Below are positions 1 to 64,000 of a stretch of 64,000 nt of DNA, piece after piece. A model generated the notes under the pieces. The model worked only from the letters and a program-made list of their open reading frames with translations, did not search any database and had not been told where the DNA came from. The stretch comes from Novosphingobium sp. CECT 9465. GTDB lineage: Bacteria > Pseudomonadota > Alphaproteobacteria > Sphingomonadales > Sphingomonadaceae. A program made the position numbers and the translations under genes. The stretch spans positions 3,334,501-3,398,500 of the forward strand of contig NZ_CAKLBX010000001.1 in assembly GCF_920987055.1 (NCBI RefSeq). The letters run 5' to 3'. Numbering within the stretch: position 1 is the stretch's first letter; each line of letters starts with the position of its first letter.

Positions 1-543
1 TTCACGTCCGATGTATTACCGGGCGTCAGGACAAGGCGGAGTGGTCGCCCGAGGACATCGACAAGGGCGTGGATCTTCGTTGTCCTGCCGCCACGCGAGA
101 TGCCAATGGCATTGGCCCGCGCCCCCTTTTGCGCCACCAGCAGAGCGGTGGGCCTTGATGTAGCTGCTATCGATCTGACCCGTTTCTGCGATCCAGCCTT
201 CCTCCGTCAGCGCTGCCAAGATGCGCGTCCAGATGCCCCGGCGGCTCCAACGGTTCCAACGGTTCCAACGATTGTAGACCGTCGTCGAAGGGCCGTATTC
301 GGAAGGACAATCCGCCCAGCGGCCACCGCACTTCAGCATGTGGATGATGCCCGAGATCACTCGCCGATCATCGACCCGCCGTGCTCCGGGCTGGTTCTTC
401 GGCAAGTGCGGCTCGATCGCAGTCCATGCTTCATCCGACAACCAGAACAACGAACGCGACATCTCCAAAGGTCTCCTGCTGCAGCGGAGACCCTCTGAAT
501 CAATGCACGCGCCGATTTTCAAGAGGCTGATTGGGTTTGAACC
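1..543 (-). mobile_element. IS5-family (IS427-type) insertion sequence, partial at window edge
   Basis: The window opens inside an insertion sequence on the minus strand. Its transposase begins at 462 and runs leftwards off the window; the IS end on this side abuts the IS3-family unit that starts at 544. The last bases before the junction include a short palindrome (gggtttgaaccc, 533-544), but the other end of the IS lies outside the window, so terminal inverted repeats and target duplication cannot be checked. The junction means that the IS3 unit and this IS inserted side by side, one into the edge of the other. Confidence 0.75.
16..462 (-). CDS. IS5-family transposase, first reading frame (programmed-frameshift type)
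   Basis: The product has the N-terminal part of an IS427-type IS5 transposase: a start MSRSLFWLSD, then RRVISGIIHMLKCGGRW and the region around DSSYIKAHRSA. An AGGAG sits about 9 nt before the ATG at 462, so this start is preferred to the in-frame ATG at 522. The frame closes at 16. The expected continuation (LTPGNTSDVK) is readable in another frame to the window edge, which fits the two-frame layout of this group. The residues NRW occur three times in a row where relatives have one, because of a 9-bp DNA repeat near 246-272. This extra length may make the copy defective. Confidence 0.7.
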   Translation of the reverse strand: MSRSLFWLSDEAWTAIEPHLPKNQPGARRVDDRRVISGIIHMLKCGGRWADCPSEYGPSTTVYNRWNRWNRWSRRGIWTRILAALTEEGWIAETGQIDSSYIKAHRSAGGAKGGAGQCHWHLAWRQDNEDPRPCRCPRATTPPCPDAR

Positions 544-598
544 CTAAGAGGATTTTCTGCCTGACGGCGGCCAGAGTGGCCGCATGACAGGAGACGAA

Positions 599-913
599 AT
601 GAGCAGACGACCCCGCCGGAACCACAGCCCGGCATTTAAGGCGAAGATGGCGCTTGCTGCCGTGAAGGGCGAGAAGACGCTGGCTGAGTTGGCGCAGCTG
701 TTTGACGTCCACCCGAACCAGATCACGATGTGGCGCAGCCAGTTGCTGGATGGCGCGGCGGGCGTGTTCGGAGCAGATAGCGCGGCGGATTCACCCGAGC
801 CGGCAATCGACGTGAAGACGCTGCACGCCAAGATCGGCGAGCTGACGCTGGCGAATGATTTTTTGGCCGGCGCGCTCGGGAAGGCCGGTCTGTTGCCGAG
901 CGCAAAGCGATGA
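599..913 (+). CDS. IS3-family transposase OrfA
   Basis: A 104-residue HTH protein that binds IS ends and partners OrfB. The N-terminal helix-turn-helix region reads NHSPAFKAKMALAAVKGE then LAELAQLFDVHPNQITMW, typical of IS3-family OrfA; the C-terminal part is a leucine-rich helix. An AGGAG about 6 nt before the ATG at 599 supports that start over the ATG at 584. The stop overlaps the OrfB start in an ATGA at 910-913, so translation is probably coupled. Confidence 0.88.
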   Translation: MSRRPRRNHSPAFKAKMALAAVKGEKTLAELAQLFDVHPNQITMWRSQLLDGAAGVFGADSAADSPEPAIDVKTLHAKIGELTLANDFLAGALGKAGLLPSAKR

Positions 914-1279
914 TCGATCGTTCGCATGACCTGCCAGTGACGCGGCAAGCGCGGGAGTTGGGGATCAGCCGGGGCAGCGTCTACTACCTGCCGCGGCCGG
1001 TTTCGGAGGCCGATCTGGCGATCATGCGGCGGATCGACGAGTTGCACCTCGAGCTACCGTTCGCCGGGAGCCGGATGCTGCGCGATCTGCTGCGGCAGGA
1101 AGGCATCGAGATCGGCCGCCAACATGTTGCCACGCTGATGAAGAAGATGGCGATCGAGGCCATCTATCGCCGGCCGAACACGTCGAAGCCTGAGCCAGGT
1201 CACAAGATCTACCCCTATCTGCTGCGCAAGCTGCCGATCGTGCGGCCCAACCAGGTCTGGGCAACCGACATCAGCTACA
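910..1279 (+). CDS. IS3-family transposase OrfB, 5' exon
   Basis: This exon encodes the first 123 codons of the DDE transposase: an HTH_21-like region (residues about 10-100, with ISRGSVYYLPRP and GSRMLRDLLRQEGI) and the start of the rve integrase core at VWATDISY, which holds the first catalytic Asp. The reading frame is cut at 1279/1280 by a group II intron. Joining 1279 to 3520 restores DISY-I-P-MARGF and a continuous frame of 275 residues. Unspliced, the frame runs into intron sequence and stops at 1378-1380, leaving the other two catalytic residues untranslated. Confidence 0.88.
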
Positions 1280-1624
1280 GTGCGCCTCGTCCCGGATGGT
1301 CCGGGGTGCATATGACTGGAATGCAAAGGAGAAAGGAGGAACTGAACGAATGCCTTGCCCTCTGCTGTGAGGGGGCATGAGCCCAAGCGGCGGTGACCTG
1401 CCGTCAACTGGCAGGGTGACGTAGCCCGCAGGTAAAGGGGATTGAGGCGAAGCCGTTACGCCGAGATGGTCCCCGAGGCTGTAGCGCTGGAAGGTTGAGG
1501 AACACGAACCGGTTAATCCGCATCCGAGGGCTGAAATGTCGCCTTCGCCTACACGGCTTAACAGGCGGAATGCTGATGATGGCGCCGGAGACGTATGTCG
1601 GCGACATCCGAATGTGGCCGGAAA

Positions 1625-1630
1625 TGTAGC
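1625..1630 (+). other. Probable EBS1 of the group II intron (copy 1)
   Basis: TGTAGC is the exact complement of GCTACA, the last six nucleotides of the 5' exon (1274-1279). It lies in the loop of a 10-bp hairpin (arms 1612-1621 and 1631-1640, one G-U pair and one mismatch), 345 nt into the intron, where domain I is expected. This is how bacterial group II introns recognise their DNA target. A second TGTAGC at 1480-1485 is not in an evident loop. Confidence 0.65.
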
Positions 1631-1915
1631 CCGTCCGCATGGAGCCATGGAGAGAATGCAGCCAGGCCATGGCATCGGCATCGACTTGCGGGACGCAAGG
1701 ACAAGGACTGCGACCGGCAGCCTCCCCAGCGCGCGAAAGTCCAGCATATGAACGAGGGAAGGCATGATGGAATGCCAAGGGAGTTGGCCCCGATGTCCAC
1801 CGTGCTGGCGGAGTCCCCGTAGTAGTCCGCGACAGGGAAAGCCTGTCACATGGCGAAGGGGGACAGTTCAATCAGCTTGAAGTGCAAACTACCTGACCAA
1901 ACGAGGTGAAGACCT

Positions 1916-3445
1916 TTGATAATCAGCGAAATGCAGCACAAGCTCGCGACGTGGGCCGAGAGCGACCAGAACCGCAAGTTCGATCGCCTTCTCCGGCTCA
2001 TTGCCGATCGGGCGTGGCTTGCCGAGGCGGCTCGGATCGTGCTGGCGTCGAGTGGCGCCAATACGCCGGGCATCGACGGAATGGACAAGCGACGGATGCA
2101 GGCCGTACTGGCAGAACAGCTGGCCAGTCTGCGAACGGACTTGCTGACGGGGAGTTATCACCCGCAGCCGGTCAGGCGAATCTATATCCCGAAAGCCAAT
2201 GGCAAGAAACGACCACTTGGTATCCCGACCCTGAAAGACCGCATCGTCCAGCGCGCGATGCTGATGGCCATGGAGCCGATCTGGGAAAGCGACTTCCATC
2301 GCCTCTCCTACGGCTTCAGGCCGGAACGCAGCGTGCATCACGCTGTCCGGACCGTGAAGATACAGTTGCAGGATAGTGGTGCCGGAGCGCGGGGCCGCTG
2401 GATCATCGAAGGTGATCTGGCGAGCTACTTCGATACGGTCCACCACCGGCTTCTGCTTCGCTGCGTTCGGCGGCGAATCCGGGATGATCGGTTTGTTGAT
2501 CTGCTCTGGCGATTCCTGAAGGCGGGCCACGTCGACCGTGGCCTGTTCGTCGCCTCAAGCGAAGGTGTACCGCAAGGCGGCGTGCTGTCGCCGCTCCTGT
2601 CCAACATCATGCTCCATGAGTTTGATGCGTGGCTGGAGGCGAAATACCTGAGCGACAAGGCGCGAAAGGATCGCTGGGCATGGAACTTCGGCATCCAGCA
2701 GGGGCGCCCCATCACGGTTCGCGAGAACCGGCAATGGAAACCTGCTGTCGCCTACTGCCGTTACGCCGATGACTTCGTTGTCATCGTCAAGGGCACCAAG
2801 GCACATGCCGAGGCCATCCGCGAGGAATGCCGGGCCTTTCTGGAAGACGACCTGAAGCTGACGTTGAATATGGACAAGAGCCATATCACCCACGTCGACG
2901 ACGGGTTCGTGTTCCTCGGGCACCGGATTATCCGCAGGCGGGGATCGAGCGGACGCATGTCCGTGGTCTCAACGATACCCAAGGAGAAGGCCAAGACCTT
3001 CGCTCGCCGATTGGTCGAGGCTCTCTCCGGCAATCATGAGGTTGCCGCGGTGGACATGATCGACGGTCTGAACCGCCAGCTGGCGGGATGGGCTGCGTTC
3101 TACAGGTTCACCGACTTCACGGCGCGCACATTCCGGCGCATCGACACCGTCGTGTTCTGGAAAATGGCGCACTGGTTGGCGCAGAAGTACCGGTCCCGTA
3201 TCAAGCCTTTGATGCGTAAATGGTACCGCATGCCGGAAACCGGCCAATCGAAGACGTGGCTGGTCTACGGTCGAAGCAATCAGGGCAATGCCGTCGGCAA
3301 GGCGCTGCGACGACTGGTCACAAGCCAGAAGATGCAGTTCCGGTGGCGGAATCCGGAGCGAAATCCCTACATCTATCGGGACGAGCTCCGAAACACCGTC
3401 ACCTCCCGCTATCGTGATGTCGCCATGGCCTTGGACCAAGGTTGA
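1916..3445 (+). CDS. ltrA: Group II intron reverse transcriptase/maturase, copy 1
   Basis: A 509-residue intron-encoded protein. It has the RT fingers and palm (RRIYIPKANGKKRPLGIP near residue 85, SYGFRPERS near 125, EGVPQGGVLSPLLSNI near 215, and the catalytic CRYADDFVV near 285), followed by a maturase X domain (LNRQLAGWAAFYRF near 385). The C-terminus has no paired CxxC or HNH residues, so it lacks the endonuclease domain, as in RmInt1-like introns that retrohome through the replication fork. A GAGGTG lies 7 nt before a TTG at 1916; an ATG at 1931 is the alternative. It should assist splicing of the surrounding RNA and so restore the transposase mRNA. Confidence 0.92.
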   Translation: MIISEMQHKLATWAESDQNRKFDRLLRLIADRAWLAEAARIVLASSGANTPGIDGMDKRRMQAVLAEQLASLRTDLLTGSYHPQPVRRIYIPKANGKKRPLGIPTLKDRIVQRAMLMAMEPIWESDFHRLSYGFRPERSVHHAVRTVKIQLQDSGAGARGRWIIEGDLASYFDTVHHRLLLRCVRRRIRDDRFVDLLWRFLKAGHVDRGLFVASSEGVPQGGVLSPLLSNIMLHEFDAWLEAKYLSDKARKDRWAWNFGIQQGRPITVRENRQWKPAVAYCRYADDFVVIVKGTKAHAEAIREECRAFLEDDLKLTLNMDKSHITHVDDGFVFLGHRIIRRRGSSGRMSVVSTIPKEKAKTFARRLVEALSGNHEVAAVDMIDGLNRQLAGWAAFYRFTDFTARTFRRIDTVVFWKMAHWLAQKYRSRIKPLMRKWYRMPETGQSKTWLVYGRSNQGNAVGKALRRLVTSQKMQFRWRNPERNPYIYRDELRNTVTSRYRDVAMALDQG

Positions 3446-3450
3446 ATAGA

Positions 3451-3519
3451 GAGCCGTATGCGCTGAAAGGTGCACGTACGGTTCGGGGAGGGGAAGCGCT
3501 TATGCGCTTCCTACTCCAC
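3451..3519 (+). ncRNA. Group II intron domains V and VI (copy 1)
   Basis: Domain V spans 3451-3484: it starts GAGCCGTATG, has a GAAA-type cap at 3464-3467 and closes with CGTACGGTTC, the most conserved group II signature. Domain VI follows as a GC-rich hairpin around the TTAT loop at 3500-3503. An unpaired A at 3513, seven nucleotides from the intron end, is the expected branch point. The same structure is at 26740-26808 in the other copy. Confidence 0.92.
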
Positions 3520-3977
3520 TCCCGATGGCGCGGGGTTTCGTCTATCTGGTGGCTATCGTCGACTGGTTCAGCCGCAAGGTCCTGGCCCACCGGGTATCAA
3601 TCACGATGGAGGCCGACTTCTGCGTCGAGGCGCTTGAGGAAGCGTTGGCGCGGTATGGAAAGCCGGAGATTTTCAACACCGATCAAGGCAGCCAATTCAC
3701 GTCGCTGGCGTTCACCAGCGTGCTGCGCCGGGAGGAAATCGCCATCAGCATGGACGGACGCGGCGCCTGGCGCGACAATGTCGTCGTCGAACGCCTGTGG
3801 CGCTCGGTGAAGTACGAGGAAGTCTACCTGCGTGCCTACGCAGCGGTCAGCGAAGCCCGGGCGTCGATCGGTCGCTACCTGACCTTCTACAATGCCAGGA
3901 GGCCGCACTCGAGCCTGGCCGCCAAGACTCCGGATCAGGCATACTTTGACAACCTGCCGCTGGCGATGGCAGCATGA
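3520..3977 (+). CDS. IS3-family transposase OrfB, 3' exon
   Basis: This encodes the rest of the rve/DDE core: PMARGFVYLVAIVDWFSRKV, the second catalytic Asp in FNTDQGSQFTS, and the catalytic Glu in NVVVERLWRSVKYEEVYL, ending with the usual YLTFYNARRPHSSL motif. It is in frame with the 5' exon after intron removal (370 + 458 nt = 276 codons with stop). Read alone it has an internal ATG at 3525 but would lack the first catalytic Asp and the DNA-binding part, so it cannot be an active transposase unless the intron is spliced. Confidence 0.88.
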
Positions 3978-3986
3978 CCTTGGCCG

Positions 3987-4045
3987 CCGATATGGGCCGT
4001 CACTCCGGTCGGGCTACGCCCTTCCTGCATGACGGCCCATATCGG
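3987..4045 (+). terminator. Large hairpin downstream of the transposase, copy 1
   Basis: A perfect 16-bp inverted repeat (3987-4002 and 4030-4045) encloses a 27-nt loop just after the orfB stop and inside the IS. There is no T-run after it, so it may be a factor-dependent terminator or a shield against read-through rather than a standard intrinsic terminator. It is repeated at 27276-27334. Confidence 0.55.
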
Positions 4046-4120
4046 CAGTTCGAAACAGCAAGCGGCGGACGATCCACTAATCTGTTGCCAAACCCTGTGC
4101 AGACCAAACAAGCCACCTCT

Positions 4121-4201
4121 CACCTGCTTTCAGACCGGTCATCTTGCATTACCGGACAGGCCATTTCGGTCGATGGCGGGTTTACCGCGGGCTTCGACTG
4201 A
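4121..4201 (+). pseudogene. SDR C-terminal fragment at the right edge of IS copy 1
   Basis: Directly after the IS boundary a frame reads HLLSDRSSCITGQAISVDGG and ends with stop at 4199-4201. This is the standard end of a short-chain dehydrogenase (ITGQxxxVDGG). About 25 codons remain and the rest is missing. An SDR with intact N-terminal half and no C-terminus sits on the same strand at the left edge of IS copy 2 (23288-23832), so the two may be pieces of one gene, although about 60 residues between them are not found. Confidence 0.75.
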
Positions 4202-4465
4202 CGGGCACGGGGCCATCGCAGAGCAGACTGCTGTCCGCCCGCTGATGACGCAAACTATAGCTCAATTTCGAGCACGTCTCGGAAGCTCGGCCCCCAGTCC
4301 AGCCCGGCCGACTTGCAGAATTTGGCAAATGCATAGGGCATAGGCGAGCCGTGAACCGGGCGGGGGCCCGGCCTCGCCGTACGAACAACTCACCTGCTGT
4401 CGGCGGCACTCCGGCCAGCACCGCCCCTTCTCTTACGCTTACCAGAAGGGGCGGGTACTCGCAGA
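4202..4465. other. Intergenic region with hairpin 4421-4454
   Basis: No gene is seen. An 11-bp perfect inverted repeat (CCGCCCCTTCT at 4421-4431, its complement at 4444-4454, 12-nt loop) lies 12 bp beyond the stop of the TonB-dependent receptor gene, in the position of a transcription terminator for that minus-strand gene. No T-run follows on the minus strand. Confidence 0.5.
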
Positions 4466-6949
4466 TCAGAAGGTATACCGAACCGAACCGCCATAGGTGA
4501 CCGGCGATGCCATGATGTACGACAGCGCGCCACCGCCCGAAGCCGAAGCCGAGGGCCCGACATAGTAGCGCTCGTTCAGCAGGTTGCGTGCAAAGGCGCT
4601 CACCGTCACCCGGTCATCGTACAGCTTGGCCAGCGAGACACGGGCATCAAGCGTATTGTACGACGGGATGTAGATTTCGCCTGCCAAGTACTTGTCCTGA
4701 TAGTGGAAATCGAGGTTGAAGCCCAACTGGCCGCCCAGCACCCGTTCCGGGTAGTCGTAGCTGATGCTGCCGTTGACCTGCCATTTCGGAGTGAAGAACA
4801 CAGAGGTGACCAGAAGCGAGTCGGCCGCGCCGGCGGCGGCGTAAACCGCCTGAACCTGCGGGTTCACCGTCAGCTTGTCGACCTTCACATCGGTGTAGGC
4901 AAAGTTGGCGCCAAGCGTCAGCCCCTCCACCGGGCGGATGGTGAAATCACCTTCGAAGCCCTTGATGATCAGATCCGCCTTGTTCAGCAGCAAGCCGCCC
5001 GAGGGAAGATCGGCAATACCGGTCGTCGTCTGGTAGTACTGGTAGCCCTTGTCCTTGCCACGGAAGGCTGCAAGGCTGAAGCTTCCGCCGATATTGCCAA
5101 TCGTGTAGCGGCCCTTGGTGCCGATCTCGACATCGGTATAGGTTTCCGGATCGAACAGCTGTGCTGTGCTGATCTTGTTCGGTACGGTAGGCGAGTTGTA
5201 GCCGCCCGGGCGATAGCCGCGGCGGGTCGTCGCGTAGAGCAGGAGGTCACGTGTCGCCTGCCAGTTGAGCGCGAAGGTATAAGTGCCCTTCGACGACTTC
5301 TGGTTGAAGACCTGCGCGATGGTCGATCCTGGCGAGGCTGCGGGGTCCGGGGTAAAGGCGTTGCTTTCGCACTGCTTTTCGGTCGGCAGGAAACCGAAGG
5401 CGCCAACCCGTGGCGGCGTACCGCCGTTCACCAGGCTGTAATCGGCAATGTAGACGCAGCCGGAGGTCTTGTCCCACGAATAGCGGTAGCCTGCGGTCGC
5501 GCTGAGCCCCTGGATAAAATCGGAGAAGTCATAGTCGACCTGTCCGTACACCGCCTTGGTCTGCTCGTGCTGGTAGTTCATGTTGGTGGTCACGTTCAGG
5601 CCGTTGAACACCGAAATGCCGTCTGCCTCGCGGCCGCCAACTCCGTTGGGCTTCGTCTCGTAATAAAAGCCGCCGATAACATACTTCAACTTGTTGTTGA
5701 ACAGCTGGCCGCTGAGCTGCAGCTCCTCGGTAATCTGCTGCAGGCGGACCCGATCGACCACATCGATGATGGCCAAGGCCGATCCGTCAATATCGGTGTT
5801 GTTATCGTCCTTGGTGGTCCGGTAGGCAAAGATATTCTTCACCTGCACGTTGTCTGTGACATCGATCGAGGTGGTGTTCGATACGCCGAATACGGTTGTC
5901 TTGCCATCGGGAATCATGTTCGTGTAGGCTTCACGCCCGGAAGGGTTGGCCTTGGCGAAGGCAATCGCCAGGTCGATGTCGCAGCTGGGCGAGGTGCCGC
6001 AGTGGAAGGTCGGGTTTAGCAATCCGCCCAGACCGAGCTGGGTCAGCGTGCTGGCCGGCAGCGAATAGACCGGCGTGCTGCCCGGGAAAAGACCGGCAAA
6101 TACAATGTTTGATCGGCCGCGCGACTGGTAGTAATCGAGCACGGTCAGGTTCGAAAAACCCGTAACCGGCTCTGCCAGAACGGAAACGCGCAGCCCCTTG
6201 TTGTCAATTTCGCCAGCATTGCGGGTGTTCGGAATGGCGCCGCCGGGCGCCGAGCTGAACGGGCCGGTCAGCGTATAGGGGGCATAGACATTGGTCTTGG
6301 TGAACCCGTCCGTGCTGGTTGACTGCCCTGCTAGGCGGATCGCCAGCTTGTCGGCCACGACCGGCAGATTAATCGCACCTTCGACGCGAAGCGAGTTGAA
6401 CCGGCCGTATTCGGCTTCGAGATAGCCGCCGAAGTTGTAGGTCGGCTTGCGCGAATTGGTAAGGACGGCACCGCCGATGGCGTTACGGCCGAACAGGGTA
6501 CCCTGTGGCCCCTTGAGGACCTGGATATTGTCCATATCGTAGGTGGTGATGATGCTGCCATAGCTGGGCAAGGGCACTTCGTTGAAATAGGTCAGCACGC
6601 CGGGCGTGCCCGGGCCGGCCAGGCCGCGCGACTGGCCGCGAATGGCGATGACCGGGTTAACCGACGAACCGGACAGCGAAAAGTTGAGGCCGGGCGTGAC
6701 CTTGGTCAGGTCGGCGGTGTTGAGGATCGACTTGCGCTGCAGCGTCTCGCCCGAAAAGGCGGTCACGGTCACCGGAATGCGGCTCAATTCCTCGCTGCGC
6801 CGACGCGCCGTAACCACGATGTCACCGGAAGGCGTATCGACACCTGCATCGGCAGACCGGATCTGCGAGGGTTCGGCCTGCGCATAGGCTGTGCCTACGT
6901 ATGCCAAATTAAGAACAGTACTCGCCAGCAAGCAGCGCTTGAATGTCAT
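4466..6949 (-). CDS. TonB-dependent outer-membrane receptor
   Basis: An 827-residue receptor for active uptake across the outer membrane. There is a signal peptide (residues 1-23, ending TAYAQA), a TonB box (DIVVTARRR at about 44-52), a plug domain (IPVTVTAFSGETL, then VLKGPQGTLFGRNAIGGAV) and a beta-barrel ending in a C-terminal Phe (SVRYTF). The type is the sphingomonad family usually found beside catabolic operons. GGGGAGAAG lies 4 nt before the ATG. It is on the same strand as the oxygenase cluster and is its last gene, after a 240-bp gap, so it may have its own promoter. The substrate is not evident; the neighbours suggest a hydrophobic cyclic compound. Confidence 0.93.
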   Translation of the reverse strand: MTFKRCLLASTVLNLAYVGTAYAQAEPSQIRSADAGVDTPSGDIVVTARRRSEELSRIPVTVTAFSGETLQRKSILNTADLTKVTPGLNFSLSGSSVNPVIAIRGQSRGLAGPGTPGVLTYFNEVPLPSYGSIITTYDMDNIQVLKGPQGTLFGRNAIGGAVLTNSRKPTYNFGGYLEAEYGRFNSLRVEGAINLPVVADKLAIRLAGQSTSTDGFTKTNVYAPYTLTGPFSSAPGGAIPNTRNAGEIDNKGLRVSVLAEPVTGFSNLTVLDYYQSRGRSNIVFAGLFPGSTPVYSLPASTLTQLGLGGLLNPTFHCGTSPSCDIDLAIAFAKANPSGREAYTNMIPDGKTTVFGVSNTTSIDVTDNVQVKNIFAYRTTKDDNNTDIDGSALAIIDVVDRVRLQQITEELQLSGQLFNNKLKYVIGGFYYETKPNGVGGREADGISVFNGLNVTTNMNYQHEQTKAVYGQVDYDFSDFIQGLSATAGYRYSWDKTSGCVYIADYSLVNGGTPPRVGAFGFLPTEKQCESNAFTPDPAASPGSTIAQVFNQKSSKGTYTFALNWQATRDLLLYATTRRGYRPGGYNSPTVPNKISTAQLFDPETYTDVEIGTKGRYTIGNIGGSFSLAAFRGKDKGYQYYQTTTGIADLPSGGLLLNKADLIIKGFEGDFTIRPVEGLTLGANFAYTDVKVDKLTVNPQVQAVYAAAGAADSLLVTSVFFTPKWQVNGSISYDYPERVLGGQLGFNLDFHYQDKYLAGEIYIPSYNTLDARVSLAKLYDDRVTVSAFARNLLNERYYVGPSASASGGGALSYIMASPVTYGGSVRYTF

Positions 6950-7189
6950 TCATCTTCTCCCCGATACATGCCCCTTTTTCGAGAGCATCAGCGGTTACTT
7001 ATCACTTCCCGAATCGTAGCCGAATTTGTTTCGCTAGAAAGGCATTCCAACGTTATGGGCTGCGTATGCTTTCTATGCGTATACGAAGCCCAGACTAGAC
7101 ATCGCAAGGACGGAGGTGACGCCCGGCCCTTGGAAGTGCGCATGTTCAAATTGGCGGTAAAGTAAGGCCAGCAGGGAACAAAAACGCCA

Positions 7190-7588
7190 TTACATCTCGG
7201 GGGCGCGGGCAGTTGCCACAGACACGCTTTCCCAACTGTCGAAGTCACTGGTAACACGGGCCAGCTTTCCTCGAGTCCATCCAAGCGCGTCGGCCCCGAG
7301 CGCAAGTCGCAGCGGAGGGGCATCCGCATCGAGTGCGGTCAGGATCGCCTCCGCCGCCATATCCGGATCGCCTAGCTGGCGGCCATGAAAGTGGTGCATG
7401 ATCTCCGTCATGTCACCGGCCAGCGTACCCGCATATGCCGCAATCCGATGGGTCGGCGCGGCGAGCTTCGCGGAATTGAATGCGGCGCGGATAGCGCCGG
7501 GCTCCACGATCATAACGCAGACGCCGAATGGCGCCAATTCCTCCGCCAGCGCCTGGCTCAAATCCTCGAGTGCCAATTTGGCCCTCAA
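7190..7588 (-). pseudogene. SDR fragment, C-terminal half
   Basis: The frame has 132 codons. It starts at the residues after the usual active-site Tyr (AKLALEDLSQALAEELAPFG, where the Lys of YxxxK can be aligned) and continues with IVEPGAIR and a weakly conserved tail. The Rossmann nucleotide-binding half is absent. A GGAGG lies 8 nt before a TTG at 7588, so a peptide could be made, but without the cofactor fold or catalytic Tyr it cannot be a working dehydrogenase. It follows the stop of the next SDR by 21 bp, which suggests a deletion fused the remnant to that gene's 3' end. Confidence 0.7.
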
Positions 7589-7609
7589 GTTCGCTCCTCC
7601 CTGTTATGC

Positions 7610-8398
7610 TTATGCCTCGACCACCTTCGGATCACCGACGCGCCATGGCGCCACACCGACCGTCCAGCCGCCATCACACACGATGTTCTCGCCGTTGATG
7701 AAGCCCGCATTATCCGACGCCAGGAAGGTCGCAAGCGCGCCGATATCTTCCGGTGCGCCGTTGCGCGTCACATAGGATACATCCAGCGCGGACTGGAGCG
7801 TGTCCTTCATCATTTCCCGAGCTTTGCCATGGGCGATGAAACCTGGGCAGATTGAGTTGCAGCGGACGCCCTGCTTACCATATTGCACCGCGGTGTTCTT
7901 GGTCAGCGAGATCACGCCCGACTTGGCCGCATTATAGCTGGTGAGCCAGCTATCGCCCACGAGACCACCGGTCGACGAAATGTTCACGATTGCTCCCTTA
8001 CTGACAATAAGATGAGGCAACGCGGCCTTTGTCGCGATAAATACCGCACGCAGGTTCGATTTAATGGACTTGTCGAAGGTCTCGATCTCAGTTTCGAGGA
8101 TGGTGCGGTCGGCATAGGTGAGGCTCGTATCCGCCGCATTGTTAACCAGAATGTCGAGCTTGCCATGGCAGTCGATCACCGTGCGCACCATCGAGAAGAT
8201 AGTGTCGGCGTCATAGGCGTCGAAGGACACCGCCATCGCATCGCGACCGATGTCCCGGGCGATTTTCTCAGCACCCTCGACATTGATGTCGGCCAGTACG
8301 AGCGTCGCGCCCTCGTCGGCCAAATGGCGGGCGATTTCCCGGCCGATGCCACCTGCCGCACCCGTGACAATGGCGACGCGATCATCGAGTTTTCCCAC
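7610..8398 (-). CDS. Short-chain dehydrogenase/reductase
   Basis: A 262-residue classical SDR. It has the cofactor motif TGAAGGIG near residue 12, an acidic residue after beta-2 (LADIN) that favours NAD+, NNAAD near 88, catalytic Ser in NISSTGG, YNAAK near 156-160, and the CPG turn. The C-terminal INGENIVCDGGW is standard. The start is GTG at 8398 with AGAGGA 7-8 nt upstream. It probably oxidises a secondary alcohol made by the oxygenases or hydrolase of the cluster. The tail after the VDGG-type motif is longer than usual. Confidence 0.9.
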   Translation of the reverse strand: MGKLDDRVAIVTGAAGGIGREIARHLADEGATLVLADINVEGAEKIARDIGRDAMAVSFDAYDADTIFSMVRTVIDCHGKLDILVNNAADTSLTYADRTILETEIETFDKSIKSNLRAVFIATKAALPHLIVSKGAIVNISSTGGLVGDSWLTSYNAAKSGVISLTKNTAVQYGKQGVRCNSICPGFIAHGKAREMMKDTLQSALDVSYVTRNGAPEDIGALATFLASDNAGFINGENIVCDGGWTVGVAPWRVGDPKVVEA

Positions 8399-8634
8399 GT
8401 GCAGTCCTCTCTTTTAATGACCCTCGGCCCCCAGTCGAGCACAGCGCGAACGCGGGCAAAGTCTGTTTCCGATTCTCGATGGACAACACCTGCTCGCCAC
8501 TTACGCCCGGAATCGCAGCCTGGTCGCCTGTCTGCACGACCAGCTCTGCCCTCGCCGCAAAGTTGCGCACTACCCCGCGGTCACGATCCTCACATTGCCT
8601 GCCATGCGCTACCATGTGTCGTTTACGGCGCTGT

Positions 8635-9345
8635 TCAACCCGAAATCGTATATCCGCCGTCTACGGGGATCATCACGCCGGTAACGAAGCTACTTTCGGG
8701 TGCACACAAAAAGCCGATGACGTCGCCCAACTCAGATGCTTCCCCCCAGCGCCCCATCGGCGTACGCTGCAAGGCCGGACGAGACGCCTCGTCGTCCTCC
8801 CACATTGGTCGCGACATATTCGTCTTGATCCAGCCCGGCGCCACCGCGTTTACTCGGATGCCGTCCTTTGCCCAAGCGACTGCTAACGACCTGGTTAGAG
8901 CGGCGATGCCGCCTTTGCTGGCCGCATAGCCTGGAGTCATCGCGCTACCGAAGGTCGAATAGATTGATCCGATGTTCACGACTGCGCCGCCTTGGCGGGC
9001 CAGCAAGGGGTGCGCGGCCAGCGCCATGCTCATCGTGCCGGTCAGGTTGATGTCCAGCGTGCGGGCAAAGGTGGCGAGGTCAAACTCGCCGTAAATCGCC
9101 CGGCCTGCCGCATTGACCAGCGAATCCAGACGAGGAAGATCGGAAACCAGCGCAGCCACCGCATCGGCGTCGGTCACATCGAGGACGCGAGCGGTGATGC
9201 CCTGCTCCAGAGGGGTCAGGGCGATCTCGGCGGCGTCGATGCCGGTAACGATCACCTGGTAGCCTTGCCGCACGAGCGCACGCGCGCTGGCAAACCCAAT
9301 CCCCATCGGATGCGCGCCGCCGGTCACCAATGCGATCTTATTCAT
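8635..9345 (-). CDS. Short-chain dehydrogenase/reductase
   Basis: A 236-residue classical SDR with TGGAHPMGIG cofactor motif, NAAG near residue 79, Ser in NIGSIYS, YAASK near 144, and a VTGVMIPVDGG end. AGAGGA lies 9 nt before the ATG at 9345, so this start is preferred to the in-frame TTG at 9354. It lies between two other SDR genes with gaps of about 140-240 bp. All active-site residues are present. It is of the 3-oxoacyl-ACP reductase-like kind and the substrate cannot be told. Confidence 0.9.
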   Translation of the reverse strand: MNKIALVTGGAHPMGIGFASARALVRQGYQVIVTGIDAAEIALTPLEQGITARVLDVTDADAVAALVSDLPRLDSLVNAAGRAIYGEFDLATFARTLDINLTGTMSMALAAHPLLARQGGAVVNIGSIYSTFGSAMTPGYAASKGGIAALTRSLAVAWAKDGIRVNAVAPGWIKTNMSRPMWEDDEASRPALQRTPMGRWGEASELGDVIGFLCAPESSFVTGVMIPVDGGYTISG

Positions 9346-9485
9346 CGCGTTCAATCCTCTTCAGTTCGTTGAAGCCGCGTCAATTGACCCAGGAATGATT
9401 GCCGCGCGGCCAATTGCTCGCCCAAGCCCAACACGGAAACTACGCGCTTTTGGGTTTGGCATCCCGGCAGACCATTGGCTTGGAC

Positions 9486-10298
9486 TCAGTGAAACGATGC
9501 TGTTTCGCCGCAGTCAACGCGGATGTTGCTACCGGTCATGCAGGCCGCAAGAGTCCCCGAAAGGAAGACGACCGCGGCCGCGATCTCGTCGGGCCGTGCC
9601 ATGCGGCCAACGCAATTGTGCCATTTTTCAGCCACGAGCCGTCTTTCGATTACGTCAGGTTCGGTGTCGGTCCATCCCTCAGCTTGCGCGATGGGAAGCA
9701 GATTCGATGTCATGGTCTCGGTCAGCACTGCGCCTGGGCTGATGATGTTGGCGGTAATCCCGGTGTTGGCGAGTACGCGAGCAAGACCCACTATGATGTT
9801 GACAAGCGCCGCCTTGCCCGGCGCGTAGGCGGGGAAATCGATGGTGGGCTTGGAATAGGCCGCGCTGCCGATCACAATCACCCGCCCCCATCCGCGCTCC
9901 CGCATACCCGGGACGAAATTCTGGACGAGCCTGACCGCGGACAACACATTGCGGTTGTAGGTGCCAGCCCACTGCTCGAGATTGACGGCAAACCAGTCGG
10001 GCGAGAACGGCTGCGCATCCCCGGCATTGCTGACCAGCACGTCGATCCCGCCGATCGCAGTGTTCACCTCATCGACCAGGGCTGCCACCTGGTCATCGTC
10101 GGAAAGATCGCCCAGCACCGCGATGGCGCGGCCGCCGGCTTCGACGATATCCTTCACAACCTTGTCTGCCCGGGCACGGTTGCGCCCGTGGACTACCACG
10201 GTCGCCCCATGAGCGGCCAGCATCCGTGCGCAGGCTGCGCCGATGCCGCTGGTGCTGCCACTGACGAACGCGCGCCGTCCTTTCAGTCCGAACTCCAT
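9486..10298 (-). CDS. Short-chain dehydrogenase/reductase
   Basis: A 270-residue SDR: SGSTSGIG cofactor loop near residue 14, HGRN after beta-2 (NADP-leaning), SNAGD near 90, Ser in VIGSAAYS, YAPGK near 156, and TGSNIRVDCGE at the end. An insertion around residues 195-235 (IAQAEGWTDTEPDVIERRLV) enlarges the substrate loop. GGGGAGA lies about 5 nt before the ATG. It is the first SDR after the P450 and the small unknown protein on the minus strand. Confidence 0.9.
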   Translation of the reverse strand: MEFGLKGRRAFVSGSTSGIGAACARMLAAHGATVVVHGRNRARADKVVKDIVEAGGRAIAVLGDLSDDDQVAALVDEVNTAIGGIDVLVSNAGDAQPFSPDWFAVNLEQWAGTYNRNVLSAVRLVQNFVPGMRERGWGRVIVIGSAAYSKPTIDFPAYAPGKAALVNIIVGLARVLANTGITANIISPGAVLTETMTSNLLPIAQAEGWTDTEPDVIERRLVAEKWHNCVGRMARPDEIAAAVVFLSGTLAACMTGSNIRVDCGETASFH

Positions 10299-10346
10299 CT
10301 CATTCTCCCCTAGGGATCGCGGCGACGCTCTGGCCGCCGTTCGGTT

Positions 10347-10706
10347 TCAGGCTTTGGCGGGCAGTCCCTGCCACCGGATCCGCATCGGGTGCGCAGCGGG
10401 CGCGCCAGGCACCTGCGGCTGACCAAAGATCTCGACTGCCAGCGAAACCTCGGTCAGGCTCAGCACGATGCGGTTGAGCAGGTCCTCTGGCTCCGGTAGC
10501 TGGCCCAGCGGGAACGCGTCAAGATGCACGAAGATCGCGTCGAGGCGCGGCTGCACCACGTTGTAGAAGTGCTGCAACTCGGCCATCGTCGACTGCACCC
10601 TCACCCGGTTGCGTTCGTCTTGCGTGAAGCACTGGCCCCAGGTGGGCGCAAATTCAGCAAGGTCCTCAAACCCGGCGGGCAGGGCCACATTCTTTGCCTC
10701 GGTCAT
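10347..10706 (-). CDS. Small protein of unknown function between P450 and SDR
   Basis: A 119-residue soluble protein that I do not recognise. It has no signal peptide, membrane segment or metal-binding Cys motif. It is rich in helices (DERNRVRVQSTMAELQHFYN) and has a Pro-rich end. GAGGTG lies 5-6 nt before the ATG. The spacing (36 bp after the P450 stop, 48 bp before the SDR start) places it firmly in the operon. A helper of the P450, or a steroid/lipid-type binding protein, would be guesses. Confidence 0.75.
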   Translation of the reverse strand: MTEAKNVALPAGFEDLAEFAPTWGQCFTQDERNRVRVQSTMAELQHFYNVVQPRLDAIFVHLDAFPLGQLPEPEDLLNRIVLSLTEVSLAVEIFGQPQVPGAPAAHPMRIRWQGLPAKA

Positions 10707-10742
10707 GGTATCACCTCACTCGTTCGCGACTGGACAAGGCTG

Positions 10743-12023
10743 TCAGTACCAACAGACATTCAGGTCGTCGGGTCCGCGCAGATTGAGCCCGACGATCTCG
10801 GACCGCGGGGCGTCCGAATCGCGACGGATTGCTGGCAGGATGTCGAGTATCGCGTTCATGGCCACTTCTACCTCCAGCCGGGCGAGCGGCATCCCAAGGC
10901 AGATATGCGCACCAGCCCCAAAGCCCAGCATTGTCGGCGTCAGCTTACGGTCGAAATCAAGCTCGTCAGGATTTTCAAAGACGCGTTCATCGCGGTTGGC
11001 CGATCCGATGCAAAGTGACAGCGCAGTTCCTGCGGGCACCTTCACGCCATGGAATTCGGTATCGACACGGGTTTCGCGCGCAAGGTAGGCTGCGGTCGGC
11101 TCCATCCGCATCGTCTCGGTAATCGCCTTGGTCATAAGGCTGCGATCGTCGCGCAGACGCGAAAGCATTTCCGGTCGGTCCATCAGCAGCACCAGCATAT
11201 TGCCCAGCGTGCGAGTGGTAGTCTCGGCGGCGGCTGGCAGCAAGCCTCGGATAAGGCTGGTGATGATGTGATCGTCGAGCGTTTCGCCTTCGTATTCGGC
11301 GCTGATCATGCGCGACATCATGTCGGTGCCATCGGCGCCGGCCTTGCGCCGCGCCTTCACCACCTCCAGCGTGGCGTCATAGATATTGCGCGAGGCTTCC
11401 AAGGCGGCGGCGTGGGCCTGGGTCACGGCTTCGGGATCGGTCGGCGTTCCCGACAGGATGCGCAGCGCCCAGCCGGCAAACTGCGCCGCGAATTCGCTGT
11501 CGTCCGGATAACCGAGAATGCGGTAGACGACGTCGATCGGGAAGCGGAGCGTAAATTCGGATACGAGATCGCACTTGCCGCGCGGCTTGAGCGCTTCGAG
11601 GTGATTGCGGATCTGCGGCTCGATCAGCTGGCTGCGCCAGTCGCGCAGGGTCGTCGGCGTCAGGGCCTTGGCCATCGCGCCGCGCAATTTGCGGTGCTCG
11701 GTGCCAGAATAGGCGGTGAGGATGCCGTCGCCCAGGAAATCGCCCAGACCGATCGCCTGCAGCCCGGCCGAGAACGTCTCGTCGTCCTGCAGCGCGCGGG
11801 CCACGTCTTCGTAGCGAAACAGGCTGTAAATCTGGCGCCCGCTCAGAATGTAGTCCGCCTGCGACGGAACGCCGTAGCGTGCCAGGATATCACCATCCAT
11901 GATCGGCCGCTTGTCGCGGAGTTCGCGATACATAGGAAAAGGATTGCGTTCGACCGGATCGCCCGAGCTGTAGAGTTTGTTGAGGGCGGCGAACTCGCTC
12001 GCCACGTCCGCTGTTGTAGCCAT
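10743..12023 (-). CDS. Cytochrome P450
   Basis: A 426-residue bacterial class I P450. It has the heme-thiolate motif FGAGAHICLGMPLAR near residue 365, the K-helix ExxR as ETMRM near 300, and an I-helix oxygen-activation stretch AAAETTTR, where Ala replaces the usual Gly but the Glu-Thr pair is kept. AGGAG lies 9 nt before the ATG at 12023. It should hydroxylate the pathway substrate using a ferredoxin and a ferredoxin reductase. Neither partner is coded in this window. Confidence 0.93.
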   Translation of the reverse strand: MATTADVASEFAALNKLYSSGDPVERNPFPMYRELRDKRPIMDGDILARYGVPSQADYILSGRQIYSLFRYEDVARALQDDETFSAGLQAIGLGDFLGDGILTAYSGTEHRKLRGAMAKALTPTTLRDWRSQLIEPQIRNHLEALKPRGKCDLVSEFTLRFPIDVVYRILGYPDDSEFAAQFAGWALRILSGTPTDPEAVTQAHAAALEASRNIYDATLEVVKARRKAGADGTDMMSRMISAEYEGETLDDHIITSLIRGLLPAAAETTTRTLGNMLVLLMDRPEMLSRLRDDRSLMTKAITETMRMEPTAAYLARETRVDTEFHGVKVPAGTALSLCIGSANRDERVFENPDELDFDRKLTPTMLGFGAGAHICLGMPLARLEVEVAMNAILDILPAIRRDSDAPRSEIVGLNLRGPDDLNVCWY

Positions 12024-12084
12024 TTTCCCATCTCCTAAGCGCAGCATTCTTGCCAGGCGCGGCCCGGCGGATCGATGGTTCGCC

Positions 12085-13335
12085 TTATTCGGCAGCCATC
12101 AGCATGTCGGGCAGGGGTTCTCCCCCATAGAGGTAGTAGTCGACCGCACGAGCGAACCAGCGCAACAGGGGTTCGTTCTCACCAAATGTCTGATGCGTTT
12201 TGGCTCCCATCTCGAACCCACGCTGCTGCAGTTCAGTCAGGGAAAAGTCTTCGGTCAGCACGTCGCGGGCATTGGTGGCGGCATAGGCCATAGCGAATTC
12301 CTCGCGCAGCGAAACCGGCGGCCGGGCCGAATGCTGGCGGACCTCGACAATGGTCCGGCTGGGCGCGAGCGGCCAGAACTCCATCCAGATATACCCGCCG
12401 CCCAGCGGCTGCAGGCACACATTCGGGAAGATCGTGATGGTCTCGACACCGAAATTGGGAATCCCGATGCGGTTGATCGAGGGATGCGTGGCGAAATCGC
12501 TCCGCTCGTTGCCGTCGCGCGGCAAGGTGGCCGGTGGCAATTGGTCAACCACAAACTGCACGATGGGCGTCTTGGGCCGCCAGTCAAAGTTGCGCTCGCT
12601 GGTCAAGGTGCTGTGCGGACCAAAGAGGCGGATGTCGAAGAAGTTGAAGGTGGGATTTTCGCGCGTCACGATCTGCGGGGTTAGCGTCCGCGCATGCGCG
12701 GTGGTGATGTGATAGCCCTCGCTGAAGGTGTGCATCCCCGATTTCCAGTTGGACGCGAATTCAGTAGTGGCCTTGGTGTGAAAAGGAAAGCGCTCGAACG
12801 GCAGAGTTTCATGCAGCTCGCCCAGCCCACCCAGGAATTCGCGCAATGTCTGGGCCGGCTCGGGTGCAAAATTGATGAAGATGAAGCCGTTCCAGATATC
12901 CAGCGCGATCGGAGTCAAACCGTGCTTGGCCTTGTCCACTTTGGGAAACTGCTCGGCCGCCGGAATCGCGCGCAGGGTACCGTCGGCACCATAGAGCCAC
13001 GAATGATACGGACAGCGAAACGTTAGCGAAGAGCCTTTATTCTCGTTCACGACCACCGCACCGCGATGTGAGCAGGTGTTGTAGAAGGCGCGGATCTCGC
13101 CATCCTTGCCACGCACGATCAGCGCCTCGGCCTTGACCGTGGGCACGTCGCGCACGAAAAAGTTGCCGGCTTCGGGAATGTCTTCCACCCGCCCTGCGAT
13201 CAGCCACAGCTTGCGATAGATCTGCTCGACCTCGAGCGCATAGATTTCGGGCGAGACGTGGCTTTCGACGGTTGCCGTGTGCTGGTCGATCCCGAGCTGG
13301 CCAGCCGTTGTCCAGTAACGCGAGAGGTCGTTCAT
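12085..13335 (-). CDS. Rieske non-heme iron oxygenase, alpha subunit
   Basis: A 416-residue oxygenase. The Rieske [2Fe-2S] ligands are CSHRG near residue 87 and CPYH near 107. The mononuclear iron His ligands are in SEGYHITTAH near 208, with the Asp ligand likely in LTEDFSL near 375. The residue that bridges the two metal centres is Glu (EGYH) rather than the Asp of naphthalene dioxygenase. AAGGGA precedes the ATG at 13335; a longer start at 13380 lacks support. No beta subunit gene is near, so it is probably a homotrimer. Ferredoxin and reductase partners are not in the window. Confidence 0.93.
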   Translation of the reverse strand: MNDLSRYWTTAGQLGIDQHTATVESHVSPEIYALEVEQIYRKLWLIAGRVEDIPEAGNFFVRDVPTVKAEALIVRGKDGEIRAFYNTCSHRGAVVVNENKGSSLTFRCPYHSWLYGADGTLRAIPAAEQFPKVDKAKHGLTPIALDIWNGFIFINFAPEPAQTLREFLGGLGELHETLPFERFPFHTKATTEFASNWKSGMHTFSEGYHITTAHARTLTPQIVTRENPTFNFFDIRLFGPHSTLTSERNFDWRPKTPIVQFVVDQLPPATLPRDGNERSDFATHPSINRIGIPNFGVETITIFPNVCLQPLGGGYIWMEFWPLAPSRTIVEVRQHSARPPVSLREEFAMAYAATNARDVLTEDFSLTELQQRGFEMGAKTHQTFGENEPLLRWFARAVDYYLYGGEPLPDMLMAAE

Positions 13336-13410
13336 GTGGTTGCTAGTCCCTTGCAATTCATGGGGCGCACCGCGCGTCATGACCCCCGTCGGAAATGCGG
13401 ATCCACCCGG

Positions 13411-14133
13411 TCAGCACAACAGCGCGCCGTCGACCATGACCTCGGCCCCCGACATGTAGCTGGCTTCATCCGAACACAGGAACACGACGACCCGCGCGCA
13501 TTCCTCGGAACTGCCGACCCGGCCCATCGGCATCATGGTTGCGGCATTGTCGCGCACCGACTGGACCAGCGAAGGGGTGTCGATCGCGCCCGGAAACACC
13601 GTGTTTACGCGCACGTTGAACCCCGCGAGGTCCTTGGCCGCAAGACGCGTCATCCCGCGCACGGCCCACTTTGAAGCGCCGACCGGAAAATATCCCGCCA
13701 GGCTGGTGGTCGCCAGTCCGGAGGAAATGTTGACGATGGCGCCGCCGCCTTTTTCGCGCATCGACGGCAGGACCGCCCGAATGCCGAAGAAGCTGCCCAT
13801 GAAGTTGATCTCCATGATCTCGCGCATGTAGTCGGTCTCGATCTCGTGGATGCCGCCATAGGCCCCCACGCCGCCGTTGTTGATCAGCACGGTCGGTGGT
13901 CCGAAGCGTTCGCGCGCCAGGTCGACCACACGGGTCCAGCCTGCCTCGTCGGAGACATCGTGCTTCATGAATACCGCGGCATCGCCAATGTCGCGCGCGA
14001 TCGCCTCTCCGGCCTCGTTCACGTCGGTGAGCACGACCCTGCCGCCTTCGGCCGCGATTAGCCGCGCTTCCATTTCCCCCATTCCGCTTGCCGCGCCGGA
14101 AACGATAGCGACCTTGTCCTTGAAACGGTTCAT
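13411..14133 (-). CDS. SDR-family protein lacking the catalytic tyrosine
   Basis: A 240-residue SDR fold: SGAASGMG cofactor loop near residue 12, LTDVN after beta-2, INNGG near 83 in place of NNAG, Ser in NISSGLA, and an intact Lys in VGASKWAVRG. The residue four before the Lys, where the catalytic Tyr belongs, is Val (codon GTC); the nearest Tyr is three residues earlier (GYFPVGASK). The rest is well kept, including SGAEVMVDGA at the end. It may be inactive, or it may be a structural or regulatory partner. The ATG at 14133 begins MNRFKDK, the expected SDR start. Confidence 0.85.
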   Translation of the reverse strand: MNRFKDKVAIVSGAASGMGEMEARLIAAEGGRVVLTDVNEAGEAIARDIGDAAVFMKHDVSDEAGWTRVVDLARERFGPPTVLINNGGVGAYGGIHEIETDYMREIMEINFMGSFFGIRAVLPSMREKGGGAIVNISSGLATTSLAGYFPVGASKWAVRGMTRLAAKDLAGFNVRVNTVFPGAIDTPSLVQSVRDNAATMMPMGRVGSSEECARVVVFLCSDEASYMSGAEVMVDGALLC

Positions 14134-14486
14134 CGTTGTTATCACTCGCCTTCGTCGAAAATTCCCACGCACGATGCCGGGGCAAACGCGCGTTGCAACG
14201 CCAGACGGATCGGAAAAAGGAAGCACTAACGCCAGCCCGTCATCGTTCTTGCCGCAAGCGGCAATCGCCGCCAGGCACCAACAGCCCGGGTAACTCAGCC
14301 TCGGTTCAGACCTTTCACACTCCCGTAGCGGCAGACAACTTCAAGCGTTCAAAGGTTGATCTTTCGCCCGATTCCGTCAAACCGCAAAGTGCCCTATGGG
14401 CGGTTTGGCGGCCACTGAATTCGTTAGAAGGCCTTGGCAACCCCGGCCCTGCGCCCCGCACGCAAGAGCCGGCTAGGCCAGAACGA
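14134..14486. other. Intergenic region between SDR and epoxide hydrolase genes
   Basis: No gene is recognised in these 353 bp. A perfect 8-bp inverted repeat (CAAACCGC at 14378-14385 and its complement at 14400-14407) could end transcription of the epoxide hydrolase gene or form a processing hairpin. The gap is long for an operon, so the SDR-Rieske-P450 run may have a promoter here. Confidence 0.4.
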
Positions 14487-15634
14487 TCATACCTTGCGCC
14501 GCAGGGCGCGGAAGCAGGCGCGCAGCTCCTGCACGAACAGATCAGGTTGTTCGAAGGCGGCAAAGTGCCCGCCGCGCTCCAGTTCGTTCCAGTAGATGAT
14601 ATTGGAATAGGCCCGCTCCGCCCATCGACGCGAAGGCCGGAAGATCTCCCGGGGAAAGATACTAACCCCTACCGGCATGGCGATGGGGATGCGCCGGAAA
14701 AAGTCCGCCGCCTCCCAATACAGGCGCGCCGACGATGCGGCCGTGGCGGGCAGCCAGTACATCATGATGGCATCGAGCATCTCGTCGCGCGACAACACGG
14801 TTTCAACATCGCCGTCGTGGTCGGTCCAGAAATGGAACTTCTCAAAGATCCACGCCGCTTGCCCGGCCGGCGAATCCGTCAGGGCGTAGCCCAGGGTCTG
14901 CGGCCGGGTGCCCTGGATCGCGGCATAGCCGCTGCCATTTGCCTGGTGCTGTTGCATGTTGGCGAGGCTCAGTTGCTCGGCGGCAGTCAGATCGGCGAGA
15001 TCGTTTTGCTCCGGCAACACGATCTGCATATTGAGGTGGATCGCAAGACATCCGTCAGGCCGGTCCGCGCCGATCTGGGTGGTCACTGCGGCACCCCAGT
15101 CTCCGCCCTGCGCGACATACTGGTCATAACCCAGCCGCCGCATCAATTCGGCCCAGGCCTTGGCAATGCGTTCGATCCCCCAGCCCGGTCCCGAGGGTCG
15201 GTCCGAGAAGCCGAAGCCAGGCAACGAAGGGGCGACAACGTGGAACGCGTCACTCGCATCGCCGCCATGTGCGACCGGATCGGTCAGCGGCCCGATCACT
15301 TTCAGGAATTCCACCACGGAACCCGGCCAACCGTGAGTTATCAGCAGCGGCATTGCGCCGGGATGGGGTGAGCGGACGTGCAGAAATGGATGCCCACCCC
15401 GTCGATCTCAGTGCGCCACTGGCCCAGGGCATTGAGTCGCGCTTCGCAGCGCCGCCAGTCGTAGTGCTTGCCCCAGTAGTCGCACAGCGCCTGCACTTTC
15501 GTCAGCCGCGCCCCCTGGCTCCAATCGCCGGTCGCTTCGGGTTCCGGCCAGCGGGTACGTTGCAGGCGCTGCCGAAGATCATCGAGTTCGCTTTGGGCAA
15601 TCGCAAGTGTGAATTCACTGATCGAAACGGACAC
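14487..15634 (-). pseudogene. Epoxide hydrolase (EHN + alpha/beta-hydrolase), single-base frameshift
   Basis: Two frames together encode a microsomal-type epoxide hydrolase of about 382 residues. The first (15634-15341) has the EHN domain (ELDDLRQRLQRTRWPEP). The second (continuing to 14487) has the oxyanion motif HGWPGS, the nucleophile Asp in GGDWGA, and the His in GGHFAAFEQP. The frames meet at about 15382-15383, where TTC-TG-CAC lacks one base compared with the expected F-L-H codons. The start is probably GTG at 15634, with GGGGAGAGG just upstream. As read, the enzyme is broken; a sequencing error is possible. Confidence 0.85.
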
Positions 15635-15910
15635 GGCCTCTCCCCTGCGGGCGCGAACGCCGCACAACCCTTACCGCGGCAAGCGGATAAGTAGCGTGTA
15701 GGCGCGCCGCCACTAAAGAATTGAGTAATTCGGGCCTTTCCGCGCTGCTCAGCATCTGCGGTGCGGGCATAGAGCGGATCTTTCCCCCGTTATAAACGAT
15801 GCGGGACTATTGCGAAGGCCATGCCGCTTGGGACACTCCCAGCCAAGGCATCAGAGGCCTTGCCCTGCTCGCCCCCACGCGCACGATACGCATGGCGGCG
15901 CGCCAGTTAG

Positions 15911-17194
15911 CTACTCTGCGGCGACCGCAATCGGCATCAGTCCATCGACTGCACCCTGCACGACCGCGGCGCTGTGGCGACACATCATTTCCTGTTCGCC
16001 AAACTGGATATAGGGCACCGCGCCAGATTTCAGCACGGCCTGCTGGCGCTCGATCGCGCCATTGTCCTCGATCAGCGTATCGCGGTTGAAGGCAAGCGCG
16101 TAAATCTGCGAGAAGACCTCGCTGTGGGAGCTGGGCGTGCGGTAATAGTAGACCGCTTCCCACTCGCACCGGTCTGGCGAAATGGGCTGGAACCGGTTCA
16201 ACCAGCAGCCATTCGAGCCGGCATTGATCTGGGCATGGGGGAACAGTACCATCTGATCGGAGCCCCAACTAGCCGGATCTCCCCGGTCGATGGCCTCCCT
16301 CCCGTTGAATCCGTCAGCCTTTTCCTGTGTCGGATCGGCATCCGTCGCGCCGACCAGTTGAGCCGAGTGCAGGAACGAATACTTCTGCACCGGGCGGGTG
16401 TCAGACAACTCGTATTCGGGATTGATCGCAGTCGACCAAGTCCGGTGCTGGCCGAGCGCCTCCCAGAACAACGGATGGCAAAACGGATTGGCAGTGGTCG
16501 ACACCATTCCGCTCACTGTGCGCGAATGCAGAGCCCGGATGTGATAGCTTTCGCTCTGCGCCTCAAGCCCCAGCTTCCAGTTCGTGTCGATCACCTGTTT
16601 CATCGTGACGCGGTGGGGAAAATCCTTGAACGGCAGGTTCTGGAACCGCGCGCTGACGGGCGCTAGGTATTCAGCCAGAGTCTGGCGGGGCTCCGGATCG
16701 AGGTTTATGAAGATAAACCCTTCCCACACGCCTAGGTTGACCGGTCGCAGAGCCGAGGCCTCTTTGTCCAGTCCAGGAAAACACCCCTCATCGGGGACAG
16801 CCTTCAGTCTGCCATCGGCGCCGAAGGCCCATGCGTGGTATGGGCAGGAAAATCGTAGACTGTTGCCACTTTCGCCCCACACCAGCTTCATTCCGCGATG
16901 AGTGCAGATATTGTGGAACGCCCGCAGTTTGCCTTGCTTGTCGCGCCAAATCAGCACCGAGGCCGAACGGCAGTGCACATCCCTGACGATCCAGTCGCCC
17001 GGATTGGCCACGTCGGCCACGTCCGCGATATTGAGCCACACCTTGCCAAACAGCTCGGTTTCGGCGGCAAAGCGCTCCGGCGACGTGTAGACCGCCGTAT
17101 CGACATGGCCCGTGGACATGATCACCGGGTCCGGCTGCAGCGTGCCGCTGCCCAGGGTAAAGTTTTGCGGTTCGAATTTCGGCAGAGCGAACAC
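15911..17194 (-). CDS. Rieske non-heme iron oxygenase, alpha subunit
   Basis: A 427-residue oxygenase and the most upstream gene of the minus-strand run. The Rieske ligands are CTHRG near residue 97 and CPYH near 117. The iron ligands are YHIRALH near 220, with an Asp in LIEDNGAIERQQ near 380. The end has the family motif QQAVLKSG. As in the other oxygenase, the bridge between metal centres is Glu (ESYH). AGGAGAGACCT leads into a GTG at 17194, preferred to the ATG at 17227. The two oxygenases differ throughout, so they are not a recent duplication and likely act at different steps. Confidence 0.93.
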   Translation of the reverse strand: MFALPKFEPQNFTLGSGTLQPDPVIMSTGHVDTAVYTSPERFAAETELFGKVWLNIADVADVANPGDWIVRDVHCRSASVLIWRDKQGKLRAFHNICTHRGMKLVWGESGNSLRFSCPYHAWAFGADGRLKAVPDEGCFPGLDKEASALRPVNLGVWEGFIFINLDPEPRQTLAEYLAPVSARFQNLPFKDFPHRVTMKQVIDTNWKLGLEAQSESYHIRALHSRTVSGMVSTTANPFCHPLFWEALGQHRTWSTAINPEYELSDTRPVQKYSFLHSAQLVGATDADPTQEKADGFNGREAIDRGDPASWGSDQMVLFPHAQINAGSNGCWLNRFQPISPDRCEWEAVYYYRTPSSHSEVFSQIYALAFNRDTLIEDNGAIERQQAVLKSGAVPYIQFGEQEMMCRHSAAVVQGAVDGLMPIAVAAE

Positions 17195-17271
17195 AGGTCT
17201 CTCCTGTAAGGTTGGTCTTGGGTTCAAATGTTGGCAACCGGAGGAAATCCGGCAGCCCTCGCATCAAAAGG

Positions 17272-17478
17272 CTATGGCCTCCATAGCACGCGAGCATTGC
17301 TCCGAGGATGCAGGATGAACGACTCGAAAGCACCACACGACCTGCGCAGCCGGTTGCTGCGCGCTATCCACACCCGCTCAATGAAAGATCCAATCACACT
17401 GAATATACTCTCACGGCCAAGCTGCGCTGCTGCTTGCCAGAAGTTGGCTACCGTGGTTCCGTCGGATTCGATCTTCAT
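17272..17478 (-). CDS. Short unrecognised reading frame with a strong ribosome binding site
   Basis: A 68-codon frame starts with ATG at 17478, 8 nt after AGGAGAGG, and stops 77 bp before the start of the Rieske gene. The first 25 residues (MKIESDGTTVANFWQAAAQL) look like a real N-terminus; the remainder is Arg-rich and looks like frame drift. It may be the start of a decayed first gene of the operon or a small leader peptide. I do not recognise it. Confidence 0.3.
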   Translation of the reverse strand: MKIESDGTTVANFWQAAAQLGRESIFSVIGSFIERVWIARSNRLRRSCGAFESFILHPRSNARVLWRP

Positions 17479-18038
17479 CCGGGTTCACCTCTCCTTCCTA
17501 GGCCGTCGCCCATGCCCGCCGGGCTAGGATCGGCGTAAACGCCAGCAGGCATTTGCACCATCCGTCGAGGCTGGGCCACACGCCTAAATTGTGTTTTCGC
17601 GACCGATGCGAAGCTATGCATGAAGATTCACAGAGTCCATCGCGTACTTTGGAACCCGCTTCCAATCCCCCCCCCCAGATCATAATCCGTGCATTATCTT
17701 GATATACATTAATGATTGTACGAAATGCCCTCGCCTGCGCTGTCCGGAGCTGGCTGGATAGCCGGCGTATCCTTTTGGCCGGGCCTGCCCGCGCATAAAC
17801 CGTAGCTTTTGCCATTGGGTCAATCATTTGCACCCCGCGCGACATTTCAAAGCCCAGCGACCAGATTGGAGTGCGGGCCACCGTCTCGTCGGCTAACCTC
17901 CGCAAGGCGCACGGTACCGGCCCGCCTACTACAAACGGCAGACGCGACCGCACCCCTTGCGAATCCGGACACATAAAGCCATATCATGCATTATTTGGCG
18001 CGCAGCCAAATGCTTGGCGCCGAGTTTGGGAGAATACA
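17479..18038. promoter_or_regulatory. Divergent control region between the catabolic run and the diiron gene
   Basis: These 560 bp hold no convincing gene. The region has an AT-rich stretch at about 17680-17722 (inside it CATTAATG, a perfect palindrome), a run of ten C at 17667-17676, and an inverted repeat ATTTGGC-5-GCCAAAT at 17993-18011, 28 bp before the diiron gene. That repeat is a good candidate operator for the TetR regulator coded just downstream. The AT-rich patch probably includes promoters for the leftward operon. Confidence 0.5.
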
Positions 18039-18878
18039 ATGAAAGTCCGCGCCCTTGAAGCCGACTTCACCGAAATCGGTCCGCGCTGGGCCGAAAACCG
18101 TGAATTTGCGCAGCTTTACAACGCAGCGTCGATCTGCCCGGCCTATCTCGAACCGTTTCTGGTCAAGGTGATGATCGAGGCGCGCAAGAGGCTGCGGCCG
18201 GATCAGAGCGTAATCGACGAGCAGATTCGCCTGTTTAACCTTCAGGAAATGCAGCACTGCAAGCAGCATATGGCGTTCAACAAGATGCTGTTCGCTCACT
18301 ATCCCGAGATCGAGCCGATGGCAAAGGCCTACGAGGCGGACTACAACCGCTTCCTCAAGACCCGGTCGCTGCAGGCCAACGTGGCCTACTGCGAGGGCTT
18401 CGAGGCGATGAGTGCCATCCCCACGACCTGTTTCTTCGAGGATTTCGACGAGCTGTGGGCAGGTGCGGACCCGCGCGCCGAAGCTCTTTGGAAGTGGCAT
18501 TTGGCCGAGGAATATGAGCACCGCGAAGTGGTTCATTCAGTCTACACGGCACTTTATGGGCGGGGACCAGTGGCCTATTTCGTCAGGATCTATGGCTTCT
18601 TTTTCGCTACTGCACATATCTTGTCTAACATCAACAAGATCGGCAAGTATTTGCTGGCGCGCGAGCGCGAAGGCATGACTGCGGAGCAGCTCGCAGCGTC
18701 CAAGGCCCGTGAGAAGCAGGTGACCAAATTGGCGAGCAAGCATTTCTTCAGGCATCTCCGGGCGATCCTCTCGCCATGGTACGATCCCGCCAAACGCCAG
18801 CCGCCGCGCGGGGTCAGCGAAGTGCTGGCGCGCGACAATGCGCCGGTGCCGATCGTGACGCGACCCGCGCTGGCCTGA
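18039..18878 (+). CDS. Ferritin-like diiron protein (predicted metal-dependent hydrolase family, PF10118)
   Basis: A 279-residue helical protein. Glu/His sets at EMQHCKQH (residues 70-77) and EEYEHREV (157-164), with other acids nearby, are what the COG3687/PF10118 family uses to bind two metals. GGGAGA lies 5 nt before the ATG at 18039; the in-frame ATG 168 bp upstream has no such signal. The family is poorly characterised. Its place between the oxygenase operon and a TetR regulator suggests an oxidative or hydrolytic step in the same pathway. A hydrophobic stretch (VRIYGFFFATAHIL, about 182-195) may be a buried helix. Confidence 0.85.
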   Translation: MKVRALEADFTEIGPRWAENREFAQLYNAASICPAYLEPFLVKVMIEARKRLRPDQSVIDEQIRLFNLQEMQHCKQHMAFNKMLFAHYPEIEPMAKAYEADYNRFLKTRSLQANVAYCEGFEAMSAIPTTCFFEDFDELWAGADPRAEALWKWHLAEEYEHREVVHSVYTALYGRGPVAYFVRIYGFFFATAHILSNINKIGKYLLAREREGMTAEQLAASKAREKQVTKLASKHFFRHLRAILSPWYDPAKRQPPRGVSEVLARDNAPVPIVTRPALA

Positions 18879-18967
18879 TCGGATCGGGAAGCACCGGCTG
18901 GCACGCGCCACATCTGATCCTGCGCCGGGATCCCGGATTCATCTTTGCCTCATTCGGGAAATGTCCG

Positions 18968-19648
18968 ATGTCTACGTCCGAAGCCTTGCCTGAAAGCTTG
19001 TTGGGCCCAACCGAATCTATAGGTCCGTCGGCCGACAACGAAACCTCGGTCGACCGGATTGTGACGGCTGCGCTGTCTGAATTCGCGCGTTTTGGCTTCG
19101 AAGCCGTGACAATGCAGCAAATCGCCCGCGCCGCAGGCGTAAGCACCAAGCTAGTTTATCACTACTTCGGGCGGAAGGAGACGCTCTATTTTGAGGCGCT
19201 GTTTCTGATGGCGCGCAGGTTCTTCGAAAAATTCGAATATCCTCCATTTGAATCCGGAGATCCCGTATCGGCTATCCGCCAGTTTGCCTTGCGCTATGCC
19301 GATTTCTATCTCGCAAATCCGCAGACAGGCCGCCTGATCCTGGATCAGGTGGTACGCGGCGGGCAGCAAATCCGGCGCAGTCGCTCACTCGAACGGCGGC
19401 GGGAAGACGATCTGCTCGAGCCATTGCGGCAGGTGTTAGGCGCGGGCGTCGCACGGGGTGAGTTCCGTCCAGACCTGTCCGCCGAAGGGTTGTTCTTCCA
19501 CGCCCTGATTGTCACCATTGGCTATTCGACCATGTCTAGCCTGCTGGGGCCGCTGCATCTTGGAATCCCGGATTTGGAGAATGCTGCGAACACGCGAGAT
19601 GTTGTTGCCGACGCTATCGTTGCCTTCGTAAGGAGTGTGCCTGCCTAA
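18968..19648 (+). CDS. TetR-family transcriptional regulator
   Basis: A 226-residue regulator. The N-terminal HTH covers residues 32-75 (MQQIARAAGVSTKLVYHYFGRKETLY), the signature TetR DNA-binding region. The C-terminal ligand domain includes a TetR_C-like stretch with QTGRLILDQ. It follows the diiron gene by 89 bp on the same strand and is likely co-transcribed. The probable targets are its own promoter region (inverted repeat at 17993-18011) and the divergent oxygenase operon; the ligand is unknown. The first 30 residues before the HTH are disordered and variable. Confidence 0.9.
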   Translation: MSTSEALPESLLGPTESIGPSADNETSVDRIVTAALSEFARFGFEAVTMQQIARAAGVSTKLVYHYFGRKETLYFEALFLMARRFFEKFEYPPFESGDPVSAIRQFALRYADFYLANPQTGRLILDQVVRGGQQIRRSRSLERRREDDLLEPLRQVLGAGVARGEFRPDLSAEGLFFHALIVTIGYSTMSSLLGPLHLGIPDLENAANTRDVVADAIVAFVRSVPA

Positions 19649-19820
19649 GTCACCATGTTGACCGGCACGCTGAGTTCCTATAAAGTCAAAATCACTGGAA
19701 GCGCCCACACGATTGCTGCCGTTTTTTGGTCCTGTTTTGAGCAGCGAAGCATCTGAGAATTCGGCTCAACCGGATGTAGCCTCGGGGCATGCTGGCTGCG
19801 CAGCGCGTCGCTGCCCAGTG

Positions 19821-20560
19821 CTACAACCCATTTGCCAAGGGGCACTGACGCAATACCGAGGCGGTTGCCTGTCCGAGATTGGATTCGATAAAGGCAACCA
19901 CCTTGTCGTGGCTTTCCTGCCAGAGCGCGACAGCCTCTTCGACCTTGCGGTCGATCACGGCATCTAGGAACTTTCGATAGTCTTCGCTGAGTCGTCGCTC
20001 ATAACGGGCGAGTTCGCGGAACGTGTGACGATACCGCATTTGTTGGGCATAGAGCTGCGATCAAGCGCGAAGCAGCCACCGGTTCTCGCACTTCGAGAAC
20101 AAAATACGTTGAAAATCCTCGCGATGGCACACATAGTCATCCATGCTCATCTCGTCCTCCCCCACTTGGCCCAGCACCCGCGAGGAAATATGGTAGCCTG
20201 AGAGCAGCGCCCCCTCCCAAGCAAAATCGCTGCGGGCGATCGACGAACGCAATAGCGGCAATTCAATGGTAAGGCAGGCCTCGGCCAGTTCGCGAAAGCC
20301 GTCTGCCGAGATCGGCACCGCACGAAAGCCGCTGTTACGCTCGATGGTAACCAGCCCCTCTGCCGCAAGACGGGACAGGCCCTCGCGCGCGGTAGCCTGG
20401 CTGATATTGAGATCGCGCTGAAGCTGAGCGATCTTGAGCCGCGAACATGGCTTCAATCGGCAGGAAATTAACCCGGCACGGATCTGTACATAAGCGCGAT
20501 GCTCTGGTCATGACCCTCTAACACCTCCGGACTGTCGGAATTCTCGACCAATGCATTCAT
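19821..20560 (-). pseudogene. GntR (FadR-type) regulator, inactivated
   Basis: Pieces in two frames encode a GntR protein. A start at 20560 (MNALVENSDSPEVLE) shifts frame near 20505-20515 into YVQIRAGLISCRLKPCSRLK, then the winged helix (LQRDLNISQATAREGLSRL) and FCD domain. An in-frame TGA at 20061-20063 interrupts after ENRWLLRA, and the same frame continues with SQLYAQQMRYRHTF to 19821. With a frameshift in front of the DNA-binding domain and a stop inside the effector domain, no working regulator can be made. It probably once controlled the neighbouring catabolic genes. Confidence 0.85.
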
Positions 20561-21206
20561 CCGTGCCTTGTCCCTGCTTTCCGAAGTTCCGCCGTGTGGC
20601 TCCGCGCCCGGGCCGGGACTTGCACCGCGCGCGCCGAATGTATGTGAAAACCTGTCGGACAATGCCTTAGCAACATCGCGACCGGCATTGTCAATTGCGC
20701 TCGGATTCCAACAGCATCGCCTCTTGGGGCGTGCAGTCATTGAGCGGACGCAAACGAGAGCATGTCGCCCGACTTGTCGAACTGCTGCTCGTCCGGACGG
20801 AAGCTCGCGAGACTGCTTGGCATATGGATTTTGCTGGGGCGACAAATTGGAATGACATTGCGACAACTTTGGCTACCATCAGGACGAACCGGTCCTTGAT
20901 CCTGCGGTACCTTCTGCAAACGGGGTGTCGAAAGTCAGTCCGATCCCACGAGGGGCTAAATGACACTCAGCGGCGACCCCTAGCGGCCGCAGATTGTGCT
21001 ACAGCGATGTCTTCGGGCGATGGCAAGTTGAAAGCGTGGCAGCAAGTCGGCGCCTATCGTGTGACATTGGCCACCAGCGCCACCCCTGCTTCGCTTCCGC
21101 GGTTGGAACCAGCAACCAATCAATTTTCTGGCAAACATGGACCATTTTCTGGCATGCCGGAACAAGAATGACGCGAGCCAACGCGCCTTGAGACGGGAGA
21201 TTACAG
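20561..21206. promoter_or_regulatory. Intergenic region upstream of the SDR-EthD pair, with paired direct repeats
   Basis: No coding sequence is recognised in these 646 bp. Two perfect copies of ATTTTCTGGCA lie at 21123-21133 and 21144-21154, 21 bp apart start to start (two helical turns), ending 52 bp before the SDR gene. This is the layout of a dimeric regulator site. The rest may be remnants of older genes. Confidence 0.45.
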
Positions 21207-22034
21207 ATGCGCAGATTCGACGGTCGTACCGCCATCGTCACGGGCGCAGCATCGGGTATCGGGGCGGCCACGGCGCGGCGCCTAGCCAGCGAAGGTGCTT
21301 CGGTGGTGGTAGCGGACATCAATTTGCCCGGTGCGGAAACGGTCGCACACGGCATCGGGGATGACGGCGGCATTGCCATCGCCGTGCGCATGGACCTTAA
21401 CGACGACGCCAGCATCAGTGCCATGGTGGCAACGACAGTGGACCACTTCGGCGGCCTGCGCGTTCTTCACAACAACGCCGCCGACATGCGCCCTTGGCAT
21501 CTCGACGAGGATATGGCCGTTGAATTTATGGACCCGGCCGTCTGGGACAGCATCTTCCATGCCAACACCCGCGGCACCATGCTGGCGACTAAGCATGCTC
21601 TGCCCGCACTGCTTGCGTCGGGCGATGCGGCCATCGTCAACACCAGTTCGGGGGCCAGTCTCACAGGTGATCTCTATCGTCCTGCCTACGGGGCCTCGAA
21701 GGCGGCGATCAACAATTTTACGATGTACGTGGCAACCCAGTACGGCAAGCGCGGCGTGCGCTGCAATGTCGTTTCGCCGGGTATCGTTGTCACACCCGCG
21801 GCCTCCGAAGCCTGCGACGACGATCGCTATGCGATGTTGATGCGCCACGTGTTGAGCCCGAACATCGGACGGCCGGAAGATCTGGCGGGCGTGGTCGCCA
21901 TGCTGGCGTCGGATGACGGGCGATATATCAATGGTCAGATCATTTCGGTGGATGGCGGAATCCGCGCGCACTTTGCCCATGTAGCCGATGTCGAAGCGAC
22001 ATTTTGGCAGGATATGAAGGCGCGCCATGCCTGA
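21207..22034 (+). CDS. Short-chain dehydrogenase/reductase
   Basis: A 275-residue classical SDR: TGAASGIG near residue 12, VADIN after beta-2 (NAD+ type), NNAAD near 90, Ser in NTSSGAS, YGASK near 168-172, SPG turn, and INGQIISVDGG. The C-terminal 20 residues (HVADVEATFWQDMKARHA) extend beyond the usual end. It is the first of two intact plus-strand genes and is followed 89 bp later by an EthD-domain protein, a common pairing in sphingomonad degradation clusters. Confidence 0.9.
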   Translation: MRRFDGRTAIVTGAASGIGAATARRLASEGASVVVADINLPGAETVAHGIGDDGGIAIAVRMDLNDDASISAMVATTVDHFGGLRVLHNNAADMRPWHLDEDMAVEFMDPAVWDSIFHANTRGTMLATKHALPALLASGDAAIVNTSSGASLTGDLYRPAYGASKAAINNFTMYVATQYGKRGVRCNVVSPGIVVTPAASEACDDDRYAMLMRHVLSPNIGRPEDLAGVVAMLASDDGRYINGQIISVDGGIRAHFAHVADVEATFWQDMKARHA

Positions 22035-22123
22035 CTGCGGAGGTAGCCAGCATCATATCAGTTGGGAGCTGCCTTTCGCTACCTAGCTTGTTCAGCAGAC
22101 ATCCGCCAGCAGAGGGTTTTCGC

Positions 22124-22849
22124 ATGTTCCGATTGACCACATTTCTTCGCCGCGCACCCGGCGTGAGCCGCGGGGATTTCGTTACTCAATGGACCGGAGC
22201 GCTGAGCGAGGCGATCATGGCCAACCCGCAGTTTCGCCGCTCCGTTCGCTCTTATGTGGTAAACCTGCCGTTCGACCATATTCCGGAAGAGTTTCTGTGG
22301 ATCGCCTGCAATGATTTCGACGGTGTAGCGGAATTGTGGTTCGATACTCTACCGGCAGCCGTTGTCACGGCGAACGCCATCTCAGCCGATCCCGCCGTGC
22401 AGGCTATCGCTTCGGGCATTATTGATATCGCGGCATGCGCAAGCTGGATCGGGCACGTTGTGGATGCGTTCGACAAGCCCGGAATAGCCGTCAAGCGGAT
22501 CGTCGCCGGGCAGCCTCGGCCCGATCTCAGTCTGGAGGCAGCGCAGGATTATTGGCTGCACGAACACTTGGCCTTCTTTTCGGGCTATAAGGAGTTCATG
22601 GCTTTCATACTGCGCTATCGGGCGATCTATGGCGTGCCCACGCAGGGCCTGCGCATCGCCAGCCATCGGTTGATGGCCATGTGTGCCGATGTGGGTTTCG
22701 CTTCGCTCCAGGATCTGTCGGATGCTTATCGCGAACCGCGCCATGCTGCCAACATGATGACCGACATCGTCAAATTTGGCGCGAGCGGCGGTGCAATAAC
22801 GTTCACCGCCGATAAGGTGAAAGTGCTGTCCGGCGCAGTCCTGGGCTAA
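22124..22849 (+). CDS. EthD-domain protein
   Basis: A 241-residue protein made of two dimeric alpha/beta-barrel (EthD-like) halves, the first from FRLTTFLRRAPGVSRGDFV and the second around LSLEAAQDYWLHEHLAFFSGY. Such proteins are found beside oxygenases and SDRs in degradation operons and often have no proven activity. An AGAGGG lies 7 nt before the ATG at 22124; the longer frame from 22004 overlaps the SDR and lacks such a signal. It may handle a ring-opened or hydroxylated intermediate. Confidence 0.75.
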   Translation: MFRLTTFLRRAPGVSRGDFVTQWTGALSEAIMANPQFRRSVRSYVVNLPFDHIPEEFLWIACNDFDGVAELWFDTLPAAVVTANAISADPAVQAIASGIIDIAACASWIGHVVDAFDKPGIAVKRIVAGQPRPDLSLEAAQDYWLHEHLAFFSGYKEFMAFILRYRAIYGVPTQGLRIASHRLMAMCADVGFASLQDLSDAYREPRHAANMMTDIVKFGASGGAITFTADKVKVLSGAVLG

Positions 22850-22935
22850 CGCGCGGCAAATTTTCCTCTCGCGAGGCAGCTGCCTTTCGGTCCGGTGCGA
22901 TCAAGAGCGTGTGCCTATCGCAGGGCAAGACATGA

Positions 22936-23270
22936 ACGACTGTCGGCGGGATCTTTCTCCCTCCGGCGATGCGTGGCGTAACGCAGCGCAATTGGATCGT
23001 GATGTCCCCGATGGCCTGGGTGGGCTGGCCCGGCGGGGTTCGGTCAGAAACGGCGGACGCCTATCATCTTCGTCGCGCCGGCATCGGCGGAGGCGTGATC
23101 ACCCTGCAGTCAAAAGCGCGCCCGAACTCAATGAGCGAATCGCGGCCGGCGAATTCGATCTTGCCGGGGCGGGTCACTCGCTGATCTCGGACCCGGCGTG
23201 GGCCGAAAAAGTGCGCGCGAACGGTGCGTTCCTGCCGTTCCATCCGCGCGTGCTCGCCACCATCGTATAA
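22936..23270 (+). pseudogene. NADH:flavin oxidoreductase (old yellow enzyme family), internally deleted
   Basis: One frame has the family N-terminus (RNWIVMSPMAWVGWPGG from about 22984, then SETADAYHLRRA). It breaks off near 23115. A second frame carries the family C-terminus (LNERIAAGEFDLAGAGHSLI, then DPAWAEKVR) and stops at 23270. Roughly 230 residues of the barrel are missing between them. The remnant shows that a flavin reductase was once part of the cluster. Confidence 0.75.
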
Positions 23271-23287
23271 CCAGCCAAGGGGAAGAG

Positions 23288-23832
23288 CGCGAGGGACGTC
23301 TGAAAGACAAGGTCATCCTGATCAATGGCGCTGGTTCGGGCATCGGCGCCGCCTGTGCGGCCGAATACGCGCGTGAAGGTGCCCGGGTGGTGGTGGGAAG
23401 CCAGAGCCGCTCGTCGGAGAAGGTCGCGGCCCAGATCGTGGCCTCGGGCGGCGATGCCAAGCCCTATTCCGCCGACATTTCCGACGAGGCGCAGGTCCGC
23501 GCGATGGTCGCGTTCACGCTCGAAACGTATGGCCGGATCGATGTGCTGCACAACAATGCGGCGATGACCGGGCCCGATATCATCACCCGCGACGTCGATG
23601 TGGTGAACATGGACGGCGACCTGTGGGACCGCACGATGGCGGTGAACGTCAAGGGGCCGATGTTCTGCGCCAAGCACGCGATTCCGCACATGATAGCCCA
23701 AGGCGGCGGCTCGGTGATCACCACCGGATCGCCCAAGGCGCTTCAGGGCGATCTCGCGCAGACGGCTTATGGCGCGTCGAAGGTGGCGGTCCACAACCTC
23801 ACAGAGGAGGCCTTGAGAATCTGGACAGGGTG
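23288..23832 (+). pseudogene. SDR, N-terminal part, cut by IS copy 2
   Basis: The frame reads RLKDKVILINGAGSGIG, NNAAM, Ser in TTGSPKALQ and YGASKVAVHNLT (residues 1 to about 168), then diverges for about a dozen codons and meets the IS at 23833. No ATG or GTG is found where the start should be (the codon before G-R-L-K is GAG), so translation is doubtful. The missing C-terminus may be the fragment at 4121-4201. Confidence 0.8.
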
Positions 23833-23887
23833 CTAAGAGGATTTTCTGCCTGACGGCGGCCAGAGTGGCCGCATGACAGGAGACGAA

Positions 23888-24202
23888 ATGAGCAGACGAC
23901 CCCGCCGGAACCACAGCCCGGCATTTAAGGCGAAGATGGCGCTTGCTGCCGTGAAGGGCGAGAAGACGCTGGCTGAGTTGGCGCAGCTGTTTGACGTCCA
24001 CCCGAACCAGATCACGATGTGGCGCAGCCAGTTGCTGGATGGCGCGGCGGGCGTGTTCGGAGCAGATAGCGCGGCGGATTCACCCGAGCCGGCAATCGAC
24101 GTGAAGACGCTGCACGCCAAGATCGGCGAGCTGACGCTGGCGAATGATTTTTTGGCCGGCGCGCTCGGGAAGGCCGGTCTGTTGCCGAGCGCAAAGCGAT
24201 GA
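23888..24202 (+). CDS. IS3-family transposase OrfA (copy 2)
   Basis: Identical in translation to the protein at 599-913, with the same AGGAG and ATGA overlap to orfB. See that entry for motifs. Confidence 0.88.
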   Translation: MSRRPRRNHSPAFKAKMALAAVKGEKTLAELAQLFDVHPNQITMWRSQLLDGAAGVFGADSAADSPEPAIDVKTLHAKIGELTLANDFLAGALGKAGLLPSAKR

Positions 24203-24568
24203 TCGATCGTTCGCATGACCTGCCAGTGACGCGGCAAGCGCGGGAGTTGGGGATCAGCCGGGGCAGCGTCTACTACCTGCCGCGGCCGGTTTCGGAGGCC
24301 GATCTGGCGATCATGCGGCGGATCGACGAGTTGCACCTCGAGCTACCGTTCGCCGGGAGCCGGATGCTGCGCGATCTGCTGCGGCAGGAAGGCATCGAGA
24401 TCGGCCGCCAACATGTTGCCACGCTGATGAAGAAGATGGCGATCGAGGCCATCTATCGCCGGCCGAACACGTCGAAGCCTGAGCCAGGTCACAAGATCTA
24501 CCCCTATCTGCTGCGCAAGCTGCCGATCGTGCGGCCCAACCAGGTCTGGGCAACCGACATCAGCTACA
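24199..24568 (+). CDS. IS3-family transposase OrfB, 5' exon (copy 2)
   Basis: Same as 910-1279: HTH_21-like region and the first catalytic Asp in WATDIS, cut by the intron at 24568/24569. Confidence 0.88.
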
Positions 24569-26808
24569 GTGCGCCTCGTCCCGGATGGTCCGGGGTGCAT
24601 ATGACTGGAATGCAAAGGAGAAAGGAGGAACTGAACGAATGCCTTGCCCTCTGCTGTGAGGGGGCATGAGCCCAAGCGGCGGTGACCTGCCGTCAACTGG
24701 CAGGGTGACGTAGCCCGCAGGTAAAGGGGATTGAGGCGAAGCCGTTACGCCGAGATGGTCCCCGAGGCTGTAGCGCTGGAAGGTTGAGGAACACGAACCG
24801 GTTAATCCGCATCCGAGGGCTGAAATGTCGCCTTCGCCTACACGGCTTAACAGGCGGAATGCTGATGATGGCGCCGGAGACGTATGTCGGCGACATCCGA
24901 ATGTGGCCGGAAATGTAGCCCGTCCGCATGGAGCCATGGAGAGAATGCAGCCAGGCCATGGCATCGGCATCGACTTGCGGGACGCAAGGACAAGGACTGC
25001 GACCGGCAGCCTCCCCAGCGCGCGAAAGTCCAGCATATGAACGAGGGAAGGCATGATGGAATGCCAAGGGAGTTGGCCCCGATGTCCACCGTGCTGGCGG
25101 AGTCCCCGTAGTAGTCCGCGACAGGGAAAGCCTGTCACATGGCGAAGGGGGACAGTTCAATCAGCTTGAAGTGCAAACTACCTGACCAAACGAGGTGAAG
25201 ACCTTTGATAATCAGCGAAATGCAGCACAAGCTCGCGACGTGGGCCGAGAGCGACCAGAACCGCAAGTTCGATCGCCTTCTCCGGCTCATTGCCGATCGG
25301 GCGTGGCTTGCCGAGGCGGCTCGGATCGTGCTGGCGTCGAGTGGCGCCAATACGCCGGGCATCGACGGAATGGACAAGCGACGGATGCAGGCCGTACTGG
25401 CAGAACAGCTGGCCAGTCTGCGAACGGACTTGCTGACGGGGAGTTATCACCCGCAGCCGGTCAGGCGAATCTATATCCCGAAAGCCAATGGCAAGAAACG
25501 ACCACTTGGTATCCCGACCCTGAAAGACCGCATCGTCCAGCGCGCGATGCTGATGGCCATGGAGCCGATCTGGGAAAGCGACTTCCATCGCCTCTCCTAC
25601 GGCTTCAGGCCGGAACGCAGCGTGCATCACGCTGTCCGGACCGTGAAGATACAGTTGCAGGATAGTGGTGCCGGAGCGCGGGGCCGCTGGATCATCGAAG
25701 GTGATCTGGCGAGCTACTTCGATACGGTCCACCACCGGCTTCTGCTTCGCTGCGTTCGGCGGCGAATCCGGGATGATCGGTTTGTTGATCTGCTCTGGCG
25801 ATTCCTGAAGGCGGGCCACGTCGACCGTGGCCTGTTCGTCGCCTCAAGCGAAGGTGTACCGCAAGGCGGCGTGCTGTCGCCGCTCCTGTCCAACATCATG
25901 CTCCATGAGTTTGATGCGTGGCTGGAGGCGAAATACCTGAGCGACAAGGCGCGAAAGGATCGCTGGGCATGGAACTTCGGCATCCAGCAGGGGCGCCCCA
26001 TCACGGTTCGCGAGAACCGGCAATGGAAACCTGCTGTCGCCTACTGCCGTTACGCCGATGACTTCGTTGTCATCGTCAAGGGCACCAAGGCACATGCCGA
26101 GGCCATCCGCGAGGAATGCCGGGCCTTTCTGGAAGACGACCTGAAGCTGACGTTGAATATGGACAAGAGCCATATCACCCACGTCGACGACGGGTTCGTG
26201 TTCCTCGGGCACCGGATTATCCGCAGGCGGGGATCGAGCGGACGCATGTCCGTGGTCTCAACGATACCCAAGGAGAAGGCCAAGACCTTCGCTCGCCGAT
26301 TGGTCGAGGCTCTCTCCGGCAATCATGAGGTTGCCGCGGTGGACATGATCGACGGTCTGAACCGCCAGCTGGCGGGATGGGCTGCGTTCTACAGGTTCAC
26401 CGACTTCACGGCGCGCACATTCCGGCGCATCGACACCGTCGTGTTCTGGAAAATGGCGCACTGGTTGGCGCAGAAGTACCGGTCCCGTATCAAGCCTTTG
26501 ATGCGTAAATGGTACCGCATGCCGGAAACCGGCCAATCGAAGACGTGGCTGGTCTACGGTCGAAGCAATCAGGGCAATGCCGTCGGCAAGGCGCTGCGAC
26601 GACTGGTCACAAGCCAGAAGATGCAGTTCCGGTGGCGGAATCCGGAGCGAAATCCCTACATCTATCGGGACGAGCTCCGAAACACCGTCACCTCCCGCTA
26701 TCGTGATGTCGCCATGGCCTTGGACCAAGGTTGAATAGAGAGCCGTATGCGCTGAAAGGTGCACGTACGGTTCGGGGAGGGGAAGCGCTTATGCGCTTCC
26801 TACTCCAC
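24569..26808 (+). mobile_element. Group II intron inside IS3 orfB (copy 2)
   Basis: Same 2,240-nt intron as 1280-3519, at the same exon junction. The EBS1 loop is at 24914-24919, domain V at 26740-26773 and the branch-point A at 26802. Presence at the same nucleotide in both IS copies means that the intron was already in the IS before duplication, or that each copy was invaded at the same target. Confidence 0.93.
25205..26734 (+). CDS. ltrA: Group II intron reverse transcriptase/maturase (copy 2)
   Basis: Identical in translation to 1916-3445 (509 residues, YADD active site, maturase X domain, no endonuclease domain). Either copy could supply the protein for splicing of both introns. Confidence 0.92.
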   Translation: MIISEMQHKLATWAESDQNRKFDRLLRLIADRAWLAEAARIVLASSGANTPGIDGMDKRRMQAVLAEQLASLRTDLLTGSYHPQPVRRIYIPKANGKKRPLGIPTLKDRIVQRAMLMAMEPIWESDFHRLSYGFRPERSVHHAVRTVKIQLQDSGAGARGRWIIEGDLASYFDTVHHRLLLRCVRRRIRDDRFVDLLWRFLKAGHVDRGLFVASSEGVPQGGVLSPLLSNIMLHEFDAWLEAKYLSDKARKDRWAWNFGIQQGRPITVRENRQWKPAVAYCRYADDFVVIVKGTKAHAEAIREECRAFLEDDLKLTLNMDKSHITHVDDGFVFLGHRIIRRRGSSGRMSVVSTIPKEKAKTFARRLVEALSGNHEVAAVDMIDGLNRQLAGWAAFYRFTDFTARTFRRIDTVVFWKMAHWLAQKYRSRIKPLMRKWYRMPETGQSKTWLVYGRSNQGNAVGKALRRLVTSQKMQFRWRNPERNPYIYRDELRNTVTSRYRDVAMALDQG

Positions 26809-27266
26809 TCCCGATGGCGCGGGGTTTCGTCTATCTGGTGGCTATCGTCGACTGGTTCAGCCGCAAGGTCCTGGCCCACCGGGTATCAATCACGATGGAG
26901 GCCGACTTCTGCGTCGAGGCGCTTGAGGAAGCGTTGGCGCGGTATGGAAAGCCGGAGATTTTCAACACCGATCAAGGCAGCCAATTCACGTCGCTGGCGT
27001 TCACCAGCGTGCTGCGCCGGGAGGAAATCGCCATCAGCATGGACGGACGCGGCGCCTGGCGCGACAATGTCGTCGTCGAACGCCTGTGGCGCTCGGTGAA
27101 GTACGAGGAAGTCTACCTGCGTGCCTACGCAGCGGTCAGCGAAGCCCGGGCGTCGATCGGTCGCTACCTGACCTTCTACAATGCCAGGAGGCCGCACTCG
27201 AGCCTGGCCGCCAAGACTCCGGATCAGGCATACTTTGACAACCTGCCGCTGGCGATGGCAGCATGA
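26809..27266 (+). CDS. IS3-family transposase OrfB, 3' exon (copy 2)
   Basis: Same as 3520-3977: second Asp in NTDQGSQ, Glu in VVERLW, C-terminal YNARRPHSSL. The 16-bp inverted repeat follows at 27276-27291 and 27319-27334. Confidence 0.88.
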
Positions 27267-27409
27267 CCTTGGCCGCCGATATGGGCCGTCACTCCGGTCG
27301 GGCTACGCCCTTCCTGCATGACGGCCCATATCGGCAGTTCGAAACAGCAAGCGGCGGACGATCCACTAATCTGTTGCCAAACCCTGTGCAGACCAAACAA
27401 GCCACCTCT

Positions 27410-27733
27410 GCTGGTGCTGGCTCAGGCAGAGCGGGTGATGAGGGTCTGCCAGCGGCTTGCAGGGTGTATCGCGGACCCGCGCGAACCTGCGCGGGTGGTC
27501 CATCGGCTTGAGGATATCTTCCTTGTCCGGGTGCTGGCGATCGCGTGCGGCTATGAGGATGCCGATGATCTCGACTCCCTGCGCGATGATCTTGGGTTCC
27601 GCCTGGCGCTGGGCAAGCTGCTGGGGGCAGGTGCGGGACTTGCCAGCCAGCCGACGATGAGCCGCTGGGAGAACGCGCCAACCACGCGAGATCTGGCCAA
27701 GATGCTGGCGGTCATGATCGACATCTACAGTGC
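27410..27733 (+). pseudogene. IS1380-family transposase fragment
   Basis: Immediately after IS copy 2 a frame reads RVCQRLAGCIADPREPARVV, IFLVRVLAIACGYEDADDLD, then ASQPTMSRWEN and MIDIYSASW. These are the early-middle motifs of IS1380-family transposases. The N-terminus is lost at the IS junction and the frame leaves the family near 27733, before the catalytic core. It is a relic cut on both sides. Confidence 0.8.
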
Positions 27734-27985
27734 GAGCTGGTCGATGCCGGCCCCACCTTACATTATGTTGAGGACCCTTGGGGTCATTATAGCCTGCGCG
27801 GCGGGTCCGAGGCTTGGACCACGCAACTGCAGCGCCTTCTGGAAAAGGCAGGGCCGGATCGCCTATGTGTGGTCACCTCACGCGACGACAGGATGCGAAG
27901 TGCCGACGTGGGAACCGGGCTCAACAATTGGTCGATCGAGCTCGATGGCGATCAATATCCACTCATTGCCGCGATCCGCACCTGA
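27731..27985 (+). pseudogene. C-terminal fragment of an unrecognised protein
   Basis: In the frame that follows the IS1380 relic about 84 codons read ELVDAGPTLHYVEDPWGHYS, then QLQRLLEKAGPDRLCVVTSRDDR and stop at 27983-27985. The composition and codon use look coding and the stop is followed by a non-coding stretch. I do not recognise the family. No start is visible, since it joins transposase sequence directly. Confidence 0.4.
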
Positions 27986-28586
27986 TCGCGGCCAACGCCA
28001 TCAGCAAAAAATCCGACAAAGCCGCCCGTCTTAACAAAATGTGCTACCTTCGCCGTGGCGCGTTTTTTTTCACAGCCTCTGTCGATAGCCGCCCTGTGCG
28101 ATGATTGATCCGAATGGCCGCTAACCCGATTTCGCAACCGTGCAGCTGCCTTTCGGTTCGTCCGACATTTCAGTCACAAATGCCCGCAGACAACTCAATA
28201 GAATCGGGGACGGTTCAGGGGGAACGTCGGCTCAATCGCCGCGAAGCTTTTGGCTCCCAACCGAAACTGCGGAAAGGAAATCGCCTCAAAATCAGGAAAA
28301 CTGCCGGTCCCGATCTCGCAGTTGGGTACAGTTCAATACACACCCTACGCGACAAATCGCAGCGGTTAAACTTATGATATAAATTCATAATATGCCATTT
28401 TTTCGACGTGGCAGCTTCTCCGTCAAATCTGACTTGCCATGCATTCAGCCTTCGGCGGCAAATCAGTTGGCGGAGAAAAAGGCGGACTTCCTGCATTCGC
28501 AAGCCTCTTGACGTCCGGTCTGAACATAAGTAGAACAAACTTGCCTTTCGCAGTGCGTGCCAGGCTCCAGATCACTGGAGTTTTCA
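27986..28586. promoter_or_regulatory. Non-coding region before the small genes of the integrase module
   Basis: No gene is seen in 600 bp. An AT-rich patch holds the inverted repeat TTATGA-7-TCATAA (28372-28390). A promoter-like pair TTGACG (28508-28513) and TAGAAC (28531-28536), spaced 17, lies about 50 bp before the next gene. The 16-mer GCAGCTGCCTTTCGGT at 28142-28157 also occurs at 22876-22891. Confidence 0.4.
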
Positions 28587-28895
28587 ATGACACGTAATGT
28601 TTCGATCCAGACCTACCTGCCAAAGCATGTCGCTGTCTGGGTGCAGGACGAGGCCACCCGCGCCAAGCAGAGCCGCAGCCAATGGATCGGCGCTATCGTC
28701 ACAGACCTGTTTCAAGGGCAGGAGTTCCGAGAGGAGGGTCGCAAGAACGTCGAGCACATCAAGCGGCAGTTGACCTTCATTGCCGTTGCGCTCGATGGCT
28801 TGCTTCTCGAACATTCTGACAAGACCCTCCGCGGCCGGGTACACGACGCGCACAGACGAAAGGTGGCCCATGCCGATCCGGAGCAGGGCGAGTGA
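28587..28895 (+). CDS. Small accessory-element protein, RHH/MobC-like
   Basis: A 102-residue basic protein (SIQTYLPKHVAVWVQDEATR, then KQSRSQWIGAIVTDLFQG). The N-terminal part resembles the ribbon-helix-helix pattern of plasmid and ICE accessory proteins, with a helix-rich tail. The family is a judgement by pattern only. It overlaps the next gene in a GTGA, so the two are translationally coupled, and it lies beside an integrase. It is probably part of the mobile island's own backbone. Confidence 0.6.
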   Translation: MTRNVSIQTYLPKHVAVWVQDEATRAKQSRSQWIGAIVTDLFQGQEFREEGRKNVEHIKRQLTFIAVALDGLLLEHSDKTLRGRVHDAHRRKVAHADPEQGE

Positions 28896-29155
28896 TCCGG
28901 CGCGCAGGATCAACAGTGCGCGATGGCGAACAGCTTGCGCTACCTTTTACCCAGCCCGCTGCGATGGCAACCACGCTCGAGCCGATCTCAGTCAGGATCG
29001 CGGACGCCATCCGGTTGACCGGCATCCGGCGTTCCAAGCTCTATGAATTGATAGCTTCGGGCGATCTGGAGACGGTCAAGATCGGCCGGTGCACTCTGGT
29101 CCCGGTGGCCAGCCTGCACGCTCTAATCGAGCGTGCGCGGCAAGGGCGGTTATGA
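28892..29155 (+). CDS. Excisionase/AlpA-like HTH protein
   Basis: An 87-residue protein with a winged HTH typical of excisionases (ISVRIADAIRLTGIRRSKLY, then ELIASGDLETVKIGRCTLVP). The GTG at 28892 overlaps the previous stop; an ATG at 28964 would give a 63-residue version that still holds the whole HTH. It converges on the integrase gene and overlaps its 3' end by 6 bp. It likely controls excision direction or integrase expression. Confidence 0.8.
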   Translation: MIRRAGSTVRDGEQLALPFTQPAAMATTLEPISVRIADAIRLTGIRRSKLYELIASGDLETVKIGRCTLVPVASLHALIERARQGRL

Positions 29156-30400
29156 CGCGCTGTGGCCGAACTTCGGGCGCAGGATGGTCGCGCCGTCGCG
29201 CAGCTGATCGATGTAGTCGGACCAGTGCTGCATCATGCGGACGCGCTCCTCCCAGTACTGCCCACGGGCATAGGCGCGGCGGATAGAGTTGCCGTCCGCA
29301 TGTGCTAGTTGTCGTTCAATGGCATCGGGGTTCCAGATGCCCATTTCATTCAGCAGGGTGGCGGCCATGGCGCGAAAGCCGTGGCCTGTCATCTGATCCT
29401 TGCTGAAACCGAGACGGCGCAGAGCCGCATTAATGGTATTGTCCGACATCGGACGGTCGAGGGCGCGCAGCGACGGAAAGAGGAAGCCGCTGTAGCTGGC
29501 GTCGTGCTCAATCTCGCCGATGATCGCCAACGCTTGCCGTGACAGCGGCACGGCGTGAGGACGGCGCATTTTCATCTTGTGGTCCGGGATCGTCCAGACA
29601 GCTTTGTCGAAGTCAAACTCGCTCCATTCTGCCCAGCGCAGCTCGCCCGGGCGGACAAACAGGTGCGGAAGGAGGCGCAGCGCAATCCGGGTCAGTGCAT
29701 TGCCCTCGTAGTCCTCGACAGCGCGTAGCAATGCGCCAGCATCGGCCGCAGTGGTGATCGCGGCCCGGTGGTTGGTGCGCGGGGTGACGAGCGCGCCACG
29801 CAGGTCCGAGCAGATGTCACGCTCCGCTCGCGCGGTAGCAATGGCGTACCGGAAGACCTGGCTGCACGTGCTACGGATGCGGTTGGCGGTGTCGTACCGC
29901 TTGGACGCTTCGATCTTCTTGAGGACGAGCAGCAGTTCATGGGCCGTGATTTCGGAGATCGGTCGCCTGCCCAAGACCGGGTAGGTTTGCGCCAGCAACC
30001 AGCGCGCCTTCTTGAGGGTAATCGGTGCCAGCCCTTCCTTCTCGATCTTCTCCAGCCATTCTTCTGCCACGGCCTGAAACGTATTGGTGGCAGCGATGGA
30101 TTTTGCGATCTTTTCCAGCTTTGCCTGCTCCAGCGGATCAAGGCCTTTGGCGAGTTGGCGACGCGCTTCGAGCAGCATCTCGCGCGCATCACCCAGCAGG
30201 ATCTCAGGCCAGCGCCCGAACGACAATGTCCGTTGCTGTCCGCCGAAGCGGTAGTTCATTCGCCAGTATCGGATGCCGGTGGTTTTCACGAGAAGGTAAA
30301 GGCCATCGCGGTCCGACAGCTTGTAATCCTTATCCTTGGGTCTCGCGTGCTTCACCGCGTTTGCGGTCAGGCCCGTCTTGCGTTTTGCACCGTCCGACAT
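29150..30400 (-). CDS. P4-type tyrosine recombinase (integrase)
   Basis: A 416-residue integrase. An N-terminal arm-binding DUF4102-like domain (residues 10-90, DRDGLYLLVKTTG) is followed by a SAM-like core-binding domain and the catalytic domain: Arg in RPGELRW near 256, HGFR near 346, a second His in LAHADGNSIR near 372, and the Tyr nucleophile in RRAYAR. It begins 165 bp from the 3' end of tRNA-Cys, the usual att position for this family. The mobile island therefore lies to the left of the tRNA. Confidence 0.93.
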   Translation of the reverse strand: MSDGAKRKTGLTANAVKHARPKDKDYKLSDRDGLYLLVKTTGIRYWRMNYRFGGQQRTLSFGRWPEILLGDAREMLLEARRQLAKGLDPLEQAKLEKIAKSIAATNTFQAVAEEWLEKIEKEGLAPITLKKARWLLAQTYPVLGRRPISEITAHELLLVLKKIEASKRYDTANRIRSTCSQVFRYAIATARAERDICSDLRGALVTPRTNHRAAITTAADAGALLRAVEDYEGNALTRIALRLLPHLFVRPGELRWAEWSEFDFDKAVWTIPDHKMKMRRPHAVPLSRQALAIIGEIEHDASYSGFLFPSLRALDRPMSDNTINAALRRLGFSKDQMTGHGFRAMAATLLNEMGIWNPDAIERQLAHADGNSIRRAYARGQYWEERVRMMQHWSDYIDQLRDGATILRPKFGHSAS

Positions 30401-30564
30401 TGATGGACCTCCGAATCCATGTTCGGGGTCCGATCCATCATCCGTACCATCATTGTACCCGGATGCAGGTGGAACCGTCCGAACCGCTGCGGGAGATGAT
30501 ATCAGAAAAAATGCCGGAAAACAGCCGTTTGGTGGACGTTATCGGACGTCTTCAAACGGTGAAA

Positions 30565-30638
30565 TGGAGGCCCGAGCCGGAATCGAACCGGCGTAAACGG
30601 ATTTGCAATCCGGTGCGTAACCACTCCGCCATCGGGCC
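30565..30638 (-). tRNA. tRNA-Cys (GCA)
   Basis: A complete 74-nt cloverleaf on the minus strand. The acceptor stem GGCCCGA pairs with TCGGGCC, the anticodon loop is TTGCAAA with anticodon GCA, the T-arm is GGTTCGATTCC, the discriminator is T and CCA is encoded. Its 3' end faces the integrase gene and is the probable attachment site. Confidence 0.95.
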
Positions 30639-30712
30639 TCGATCGCAGATTCTGCGTGGTTCGGGGCGGTTAGCCCGAAGCGGGCTGTGTCGCAAGCGGT
30701 TCTTGCAGGGGA

Positions 30713-32098
30713 TCAGTCTGCCAGGGTAAACGACAGGCGGCGCGCGGGAACGTCGGCAGCTTCGAGGCGCAGGTTCAGGCGCTGGCCGGGGGCCGCGCCG
30801 GGAACTTTCGCGCGGGTGACCACGGGGAGGTCCACCAATTGCACACGCGCCGAATCGCCATCGGTATCGGTAATGCAGGCGCCAAACAGATCGCCTTCGC
30901 GACCGTGAAGCATCACCGCTTCGGCAAGATCGATCACTGCGCGGTCAATCTGCCCCGAAGTGGCACTGGCCTTGGCCATGACCGCGGGCAGGCGCCGGAA
31001 CGCGTCCTCTACCGACGCAGGGACCGGCTGTGCGTTGGCAACTGCCAAGGTGGCGCGAATGACATAGCGATCGGCAAGGCGCCGCAAGGGCGCTGTGGCG
31101 TGAGCGTAAGTCGCCGCGATCGCCTCGTGCCACGGAGTGACCCCCGGAAGCCATGGTGCGTAGCCCGCGCCGTTGCCAGCACGGCGAATGGCGAGCATGA
31201 AGGCGGCATGATGCGGATTGCGCTGGTCCAGCGTGCGCTCCAGCGCCTTCAGGTCGGTGCCTTCGGGCCAGGCTATCCCCAGCCCGGCGGCGGTGGAGCG
31301 GAGCCGCGACAGTGCCCTGGCGCTTGGCCCGGCCATGACCCGGAACAGGCCGGTCCCAGCCTGCTGGAGCGCCGCAGCAATAGCGAGGTTGGCTGACAGC
31401 GACAGTGCGGCATTGTGCCTTTCGGATTCGCGCAGCGGCCGGAACGCAAGCGCAAAGCGGCCATCGCTCAAGGCTTCGACTTCCTGCTCTGGCGGATCGA
31501 CGCGGGCAGCGCCGCGCGCAGCCTCGGCGCGGTCCATCCGCGCGGCATAAGCGGCAAAGGCCGGTGGCAGATCGGCAATCGCGACGCTATCGTAGGCCAA
31601 CTTGGCACGGTTGCGAATGACCGCGCGTTCCGCGCCCTGAAGCGTTGGGTTGCCATCGGGATCGAGCCGCACGGTGAACACGACCGCAGGCCGTGGGCCA
31701 TCGGGGAGCAGGCTGGCCACGCGTTCGGACAGGACCTGCGGGTAAAGCCCCGCCTTCCCATCGGGCAGGTATATCGTCTCGCCACGTTTCCACGCCTCGA
31801 CGTCGATAGCATCGCCATCGTCCACGAACCAGGCGACGTCGGCAATGGCGTAGAACAGGATCAGGTCATTGCCGGCCTGTTCGATCCAGAACGCCTGATC
31901 GAGATCGGTGGATGACGCCGGATCGAGCGTGACAAACGGGATCGCGGTGCGATCTGCATGGTCGGTAAGCGGACGAGCGGCGGCGGTTTCAGCCGCGGCG
32001 AGCACTTGCGGCGGAAAATCGGCAGGCACCTGATATTGTTCGCGGATGGCGGCGAGTCCGGCGGCCAGCGCGCCATGGGGATCATGAATGGCCTTCAT
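30713..32098 (-). CDS. RNB-domain ribonuclease (RNase II/R family)
   Basis: A 461-residue protein with the RNB catalytic core: the metal-binding motif DPASSTDLDQAF near residue 58, YAIADVAWFV, and the late HATAPLRRLADRY motif. It is shorter than RNase R and lacks the N-terminal cold-shock and C-terminal S1 domains, matching the small RNB proteins of alphaproteobacteria. Its ATG overlaps the stop of the upstream enoyl-CoA hydratase (ATGA at 32095-32098). It is the first chromosomal gene beyond the tRNA. Confidence 0.9.
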   Translation of the reverse strand: MKAIHDPHGALAAGLAAIREQYQVPADFPPQVLAAAETAAARPLTDHADRTAIPFVTLDPASSTDLDQAFWIEQAGNDLILFYAIADVAWFVDDGDAIDVEAWKRGETIYLPDGKAGLYPQVLSERVASLLPDGPRPAVVFTVRLDPDGNPTLQGAERAVIRNRAKLAYDSVAIADLPPAFAAYAARMDRAEAARGAARVDPPEQEVEALSDGRFALAFRPLRESERHNAALSLSANLAIAAALQQAGTGLFRVMAGPSARALSRLRSTAAGLGIAWPEGTDLKALERTLDQRNPHHAAFMLAIRRAGNGAGYAPWLPGVTPWHEAIAATYAHATAPLRRLADRYVIRATLAVANAQPVPASVEDAFRRLPAVMAKASATSGQIDRAVIDLAEAVMLHGREGDLFGACITDTDGDSARVQLVDLPVVTRAKVPGAAPGQRLNLRLEAADVPARRLSFTLAD

Positions 32099-32907
32099 GG
32101 ATCGACGAATTCAGGATCGCGCTTTTCCATTCCGGCGCGGACGGCTTCGATCTGATTCTTCGAAAAGAGCAATTCGTGCTGCGCCTTCGATTCAGCCATC
32201 AACACCTGGTCAACATCCATATCGGGTGTCCGGTTCGACAGGAGTTTGGCACTGCGCAGGGCGGTGGGGCTTTTTCCCGCGATTTCCTGCGCAAGTTTCA
32301 TCGCATCGGCGAGCGGATCAGCGCTGACGTGCGTGGCAAAGCCAAGCGCCACGGCTTCATTGCCAGTGAATTCGCGGTGCGTGTAAGTCAATTCGCGCAA
32401 GACATCATCGCGCACATTGCCGCGCCACAGGGCATAGCCTGCCATGTCGGGGACGAGGCCCCATTTCACTTCCATCACCGCCAGCCGCGCATCGGGCGCG
32501 ACGAAGCGGATGTCTGCCCCGCTTGCCACTTGCAGCCCGCCACCGAAGCAAACACCATGAATCGCGGCGATCACCGGCATCGCAAGCTTGCGCCAGACCA
32601 TCGCTGCCTGTTGCGGACGATTGGCATTGCCATGAGTGCGATCGATCAGATCATCGCCTTCGTTCAAGCGACCAGCATCGGCCATGCCGGAAAGATCCAG
32701 CCCCGCACAGAACGATCGTCCTGCCCCAGATAGCACGACGCAGCGCACACCCCGCGCATTATGGAGGTAGTGCCCCGTGGCAATGATGGCTTCGAACATC
32801 GCATCGTCGAGCGCATTCATCTTGCCTGCCCGGTCAAGCAGGACATGAGCGACGTGGCCATCGATCGTGACGGTCACGCGTTCGAGGAAGGTGTGAGTCG
32901 CAGACAT
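32095..32907 (-). CDS. Enoyl-CoA hydratase/isomerase family protein
   Basis: A crotonase fold of about 270 residues. The oxyanion-hole segments are AGRSFCAGLDLSGM near residue 66 and HGVCFGGGLQVASGAD near 117. Where hydratases have a catalytic Glu, the segment is MEVKWGLVPDMAGY, so a hydratase or isomerase role is possible, but the substrate is not clear. The start is uncertain between 32919 and 32907 (MSATHTF), neither having a strong ribosome site. Confidence 0.88.
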   Translation of the reverse strand: MSATHTFLERVTVTIDGHVAHVLLDRAGKMNALDDAMFEAIIATGHYLHNARGVRCVVLSGAGRSFCAGLDLSGMADAGRLNEGDDLIDRTHGNANRPQQAAMVWRKLAMPVIAAIHGVCFGGGLQVASGADIRFVAPDARLAVMEVKWGLVPDMAGYALWRGNVRDDVLRELTYTHREFTGNEAVALGFATHVSADPLADAMKLAQEIAGKSPTALRSAKLLSNRTPDMDVDQVLMAESKAQHELLFSKNQIEAVRAGMEKRDPEFVDP

Positions 32908-33008
32908 TATGGGCGGCATCCGATATCTATGTTTTATCGATGCTTATCGTGCCCAAGCATTTGCCTGTGGTCCAGCGTTGTAATGAAGCGCGGGTCTGCA
33001 AAATGCAG

Positions 33009-33041
33009 GCGGCCCTTCCCGAACGTGTCGGGAAGGGCCGC
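33009..33041 (-). terminator. Terminator hairpin downstream of alaC
   Basis: A perfect 14-bp GC-rich inverted repeat (33009-33022 and 33028-33041) with a 5-nt loop lies 23 bp beyond the aminotransferase stop. On the minus strand it is soon followed by a short T-rich run. Confidence 0.75.
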
Positions 33042-33064
33042 TGCAATTCGACTTCCCCGAAACC

Positions 33065-34264
<1,200 letters not shown>

Positions 34265-34440
34265 GTGCAATTACTCGTATGGATAGGCGCGGCAGGAGTG
34301 CCGCAGCAAAGGCCCTTACGCCAAATGCCGATGCGTGGAAACCTCGCTGTCGCCGCAGCAGGACAAGCCGAGCAAGACAGGGCTAACATGGCTCGTTATC
34401 GCGTGTATATATAACTACAGCACAAACGCAGGGGACAGGC

Positions 34441-36303
34441 ATGACTGACAAGGCGCTCACGGATTCGGTCGTGTTCGAGGATCTGTTTCGCCAGCAGGGC
34501 GAGGCGATGCGCGCCATGTTCGCGCCGCTGATGCCCGGTGCGGAAACCACTGTACCCGATCCGGCAGACCTGCAGCATTGGGCGATGTCCGCAGCGAAGC
34601 TCCAGAAGATGTGGCTCGATTTCAGTGCCGAACAATCCGGCCATGTCGAGCCGATGCTGGCGCGAATGGGCGACATCGGCAAATGGACGCAACTGTTCGT
34701 GTCCATGGCCGGGCAATTGCCGATTGCCCAGGCCGAAACGCAGACGCGCCTGTGGAACGACGGCATGGCGCTGTGGACGTCGCTGCTCGATCAGTTCGCC
34801 GCAGGCGAGGGCACTGAGGCACCCGCCCTGCCCCGGAAGGACCGGCGCTTTGCCGACAAGCGCTGGCAAGAACAGCCGGCGTTCGCACTGATTCACCAAA
34901 CGTATCTGTTCCTTGCCGAAAAACTCCAGCAAATGGTGCAGGATGCGCAAGGATTGTCACCTGAACGCAAGGAGCAACTGGTTTTCGCAACCAAGGTCGT
35001 CACCGACGCGCTCTCGCCTGCGAATTTTCCACTGACCAACCCGGTGGTGATCGAACGGACGATGGAGACCAGGGGCGAGAACCTGGTCAAAGGCGTGGAG
35101 CATCTGCTGGGCGACTTGCGCAAGGGGCAATTGACGCACACCGATCCGAACGCGTTCGAAGTTGGCCGCAACATTGCCATGACGCCGGGCAAGGTCGTGC
35201 ACGAAACGCCGCTGTTCCAGCTTATCCAGTACACGCCGACCACCGATGAAGTGTTCGAAACGCCGCTGCTGATCTTCCCGCCGTGGATCAACCGATTCTA
35301 CATTCTCGACCTGAATCCTCAGAAAAGCTTCATCCGCTGGGCCGTGGCGCAAGGGTTGAGCGTGTTTGTGGTATCGTGGAAATCGGCCGATTCATCGATG
35401 ACCGACGTGGTGTGGGACGATTACATCCGTGCCCAGATCGAGGCGATCGATCACGTGCGCAATCGCCTGAAAGTGCCCGCGGTTCATGCCATCGGCTATT
35501 GCGTCGCAGGGACGACGCTGGCAGCAACACTGGCCATACTGGCGCGGCGTGGCGAGGCCGAAAAGGTGGCAAGCGCAACGTTCTTTACGGCCCAGGTCGA
35601 TTTTGCGGACGCGGGCGATCTGCGCAATTTCATCGATGATGCGCAGATCAAGATGCTCGAAAACCTGTCGACCGATGGCTACATCGACGGACGCTACATG
35701 GCGGTCACGTTCAATGCGCTGCGGGGATCGGATCTGATCTGGAATTACGTGATCAACAACTACCTGCTGGGTGAGGATTACCCGGCCTTTGATCTGCTTC
35801 ACTGGAACGGCGACACCACCAATCTGCCATCCAAGTGGCACAGGGCCTATCTGAGCGATCTTTATCGCGACAACAAGCTGGTGATTCCCGATGCAATGGA
35901 AGCAGACGGGACACCGATCGACCTGCGCCGCATTGCCACACCGTGCTACATCCAGGCCGGGCGGGAAGATCATATTGCACCGCCGCAAAGCGTGTGGAAG
36001 CTGACCCGGCATCTTGCCGGTGACTGGCGCTTCGTGCTGGCCGGATCCGGGCATATCGCAGGGGTGGTCAATCCTCCCGAAGCGGGCAAATACCAGTACT
36101 GGCTCAACCCTGGGAACACTGCGACGCTTGAGCAGTTTATCGAAGGTGCGACCGAGACCAAAGGCAGCTGGTGGCCCAATTGGGCTGAGTGGATTGCGGA
36201 TCGTGCGCCCGCAAAGGTTGCCGCCAAGGGCAAGCGCATACCCGGCGGAAAGGGTGACAGGACGATCGAGGACGCGCCGGGAAGGTATGTCCGCACACGC
36301 TGA
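34441..36303 (+). CDS. phaC: Poly(3-hydroxyalkanoate) synthase, class I
   Basis: A 620-residue polymerase that joins 3-hydroxyacyl-CoA units at the granule surface. The N-terminal PhaC_N domain is followed by the alpha/beta-hydrolase core with the lipase-like box GYCVAGTT (catalytic Cys near residue 350), an Asp in the segment GREDHIAPPQS near 505, and a His in GSGHIAGVVNPP near 535. The length is usual for class I. AGGGGA lies 4-5 nt before the ATG. The phasin gene follows. Confidence 0.96.
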   Translation: MTDKALTDSVVFEDLFRQQGEAMRAMFAPLMPGAETTVPDPADLQHWAMSAAKLQKMWLDFSAEQSGHVEPMLARMGDIGKWTQLFVSMAGQLPIAQAETQTRLWNDGMALWTSLLDQFAAGEGTEAPALPRKDRRFADKRWQEQPAFALIHQTYLFLAEKLQQMVQDAQGLSPERKEQLVFATKVVTDALSPANFPLTNPVVIERTMETRGENLVKGVEHLLGDLRKGQLTHTDPNAFEVGRNIAMTPGKVVHETPLFQLIQYTPTTDEVFETPLLIFPPWINRFYILDLNPQKSFIRWAVAQGLSVFVVSWKSADSSMTDVVWDDYIRAQIEAIDHVRNRLKVPAVHAIGYCVAGTTLAATLAILARRGEAEKVASATFFTAQVDFADAGDLRNFIDDAQIKMLENLSTDGYIDGRYMAVTFNALRGSDLIWNYVINNYLLGEDYPAFDLLHWNGDTTNLPSKWHRAYLSDLYRDNKLVIPDAMEADGTPIDLRRIATPCYIQAGREDHIAPPQSVWKLTRHLAGDWRFVLAGSGHIAGVVNPPEAGKYQYWLNPGNTATLEQFIEGATETKGSWWPNWAEWIADRAPAKVAAKGKRIPGGKGDRTIEDAPGRYVRTR

Positions 36304-36340
36304 TCCCAATGCCCGGCCACACTGCCCCGTTTCAAAAATG

Positions 36341-36396
36341 GTGCAGTGCACAATTTTCTTGACATCGGCGCACACATTCCTATTTTGTGCAGTGCA
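36341..36396 (+). promoter_or_regulatory. Phasin promoter with two TGCAGTGCA sites
   Basis: TTGACA (36359-36364) and TATTTT (36381-36386), spaced 16, form a strong sigma-70 promoter about 70 bp before the phasin start. TGCAGTGCA occurs at 36342-36350, before the -35, and again at 36388-36396, just after the -10. This is the layout for repression by a PHA-responsive regulator of the PhaR kind, whose known sites are GC-rich half-sites around TGC/GCA. Confidence 0.7.
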
Positions 36397-36456
36397 ACAA
36401 GAGTGAAACGCGACCGTGTCAGGATCGCAGCACGCTTGAAAGCAGGAGCTGCCAAG

Positions 36457-37338
36457 ATGGTCGATGAAGTGAAGGACAGCATGGACGAGCCCACCCCCGC
36501 GGTGGAACCTGTCGCTGCTATGCCGGAAGTTCCGGCGATTGCGGTGCCCGAACTGGCTGCACCGGTTGCCGAATTGGCTGACAAGCCGGTGCGAGGACGC
36601 AAGGCAAAGAAAGTATCGGCCGAAGCGGTTGAGACACCGGTCACGCCCGATGCGGTCCCGGATGCGATCATTGCCGAACCAGGCGTGGCAGCAAAGCCGG
36701 TCCAAAAGCCAGCCAAGGCTCCGAAAACGGCAGTTGCAATAAGCAAGACAGGACCTCGCGCCGCCAAGCTGCCTGCAAAGGCAGCCGCGGAGCCGAAGCC
36801 TGCGGTGAAGCCCGCGATCAAGCGTCCTTTCACCGCTACTAACCGGGTCAAGACCCCCAGCGTGAAAACATTCGTCGGCAGTGCAAAAGCCCCGACGGCA
36901 AAAAAGGAACTGTTCGCAATGGCTATCACCACCCCCACCGAATTCACCGACAAGATGCAGTCCGCGTTCAAGGACGCCCAGGAAAAGGCCAAGGCCACGT
37001 TCGGCGATGCCGGATCGTTCGCCAAGGGCAATGTCGAAGCGATGGTCGAATCGACCAAGATCCTCGCATCGGGCCTGCAGGACATGACCAAGGGTTATGT
37101 CGAGGAAACCAAGACCTCGTTCGAAACCATGACCGCCGACGTCAAGGACCTCGCCGCGGTGAAGTCGCCGACCGAATTTTTCGAAAAGCAGTCGGCCCTG
37201 ATGCGCAAGAACTTCGACGCAGCGGTTGCTGCCAGCTCGAAGAACAGCGAAGCCATGCTCAAGCTGATCAATGAAGCGTTCCAGCCGATCTCGACCCGCG
37301 TCAGCCTCGCGGTTGAAAAGATCAAGCACGCAGCCTGA
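36457..37338 (+). CDS. phaP: Phasin family protein
   Basis: A 293-residue granule-coating protein. The first 140 residues are a disordered Ala/Pro/Lys-rich tail (with KAPKTAVAISKTGPRAAK), followed by an amphipathic phasin domain (TEFTDKMQSAFKDAQEKAKA, then KSPTEFFEKQSALMRKNFDA). AGGAG lies 9 nt before the ATG at 36457. A longer frame from 36346 begins within the promoter and is rejected. Placement after phaC and an own promoter fit a phasin produced when granules form. Confidence 0.9.
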   Translation: MVDEVKDSMDEPTPAVEPVAAMPEVPAIAVPELAAPVAELADKPVRGRKAKKVSAEAVETPVTPDAVPDAIIAEPGVAAKPVQKPAKAPKTAVAISKTGPRAAKLPAKAAAEPKPAVKPAIKRPFTATNRVKTPSVKTFVGSAKAPTAKKELFAMAITTPTEFTDKMQSAFKDAQEKAKATFGDAGSFAKGNVEAMVESTKILASGLQDMTKGYVEETKTSFETMTADVKDLAAVKSPTEFFEKQSALMRKNFDAAVAASSKNSEAMLKLINEAFQPISTRVSLAVEKIKHAA

Positions 37339-37353
37339 TCGGGCGATGCGGCA

Positions 37354-37423
37354 GCGGAGCGATCCGCTCCGCACGACCCAACGCCAGACATTGCGGACCG
37401 GTTGGTATTGGCTGACCGGTCCG
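37354..37423 (+). terminator. Two hairpins between phasin and clpS
   Basis: GCGGAGCG-3-CGCTCCGC at 37354-37372, then a 9-bp stem at 37394-37402 and 37415-37423 followed by TTTGG. Both lie after the phasin stop and could end its transcript. Confidence 0.6.
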
Positions 37424-37506
37424 TTTGGCATTTGGCCCGATTTCAAACAGACTTCCCTGAGGTGCCTCTTGTCGTAAGGCCTGGGGAATGCGATATTGGG
37501 CCTATC

Positions 37507-37887
37507 ATGCCAACGCATCGTATCGCCCAACCGGACATGTCCGTAGACCCGCGCTGTGCGGGTGACGATGATTCGCGCAGGCCGGGCGGCGGCGATCAGA
37601 TCGGCATTGCCACCAGAACACGGGCCAAGCCGAAGAAGCCGAGCCAGTTCAAGGTGCTGATGCTGAACGACGATTACACCCCGATGGAATTCGTGGTGAT
37701 GGTTCTCAAACGCTTTTTCCATATGGACCTGGAACAGGCCACGCGCGTGATGCTCCACGTCCACCAGCGCGGCGTCGGCGTGTGCGGGGTATTCCCATAT
37801 GAAATCGCCGAAACCAAGGTGAACCAGGTGATGGACTTCGCCCGGCAGAACCAGCACCCGCTCCAGTGCACGCTGGAAAAAGACTGA
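37507..37887 (+). CDS. clpS: ATP-dependent Clp protease adaptor ClpS
   Basis: The ClpS core ([17 protein letters not shown], then [19 protein letters not shown]) delivers N-degron substrates to ClpAP. The NDDYTPMEF and HxxxxGVCG motifs that bind N-terminal residues are complete. The N-terminal 40 residues vary; the start could be 37507 or 37537. clpA does not follow here: the next gene lies on the opposite strand. Confidence 0.93.
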
Positions 37888-37925
37888 CGGTTCCGATCGA
37901 ACGCGAACCGGATATCAGCGCCGGA

Positions 37926-38375
37926 TCAATGCGCGCTGGTCGCTTTCGCCTCGATTGACTGACGGGCCAGCGCCCGCAGCAACGCGGCCAGCCACGCCAT
38001 CGACAGGCTGCGCGCGTTGCGCGAATGGGCGCCGGCACTGCCTTCGGGAATGACCTGCGCAACGAATGTTCCGTCCTTCATGCGCCCGCCGGTAAACGTG
38101 GCGGACTGCGGAATCAAAGCGATGGCGGCGCTTTCAAACGCCCCCGAATCGGCCAGCAATGATATCCACCCGGATGCAGCGTCCTTGCGCGCATCGGCCG
38201 GGGACCCGCCAAAGTCGGCTATTTCCCCCATAATCCGCTCGAAACCGCGGCCCTGCTCGGCAGGATCAAGGCTTTCACACCATTCGGCCAATTTGTTGTA
38301 ATAAGCCGGGTCGGATGCGGCGTTGCGAGCACTGGTCCACCAAGTGGCGGTTGCTGGTTTGGTAGGCACGCACAT
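37926..38375 (-). CDS. Hypothetical protein
   Basis: A 149-residue protein (or 157 with start at 38399). It has WWTSARNAASDPAYYNKLAE near the N-terminus and a rather hydrophobic C-terminal helix (SMAWLAALLRALAR). No family is recognised. It is soluble by composition, with no signal peptide. It lies alone between clpS and lptF, pointing away from lptF. Confidence 0.65.
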   Translation of the reverse strand: MCVPTKPATATWWTSARNAASDPAYYNKLAEWCESLDPAEQGRGFERIMGEIADFGGSPADARKDAASGWISLLADSGAFESAAIALIPQSATFTGGRMKDGTFVAQVIPEGSAGAHSRNARSLSMAWLAALLRALARQSIEAKATSAH

Positions 38376-38582
38376 CTTCTCCCCACAGGTCGCAGGCAAG
38401 GACTATACCATAATGGATACATTTCCATAACTTTGGTTAGGCCATCAGTCAGAATGCCGCTTTTCCCTTCCCCGCGGCTGACGATACGGCTAGTCCCTCG
38501 ACACGTGTCGTTCATGCCTTCCCCGGCAGAACGCGAGCCTTCCGCATTCCGATTCCAACACCTATGGTTGCCTCCGCCTCAC

Positions 38583-39827
38583 GTGAAAATCCTTACCGCC
38601 ACTGACCGCTATATCGCCCGGCTCGTATTCGTGCCGATGCTCACGGTGTTCGTGCTTGCCGCGTCGCTGCTGATTCTCGACAAGATGCTCAAGCTGTTCG
38701 ACTTCGTGGCAACGCAGGGCGGGCCGGTCAGCGTCGTATTCAAGATGCTGGCAAACCTTCTGCCCGAATATGCCAGCCTTGCGATCCCGTTAGGCCTGAT
38801 GCTGGGCATCCTGTTTGCATTCCGCAAACTGGCGACGAGTTCCGAGCTTGATGTGATGCGCGCAGTGGGCCTGTCCTATACCCGGATGCTTCGCGTACCT
38901 TACATGTTCGCAATTGCGCTGGCGACGCTCAACCTGCTGATCGTCGGCTACCTTCAGCCGCTTTCGCGGTATTATTACGAGCAATTGCAGTTCGAGCTAA
39001 GATCCGGCGCGCTGGGGGCATCGATCCGTGTGGGCGAATTCAACTCGCTGCAGGACCGCACGGCGCTGCGCGTCGATTCGAGCCGGGACGAAGGCCGGGA
39101 CTTGCGCGGGATCTTTGCGCGCATCCAGACCGGCAATGGCCAGGTGATGGTCATCTCAGCCCGTGAAGGGCGGTTTTTTGCCAATCGCGAAAGCCCCGAT
39201 ACGGTGATCCTGCGCTTGACCGATGGTCAGATCGTGCAGGACGGGCCGGACATCACTTCGCCCCGCGTTCTCAGCTTTGCCAGTCACGATCTGCCGATCG
39301 ACCTGCCCCGTATCGAACAGTTTCGCCAGCGTGGCGATGCCGACCGCGAATATTTCCTCCCCGAACTGCTGAGGATCGGCTGGAACGATCGCTATTCCGA
39401 AGAATTGCGCAACCAGTCGCGGGCAAGCCTGAATTACCGGCTGGTCGAGGTGGTGATGATGTTCCTGCTGCCGCTTCTGGCGGTGGCGCTGGCCGTGCCG
39501 CCCAAACGCTCCACCTCGGCGCTGGGCGTGTTCCTGTCGATCGTGCTGGTCGTTGCCTATCACAAGGTCAACCAATATGGGCAGGATGTGGCTTCGCTTG
39601 GCCGCGTCGATCCGGTGCTCGCGCTGTGGGGGCCGTTCGTGGTGTTCGCTGCGATGATCGTGTGGATGTATTGGCGTATAGCCTATGTGCCCGGCGGGCA
39701 GCCTATCGGTGCGCTGGAAACCGGGTTTGCCAAGATTTCCGCCTCGGTGCGCAAGCTGTTCCAGCGCAAGGTGCTGCGGGCAGAACCTGCTGCGGACGTG
39801 AGCGACGAGGCCCCTGATGCAGCTTGA
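38583..39827 (+). CDS. lptF: LPS export ABC transporter permease LptF
   Basis: A 414-residue inner-membrane permease of the LptBFG complex that extracts LPS. It has six membrane segments (first near LVFVPMLTVFVLAASLLIL, last near FVVFAAMIVWMYW) and a periplasmic beta-jellyroll in the middle (DLRGIFARIQTGNGQVMVIS). A GTG at 38583 (VKILTATDRY) gives the family's usual N-terminus; in-frame ATGs farther upstream would add about 50 unusual residues. It overlaps lptG by 11 bp. Confidence 0.92.
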   Translation: MKILTATDRYIARLVFVPMLTVFVLAASLLILDKMLKLFDFVATQGGPVSVVFKMLANLLPEYASLAIPLGLMLGILFAFRKLATSSELDVMRAVGLSYTRMLRVPYMFAIALATLNLLIVGYLQPLSRYYYEQLQFELRSGALGASIRVGEFNSLQDRTALRVDSSRDEGRDLRGIFARIQTGNGQVMVISAREGRFFANRESPDTVILRLTDGQIVQDGPDITSPRVLSFASHDLPIDLPRIEQFRQRGDADREYFLPELLRIGWNDRYSEELRNQSRASLNYRLVEVVMMFLLPLLAVALAVPPKRSTSALGVFLSIVLVVAYHKVNQYGQDVASLGRVDPVLALWGPFVVFAAMIVWMYWRIAYVPGGQPIGALETGFAKISASVRKLFQRKVLRAEPAADVSDEAPDAA

Positions 39828-40917
39828 ATTCTTTCCTTCGCCCACCCTGGCGAAATACATCGGCAAGATGTTCCTGGTCCGCATCGTGGCGGTGCTGCTG
39901 ATGCTGGTCCTTGTGCTGCAGATGCTCGATCTGCTGAGCGAGAGCGGCAAGGTGCTTGCCGCCCCCGGCAATGGGCAGGAACAGCTCCTGACGTACGTTT
40001 CATTGCGCATCCCGCAACTGGTGAGCCGGTTTCTGCCCTATTCGGTGCTGCTGGCCACGATCATCACGCTGATGACGCTGAACCAGAACAGCGAAGTGAT
40101 CGCGATGAAAGCGGCCGGCCTTTCCGCGCATCAGGTGCTGGCGCCGCTGTTTCTGGTGGCGGCGGTTACCTCTGCGGTCACTTTTGCGTTCAACGAGCGC
40201 GTTGTCACGCGGTCCACTGCAACGCTGAAGGCGTGGCAGAACGTGGAATACGGGCCGATCCCTGAAGAATCCGCGATCAAGACCAATGTCTGGCTGCAGG
40301 ATGGCCCGAACATCCTGTTTGCGCGCACCATCGCGGGCGAGGGCAAGGAAATGCGGATGACCGGGGTAAGCTGGTATCGCCGCGACCCCACCGGCATGGT
40401 GACGGAGATCGTCACCGCGCCCGCTGCGGCTTACGCCAATCCCGGATGGACGTTCCGCCAGCCCGTGATGTTCGACGTGCAAAGCGCGCGCAAGTCTGCC
40501 TCGCCGACCGACCGGGTCTATGCCCGATCGGTGGAGCCGGTGCAGGTGGTGATCAGCAGGGTCGATGCCGATGCCGAATCGCTGACCCAGTTGAACGGAT
40601 CGATCGCGGCCATTCGCGAGGCCGGATTCCGCACGACCGAACTGGAAGGCAAACTGTGGCACAAGGTGGCAGGGCCGCTTTCAGCGTTGCTGATGCCCTT
40701 GCTCGGCGCGGTTGCGGCCTTCGGTCTGGCACGGTCTGGCCACCTGTTCGTGCGCGCGGTGATCGGGATGGGGCTGGGCTTTGCCTATTTCGTGTTCGAC
40801 AATGCCGCCCTGGCCATGGGCAATTTCGGGGCTTACCCGCCCTTCCTTGCCGCATGGGCACCGTTCGTGCTGTTCCTGCTGATCGGCGAAACGGTGCTGA
40901 TCCGTACCGAAGAGTGA
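39817..40917 (+). CDS. lptG: LPS export ABC transporter permease LptG
   Basis: A 366-residue partner of LptF with the same topology: three N-terminal membrane segments, a periplasmic jellyroll (VWLQDGPNILFARTIAGEGK) and three C-terminal segments (last near FLAAWAPFVLFLLIGETVL). The coupling helix region NSEVIAMKAAGLS contacts LptB. Overlap with lptF shows one operon. Confidence 0.93.
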   Translation: MQLEFFPSPTLAKYIGKMFLVRIVAVLLMLVLVLQMLDLLSESGKVLAAPGNGQEQLLTYVSLRIPQLVSRFLPYSVLLATIITLMTLNQNSEVIAMKAAGLSAHQVLAPLFLVAAVTSAVTFAFNERVVTRSTATLKAWQNVEYGPIPEESAIKTNVWLQDGPNILFARTIAGEGKEMRMTGVSWYRRDPTGMVTEIVTAPAAAYANPGWTFRQPVMFDVQSARKSASPTDRVYARSVEPVQVVISRVDADAESLTQLNGSIAAIREAGFRTTELEGKLWHKVAGPLSALLMPLLGAVAAFGLARSGHLFVRAVIGMGLGFAYFVFDNAALAMGNFGAYPPFLAAWAPFVLFLLIGETVLIRTEE

Positions 40918-40949
40918 CCGTTCGCCGGTAGCGGGGCAGCCATCACGGG

Positions 40950-42044
40950 TTAGCGGGGCATCATCGTGCTGCGCGCAAGCCGCCCGACCAGTGGAACCAG
41001 GCCGGGATAATTCGATTTCTGGTAAGTCGACCCAAGGCCGAGATGCGCAGTGATCCGACGGTGCGCCTCGTCCAGCGAATGATAGGGCATCGACGGCAGC
41101 AGGTGGTGCAATGCGTGATAGCGCAGGCCCACAGGTGCCCACAACGGCGCCAGCAGGGCCGGTGGCGGAACATTGACCGAATCGAGATATTGCCCGGTCA
41201 CGGTCATCGCTTCACCCTCGTTCTCCCACAAGTGCGCCACCAGCGTACGAATCTGGTTGAGCAGGGCGGTGAGCGAGAGGACCGCAAGGCCGATCAGCAG
41301 CGGGCGCCAGGAATGCGTCGCGCTCCACCACAGGACGAAAATTGCCCAGGCCGATGCGCCGAGTTCCTGCCAGAATACCATCCGTGCAAAATCGCCTTCA
41401 GGTGGCCGTCGGCGGAAATCGGGGTTGATCGATAGGGAGGAGGCGCGCTCCCACACCAGCCTGCGCAAGGGCGGAACGATCACGCCCAGCGGCACCAGCA
41501 GCGCAAACCGGACCAGCAGGCCGATCGGCAGCAGCAGCGCGGTGATCACGAAAACGGGCAGCGACCACGGCTTCATCAGCGCCAGCGGCAGGTATTCCGG
41601 GTCATCCGCGGTGCCATAGCGGGTGCGCGCATGATGCAGCGTGTGAACGCCTTCATACATCAGCGACGGGATCAGCATGGGAATACCGACCAGCAGATTC
41701 CACGCAAAGCGGAAGCCCGGAAGCGCGGTCTTGTGAATATGCGTCAGTTCATGGATGAACAGCAGCGCACGATAAAGCGCCAGCGCCGATACGACGCCCG
41801 AAAGCGCGGCATAGACGGGGTTTTCCATCAGGATCGCGCCCGCAAGTGCCGCATAACCCAGCGTTGCGGACAAGAGCATGTCAGGCCAGTAGATCGCGGC
41901 GCGCGCGGTTGCGATATCGCGGGTCAGCTCCACGGCAGCGCGGAGCATGTCCTTGTCGTCAGGTGTTCCGGCAAGACCTTTCGGCAAGGCAGGTTGTGCC
42001 GGGGCAGACGTGGCGAGGGGACTGAGCGTTTCGGTAGCGATCAT
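40950..42044 (-). CDS. Membrane fatty acid desaturase
   Basis: A 364-residue desaturase. The three His boxes are HELTHIH near residue 100, HTLHHAR near 137 and HALHHLLPSMPYH near 315; hydrophobic segments flank them. The boxes bind a diiron centre that inserts a double bond or hydroxyl into a lipid or carotenoid-type chain. The ATG at 42044 (MIATETLSP) starts the conserved protein; upstream codons to 42197 are unlikely. It converges with lptG at 33 bp. Confidence 0.9.
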   Translation of the reverse strand: MIATETLSPLATSAPAQPALPKGLAGTPDDKDMLRAAVELTRDIATARAAIYWPDMLLSATLGYAALAGAILMENPVYAALSGVVSALALYRALLFIHELTHIHKTALPGFRFAWNLLVGIPMLIPSLMYEGVHTLHHARTRYGTADDPEYLPLALMKPWSLPVFVITALLLPIGLLVRFALLVPLGVIVPPLRRLVWERASSLSINPDFRRRPPEGDFARMVFWQELGASAWAIFVLWWSATHSWRPLLIGLAVLSLTALLNQIRTLVAHLWENEGEAMTVTGQYLDSVNVPPPALLAPLWAPVGLRYHALHHLLPSMPYHSLDEAHRRITAHLGLGSTYQKSNYPGLVPLVGRLARSTMMPR

Positions 42045-42211
42045 GCGTGAAATTCCAAAGTGACCCTGTTTTCCCGGCACCCTCCTTGTGGATGATTGCC
42101 GGTCATTTTCACCAAGGCCGCCCCCACTTGCGCCCTGTGGCTTGACAATGCGACGGATTGAACCGCAGTTCGCCGACGAAATCCGCTTTATGCGCAAACA
42201 AAGGCAAGATC

Positions 42212-43369
42212 GTGGCCCAAGCCGAAGTAATCATCTCCCCCGTTTCCGGCAAGGCCGACCGCAAGGCCTTCATCGATCTGGCCTATCGCATGAACGCCAG
42301 CGATCCCAACTGGGTGCCGCCGCTGCGCATGGAAGCCGAAGAGCTGATCACGCCGGGCAAGAACCCGTTCTTCGATCATGCCGACGTCCAGCTGTTTCTG
42401 GCGCGCCGGACAGGCGCCGTCGTGGGGCGCATTTCTGCCCATATCGATCATCTGGCCATCGCGATGGATCCGTCGCAGGGCATGGGACCGGGCACGGGCA
42501 ACTGGGGCCTGCTCGAAGCCGAGGACGAAACGGTAGCCCAAGCCCTGATCGGCCATGCGGAAGACTGGTTGCGGCAAAAGGGCATGACTCGTGTGCTGGC
42601 ACCGCTATCGATGTCGATCTGGGAAGAGCCGGGCCAGCTGGTCAAGGGTTTCGATCATCCGCCAACGGTGATGATGGGCCACCAGCCGGAACGCTATCGC
42701 GATTACATCGAAGCATTGGGATACAAGACCGCCAAGACCCTCAATACATACGAACTGGATATCACGCGCGAGTTTCCGCCGCTGATCCAACGCATCATCC
42801 AGTCGGGTGAAAAGAACGCCAAGATCCGCATCCGCAAGGTCGACCGGTCCAGGTTTGACGAGGAAGCCGCCTTGATCCTGGATATCCTCAACGATGCCTG
42901 GTCGGACAACTGGGGTTTCGTGCCGTTCAGCGATGCCGAGATCAAATATGCCGGCAAGAAGTTCAAGCCGATCGTGCGCGAAGACCTGATCATGGTGGCG
43001 GAGTACGAAGGCGAGCCGGTGGCCTTCATGATGACGCTGCCCGACCTTAACGAGGTCGTAAAGCCGATGGGGGGAAAGCTGTTTCCGTTCAACTGGGCCA
43101 AATTGCTGCTTTGGCTGCGCAAGCCGCGCGTCCGCACGATGCGTGTGCCGCTGATGGGTGTGCGCAAGCGGCTGCAATCGTCACGCATGGCAAGCCAGCT
43201 GGCGTTCATGATGATCGAATATATCCGCCGCAACGCAACCCGCGATTACGGATCGACCCGTGGCGAGATCGGCTGGATTCTGGAAGACAATCAGGGAATG
43301 AACGCCATTGCCGAGGCGATCGACAGCAAGATCAACAAGGTTTACGCGATTTACGACAAGCCGCTCTGA
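42212..43369 (+). CDS. GNAT-fold protein (N-acetyltransferase-like)
   Basis: A 385-residue protein common in alphaproteobacteria and annotated as an acyltransferase of unknown substrate. It has the GNAT-like block GRISAHIDHLAIAM near residue 75, a long middle domain, and a second GNAT-like segment near the end (GEIGWILEDNQGMNAIAEAI). AAAGG lies about 6-8 nt before a GTG at 42212; an ATG at 42158 is the alternative. It is divergent from the desaturase. Confidence 0.8.
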   Translation: MAQAEVIISPVSGKADRKAFIDLAYRMNASDPNWVPPLRMEAEELITPGKNPFFDHADVQLFLARRTGAVVGRISAHIDHLAIAMDPSQGMGPGTGNWGLLEAEDETVAQALIGHAEDWLRQKGMTRVLAPLSMSIWEEPGQLVKGFDHPPTVMMGHQPERYRDYIEALGYKTAKTLNTYELDITREFPPLIQRIIQSGEKNAKIRIRKVDRSRFDEEAALILDILNDAWSDNWGFVPFSDAEIKYAGKKFKPIVREDLIMVAEYEGEPVAFMMTLPDLNEVVKPMGGKLFPFNWAKLLLWLRKPRVRTMRVPLMGVRKRLQSSRMASQLAFMMIEYIRRNATRDYGSTRGEIGWILEDNQGMNAIAEAIDSKINKVYAIYDKPL

Positions 43370-43396
43370 TTGCGGTCGAAATCGATCCTGCCTTGC

Positions 43397-43422
43397 GGAA
43401 CGGGAGCGGCATCGCCTGCGTT
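43397..43422 (+). promoter_or_regulatory. EcfG-type promoter before the response regulator
   Basis: GGAAC (43397-43401), a 17-nt spacer, then CGTT (43419-43422) matches the general stress sigma factor consensus of alphaproteobacteria. It lies 48 bp before the preferred GTG at 43470. Confidence 0.75.
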
Positions 43423-43469
43423 TGACGAAATAAGTGCAAGCCACGCAAGCGCACACAAGGAACGACATT

Positions 43470-43928
43470 GTGATCGACAGTGACCATGGCCCCGTGCGGT
43501 CGGCGCCTTTGCGGAGCAGCCGGTCGCTTGGCCATGCACTGATCGTCGAGGACGATGGGCTGATCGCGCTCGATCTTGCCGAAGCGCTTGCTGCAGGCGG
43601 AGCCGACAGCGTGGTCACCTGTTCCAGCATTGCCGAAGCGATGGAGCACCTTTCACGGAAAGTGCCTGCCCTGCTCATCCTTGATGTGCACCTGGCCGAC
43701 CGTGACGATGGCTGGGCGCTGGCGGAACTTGCCATCCAGTTGGGAGACAAGCGCCCGCTTGTGGTCTTTACCACGGCAACGCCCGATTCGATTCCCCCGT
43801 CCGCTGCGCAACTGGGCCATGTCCTGGCCAAACCGTTCCGCATCGAGGATCTGATCGCACTGGTGCATCGCCATACCCCGACGGGTCTGCTGGGCCGCAT
43901 CCGGGGCGCACTGGCCAACCGCGGTTAG
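43470..43928 (+). CDS. Single-domain response regulator
   Basis: A 152-residue receiver: acidic pair in LIVEDDGLIALDL, phosphoacceptor Asp in LLILDVHLAD near residue 70, Thr in VVFTTATP, and Lys in LAKPF. No output domain is present. AAGGAA lies 7 nt before the GTG at 43470. The upstream EcfG-type promoter and position beside the PhyR locus suggest a role in phosphoflow of the general stress response, as for SdrG-type regulators. Confidence 0.88.
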   Translation: MIDSDHGPVRSAPLRSSRSLGHALIVEDDGLIALDLAEALAAGGADSVVTCSSIAEAMEHLSRKVPALLILDVHLADRDDGWALAELAIQLGDKRPLVVFTTATPDSIPPSAAQLGHVLAKPFRIEDLIALVHRHTPTGLLGRIRGALANRG

Positions 43929-44321
43929 ATTTTGGCGACTATGTCGTCTGCAAACACAAGCCCTGGCTTCGTCGGCTTCGCCGCCTCGCAATGACGAAGT
44001 GACGTTTGGAAAGAGTGTAATCACCTGAATTTTGGGGTCAGGTTTTGAGGTTCGATGCCGGGGGCTATGTCCGCATGTCCCCTGTCCGAATGCTGTCCGA
44101 ATGTCCCCGGCCGCGCCACCATGAGACACGACCGGGGCACCCGAACCCGGAAAAAAAGGTCCCCGTCGTTTCCGACGAGGACCTTTCGGGATCGTATCAC
44201 CAGCCGCTTGGACGGGAGGGGGGTCTCGGCGGTGACATACCAAAAACGACCGATCAGACCCACGGTTCCCATACCAGTCAAAATTTTTTCTGCTTTTATT
44301 TTCAATGTGCTAATGACAATT
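43929..44321. repeat. Intergenic region with REP-like repeat and terminator
   Basis: No gene is seen. The stretch at about 43965-44000 (GTCGGCTTCGCCGCCTCGCA) is of the type found as scattered intergenic repeats in sphingomonads. The strong hairpin at 44151-44194 is listed separately. Confidence 0.5.
44151..44194 (-). terminator. Rho-independent terminator of the crp/fnr gene
   Basis: On the minus strand a 14-nt arm (AAAGGTCCTCGTCG) folds over a GAAA loop onto CGACGGGGACCTTT, with one G-U pair, and continues into seven T. It lies about 130 bp past the regulator's stop. Confidence 0.88.
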
Positions 44322-45119
44322 TCAAATATAAGGACGTGGCGATCCCGATACATTTCCGTCAATCCGGGCATATTGACGCGCCTTTTCGAAATCGGGAATG
44401 CGGATCGCATTGATCGTCCAGTCGACAATCCCCAACCGCCGCAAGGTCTGCATGGTGCGGTTGGTATGGACGAGCGACAGGCCCAGCATGTCGGCAATCT
44501 GCCCCTGCGTGACGGTCATGGTCAGCACACCATCGGGCGCCAGGCCGGTATCGAACGCGCGCTGCACCAGAAACACGGCAAGCGCGGTCATCCGTTCGCG
44601 CGCATTGCGCTGCCCCAGCGAGACGATGTGTTCTTCCAGCGCCGCCTCTTCGTGCGCCGCAAGCCAGGTCATGTCAAATGCGAGGCGCGGCTGGCTCGCC
44701 ACCATGTCGAAAAATCGCTCGCGCGCAAACACGCACAAGGTGGCTGACGTTACCGCCTCCACCGCGTGGCTCATTTCACCATCCAGCGCCGCCTGAAGTC
44801 CGATGAAATCACCCGGAAACATGAAGTTTATGACCTGGCGCCGCCCGTCTTCGAGCAGACGAGTACGCATCAGTACGCCACTGAGCAGCGTATAGAGCTG
44901 GCGAGGGCGCGATCCTTGCGCAAAGACCTGTTCGCCCCGCACGAACCGGGCCTCACCCTGCCGAAAAGCCGCGATCCACTGACGCAGTTCGACAGGGGGC
45001 TGCCGCAAGCCTTCGCAAGCAATCAACGGACAGGCGACGCACCGGATCGCCGTGCCCGCTTCTAAAGTATCTGCAACAAATTCTTCGGTTTCGCCGTCGC
45101 TCGCCATCAATGCCCCCAC
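44322..45119 (-). CDS. Crp/Fnr-family regulator with an FNR-like cysteine set
   Basis: A 265-residue regulator: N-terminal cysteines C27, C30 and C35 (RCVACPLIACEG), a cyclic-nucleotide-type beta-roll, C129 after the beta-roll, and a C-terminal HTH (TQGQIADMLGLSLVHTNRTM). Three close cysteines plus one distant is the pattern that binds the oxygen-labile [4Fe-4S] cluster in FNR. Spacing (CxxCx4C) is slightly different from E. coli. It may sense oxygen, although many sphingomonad paralogues are uncharacterised. A strong terminator follows. Confidence 0.88.
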   Translation of the reverse strand: MGALMASDGETEEFVADTLEAGTAIRCVACPLIACEGLRQPPVELRQWIAAFRQGEARFVRGEQVFAQGSRPRQLYTLLSGVLMRTRLLEDGRRQVINFMFPGDFIGLQAALDGEMSHAVEAVTSATLCVFARERFFDMVASQPRLAFDMTWLAAHEEAALEEHIVSLGQRNARERMTALAVFLVQRAFDTGLAPDGVLTMTVTQGQIADMLGLSLVHTNRTMQTLRRLGIVDWTINAIRIPDFEKARQYARIDGNVSGSPRPYI

Positions 45120-45256
45120 TTTTGCCCGTATGTCACGGGCATCTCGTCCACGTCATCGTCCCGGCGCTCTGCAAACACGGTCGTCTCTTTCGCCGCTATG
45201 TCAAATGACAACGTGGGTTCCCGAATTGTGCCCTAACGAACCGGCGAAACCTATGG

Positions 45257-45634
45257 ATGGGCCGGAACGTGTTCAACAGTCAAACAAATGCCCCGCTTAT
45301 CCTGGTGGTGGAAGACAGCGTGCTGGTGGCAATGGCCATCGAGGATGCCCTGCAGGAGCGTGGCTTTGCGGTCGTCGTCACCTCCACACTGGCAGGCGCG
45401 AAGGAGCTGATCGGCCAGCAGATGCCTGCGGCGGCACTGCTCGATCTGCAATTGCCGGATGGAATTTCGCTGGACCTCGCCTCGCACCTGCATCGCAACG
45501 GATGCCGGGTTGCCATCAGTTCCGGCTTCGACAGCCAGGGCAATTGCGAAGGCCATGATTTCGCTGTGCAATTCCGCAAACCTGTGTCTCCTGACATTCT
45601 GGTGGATTGGGTCACTGCTGTAATCGCGGACTGA
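45257..45634 (+). CDS. Single-domain response regulator
   Basis: A 125-residue receiver: acidic pair in LVVEDSVLVAMAIE, phosphoacceptor Asp in ALLDLQLPDG near residue 65, Ser in AISSGF and Lys in QFRKPVS. It resembles the stand-alone receivers near PhyR loci. No EcfG-type promoter is evident before it. The gap to phyR is about 100 bp and contains the phyR promoter. Confidence 0.85.
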   Translation: MGRNVFNSQTNAPLILVVEDSVLVAMAIEDALQERGFAVVVTSTLAGAKELIGQQMPAAALLDLQLPDGISLDLASHLHRNGCRVAISSGFDSQGNCEGHDFAVQFRKPVSPDILVDWVTAVIAD

Positions 45635-45673
45635 TAGCGCTCTTGTCGCGTGGATTTCCCTTGCCCAGGGCCG

Positions 45674-45699
45674 GGAACCGGACGACAGCTTGATGCGTT
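45674..45699 (+). promoter_or_regulatory. EcfG-type promoter of phyR
   Basis: GGAAC (45674-45678), 17 nt, CGTT (45696-45699), 33 bp before the phyR ATG. This would make phyR self-activating through EcfG. Confidence 0.85.
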
Positions 45700-45732
45700 G
45701 AGCTGCACGATACTGTCCGGGAAGGGGTACGA

Positions 45733-46530
45733 ATGTCTCTGGGTGCCAAAGTTGCCAATCAACTCCCATATCTTCGCCGTTACGCACGCGCACTAACCGG
45801 AAGCCAGGCCGCTGGCGATTCCTTCGTTCGGGCGACGCTGGAAGCCGCCCTTGCCGACGATGACCTGCGCACCCTGATCGGCGAGGGTCGTCCACAGCTT
45901 TACCACGCATTCAACCGGGTGTGGTCCACTGCTTATGTCGATACTGCGGATCGTTCTTCGGGCGTGATCGGCCAGCATGAAACTGCTGCGCAGGAACGTC
46001 TGGCGGCAATGACTCCCGCCAACCGCCAGGCGTTGCTGCTGACCACGCTGGAAGATTTCAGCATCGATGAAGCAGCATTCATCATGGACCGTGATGCCGA
46101 AGAGGTTGAAAGTCTGGTCCAGGACGCGATTGCAGAAATCGATAGCGAATCGGCCACTTCAGTTCTCATCATCGAGGATGAGCCACTGATATCCATGCAA
46201 CTGGAAGACCTTGTGCGGTCGCTTGGCCACGATGTCTGCGGCATGGCAGCCACCCGCACACAGGCGCTGGACATCGTTTCGCGCGAAAAACCGGGTCTGG
46301 TGCTGGCCGACATCCAACTGGCCGATGGCAGTTCGGGGCTTGATGCCGTGGACGATATTCTGGCGATGGGTTCGGTGCCCGTCATCTTCATTACGGCGTA
46401 CCCGGAGCGGCTGCTGACGGGAGACCGGCCTGAACCGACCTATCTGGTGACCAAGCCTTTTCAGGAACAGACCGTGCGTACCGCCATCAGCCAGGCCTTG
46501 TTCTTTGGGTCGAGCCGTCCACTGGATTGA
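45733..46530 (+). CDS. phyR: General stress response anti-anti-sigma factor PhyR
   Basis: A 265-residue protein with an N-terminal sigma-factor-like domain (residues 8-130, LPYLRRYARALTGSQAAGDS and RQALLLTTLEDFSIDEAAFI) and a C-terminal receiver (VLIIEDEPLISMQLEDLV; Asp in LVLADIQLAD; Lys in LVTKPFQ). When phosphorylated it binds NepR and frees EcfG. The neighbours are the kinase, nepR and ecfG, the full core of the system. Confidence 0.95.
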   Translation: MSLGAKVANQLPYLRRYARALTGSQAAGDSFVRATLEAALADDDLRTLIGEGRPQLYHAFNRVWSTAYVDTADRSSGVIGQHETAAQERLAAMTPANRQALLLTTLEDFSIDEAAFIMDRDAEEVESLVQDAIAEIDSESATSVLIIEDEPLISMQLEDLVRSLGHDVCGMAATRTQALDIVSREKPGLVLADIQLADGSSGLDAVDDILAMGSVPVIFITAYPERLLTGDRPEPTYLVTKPFQEQTVRTAISQALFFGSSRPLD

Positions 46531-46558
46531 ACCCCGACATTGCGCCGTGTTTAACTTT

Positions 46559-46586
46559 CAGGGCCGCGCCGTCAGGTGCGGCCCTG
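46559..46586. terminator. Shared terminator between phyR and the sensor kinase gene
   Basis: CAGGGCCGC (46559-46567) and its complement (46578-46586) with a 10-nt loop lie between the convergent genes and overlap the kinase stop. Confidence 0.6.
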
Positions 46587-48242
46587 TCGCATGGTGAAAT
46601 CGTTGCGCCGCCGAACGGGGATCAGGAGCGTACAGCGTACGCCTTCGGGATCGAAGCGCAGGTCTACTGGATTGCGCAGTTCATGCGCGACGATCTTTTC
46701 GATCAGTTCGGTGCCGAACCCGCGCTTGCGCTTTTGTTCGACATCGATGGGCGGCCCGCCAGTCTCGACCCATTCGATCCGGGCAAGGTTTTCTCCCGCA
46801 ATCTCCCACGTAATCGCCACCCGCCCGCTTTCGACGCTGAGCGCACCATATTTGGCTGCATTCGTGGCAAGTTCGTGGATGGCAAGGCCAAGCGACAGCG
46901 CATCGTTGGGCGCAAGTTCCACATCCGGCCCTTCCATCGTCAGGTGCCGCTGCACGTCAAGCGCATAAGGCGCAAGCTCTGCGCGGATGACGAGGGCCAC
47001 CGGTGTCGTGCCCCAATCCGATTGCGTCAGCAGATCGTGCGTGGCCGACAAGGCGCGGATACGGCCTTCCAGGCTATCGGCAAAATCGGCCAGACTGATC
47101 GCACGGCGGCGGGTGAGCGATATGATCGAGAGCACATTGGCCAGCGTGTTCTTGACCCGGTGATTGAGTTCACGGGTCAGCGAGTTGCGGATCGAGGATT
47201 GCTGTTCGAACCATGCCAGCGCGATGCGATCTTCCGCAGCCTGCTGCGTGAGCAAGCGGGCAAGCACCAGCAACAGCGTGGCGACAAGCAGGCCGAACAG
47301 TAACGTCATCACCGACATGGTCGAGAACATCGGCGTGGCAGGTGCTTCTATCTCGATCACGAAGCGATGGCCGGCAATCTCGATCGGGCGGCGGATGGCA
47401 TCGCCAGACCGTTCTGCGGGTGCGACTTCCGCCATCAGAGTCATGCCATTGGCGTCTTCATCATACAGCCGCACACCGGCCCCATCGAGGCGGGCAGCAT
47501 CGAAGGACGATTCAAGAAACGTCTGGGCATCGAACGGTGAATAGACATAACCACGAAGGCGTTTTGCAGCGCCTTCTGCCTCAAGCGCAAATACCGGCAT
47601 GTAGACAAGGAAGCCTGCACCGCCATCGGGCCGGGCTTCCTGCTGAAGCACGACATGGCCCGTGGCAGTGGGCTGTCCGCTGCGCTCGGCCGCCTTCATC
47701 GCGGTGCGCCGCATGCTTTCGGAAAACATGTCAAAGCCGATGGCGCGGCGGTTGCGGATGGAATCGGGTTCGAGAAACATGACCGGCACTACATAGGGCC
47801 GTTCGGGTCCGGGCTTTGGGCGGATAGAAAAATCCGGGTTGGCGTCATTGCGCATGATCGCCTCGACGGTCGGAATCGCATCGCGATCGACCTTCATCGC
47901 CCAGCCGATCCCGTCCGATCCGACATAGCGGCCTTCAAGGTGCAATTGCTTGATGAATGTGCGAAACAGTGGCGCTTCGACGATCTGCTGGGTGGCGAAC
48001 AGCGCCGCGCTTGACCGCAGATAGGCCGCATTGGTGTTGGACCGGCGTTCAAGCCCCGATGCAACCGCTTGTGCGGTTTGCGCAATTTGCGCGGTTTGCC
48101 GCATATCCTCGGCGTTTTCGATCGCATAGACGCTGAGCAGCGCGACCGCCATGGTCAGGCCGAAGATGCCCACGGGAACGGCACGCGGAAACCGCTCGTA
48201 CCACCGTGGGGTCAGCTTCTTATTGGCAAGAAGCTTCTCCAT
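46572..48242 (-). CDS. CHASE-domain HWE-family sensor histidine kinase (PhyK-type)
   Basis: A 556-residue sensor. The first membrane segment is near residues 20-36 (VPVGIFGLTMAVALLSVY), followed by a periplasmic CHASE domain (YVGSDGIGWAMKVDRD), a second membrane segment near 305-325 and a cytoplasmic HWE kinase: phosphoacceptor His in ELNHRVKNTLANVLS, N-box HELATNAAKYGAL and the family's WxE in IEWVETGG. GGGAGGGGAAAGG precedes the ATG at 48242. It is convergent with phyR and divergent from nepR. It likely phosphorylates PhyR in answer to an extracellular signal. Confidence 0.92.
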   Translation of the reverse strand: MEKLLANKKLTPRWYERFPRAVPVGIFGLTMAVALLSVYAIENAEDMRQTAQIAQTAQAVASGLERRSNTNAAYLRSSAALFATQQIVEAPLFRTFIKQLHLEGRYVGSDGIGWAMKVDRDAIPTVEAIMRNDANPDFSIRPKPGPERPYVVPVMFLEPDSIRNRRAIGFDMFSESMRRTAMKAAERSGQPTATGHVVLQQEARPDGGAGFLVYMPVFALEAEGAAKRLRGYVYSPFDAQTFLESSFDAARLDGAGVRLYDEDANGMTLMAEVAPAERSGDAIRRPIEIAGHRFVIEIEAPATPMFSTMSVMTLLFGLLVATLLLVLARLLTQQAAEDRIALAWFEQQSSIRNSLTRELNHRVKNTLANVLSIISLTRRRAISLADFADSLEGRIRALSATHDLLTQSDWGTTPVALVIRAELAPYALDVQRHLTMEGPDVELAPNDALSLGLAIHELATNAAKYGALSVESGRVAITWEIAGENLARIEWVETGGPPIDVEQKRKRGFGTELIEKIVAHELRNPVDLRFDPEGVRCTLLIPVRRRNDFTMRQGRT

Positions 48243-48350
48243 CGCGCGCCTTTCCCCTCCCTTTCGAAGAATCCGTCCGGAACGGTCGCGCTCCTTCCAC
48301 CCAAATGCACCGTATGCAAAGAAAATTCCCGTTGCGTCACAGCAAAAATG

Positions 48351-48377
48351 GGAACCGATGGCACCCCATATCGTTCC
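48351..48377. promoter_or_regulatory. EcfG-type promoter, probably bidirectional, between kinase and nepR
   Basis: On the plus strand GGAAC (48351-48355), 16 nt, CGTT (48372-48375). On the minus strand GGAAC (48377-48373), 16 nt, GGTT ending at 48353. The two nearly overlap, so one site could drive both nepR-ecfG and the sensor kinase gene. The nearest starts are about 130 bp to each side. Confidence 0.8.
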
Positions 48378-48503
48378 ACATCCGAACAACCATTTGCAAG
48401 CGGGCTGTATCAGCCGGGTGCCGATGGTGTAGGAAACGCATCTGCCGCGCCGTTGCGGTGTGGATTTGGTTAATCCCTGGAGGGGGAGGCGTTGTCAGAG
48501 CGA

Positions 48504-48677
48504 ATGTCGAAAGAAAAGCCGATGAATCCCGGTCAACAACGCCGGAAGAGCGGGAAACCGCGCACCCCGGAATGGGCTGACGGGCTCAAGCGGCTCTACG
48601 ATTCCGTCGTGGACGAACCGCTGCCTGACAGTTTTGCCCAATTGCTCGATAAACTGGATGACCCTTCGCATGGCTGA
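48504..48677 (+). CDS. nepR: Anti-sigma factor NepR
   Basis: A 57-residue protein (61 if the TTG at 48492 is used). The NepR core GLKRLYDSVVDEPLPDSFA is complete; it forms the two helices that wrap EcfG or PhyR. GGGGGAGG at 48482-48489 is too close to the TTG and rather far from the ATG, so the start is uncertain. The last 8 bp overlap ecfG, so synthesis of sigma factor and inhibitor is coupled. Confidence 0.92.
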   Translation: MSKEKPMNPGQQRRKSGKPRTPEWADGLKRLYDSVVDEPLPDSFAQLLDKLDDPSHG

Positions 48678-49281
48678 GGCAGACATGTCGCCCCGCCCGG
48701 CGATCGATCCGGTAGCGTTCAAGCGCGAACTGACGGGTGTGATTCCGCATTTGCGAGCATTTGCCCGCGGGTTGTGCGGACGGCCCGATCTTGCCGACGA
48801 TCTCGTGCAGGAAACCTTGCTCAAGGCCTGGGCGGCGCAGGAGCGTTTCGAACCGGGCACTTCGATGCGTGCCTGGACCTTTGTCATTCTGCGCAATGCC
48901 TATCTTACCGACATGCGCCGCAACCGTTTCCGCGCGGACTATGACGAGACCGTGGCTGAACGCATCCTTGTGGCCCCGGCGGCGCAGGAAGGGCCGATGC
49001 ACCTTTCCGACATGCATCGTGCCTTGTTGACCCTGCCGCCCGAACGCCGCGAGGCCCTGCTCCTCGTCGGCGCAGGCGGGTTCAGCTATGAAGAAGCGGC
49101 GCAAATCTGTGGTTGCGCTGTCGGCACGATCAAGAGCCGCGTCGGACGTGCGCGCGCCGCGCTTTCGCAAATGATTGAAAACGGACAGATTCCGCGCCGC
49201 AGCACCAATGATGCTGTCGCGCATACCGCCATAATGGGCGAACTTGACCATACCGTGCTTCACGGACACCAGAACGACTGA
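48670..49281 (+). CDS. ecfG: General stress ECF sigma factor EcfG
   Basis: A 203-residue ECF sigma factor. Region 2 (AFARGLCGRPDLADDLVQET, then MRAWTFVILRNAYLTDMRR) and region 4 (LPPERREALLLVGAGGFSYE, then GTIKSRVGRARAAL) are both complete. It recognises GGAAC/GTT promoters like those in this locus. The ATG at 48670 overlaps the nepR end. Confidence 0.95.
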   Translation: MAEADMSPRPAIDPVAFKRELTGVIPHLRAFARGLCGRPDLADDLVQETLLKAWAAQERFEPGTSMRAWTFVILRNAYLTDMRRNRFRADYDETVAERILVAPAAQEGPMHLSDMHRALLTLPPERREALLLVGAGGFSYEEAAQICGCAVGTIKSRVGRARAALSQMIENGQIPRRSTNDAVAHTAIMGELDHTVLHGHQND

Positions 49282-49298
49282 ACAGCCTGCGTGGCTAT

Positions 49299-49338
49299 CC
49301 CGCCATTGGCCCGCCATTGGCCCGCCACCGTCCCGCCA
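49299..49338 (+). repeat. 11-bp tandem repeat
   Basis: CCCGCCATTGG occurs twice in tandem (49299-49320), then CCCGCCACCGT and a partial CCCGCCAC, between ecfG and the next gene. Confidence 0.8.
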
Positions 49339-49453
49339 CTACAATGGCAAATCGTCCAGCATCGCAAAGCAATCCTTGATCCGCGCGCAGCGACGGTGAA
49401 TTGAACGGTTGCGCGGGTGTTTCGCGTGATTCAGTTGCAAGGCTGCCTGTTCC

Positions 49454-50629
49454 GTGAACCAGTCGACCATTCCAGAACAACCGCTGAGTCCGACGGGCCT
49501 GGACGATTTGCCTGATCGGCGCGCGCGATTGCAGTCGGCGATAGTCCTGTTGCTGGGGCTGGGGCTGTTTCTGGCATTGCCATTCGTACTGTCTATCGGG
49601 TCCGTAGTGTTCCTGCCTCCGGTTACGGCGATGATCTTCACCATCGTGCTGTCACCGCTGGCGGACCGGCTGACGCGACTGGGCCTGCCAAACATGCTCG
49701 CATCGCTGCTGGCCATCATGGCGCTGGTCGCGGTGGTGCTGGTGGCGTTGCTGCTGATCCTGCAACCAGCCTATGTCATGGTGGATCAGGTGCCTGCACT
49801 GGCTCGGCAGGTTGCGCGACGGTTCACCGAATTGCGCGGCAACTTTTCATGGATCGCTGATGTCAATCGTCAGCTCGCCCGGATCACCGGCAGCAGTTCG
49901 ACCCGTGAGGTCGTGGTCGCCACCCCTTCGGTAATAGAACAAGTGGCTTTCGCGACGCCGAGTGTGATTCTGGAAGTCATCCTCACGCTGCTGATGACCT
50001 TCTTCATGATCGAATCGCGCATCCGCATGAAGCGGCGCATCCTGCTGGATCGCCACTCCTTCAACGCCTCCGTCCGCCTTGCCCGTGTGTTGCGCGATGT
50101 ACAGGAACGCGTGGCGAGCTATATCCTGACGGTGGCGCTGGTGAACTTCTGCGTTGGCGTGATCGTGGCGTTTGGCGCGTGGATGTTCGGGCTGAGCGCG
50201 CCGGTGATGTGGGGAGGCCTCGCCTTCGTGCTCAACTTCCTTCCCTACATCGGACCTTTGATGTTCATGGGACTGATCGGCCTTGTCGGGCTGGGCACCG
50301 CGCCCAGCGTGATCGTGGGATTAATCCCGATGCTGGCCTACCTGGGGCTGCATGCCGTGGAATCGAACGTGGTGACGCCAGCGATCCTTGGCGCGCGGTT
50401 CACGCTGAACCCGGTCGCGATCCTGATTTCGATCAGCTATTTTTCATGGATATGGGGTGTGCTGGGCGCGCTTCTATCCGTCCCCATCCTGCTTTCGATT
50501 GCGGCACTGCTGGACCATATCGGCAAACCCAATCTGGTCGGCTTCATGTTCGGGGAAAACCTGTTCGAACCGGGCCGCCTCGCCGGAATGGACGAGGACG
50601 ACCCGGCAGCCGAGGTTCAGCCAGGATAG
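49454..50629 (+). CDS. AI-2E family transporter (PerM-like)
   Basis: A 391-residue permease with about eight membrane segments (from LQSAIVLLLGLGLFLALPFV to WIWGVLGALLSVPILLSIAA), the family pattern of two N-terminal hairpins, a long soluble loop (ARQVARRFTELRG to VIEQVAF) and conserved FLPYIGP near residue 265. The substrate is unknown: family members are linked with signal export or Na+/H+ exchange. The start is a GTG at 49454 with no strong ribosome site. Confidence 0.88.
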   Translation: MNQSTIPEQPLSPTGLDDLPDRRARLQSAIVLLLGLGLFLALPFVLSIGSVVFLPPVTAMIFTIVLSPLADRLTRLGLPNMLASLLAIMALVAVVLVALLLILQPAYVMVDQVPALARQVARRFTELRGNFSWIADVNRQLARITGSSSTREVVVATPSVIEQVAFATPSVILEVILTLLMTFFMIESRIRMKRRILLDRHSFNASVRLARVLRDVQERVASYILTVALVNFCVGVIVAFGAWMFGLSAPVMWGGLAFVLNFLPYIGPLMFMGLIGLVGLGTAPSVIVGLIPMLAYLGLHAVESNVVTPAILGARFTLNPVAILISISYFSWIWGVLGALLSVPILLSIAALLDHIGKPNLVGFMFGENLFEPGRLAGMDEDDPAAEVQPG

Positions 50630-51231
50630 GCCCAGATGCCATCGCGGCCCAGGTTTTCCGAGGCAAAGGCCCAGTTCAGGCGCGTTTCGATCACGGCCTT
50701 GAGGTAATCGGGACGCAGATTCTTGTGATCGAGATAGTAGGCATGTTCCCACAGGTCGATCACCAGCAGCGGCTTGGCTTCACCTGTCGCGAAGGTTGCG
50801 GCATCGTGAGTCTGTTCGACCTTGAGACTGTTCCCATGGGCGACAAGCCAGACCCACCCCGAAGCGAAGTGCGCGGTGCCTTGTGCGAGCATTTCTGCCT
50901 TCAGTGCGCCGAGCGAGCCAAACGAAGCGTCGATGGCCGACGCCAGATCGCCAGTCGGCGCTGACGCTTCCGGCGTCAGGCTGTTCCAGTAAAACGCGTG
51001 ATTCCAGCTTTGTGCCGCATTGTTGAACAGCCCCTTGTCGCCCTTGGCTTGGGCAGCGGCAATGATCTGTTCGAGACTGGCATCGGCAAGATCGCTGTCT
51101 TCGATCGCGGCGTTGGTCTTGTCGACATAGGCCTTGTGATGCTTGCCGTGATGGGTTTGCAGCGTAGTGGCCGAAATGGCCGGTTCCAGCGCATCGTCGG
51201 CGTAAGGCAGCGGGGGGAGGGAAATGGCCAT
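50617..51231 (-). CDS. sodB: Superoxide dismutase (Fe/Mn family)
   Basis: A 204-residue enzyme converting superoxide to peroxide and oxygen. The metal ligands are in HHGKHHKAYVD (His 26-31 region), WNHAFYWNSL, and DLWEHAYYLD. GTAHFASGWVWLV is the iron-type motif. The ATG at 51231 (MAISLPPLPY) is the family start. It overlaps the permease end by 13 bp on the opposite strand. Confidence 0.94.
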   Translation of the reverse strand: MAISLPPLPYADDALEPAISATTLQTHHGKHHKAYVDKTNAAIEDSDLADASLEQIIAAAQAKGDKGLFNNAAQSWNHAFYWNSLTPEASAPTGDLASAIDASFGSLGALKAEMLAQGTAHFASGWVWLVAHGNSLKVEQTHDAATFATGEAKPLLVIDLWEHAYYLDHKNLRPDYLKAVIETRLNWAFASENLGRDGIWAYPG

Positions 51232-51359
51232 GGGCAATCATCGTCCTTGAGATATTTCGTTCGCAAACCAACGCACGAACAGCGCATCGGTTGCCGCGAG
51301 ATAAGGTTTGACGCGCTGTTTTGCCGTTGAATTTTTCTTTGGTGCAGTTGCGAAAATCG

Positions 51360-52640
51360 CTAATCCGCGCGGGGTGCCTTGCGGTCGACCGCAGCCGTGA
51401 CTGCGACATCCATCGTCACGTTGCCAAGCGTACGCATCAGGTCTGGCAGCACTTCCACCGCCACCAGCAGGGCCAGTGGTGCCACTGGAGCGTTCATCGC
51501 AATTGCGATGGGTCCCACCGAGACCACGAAACTGATCGACCCCGGCAGACTGACAGAACTGAGCGAAACGAGGATCGCCACCAGCCAGGCCGATGCAAGC
51601 ACCATGGGCGATAGCTCCACACCGTAAAGATGCGCGACATAGATCGCGACGGCGAGGTTCATCGCCGGGCTGGTCGCGCGGAACAGCGCGACGGCCAGGG
51701 GCATCACGAATTCCGACGTCGTCTCGCGCACCCCAAGATTGCGACACGCGCCAAGCATTGCGGGCAGCGAGGCGAGCGAGGACTGCGTGGACAGCGCGAT
51801 GGCCTGCGCCGGCAGCATCGCGCGGGCAAACCGGCCCAGCGGCTGGCGCGCGATGGCGACGGCAAATGCATAGCCCGCCAGCAATACGATGGTTCCGGTC
51901 AGCACCACGATCATCACGTAATGCGCCAGTGCGCCAATGGCTGCGGTGCCACTGGTTGCAGCTACGGCCATGCTCAACGCGAACACGCCGATGGGGGCAA
52001 GCGCCAGGACCCAGCCGATCACCACAAGCATGGCCGAGGCCAGAGCCGCAAAGAATGTGGTCATCACCTCGCGCTGCGGCCCCGCCAGCCGACCGACTGC
52101 CAGCGCAAAGGCGGATACGAACAGGATCAGCGGCAACAACCGGTCATTGGCCGCAGCGTCGATCACGTTGGTCGGCACGATCGCGCGCAGGAACTCGGCA
52201 ACGCCCGGAACCGGGCCGGGTTCGGTGGCGCCGAGGGTGTTTCGCAGCGCCGCACCGGCCTCTGTCGGGATCGGCAGGAGCGATAGCAAAATCGGTGTGA
52301 ACACGATCGCCACGCCTGCGCTGAAGGTCAGGAAACCAAGAAACATGCCAAGGCTGCGCCGTGCCATTGCCCCGGCGCTTGCCATCGCGATGGTCTGCGT
52401 CACGCCGGTAAACAGCAGTGCCACGACCAGTGGCACGATGGTTGCCTGAAGCGCGCGCAGCCACATGTCGCCAACGGGCTGGACCCATGTCTGCACCACG
52501 GGCAGCGCACCGGGTGCCAGAAACGCCACCGCCAACCCGCCGAGCAACCCGCCGACAAGCCCCATGAATGTCCACAGCGCAGGCACTTGCGCAATAGGCG
52601 GCAGCGCGGTGGACGATTTTTCCAGATTCGGTAAGGTCAT
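51360..52640 (-). CDS. Dicarboxylate/amino-acid:cation symporter (DAACS family)
   Basis: A 426-residue GltP/DctA-like carrier. It has eight membrane helices, the re-entrant hairpin HP1 with STQSSLASLPAML, and the TM7/HP2 region with MNLAVAIYVAHLYG in place of the common NMDGT motif, and SLSSVSLPGSISFV. The altered TM7 motif suggests unusual cation or substrate choice. It stands alone on its strand. Confidence 0.88.
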   Translation of the reverse strand: MTLPNLEKSSTALPPIAQVPALWTFMGLVGGLLGGLAVAFLAPGALPVVQTWVQPVGDMWLRALQATIVPLVVALLFTGVTQTIAMASAGAMARRSLGMFLGFLTFSAGVAIVFTPILLSLLPIPTEAGAALRNTLGATEPGPVPGVAEFLRAIVPTNVIDAAANDRLLPLILFVSAFALAVGRLAGPQREVMTTFFAALASAMLVVIGWVLALAPIGVFALSMAVAATSGTAAIGALAHYVMIVVLTGTIVLLAGYAFAVAIARQPLGRFARAMLPAQAIALSTQSSLASLPAMLGACRNLGVRETTSEFVMPLAVALFRATSPAMNLAVAIYVAHLYGVELSPMVLASAWLVAILVSLSSVSLPGSISFVVSVGPIAIAMNAPVAPLALLVAVEVLPDLMRTLGNVTMDVAVTAAVDRKAPRAD

Positions 52641-52744
52641 GTTGAGGTGACATTAGCTACACATCCCCGCATAGCAATCTGGCAAGCAAAGCAAACTGGC
52701 AGGCCGCTCCCTTTGCGGCACGGACGACAAGGACAAGTCTTTCC

Positions 52745-54082
52745 ATGGCACGCAAGTTCTTCGGCACCGATGGCATCCGGGGCCGGACCAATGCAGGGGT
52801 GATGACCGCCGCCACCGCGATGAAGGTGGGGCAGGCCGCCGGCACCTATTTCCAGCGCGGCGACCATCGCCACCGCGTGGTCATCGGCAAGGACACGCGC
52901 CTTTCGGGCTACATGATGGAAAGCGCGATGGTGGCAGGATTCACCTCCGTCGGGATGGACGTGGTCCTGCTTGGGCCGATGCCGACGCCCGCCGTCGCCA
53001 TGCTGACGCGTTCGATGCGCGCCGATCTGGGCGTGATGATTTCGGCCAGTCACAATCCGTTCGAAGACAACGGCATCAAGCTGTTCGGTCCCGATGGCTA
53101 CAAGCTGTCGGATGATGCCGAGCTTTCCATCGAGGCCATGCTCGAACAGGACATGACGCTGGCCGATGCCACGCAAGTCGGCCGTGCCCGGCGGATCGAG
53201 GATGCGCGCGGGCGCTATATCCATGCGGTCAAAGCCAGCCTGCCCGACAATGTGCGGCTCGATGGCCTGCGCATCGTGATCGATTGCGCGAACGGCGCAG
53301 CCTATCACGTGACGCCTTCGGCCCTGTGGGAACTGGGCGCCGAAGTGATCGCCATGGGCGTGGAACCCAATGGCAAGAACATCAACCTCAACGTCGGGTC
53401 CACGCACCTCGATGCAATCAAGGCCAAGGTGCGCGAAACCCGCGCCGACATCGGCATCGCGCTGGATGGCGATGCCGACCGCCTGATCGTGGTCGATGAA
53501 AAGAGCCAGACGGTGGACGGCGACCAGATCATGGCCTTGATCGGTACGCAACTGGCCGCGCGCGGGGAACTGCGCGGTGGCGGCATCGTCGCCACGGTGA
53601 TGTCGAACCTTGGGCTTGAGCGATATCTGAACGCGCAGGGGCTGACGCTGGAGCGCACATCGGTGGGCGATCGCTACGTGCTCGAACGCATGCGCAGCGG
53701 CGGGTTCAACGTGGGCGGCGAACAATCGGGCCACATGATCCTGACCGATCATGCCACGACCGGCGATGGCACCGTGGCCGCGCTGCAAGTGCTTTCGGCC
53801 ATGGTTTCATCGGGCAAGCCCGCCAGCGAACTGCTGCACCAGTTCGATCCGGTGCCGCAGATCCTCAAGAACGTGCGCTTTGCCGGTGGCAAGCCGCTGG
53901 AAGCGCAGAGCGTGAAGGACGTGATTGCGGAAGCCGAAGCGCGGCTTTCCGGCAAGGGCCGTCTGGTAATCCGGCCTTCGGGCACTGAACCTGTCATCCG
54001 CGTGATGGCCGAAGGCGACGATGCAGTCGAAGTCGAGGCCGTGGTCGATGCGATCTGCAATGCCGTGCGAAAGGCCGCCTGA
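52745..54082 (+). CDS. glmM: Phosphoglucosamine mutase
   Basis: A 445-residue enzyme turning glucosamine-6-P to glucosamine-1-P for peptidoglycan and LPS. It has the phosphoserine loop [12 protein letters not shown] near residue 99, the metal loop [12 protein letters not shown] near 243, the sugar loop GGEQSGHM near 325 and the phosphate loop [12 protein letters not shown] near 412. AAGGACA lies about 10 nt before the ATG. It overlaps the next gene by one base (TGATG). Confidence 0.96.
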
Positions 54083-54306
54083 TGCTGGAAATGCGCCCCG
54101 ATTGCGAACGCTGTGGCACCGATCTTCCGGCGCAATCGCCCGGCGCGTTCATCTGTTCGTTCGAATGCACATTCTGCGCAGAATGTGCCGACGCACTGGA
54201 TGATCGCTGCCCCAATTGCGGCGGCGAACTGATGGACCGCCCGACGCGGGCCAAGGCGCTGCATGCCAAGCACCCGCCATCGGTCGAACGCAAGTTCAGG
54301 GGTTAA
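54082..54306 (+). CDS. DUF1272 zinc-ribbon protein
   Basis: A 74-residue protein with eight Cys in pairs (CERCGTDL, CSFECTFCAEC, CPNCGGEL), giving two zinc knuckles. The family is widespread and unstudied. Translation is coupled to glmM. Confidence 0.9.
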   Translation: MLEMRPDCERCGTDLPAQSPGAFICSFECTFCAECADALDDRCPNCGGELMDRPTRAKALHAKHPPSVERKFRG

Positions 54307-54331
54307 ACCCCATCCCGTTCATGTCGAGCGT

Positions 54332-54405
54332 ACTTCGACAGGCTCAGCTTGAGCGAAGATTGGCGGTGCATTCAGAAAGCCCGCTCATGCTGAGCTTGTC
54401 GAAGC
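54332..54405. repeat. REP-like palindromic repeat
   Basis: Two arms, starting ACTTCGACAGGCTCAGC (54332) and ending GCTGAGCTTGTCGAAGC (54405), form an imperfect inverted repeat with a 26-nt centre. The sequence type is the common extragenic palindrome of alphaproteobacteria. It fills the gap between the DUF1272 gene and thiD. Confidence 0.8.
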
Positions 54406-54430
54406 ACACGCGGTGCCTTAGCCCAACTGC

Positions 54431-55177
54431 ATGACCCCACCGCGCATCCTCTCCATCGCAGGCTCTGACTCCGGCGGCGGTGCCGGCATTCAGGCCGACA
54501 TCAAGACAATCACCATGCTCGGCGGTTATGCCATGACCGCGATCTGCGCGCTGACCGCGCAGGATACGACCGGCGTTCATGCCGTGCTGCCGGTCGATCC
54601 GGCGATGGTCGCGGCCCAGATCGATGCCTGCGTGAATGATCTTGGCGTGGACGCGGTGAAGATCGGCATGCTCGGCTCGCCCGAAATCGCGGCAGTTGTG
54701 GCAGACCGGCTCGAACGCCTGTCGGTGCCGATCGTGTTCGATCCGGTGATGATCGCCACCAGCGGCGCGGCGCTGGCCGATGCGGCAACGATTGCGGCGT
54801 TCGAACGGTTGATGGCGCTGGCCACGCTGACCACGCCCAACGTGCCCGAACTTGTCGCGCTGGGGGGCGATGCGGCGATGCAGAAGCGCGGCATCGCCTA
54901 TATCGCCAAGGGTGGGGATGCAGACGGCCCGGAGGTGATCGACCGGCTGGTGGTGCCCGGCCTGCCTGAGAAGGTCTGGACCGCGCCGCGGATCGTCACG
55001 CGCCATACTCACGGGACCGGGTGCACATTATCGAGCGCGATTGCCACGTTCCTTGGCCGGGGGGCTTCGCTGGAAGAGGCGGTCGAGGGCGCGCGCGAAT
55101 TCGTCCGCGCTGCCTTGCTGGCCGCCCCCGGATTTGGCGCAGGCCACGGGCCGCTTGGCCATCAGGCGGTGCGCTGA
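54431..55177 (+). CDS. thiD: Hydroxymethylpyrimidine/phosphomethylpyrimidine kinase
   Basis: A 248-residue ribokinase-fold enzyme of thiamine synthesis that phosphorylates HMP and HMP-P. It has AGSDSGGGAGIQADIKT near residue 9, VKIGML near 75, DPVMIATSG near 103 and the anion-hole motif HTHGTGCTLSSAIA near 195. Its last 16 bp overlap the convergent gene. Confidence 0.95.
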   Translation: MTPPRILSIAGSDSGGGAGIQADIKTITMLGGYAMTAICALTAQDTTGVHAVLPVDPAMVAAQIDACVNDLGVDAVKIGMLGSPEIAAVVADRLERLSVPIVFDPVMIATSGAALADAATIAAFERLMALATLTTPNVPELVALGGDAAMQKRGIAYIAKGGDADGPEVIDRLVVPGLPEKVWTAPRIVTRHTHGTGCTLSSAIATFLGRGASLEEAVEGAREFVRAALLAAPGFGAGHGPLGHQAVR

Positions 55178-55677
55178 TCCCAGTCCTCGCGGGTCATCGC
55201 GAAATACACGCTGTCGCACCACATATCGCCGACCAGCCAGGTGCGCGCCTGACGGTGGGTTTCGGTCAAGCCCAGCCGCTGGAGCAGGCCCATTGATGCC
55301 TTGTTGCGCGGATCGACATCAGCCGTAATGCGCGGCAGATTATGGACTTCGAAACCGCGCGCGATCACCGCCCCCACTGCCTCGCGGCCAAGGCCCCTGC
55401 CCCACACTGCCGGATCGAACAGGTAGCCGAGATCGGGGAAGCGATAGAAGCCCGCCTTGCCGATTACCCGGCCTTCGAACTCGACGATGAAATCCTCACC
55501 CAGCGCAGGTTCGATTGCCGCCATGTTGGCCAGCCACTCGCGCGTCTGATCGTCAGCGTCATGCGGCGGAGTGGACCAGTAGGCCATCGCCCTGGGCTGG
55601 CACAGGATGGCATGCATGGCGGCAAAATCGTCTGCCTCACGCACGGGCCTGAGCAGCAGCCGGGGCGTACGGATCAC
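55162..55677 (-). CDS. GNAT family N-acetyltransferase (RimJ-like)
   Basis: A 171-residue acetyltransferase: TPRLLLRPVREADDFAAMHA start, GKAGFYRFPDLGYLFDPAVWG core, GRGLGREAV acetyl-CoA loop, and ADVDPRNKASMGLLQRLG end. The RimJ/RimL type acts on protein N-termini or small amines. It is 4 bp downstream of the LOG gene and co-transcribed with it. Confidence 0.9.
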   Translation of the reverse strand: MIRTPRLLLRPVREADDFAAMHAILCQPRAMAYWSTPPHDADDQTREWLANMAAIEPALGEDFIVEFEGRVIGKAGFYRFPDLGYLFDPAVWGRGLGREAVGAVIARGFEVHNLPRITADVDPRNKASMGLLQRLGLTETHRQARTWLVGDMWCDSVYFAMTREDWDQRTA

Positions 55678-55681
55678 CGCA

Positions 55682-56563
55682 TCACCCGCAATCGAGATCG
55701 TAGAACTTCACGATGTGCGACCATGCCTCATCCGCCGTCTCGACCATGGTGAACAGTTCCAGATCCTCGAAATTGATCACGCCTTCTTCGGCCAGCGCCT
55801 GGAAATTGACCACGCGGTTCCAGTAATCCTTGCCGAACAGCATGATTGGGATCGGCTTCATCTTGCCGGTCTGGATCAGGGTCAGCAGTTCGAAAAATTC
55901 ATCGAACGTGCCGAAACCGCCGGGGAACACCGCCACGGCGCGGGCGCGCAACAGGAAATGCATCTTGCGCAGCGCGAAGTAATGGAACTGGAACGACAAA
56001 TGTGGCGTAACATAGCTGTTGGGCGCCTGTTCGTGCGGCAGGACAATATTCAGCCCGATCGATTCCGCGCCTGCTTCCTCCGCGCCGCGATTGGCGGCCT
56101 CCATGATCGAAGGGCCGCCGCCAGAGCATATCACGAACTGGCGCTTGCCGTCCTCGACCACGCCGCAACTGCTGGCAGTCTGTGCCAGCTTGTAGGCTTC
56201 GTCATAATACTTGGCCTTGGCGGCCAACCGTTCGATCACGGCCTTTTTTTCGGGCGTGGTTGCCGTGGCCATCGCGGCTTCGGCCATTTCAGGTGAAGGA
56301 ATGCGCGCCGATCCATAGATGACCAGCGTGGAGCCGATGCCCGCTTCGTCGAGCAACATGTCGGGCTTGAGCAGTTCAAGCTGGAACCGCACGGGCCGCA
56401 ATTCCTCGCGCAGGAGGAAATCGGTATCACGGAACGCCAGCCGATAGGCCGGGTCTTGCTGCTGCGGGGTAGTCTTGGGCTGGCTATCTGCGAACCCGGC
56501 TTCCTGTTCGGCCTTGTAGAACTTGCGTTTGGTAAGGTCGTGCTGCTTTTCTTCTTCTGTCAT
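55682..56563 (-). CDS. LOG-family protein (TIGR00730-like)
   Basis: A 293-residue nucleotide-monophosphate N-glycosylase family member. It has the signature PGGFGTFDE near residue 210 and SGGGPSIMEAANRGAEEA near 150. It is longer than typical cytokinin-type LOG owing to an N-terminal extension of about 80 residues (type II/PpnN-like). The ATG at 56563 begins MTEEEKQ. Confidence 0.88.
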   Translation of the reverse strand: MTEEEKQHDLTKRKFYKAEQEAGFADSQPKTTPQQQDPAYRLAFRDTDFLLREELRPVRFQLELLKPDMLLDEAGIGSTLVIYGSARIPSPEMAEAAMATATTPEKKAVIERLAAKAKYYDEAYKLAQTASSCGVVEDGKRQFVICSGGGPSIMEAANRGAEEAGAESIGLNIVLPHEQAPNSYVTPHLSFQFHYFALRKMHFLLRARAVAVFPGGFGTFDEFFELLTLIQTGKMKPIPIMLFGKDYWNRVVNFQALAEEGVINFEDLELFTMVETADEAWSHIVKFYDLDCG

Positions 56564-56636
56564 GCTCCATACGTCGGCCTGCGCGCGCAAAAACGCAAGT
56601 GGGCGCGCGGTTGTGGCCACACTTTGACAGGATTGC

Positions 56637-57428
56637 CTAGCGGTCGGCGGAAACCGTGTCCGCCACACGCTTCGGCGCGGCATCGCGTTCCTGCATCGCC
56701 TTGCCGATCAGCAAGAGCGCCGGACCATCGCCCAGCGCCGTCTTCGCGGCCAGCGGCAGCAGGTCCAGCCGGGTATGGAAATGGCGTTCATCGGGCAGGC
56801 TGGCCGATTGCACCAGCGCCACCGGCGTTTCGGGCGGCATGCCCGCGCGGATCAGGTTGCGCGAAACATCGCCTGCAGCCGCCTTGCCCATATAGATCGC
56901 CAGCGTTGCGTCGGGATCGGCCAGCGCCTGCCAATCGAGGTCCAGCTCCTCACCCGCGCGGGCATGGGCGGTTACCAGCACCAGCTTGCGCGCCAGCCCG
57001 CGCAGGGTGAGCGACAGACCCATGCCCGCCGCCGCCGCGCTGGCCGCCGTCACGCCGGGACATACCTTTACCGCCACACCGGCAGCGCGGCAGGCTTCGA
57101 GTTCCTCGGTCGCGCGCCCGAAGATCGATGGATCGCCGCCCTTCAGCCGCACCACCCGTTCACCCGCAAGGGCCGCAGCCACGATCAGCTTGTCGATCGT
57201 GGCCTGATCCTTCGAATGGCGCCCTGAACGCTTGCCGACATGGACCAGCCGCGCGCGCGCAGGCACCATGGCAATCACTTCGGGGCCGACCAGCGCATCG
57301 TGGAACACCACGCTGGCGCTGCGAATCAACCGTTCGGCCTTGCGCGTCAGCAATTCCGGGTCACCCGGCCCTGCGCCCACCAGCCAGACCATGCCTGCCG
57401 GAAAGTCGGATTTTGATAAATCGGTCAT
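56637..57428 (-). CDS. cobA: Uroporphyrinogen-III C-methyltransferase
   Basis: A 263-residue SUMT. It has VWLVGAGPGDPELLT near residue 14, RLKGGDPSIFGRATEE near 92, and CPGVTAASAAAAGMGLSLT near 120. It methylates uroporphyrinogen III toward siroheme, the cofactor of NirB. It begins in an ATGA overlap with nasA (57425-57428), so it is the last gene of the nitrate operon. No CysG dehydrogenase/chelatase half is attached. Confidence 0.95.
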   Translation of the reverse strand: MTDLSKSDFPAGMVWLVGAGPGDPELLTRKAERLIRSASVVFHDALVGPEVIAMVPARARLVHVGKRSGRHSKDQATIDKLIVAAALAGERVVRLKGGDPSIFGRATEELEACRAAGVAVKVCPGVTAASAAAAGMGLSLTLRGLARKLVLVTAHARAGEELDLDWQALADPDATLAIYMGKAAAGDVSRNLIRAGMPPETPVALVQSASLPDERHFHTRLDLLPLAAKTALGDGPALLLIGKAMQERDAAPKRVADTVSADR

Positions 57429-59938
57429 TCCGCTGGCTCCACAAGCTTGTCGTTCCATTCGCGCAGCAGCCGGGCGATGGCAGGGCGGCACGATCCGCAA
57501 TTTGTACCCGCAGCGCAGGCCTTGCCCACATCGGCCACGGTGCAGGCTCCGCCATCTGCTGCGGCCAGGATCTGCTTTGCGCCGATGCCGTGGCACACAC
57601 AGACCATCGGTCCTCTGTCGGGCGCAGGAGTGCTGGGCCGCGCGGCGAGCATTTCAGGGACTTGCGCCAGACTTTGCCCCAGTTGCGCGGCAATCCAGTC
57701 ACGCTCTGGCAACTGGCCTGCCCGCGTGATGTAAAGCCCCGCGGAAAATGCGCCATCGGCATCCAGCATGACAATCCGGCGCATGCCCCGCACCAGATCG
57801 ACCGCCTCGATCCGATCACCGGCAGGCAGCAGCGCATCGGCATCCACCGCGCCATCGCCAGCCAGTTCATGCAACCATCCGCCCGCGACGCGCGAACGGC
57901 TCCACCATGTCAGCCCTTCGGGCGTCACAGGCTCGGCGCGAACCAGAAACGCGCGCCAATCGCTGGTCACCGGCGCAATCCGGCAGGCATTGTTCTTGAA
58001 ACCGGGCTGGCCCGATACGGGATCGACCGCTTGATCGGGCAGCAGATTGCCGCGCCCGCCGCTGGCCATGGCATCGGTCCAGTGCATCGGCACGAACACC
58101 TGCCCGCGCGCTTGCGCATCGGTGACGCAGACGCGGAACGTCGATTGCCCCGATGATGTGACGACTTGCGCCAGAGCGCCATGGACCACGCCCGATGCGA
58201 CAGCATCGGCAGGATGCACTTCCAGCAGGGGTTCGCGACGGTGCTGCGAAAGCGTGGGCGAAAGGCCGGTGCGGGTCATCGTGTGCCACTGGTCGCGATA
58301 GCGGCCGGTGTTCAGCCGCAGCGGATAATCGGGATCGACGGCCCGCGTCCGCGCTTCGACCGGCACATGGTGCATCGCACGGCCCGCCATCGGATGGCGC
58401 CCACCCCAGATGAACGGCACCATCGCTTCGTATTCGTCATCCGAAATCGTGGCGCTGCCGGTCAGGTCGAGCACTTTGCCGTGGGCGACCGCCAGCGCCG
58501 TCATCGCGGCATATTCGCGAAACACGTCCGCCGCGCAGGTCCAGTCGAATGCTGCGCCATGACCCATGCGGCTGGCAACATCGGCAATGATCGACCAGTC
58601 TCTGCGCGCCTCGCCCGGCGCAGAAAACAGCGCACGCTGGCGGCTGATCCGGCGTTCGGAATTGGTGACCGTGCCATCTTTTTCGCCCCAGCCGAGCGCG
58701 GGCAGGCGAACATGCGCGAATTTTGCGGTGTCGGTATCGGCGATCACGTCTGACACGACCACCGTTTCGCACCGCGACAGTGCCTCCCGCACGAAACCGG
58801 CGTCGGGCATCGACACGGCGGGGTTGGTCGCCATCACCCACAGGAACCTGATCCGGCCATCGTGCACCGCGCGGAACATGTCCGCCGCCTTGAGGCCCGG
58901 CGCGCCACACAGCCGATCGGTTTGCCAGAACGCCGCCACATCGGCGCGCTCAGCATCCGAAAAGCCAAGGTGGCACGCCAGCATGTTGGCAAGCCCGCCC
59001 ACTTCGCGGCCACCCATGGCATTGGGCTGCCCGGTCATCGAGAACGGTCCCATGCCGGGCGCATTGATCCGGCCCGTGGCGATATGCAGGTTGATGATCG
59101 CGTTGCCCTTGTCGGTCCCGGCGACCGACTGGTTCGCACCCATCGAGAAGACCGTCACCATGCGCGGATGTTCGGCCACCATATCGGCCAGCGCGACGAA
59201 CACTTCGGGATCTACCCCGTGATCAACCGTGCCACCTTCGCCTGGCGCCAGCCCGCGATGGACCATGTCCGCCAGCAGGGCATTGAACAGCGCCACATCG
59301 CCATCGGGCGCGACCGCAACGTGCAGATCGGCCTGCTCGGCGGTTTCGGTACGGCGCGGATCGATCACCACGATCTTCGTGCCGCGCGCCTCACGCGCGG
59401 CCTCGATCCGTTGCCAGATCACCGGATGGCACCACGCGGTATTCGATCCGACCAGCACGATCAGATCGGCATCGTCGAGATCGTCGTAAGTGACCGGCAC
59501 GATGTCTTCGCCGAAGGCGCGGTTGTGCGCCGCCACAGCGCTTGCCATGCACAACCGGCTGTTGGTGTCGATATTGGCGCTGCCGACAAAGCCCTTCATC
59601 AGCTTGTTGGCAGCATAATAGTCTTCGGTCAGCAACTGGCCGGAGACATAGAACGCGACGCTGTCCGGCCCGTGCGTTTCGATGCATACGCGCATCTTGT
59701 CCGCCACCAGATCGAGCGCCGCGTCCCAGCCCACCTGCTTATCCCCGATCATGGGATGAAGCAGGCGTCCCTCCAACCCGACCGTTTCGCCAAGGTGCGT
59801 ACCCTTGGAACAGAGCTTCCCGAAGTTCGCCGGATGATCGGCATCACCCTTGATCGTAACCGTCCGCTCCCCCGTCACCGTGGCGCGAATGCCACAGCCG
59901 ACCCCGCAATAGGCGCACGTGGTGCGGACGTCCTTCAC
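57425..59938 (-). CDS. nasA: Assimilatory nitrate reductase, catalytic subunit, with C-terminal BFD-like domain
   Basis: An 837-residue cytoplasmic molybdopterin enzyme reducing nitrate to nitrite. The N-terminal [4Fe-4S] ligands are CAYCGVGCG and CSKG (residues 8-43). The Mo-binding region is near TNSRLCMASAVAAHNRAFG (about 125-143; C130 is the likely Mo ligand). The C-terminal 60 residues are a BFD-type [2Fe-2S] domain (VCVCHGIG, GTNCGSCRPAI), as in NasA proteins that take electrons directly from a reductase. It overlaps nirD (59935-59938) and cobA by ATGA. Confidence 0.94.
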   Translation of the reverse strand: MKDVRTTCAYCGVGCGIRATVTGERTVTIKGDADHPANFGKLCSKGTHLGETVGLEGRLLHPMIGDKQVGWDAALDLVADKMRVCIETHGPDSVAFYVSGQLLTEDYYAANKLMKGFVGSANIDTNSRLCMASAVAAHNRAFGEDIVPVTYDDLDDADLIVLVGSNTAWCHPVIWQRIEAAREARGTKIVVIDPRRTETAEQADLHVAVAPDGDVALFNALLADMVHRGLAPGEGGTVDHGVDPEVFVALADMVAEHPRMVTVFSMGANQSVAGTDKGNAIINLHIATGRINAPGMGPFSMTGQPNAMGGREVGGLANMLACHLGFSDAERADVAAFWQTDRLCGAPGLKAADMFRAVHDGRIRFLWVMATNPAVSMPDAGFVREALSRCETVVVSDVIADTDTAKFAHVRLPALGWGEKDGTVTNSERRISRQRALFSAPGEARRDWSIIADVASRMGHGAAFDWTCAADVFREYAAMTALAVAHGKVLDLTGSATISDDEYEAMVPFIWGGRHPMAGRAMHHVPVEARTRAVDPDYPLRLNTGRYRDQWHTMTRTGLSPTLSQHRREPLLEVHPADAVASGVVHGALAQVVTSSGQSTFRVCVTDAQARGQVFVPMHWTDAMASGGRGNLLPDQAVDPVSGQPGFKNNACRIAPVTSDWRAFLVRAEPVTPEGLTWWSRSRVAGGWLHELAGDGAVDADALLPAGDRIEAVDLVRGMRRIVMLDADGAFSAGLYITRAGQLPERDWIAAQLGQSLAQVPEMLAARPSTPAPDRGPMVCVCHGIGAKQILAAADGGACTVADVGKACAAGTNCGSCRPAIARLLREWNDKLVEPAE

Positions 59939-60276
59939 GCTGCGCGCTTGCCCACGACCGCCGAGCGCAGCAAGTAAATGCGGCCCGCATCAACCCGCAG
60001 CGGGATTGTCGGTACGCAGCCCTTGTCCTCGCCCAGCGCCTCGCCGGTTTTCAACGAGATGTTCCAGTTGTGTAAGGGACAGGCCACGACATTGCCATGG
60101 ACGATGCCCTGGCTCAGCGGACCCTGCTTGTGCGGGCACTTGTTGACGAGAGCGTAGAATTCATTCGCCTGTGTACGGAACACCGCGATTTCATCGGCCC
60201 CCACCACTGGCAAAGTGCGCGCGGTGCCGGGGGTGATCTGGTCCACCGGGCCGATATCGAGCCAATCGCCGATCAT
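59935..60276 (-). CDS. nirD: Nitrite reductase small subunit
   Basis: A 113-residue Rieske-like protein with CPHKQGPLSQG near residue 43 and CPLHNWNIS near 66, so the cluster ligands are kept (CxH and CxxH), unlike some NirD proteins that have lost them. It starts in an ATGA overlap with the nirB stop. Confidence 0.93.
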   Translation of the reverse strand: MIGDWLDIGPVDQITPGTARTLPVVGADEIAVFRTQANEFYALVNKCPHKQGPLSQGIVHGNVVACPLHNWNISLKTGEALGEDKGCVPTIPLRVDAGRIYLLRSAVVGKRAA

Positions 60277-62771
60277 TGTGCGTTCTCCATCTGAAGCGGG
60301 CGCACTTGCGCAAGGTGCTGGTGCAGATCAGCATCCTTGCCCGCGACGCGCTCTGCCCACGGATCGTCCTGACAAAACGTCTGCGAATAACGGAACCTGG
60401 CGGCGAGGCGCTTTACGGTGTCGGCATTCTTGAACAGCGCGGAAGAAACATGGTCGAGACCAACGCGCTCGATCCACGGCGCGGTGCGTTCAAGGTAATG
60501 CGCCTGTTCGCGGTAAAGCTGGATGAAGGCGGCGCAGACTTCCATCACCTCTTCCTCGGTCGTCACCTTGCACAGCAGGTCGGTGGCGCGGACCTTGATC
60601 CCGCCATTGCCGCCGACATGCAGTTCATAGCCCGAATCCACGCAGACCACGCCGAAGTCCTTGATCGTGGCTTCGGCGCAATTGCGCGGGCAGCCCGATA
60701 CGGCGATCTTGAACTTGTGGGGCATCCACGATCCCCAGGTCATCCGTTCCAGCTTGACGCCCAGCCCGGTCGAATCCTGCGTACCGAAGCGGCACCATTC
60801 GCTGCCGACGCAGGTCTTCACCGTGCGCAGGGACTTGCCATAGGCATGGCCCGAAACCATCCCGGCCGCGTTCAGATCAGCCCACACGGCGGGCAGATCT
60901 TCCTTCCTGATTCCGAAGATGTCGAGGCGCTGGCCGCCGGTCACCTTGACCATCGGCGCGTTGTATTTCTCGACCACGTCGGCAATCGCGCGCAGTTCGC
61001 GCGGATTGGTGAGACCACCCCACATGCGCGGGACAACCGAATAGGTGCCGTCCTTCTGGATATTGGCATGCATGCGTTCGTTGACGAAGCGACTCTTCTG
61101 GTCATCCTCGTATTCGCCGGGCCAGGCACACAGCAGATAGTAGTTCAGCGCCGGGCGGCACGATGAACAGCCATCGGGCGTGGTCCAGTGCAGTTCCTGC
61201 ATCACCTGCGGGATCGCGCGCAGGTTCTTTTCCAGGATCAGGCGGCGTACGTCATCGTGGCTGAAGCTGGTGCACTTGCACATCGTCTTCGGCCCGGACT
61301 GCACTTCGCCGCCCAACGTCAGCGCCAGCAGGCTTTCGACCAGCCCGGTGCAGGAACCGCACGAAGCCGAAGCCTTGCAGGTGCTGCGCACAGCGTCGAG
61401 GCTGCAGGCGCCGGCATTGATCGAGGCGACGACAGTGCCCTTGGAAACGCCGTTGCAGCCGCAGATTTCTGCGTCGTCGGAAAGTGCTGCAACGGCGGCA
61501 TTAGGGTCCAGCAGGGCGCCCCCGGATGCGAAGGCCTGACCAAAGATCAGCGCCTCGCGGATGTCCGAAATGTCCTCACCCTTCTTCAGCAGGTCGAAGT
61601 ACCAGTTGCCATCGGCGGTATCGCCATAGAGAACCGCGCCGACCAGCTTGTTGTCCTTGACGACCACGCGCTTGTAGAGGCCGCGCGCGGCATCGCGCAT
61701 GACGATGTCTTCCGCGCCATCCCCGCCCGAAAAATCACCGGCGGAAAACAGGTCGATGCCGGAGACTTTCAGCTTGGTTGAGGTGACCGAGCCTTCATAC
61801 CCCGATGGCTGTTCGCAGGCATGATCGGCCAGCGCGCGGCACATGTCCCACAGTGGCGCGACAAGGCCGTAGCAGTTGCCACGATGCTGGACGCATTCGC
61901 CCACCGCCATGACCGCCGGATCGCTGGTGACCATGTGATCGTCCACCACGATGCCGCGTTCGACCTCAAGCCCCGCCGCCCTGGCCAGCGTGGTGCCGGG
62001 ACGGATGCCCACGGCCATGACCACGATGTCTGCGGCAAATTCGCGTCCGTCCTTGAGGCGGACGGCGGATACGTGGCCATCCTTGCCGACGATCTCGGCC
62101 GTATCGCCACCCGTCACGATGGTCTGGCCGCGCCGTTCCAGTTCGGTCTTGAGCAGGTAGCCCGCTGCTTCATCAAGCTGACGCTCCATCAGCGTCGGCA
62201 TAAGGTGAACGACGGTGACCTTCATGCCACGAAGCGAAAGGCCATGCGCTGCCTCCAGCCCAAGCAGGCCACCGCCGATCACCACGGCTGAACCGCCCTT
62301 TTCGGCAGCGGCCAGCATCTTTTCCACGTCATCCAGATCGCGGAATGTGACCACGCCCGCCAGATCCTTGCCCGGCACCGGAATGATGAACGGATCGGAA
62401 CCCGTCGCGATCAGCAGGCGGTCGTAAGGTTCGACCCGGCCTGATTGTGCCACCACGGTCTGCGTCGCGCGGTCGATCGAAACGACCGGATCGCCCGAAA
62501 CAAGCGTGATCGCATTGTCGGTATACCAGTCGTCACCATTGATGACGATGTCCTCGAACGCCTTCTCTCCGGCCAGAACCGGCGAAAGCATGATGCGGTT
62601 GTAGTTCACGCGCGGCTCGGCACCGAAGATCGTCACGTCGAACCGGGCGGGATCGCGGGCGAGGATTTCCTCGACCGCGCGGCACCCGGCCATGCCGTTG
62701 CCGATCACGACCAGCCGCTGGCGTACGCCTGCTGACCTTTCCGTTTCCATCAGTGTCGTTGGCGCGTTCAC
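60273..62771 (-). CDS. nirB: NAD(P)H-nitrite reductase large subunit
   Basis: An 832-residue enzyme reducing nitrite to ammonium. It has an FAD/NADH module (VIGNGMAGCRAVEEIL near residue 22, VIGGGLLGLEAAHGLSLRG near 160), two BFD-type [2Fe-2S] repeats (CGCNGVSKGT near 437, CKASASCGSCTG near 468), then ferredoxin-like domains and the siroheme/[4Fe-4S] site (CVGSEWCRFG near 645, SGCPRNCAEA near 690). It is the first gene of the operon. A 219-bp gap separates it from the porin stop. Confidence 0.95.
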   Translation of the reverse strand: MNAPTTLMETERSAGVRQRLVVIGNGMAGCRAVEEILARDPARFDVTIFGAEPRVNYNRIMLSPVLAGEKAFEDIVINGDDWYTDNAITLVSGDPVVSIDRATQTVVAQSGRVEPYDRLLIATGSDPFIIPVPGKDLAGVVTFRDLDDVEKMLAAAEKGGSAVVIGGGLLGLEAAHGLSLRGMKVTVVHLMPTLMERQLDEAAGYLLKTELERRGQTIVTGGDTAEIVGKDGHVSAVRLKDGREFAADIVVMAVGIRPGTTLARAAGLEVERGIVVDDHMVTSDPAVMAVGECVQHRGNCYGLVAPLWDMCRALADHACEQPSGYEGSVTSTKLKVSGIDLFSAGDFSGGDGAEDIVMRDAARGLYKRVVVKDNKLVGAVLYGDTADGNWYFDLLKKGEDISDIREALIFGQAFASGGALLDPNAAVAALSDDAEICGCNGVSKGTVVASINAGACSLDAVRSTCKASASCGSCTGLVESLLALTLGGEVQSGPKTMCKCTSFSHDDVRRLILEKNLRAIPQVMQELHWTTPDGCSSCRPALNYYLLCAWPGEYEDDQKSRFVNERMHANIQKDGTYSVVPRMWGGLTNPRELRAIADVVEKYNAPMVKVTGGQRLDIFGIRKEDLPAVWADLNAAGMVSGHAYGKSLRTVKTCVGSEWCRFGTQDSTGLGVKLERMTWGSWMPHKFKIAVSGCPRNCAEATIKDFGVVCVDSGYELHVGGNGGIKVRATDLLCKVTTEEEVMEVCAAFIQLYREQAHYLERTAPWIERVGLDHVSSALFKNADTVKRLAARFRYSQTFCQDDPWAERVAGKDADLHQHLAQVRPLQMENAQ

Positions 62772-62946
62772 TCGAACTTTTCCTTAGCCGACGCGCAACA
62801 CGAAAAAGCCGCCCGAACGCATCCCGAATGGGGAAGGTCTGGGCGGCGACGTTGCCACGCAATGTTGATCAATCAGGCCTTGCGAAAATCCACCCGACTC
62901 TGGGCGGCGCATGTGCCTTCGTTCACTTTGCTAACCGATTCGGCGG

Positions 62947-62977
62947 CTGCACTGCAAGTGTTATTTTTGCAGTGCAG
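62947..62977. promoter_or_regulatory. Perfect hairpin containing TGCACTGCA/TGCAGTGCA
   Basis: CTGCACTGCAA (62947-62957) and TTGCAGTGCAG (62967-62977) form a perfect 11-bp inverted repeat with a 9-nt centre, 14 bp beyond the porin stop and about 176 bp before nirB. It could be a terminator for the porin (no T-run) or an operator. The same TGCAGTGCA flanks the phasin promoter. Confidence 0.5.
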
Positions 62978-62990
62978 CACACCGAAGCAA

Positions 62991-63998
62991 TCAGAACGCC
63001 ACTTCAGCCTGGAGCCAGAGAATGCTCTTGTCCGCGCCGAACGCCTTGGCGTTGTAATCGGCATACTTCAGCAGCAGCCCGACATTCCTGACCTTGAACC
63101 CAAGGCTGGCGTCCCATTCGGTCCCGAACTTTGTCGAGCCGATATCGCTGCGGAATTCGTGATAGGCCACGGTTGCGTTCAGGCCGGGCAGGGATTTCAC
63201 CTTCGGCAGAACCTTGGCGAGCGAGAGGTAATAGTCCTCAAGCCCTGCCGCAGGCGTCGTCAGGAACAAGTCGGCCCAGCCGTTGAACTTGTGCAGCGTG
63301 GCAAGCGGCGTCTGGAACGATTTGCCCGCAGCCTTGTCCGCGCCCAGCAGTTCGTAACCGCCGGTCAGGGTGAAGCCCATCGACGACAGGCCGACCTCAC
63401 CCAGCACGTAATCGGCTTCGTAATTCGCCGGGTTTTGCCCCAAGTCCATCTGGCGCGCATAGCTTGCCAGCACGTTCAGCTTGACCGCCTTCGAAAGCGG
63501 TACGCTGCCCGCAAGGCGCGCACCATACGTCTGCGATGAGTTGGCGAAGGCGAACGCCTCGTCATAGTCGATCATGTAGGAAAACGCCTTGGCGGTGATT
63601 GGTCCGAGCTTCGCGCCTGCGTTCAGGAATACGAAATCGCCGTCCATGCTGCGGCGCGGCCCGGCTTCAGATCCGAAGATCGAATCCTGCTGGATCGCAT
63701 AAGTGCCATCAAGTGTGACCGGGCCAAGCGAGGCTTCGGCGCGCACCGCATCGAATGTCTGTTCGTTCTGCCGCCAGCCGACCGAGCCGACAAAACGCTG
63801 GTCATCAAGGTTGATCCGCTGCCGACCGACCGTCAGCGCGAAAGCCTTGGTCTTGTACTGCACCTGCAACCGGTTGAGATCGATGCTTTCGCCATCTGGC
63901 ACCACGGAGAATCCGGGGCGACGCTGCGATGCGCCGGGCAGCGGAAACGGGAAGGCATTATAATCGTTCTGAAGGCCCAGCGTGCCCTCGGCTTCCAC
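62991..63998 (-). CDS. Outer-membrane porin, alginate-export-like, 5' end outside the window
   Basis: At least 335 residues of a beta-barrel with alternating hydrophobic strands (QYKTKAFALTVGRQRINLDD, and the end SILWLQAEVAF with the C-terminal Phe needed by the BAM machinery). The type is that of alginate-export family porins often found next to nitrate assimilation genes in sphingomonads. The N-terminus lies beyond 64,000. Confidence 0.85.
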   Translation of the reverse strand: MEAEGTLGLQNDYNAFPFPLPGASQRRPGFSVVPDGESIDLNRLQVQYKTKAFALTVGRQRINLDDQRFVGSVGWRQNEQTFDAVRAEASLGPVTLDGTYAIQQDSIFGSEAGPRRSMDGDFVFLNAGAKLGPITAKAFSYMIDYDEAFAFANSSQTYGARLAGSVPLSKAVKLNVLASYARQMDLGQNPANYEADYVLGEVGLSSMGFTLTGGYELLGADKAAGKSFQTPLATLHKFNGWADLFLTTPAAGLEDYYLSLAKVLPKVKSLPGLNATVAYHEFRSDIGSTKFGTEWDASLGFKVRNVGLLLKYADYNAKAFGADKSILWLQAEVAF

Positions 63999-64000
63999 CA

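Follow-up and report, generated by a model that had tools for sequence, protein, structure and literature searches.

E.c.I4, an Escherichia coli group II intron placed in class A by its ORF, is reported to target IS3-type transposases (IS629, IS911, ISEc16 and ISEc31) and to reach up to 15 copies per genome (PMC3522654), and class A was described as holding only three, nearly identical members in the database of that time (PMC4244168). Residence in an insertion sequence (IS) is also reported for RmInt1 of Sinorhizobium meliloti, a group II intron without endonuclease domain found in ISRm2011-2 (PMC5894124, PMC4238363); it is assigned to class D, its host IS to the IS630 family, and it was reported to splice poorly in this IS and to block it (PMC5894124). 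Identical IS copies around sphingomonad catabolic genes are described for Sphingomonas sp. XLDN2-5, where IS6100 brackets the car and ant loci; the IS truncates the end genes, one IS is interrupted by another, and direct repeats are absent outside the IS box (PMC2848856). For Tn7086, a pseudo-compound transposon with direct repeats of IS1216E, a circular unit carrying one IS is described (PMC13055272).

We analysed a window of 64,000 nucleotides from Novosphingobium sp. CECT 9465, in which catabolic genes are bracketed by two direct copies of an intron-bearing IS (Table 1). This combination is unusual, yet it is made of known parts, as the IS and the intron are both of known kinds. The intron shares with E.c.I4 the site in IS3-type transposases but is alphaproteobacterial, occurs in at least 20 identical copies and two IS types within one genome, and sits in both bracketing IS copies; with RmInt1 it shares the IS residence and the missing endonuclease domain, but neither the IS family nor the class. 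The XLDN2-5 loci resemble the bracket in all the features named above, but belong to the IS6 family with its cointegrate mechanism, and no intron is described in that account (PMC2848856). Tn7086 is likewise IS6-type and its circles were measured (PMC13055272), whereas the IS in the window is of the IS3 family and its circle is a proposal from sequence.

Base-by-base comparison of 544-4120 with 23833-27409 revealed no difference across 3,577 bp in direct orientation, at the length and the offset (23,289) given in the initial annotation, with the identity ending sharply at both sides; no further repeat was detected when the 64-kb window was compared with itself (blastn, E ≤ 1e-5). The identity of this unit therefore stands but its extent as an IS does not, as the left end of the IS lies 30 bp further upstream. 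The complete unit comprises 3,607 bp, namely an IS3-family IS of 1,367 bp and, within its orfB, a group II intron of 2,240 bp. For copy 1, the initial 33 bp were found just left of the window (C1:3334150-3334182, locus L070), separated from the remainder by an IS5-type element of 861 bp (C1:3334183-3335043) that sits 33 bp in from the left end. This element is flanked by the target duplication CTA/CTA, and one copy of it was found in the genome. With the insertion set aside, the two IS copies agree at all 3,607 bp. A shortening of copy 1 by deletion was ruled out by the presence of its left end upstream of the IS5-type element.

Table 1. Features of the bracketed region (window positions; SDR, gene of an SDR protein).
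Feature	Position	Strand	Basis
IS5-type element, right part	1..543	-	Pfam DUF4096 (IS4/5 transposase) on ORF 16-522
IS copy 1 (IS3 family), base 31 to right end	544..4120	+	100% identical to 23833-27409
orfA, IS copy 1	584..913	+	Pfam HTH_Tnp_1; NCBIfam IS3 partial, below cut-off
orfB 5' exon, up to ...ATDISY	910..1279	+	spliced frame continuous
Group II intron, 2,240 bp, GTGCG...CTCCAC	1280..3519	+	boundaries exact from 20 identical genomic copies in differing exon contexts
Intron reverse transcriptase/maturase, 509 aa	1916..3445	+	Pfam RVT_1 and GIIM; TIGR04416 345.9 bits vs 300
Intron domains V and VI	3449..3519	+	Rfam RF00029 70.6 bits; fold z -4.97 on 3440-3525
orfB 3' exon (rve domain)	3520..3977	+	Pfam rve
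SDR-B, C-terminal 26 codons and stop, cut by IS copy 1	4121..4201	+	translation
TonB-dependent receptor	4466..6949	-	Pfam PF07715 (TonB plug)
SDR	7610..8398	-	Pfam
SDR	8635..9354	-	Pfam
SDR	9486..10298	-	Pfam
Cytochrome P450	10743..12047	-	Pfam; 86% aa in S. fontiphilum
Rieske oxygenase alpha subunit (Ring_hydroxyl_A)	12085..13380	-	Pfam; 70% aa in S. fontiphilum
SDR	13411..14226	-	Pfam
Alpha/beta hydrolase	14487..15353	-	Pfam
Rieske oxygenase alpha subunit (Ring_hydroxyl_A)	15911..17227	-	Pfam
TetR-family regulator	18776..19648	+	Pfam; domain from residue 95, real start probably inside
GntR-type DNA-binding domain	20061..20456	-	Pfam 30.1 bits vs 27
SDR	21207..22034	+	Pfam
EthD-domain protein	22004..22849	+	Pfam
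SDR-A, N-terminal part, cut by IS copy 2	23198..23802	+	DNA match to own paralogue stops exactly at 23802
IS copy 2, complete with intron, 3,607 bp	23803..27409	+	ends set from relatives
Group II intron in IS copy 2	24569..26808	+	identical to 1280-3519
Transposase gene fragment, abuts IS copy 2	27410..28034	+	Pfam DDE_Tnp_1_4

The spliced OrfB protein was assigned to the IS3 family with 253 bits (curated cut-off 160), orfA and orfB overlap as in this family, and the inverted ends AGAGGAGGCCTTG / AGAGGTGGCTTGT fit it as well. The start AGAGGTSG.., 30 bp upstream of the repeat, was found in three of four relatives (L045-L047, not L048) and in 6/6 further loci with both ends read; the right end ..CCAC(C/T)TCT was found in L045, L046 and the same six loci. 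Among eight relatives with both flanks, three carried a 3-bp target duplication (TCA in L046, CTG in L118, CAA in L128) and five carried none, so that a missing duplication at the IS copies of the window is weak evidence. Given these five, the window copies could also be old independent insertions that lost their duplications, an observation that speaks against a recombined bracket.

Domain V, a GTGYG start, an AY end and a reverse transcriptase/maturase ORF identify the insertion in orfB as a group II intron, and Pfam gave no endonuclease domain in the 509-aa intron-encoded protein. The genome holds at least 20 full copies (40 of 92 candidates scored), and 20/20 of those found were exact and occupied the same codon in IS3-type orfB, distributed over two IS types, one of which occurs in two diverged forms. 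Outside the intron no DNA match was detected between the two types (40 of 92 candidates scored). Of the second type at least 22 near-identical copies were found, 16 with and 6 without the intron (40 of 57 candidates scored); with these numbers of candidates scored, more diverged copies of intron and IS may exist. When the second IS and its variant are taken together, exact flanking duplications of at least 3 bp (10, 8 and 7 bp) persist at only 3/24 copies, and loss or exchange of flanks therefore looks common in this genome. The initial annotation had pointed out the same intron in both flanking IS as being without a named precedent; its presence was confirmed, but not its special character, because an intron with 20 identical copies in two IS types needs no special explanation for occupying both.

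A search across the class (385 genomes including its own, two candidates scored each) led to full-length introns only in this genome and to short matches only in 11 others. In other genomes the target motif preceding the intron was present in 14/15 intron loci of one set and in 8/9 loci with both junctions of a second set (the sets share one genome, G070; the loci without motif are EMRT-2 and G027), and at three E. coli loci the intron follows the same motif (VTDITY, VADFTY, CGDVTY). The intron protein shares 68% amino acid identity with the one encoded on an E. coli plasmid, a pairwise value from which the likeness to class A is taken, and DNA identity where alignable was 67% (E. coli) and 71% (Halomonas). 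We identify the matched E. coli intron, tied to E.c.I4 via an MG1655 fragment listed in PMC3522654 and not via the E.c.I4 reference sequence, as E.c.I4-like, and the window intron would thus be E.c.I4-like (class A) as well.

The segment between the IS copies covers 19,682 bp (4121-23802). Its left border agrees with the limits given initially (4121-23832), whereas the right one had to be moved, as copy 2 starts at 23803. The catabolic content proposed there (TonB receptor, two Rieske oxygenases, P450, SDRs) was recovered with Pfam, together with an alpha/beta hydrolase, regulators and an EthD protein; the P450, Rieske and SDR proteins matched broad families and solved structures only. A Rieske protein with 97% identity (P0121) is encoded on a metagenome contig of 18.6 kb. 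The SDR-B fragment gave weak matches to the C-termini of other SDRs in the genome (best other E 5.8e-4), and SDR-A has a paralogue at C1:312995-313816. As all eight SDR-A relatives read have a longer and different C-terminus than the fragment 4121-4201, the simple form of a model in which one IS insertion split an SDR gene, leaving its halves at the inner borders, is rejected. A related cluster is present in Sphingobium fontiphilum, and this IS was not found in the 18.8 kb of sequence covered there. Occurrence of the segment without IS at its borders, named initially as an argument against the bracket, is thus seen for a related cluster, but one with 50-86% amino acid identity and another gene order. 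Among the listed matches to the segment elsewhere, none exceeded about 1.1 kb (148 genomes including its own, two candidates scored each), and of 72,556 plasmid records one matched, at two places of which the better spans 44 bases. An island borne by tRNA-Cys with a second attachment site was rejected, as the 27-base tRNA-end pattern (up to 3 mismatches) was found at one genomic place only.

Comparison of the 3-bp flanks showed mismatches for copy 1 (TAA/CAC), copy 2 (CAC/GCT) and the outer pair (TAA/GCT); the inner pair CAC/CAC was the only match among the four pairings examined, and at this length at least one such match in four pairings has a chance of about 6%. The transposase fragment to the right of copy 2, which we take to be IS1380-type, has at least four DNA matches of 80-81% elsewhere in the genome, each beginning at 27411 (40 of 76 candidates scored). 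From these flanks, the bracket most probably arose by recombination between copies of an intron-invaded IS3-family IS, possibly by integration of a circle, and not by composite transposition. A circle carrying one IS would be expected to leave a match at the inner flank pair alone, as seen, and it would need an earlier fusion of SDR-A and SDR-B, because the inner flanks are two different SDR genes. A true composite (class I) transposon, in which the two IS copies moved the 19.7-kb segment here as one unit, would account for two complete, identical, direct copies of one IS around catabolic genes and for the truncated genes at the inner edges, and to this degree the resemblance noted initially holds. 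Yet the outer ends, both present although the left one is split off by the IS5-type insertion, lack a 3-bp duplication, and no second location of the segment was found in the 148 genomes, which makes such a transposon improbable. The direct orientation would also suit a pseudo-compound transposon of the IS6/IS26 type, but the IS belongs to the IS3 family.

Independent insertion of the IS into each of two SDR genes in an older cluster, with adjacent deletions then removing the outer gene halves, we consider unlikely. It would explain the parts of two different SDR genes at the inner flanks, the transposase fragment on the right outer side and the agreement with the five relatives that have no duplication either; however, neither IS copy has a duplication of its own, and no second half of SDR-A turned up elsewhere in the genome, where among 71 matches the sole other near 89% is the full-length paralogue. 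Perfect repeats of 3.6 kb are of the type that short-read assemblies get wrong, but a falsely duplicated IS is hardly credible here, given a genome in six contigs (one of 3.74 Mb), an IS5-type insertion that marks copy 1, and four flanks that all differ.

Recombination between IS copies would be the last of several steps. An E.c.I4-like group II intron would have invaded the IS3-family IS by homing into the codons, conserved among IS3-type transposases, that surround the first catalytic aspartate. The continuous spliced frame suggests that splicing can remove the intron from the transposase mRNA, so that the IS may be able to transpose while carrying it. The poor splicing and IS blocking reported for RmInt1 speak against transposition of such a passenger (PMC5894124). 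The IS copies may then have recombined with each other, possibly through a circle of the segment and one IS that integrated into a resident IS. The direct 3.6-kb repeats could now permit RecA-dependent deletion or amplification of the segment, to which the bracket appears suited, or excision of a 23.3-kb circle.

At one locus (L175) the 5' exon of the second IS type is combined with the 3' exon of the window IS type, with an intron 99.4% identical and a frame open across. A wider reading, which we put forward as speculative and rather doubtful, is that homing plants an identical 2.24-kb block in unlike IS and so creates a recombination bridge, by which IS would be linked genome-wide, large direct repeats would mobilise catabolic segments and transposase halves would be shuffled. 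The bracket itself is one more instance of degradation genes framed by IS copies. The more general point is an alphaproteobacterial E.c.I4-like intron whose home codons are highly conserved in the IS3 family. For an intron of this sort the target is a very large IS family, and the long identical repeats it provides could drive rearrangement near catabolic genes.

Base-by-base comparison of the two intron-bearing insertion sequences (ISs) bracketing the catabolic segment gave identity at 3,577 of 3,577 positions with an abrupt end on both sides, so the initial annotation's description of identical direct-repeat ISs around a segment was accurate. Among four relatives of the IS from named plasmids, three (L045-L047) have a left end, AGAGGTGGC or AGAGGTCGC, upstream of the repeat start, and the fourth (L048) has none; six loci from genomes of the genus have the same left end and the right end ..CCAC(C/T)TCT. 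These ends define copy 2 as complete. The first 33 bp of copy 1 were recovered at 100% identity directly left of the window at C1:3334150, the window being C1:3334501-3398500 of a 4.39 Mb genome in six contigs, and are separated from base 544 by an IS5-type element of 861 bp with CTA on each side. Therefore copy 1 is complete as well and was hit later by another IS. A search with both IS ends gave two copies in the genome. The spliced IS of 1,367 bp has inverted ends, and its spliced OrfB reached 253 bits for the IS3 family (cut-off 160). The closest full unit of IS and intron was on a plasmid record of Novosphingobium sp. P6W, the closest intron on one of Novosphingobium sp. EMRT-2.

Features of the bracketed region (window positions)
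Feature	Position	Length	Remarks
Copy 1, repeated part	544-4120	3,577 bp	
Group II intron	1280-3519	2,240 bp	domain V, Rfam 70.6 bits; RT/maturase ORF; stable 3' fold
Catabolic segment	4121-23802		
Copy 2, complete	23803-27409		
Copy 2, repeated part	23833-27409	3,577 bp	
Tyrosine integrase and tRNA-Cys	29150-30638		1.7-3.2 kb right of copy 2, followed by housekeeping-type genes

Among eight IS relatives with both flanks known, a target duplication of 3 bp was present in three (TCA in L046, CTG in L118, CAA in L128) and absent from five (L045, L122, L123, L127 and L131). Here copy 1 is flanked by TAA/CAC and copy 2 by CAC/GCT, so that each copy's own pair and the outer pair are mismatched and only the inner pair agrees. 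The resemblance to a composite transposon proposed initially is not supported by these flanks, as the outer bases TAA and GCT differ. A circle carrying one IS and recombining into a resident IS would leave a matching inner pair only, and the observed pattern is as would be expected from such an integration, on a basis of three bases and four comparisons. Left of copy 2 lies the 5' part of a short-chain dehydrogenase (SDR) gene whose match to its own paralogue stops exactly at 23802, and right of copy 1 the last 26 codons of another SDR; all eight relatives read of the former gene (SDR-A) have a longer and different C-terminus, and its missing rest did not turn up in any other part of the genome. 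Mismatched flanks are widespread in this genome, an exact duplication of at least 3 bp occurring in 3 of 24 copies of a second intron-bearing IS and its diverged variant (10 bp in L007, 8 bp in L008 and 7 bp in L100). The left flank of L103 and the right flank of L004 have an 11-base string in common at most 1 base from the IS end; these loci are the second IS on C1 and the variant on C3, which suggests that flanks were exchanged between contigs. Similarly, the copy L005 (C6:4359-7504) has the left flank of L015 and the right flank of L018, both on C1, and the small contig C6 seems to have arisen by recombination between two IS copies of the chromosome, or else reflects a fault of assembly. 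An intron-free second-IS copy with a 7-bp duplication (C1:3542924-3545227) appears to interrupt a further SDR gene.

The segment is not marked as foreign by composition, because its G+C content of 0.607 is close to 0.619 on the right and 0.629 on the left. Efflux components, a further SDR and an ORF resembling phosphotransferases were seen within 20 kb on the left side. Right of copy 2 the integrase and tRNA-Cys, with housekeeping-type genes following, probably mark the end of an integrated element, and the region may thus form the edge of an older island; a second attachment site for it was not found in the genome. Within 18.8 kb around a Rieske gene of Sphingobium fontiphilum, the best matches to the segment genes stand in a different order, with amino acid identities of 86% (P450), 81, 80 and 58% (SDRs), 73% (TonB receptor), 70 and 61% (Rieske proteins), 69% (EthD protein) and 50% (TetR). 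The window IS had no match within these 18.8 kb, a case of the kind that the initial annotation named as refuting its reading, and the cluster is not tied to this IS. A P450 match at E<=1e-100 was obtained in 3 of 397 family genomes (own included, four candidates scored per genome), one genome besides our own reaching 85%. The matches in 148 genomes were chiefly to the hydrolase region and to short stretches, the longer ones at about 64-78% identity.

The intron was found in 20 copies in the genome, all identical, of which 2 lie in the window IS, 16 in the second IS and 2 in its diverged form (88% in the left and 91% in the right exon). For the IS3 family the second IS scores 179.5, above the cut-off of 160; its IS481 score of 204 is higher but below the cut-off of 224. 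All 20 copies of the intron sit at the same codon, after TD[IF][ST]Y, a motif that holds the first catalytic aspartate of DDE transposases. Among the 22 near-identical copies of the second IS, the intron is present in 16 and missing from 6, a split as would be expected if it homed into, or was lost from, an active population of ISs.

Eighteen intron loci were examined (three from this genome, 14 from named plasmids, one from another genome, G070). The motif stood 5' of the intron in 17 of them, or 14 of 15 from elsewhere, the plasmid loci having been picked from matches to the whole IS-plus-intron query with a bias towards similar ISs, and four motif loci (Halomonas, E. coli, B. japonicum USDA 123, G070) being resolved on the 5' side only. 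The exception, L049 on the EMRT-2 plasmid (~3005-5244), has its intron outside a transposase, in an ORF that we read as a putative TonB-type receptor. With the intron as sole query, a search of 195 genomes of the genus (our own included, two candidates scored per genome) gave any match in 40; in the 19 loci read, both junctions were seen in nine, eight with the motif, and of the other ten, two showed just a transposase-like 3' side, two a 3' side that could not be placed and six neither side. The lone non-motif locus of the nine, L176 (G027, ~1501-3740), has the intron in a small unrelated ORF; there and in L049 it follows a Y codon, with similar target bases. Searching the same 195 genomes for the window-IS family gave any match in 68, and in 30 loci read the intron site was empty in 15, occupied in three (own genome included) and absent or unclear in 12. 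In L175 (G062:C33) an intron at ~1501-3739, 99.4% identical to that of the window, lies between a 5' exon of second-IS type (85% over 471 bp) and a 3' exon of window-IS type (76% over 316 bp) with the frame open across, either a chimeric transposase or a misassembly in a genome of ~670 contigs.

The intron protein has 68% identity to that of an E. coli plasmid intron. Introns ~93.5% identical to the latter were mostly annotated with an IS3-family transposase, and the ykfC fragment of MG1655 was also listed, both among the best 25 of 3,207 records. An E.c.I4 fragment is listed for MG1655 in PMC3522654, and E.c.I4 is class A according to PMC3552965 and PMC4244168. For these reasons we file the window intron as putatively E.c.I4-like, by pairwise identity and the MG1655 link. 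RmInt1 in ISRm2011-2 (PMC4238363, PMC5894124) is the better-studied analogue of this intron within an IS. In titles and abstract openings on group II introns with the IS3 family, Novosphingobium, ISRm2011-2, DDE/homing, E.c.I4 and composite transposons including sphingomonad ones, no segment bracketed by two ISs with the same group II intron was found, a weak negative with subscription journals largely uncovered.

In another species (L174, G005:C3:66366-68605) the intron matches at 100% over all 2,240 bp and lies within a different IS (77% identity with the window IS across 374 bp), which points to a very recent transfer between species. The presence of the same intron in both bracketing ISs, singled out initially, was confirmed and is not special; with 20 identical copies in the genome, it is the expected outcome of a high-copy IS3-homing intron.
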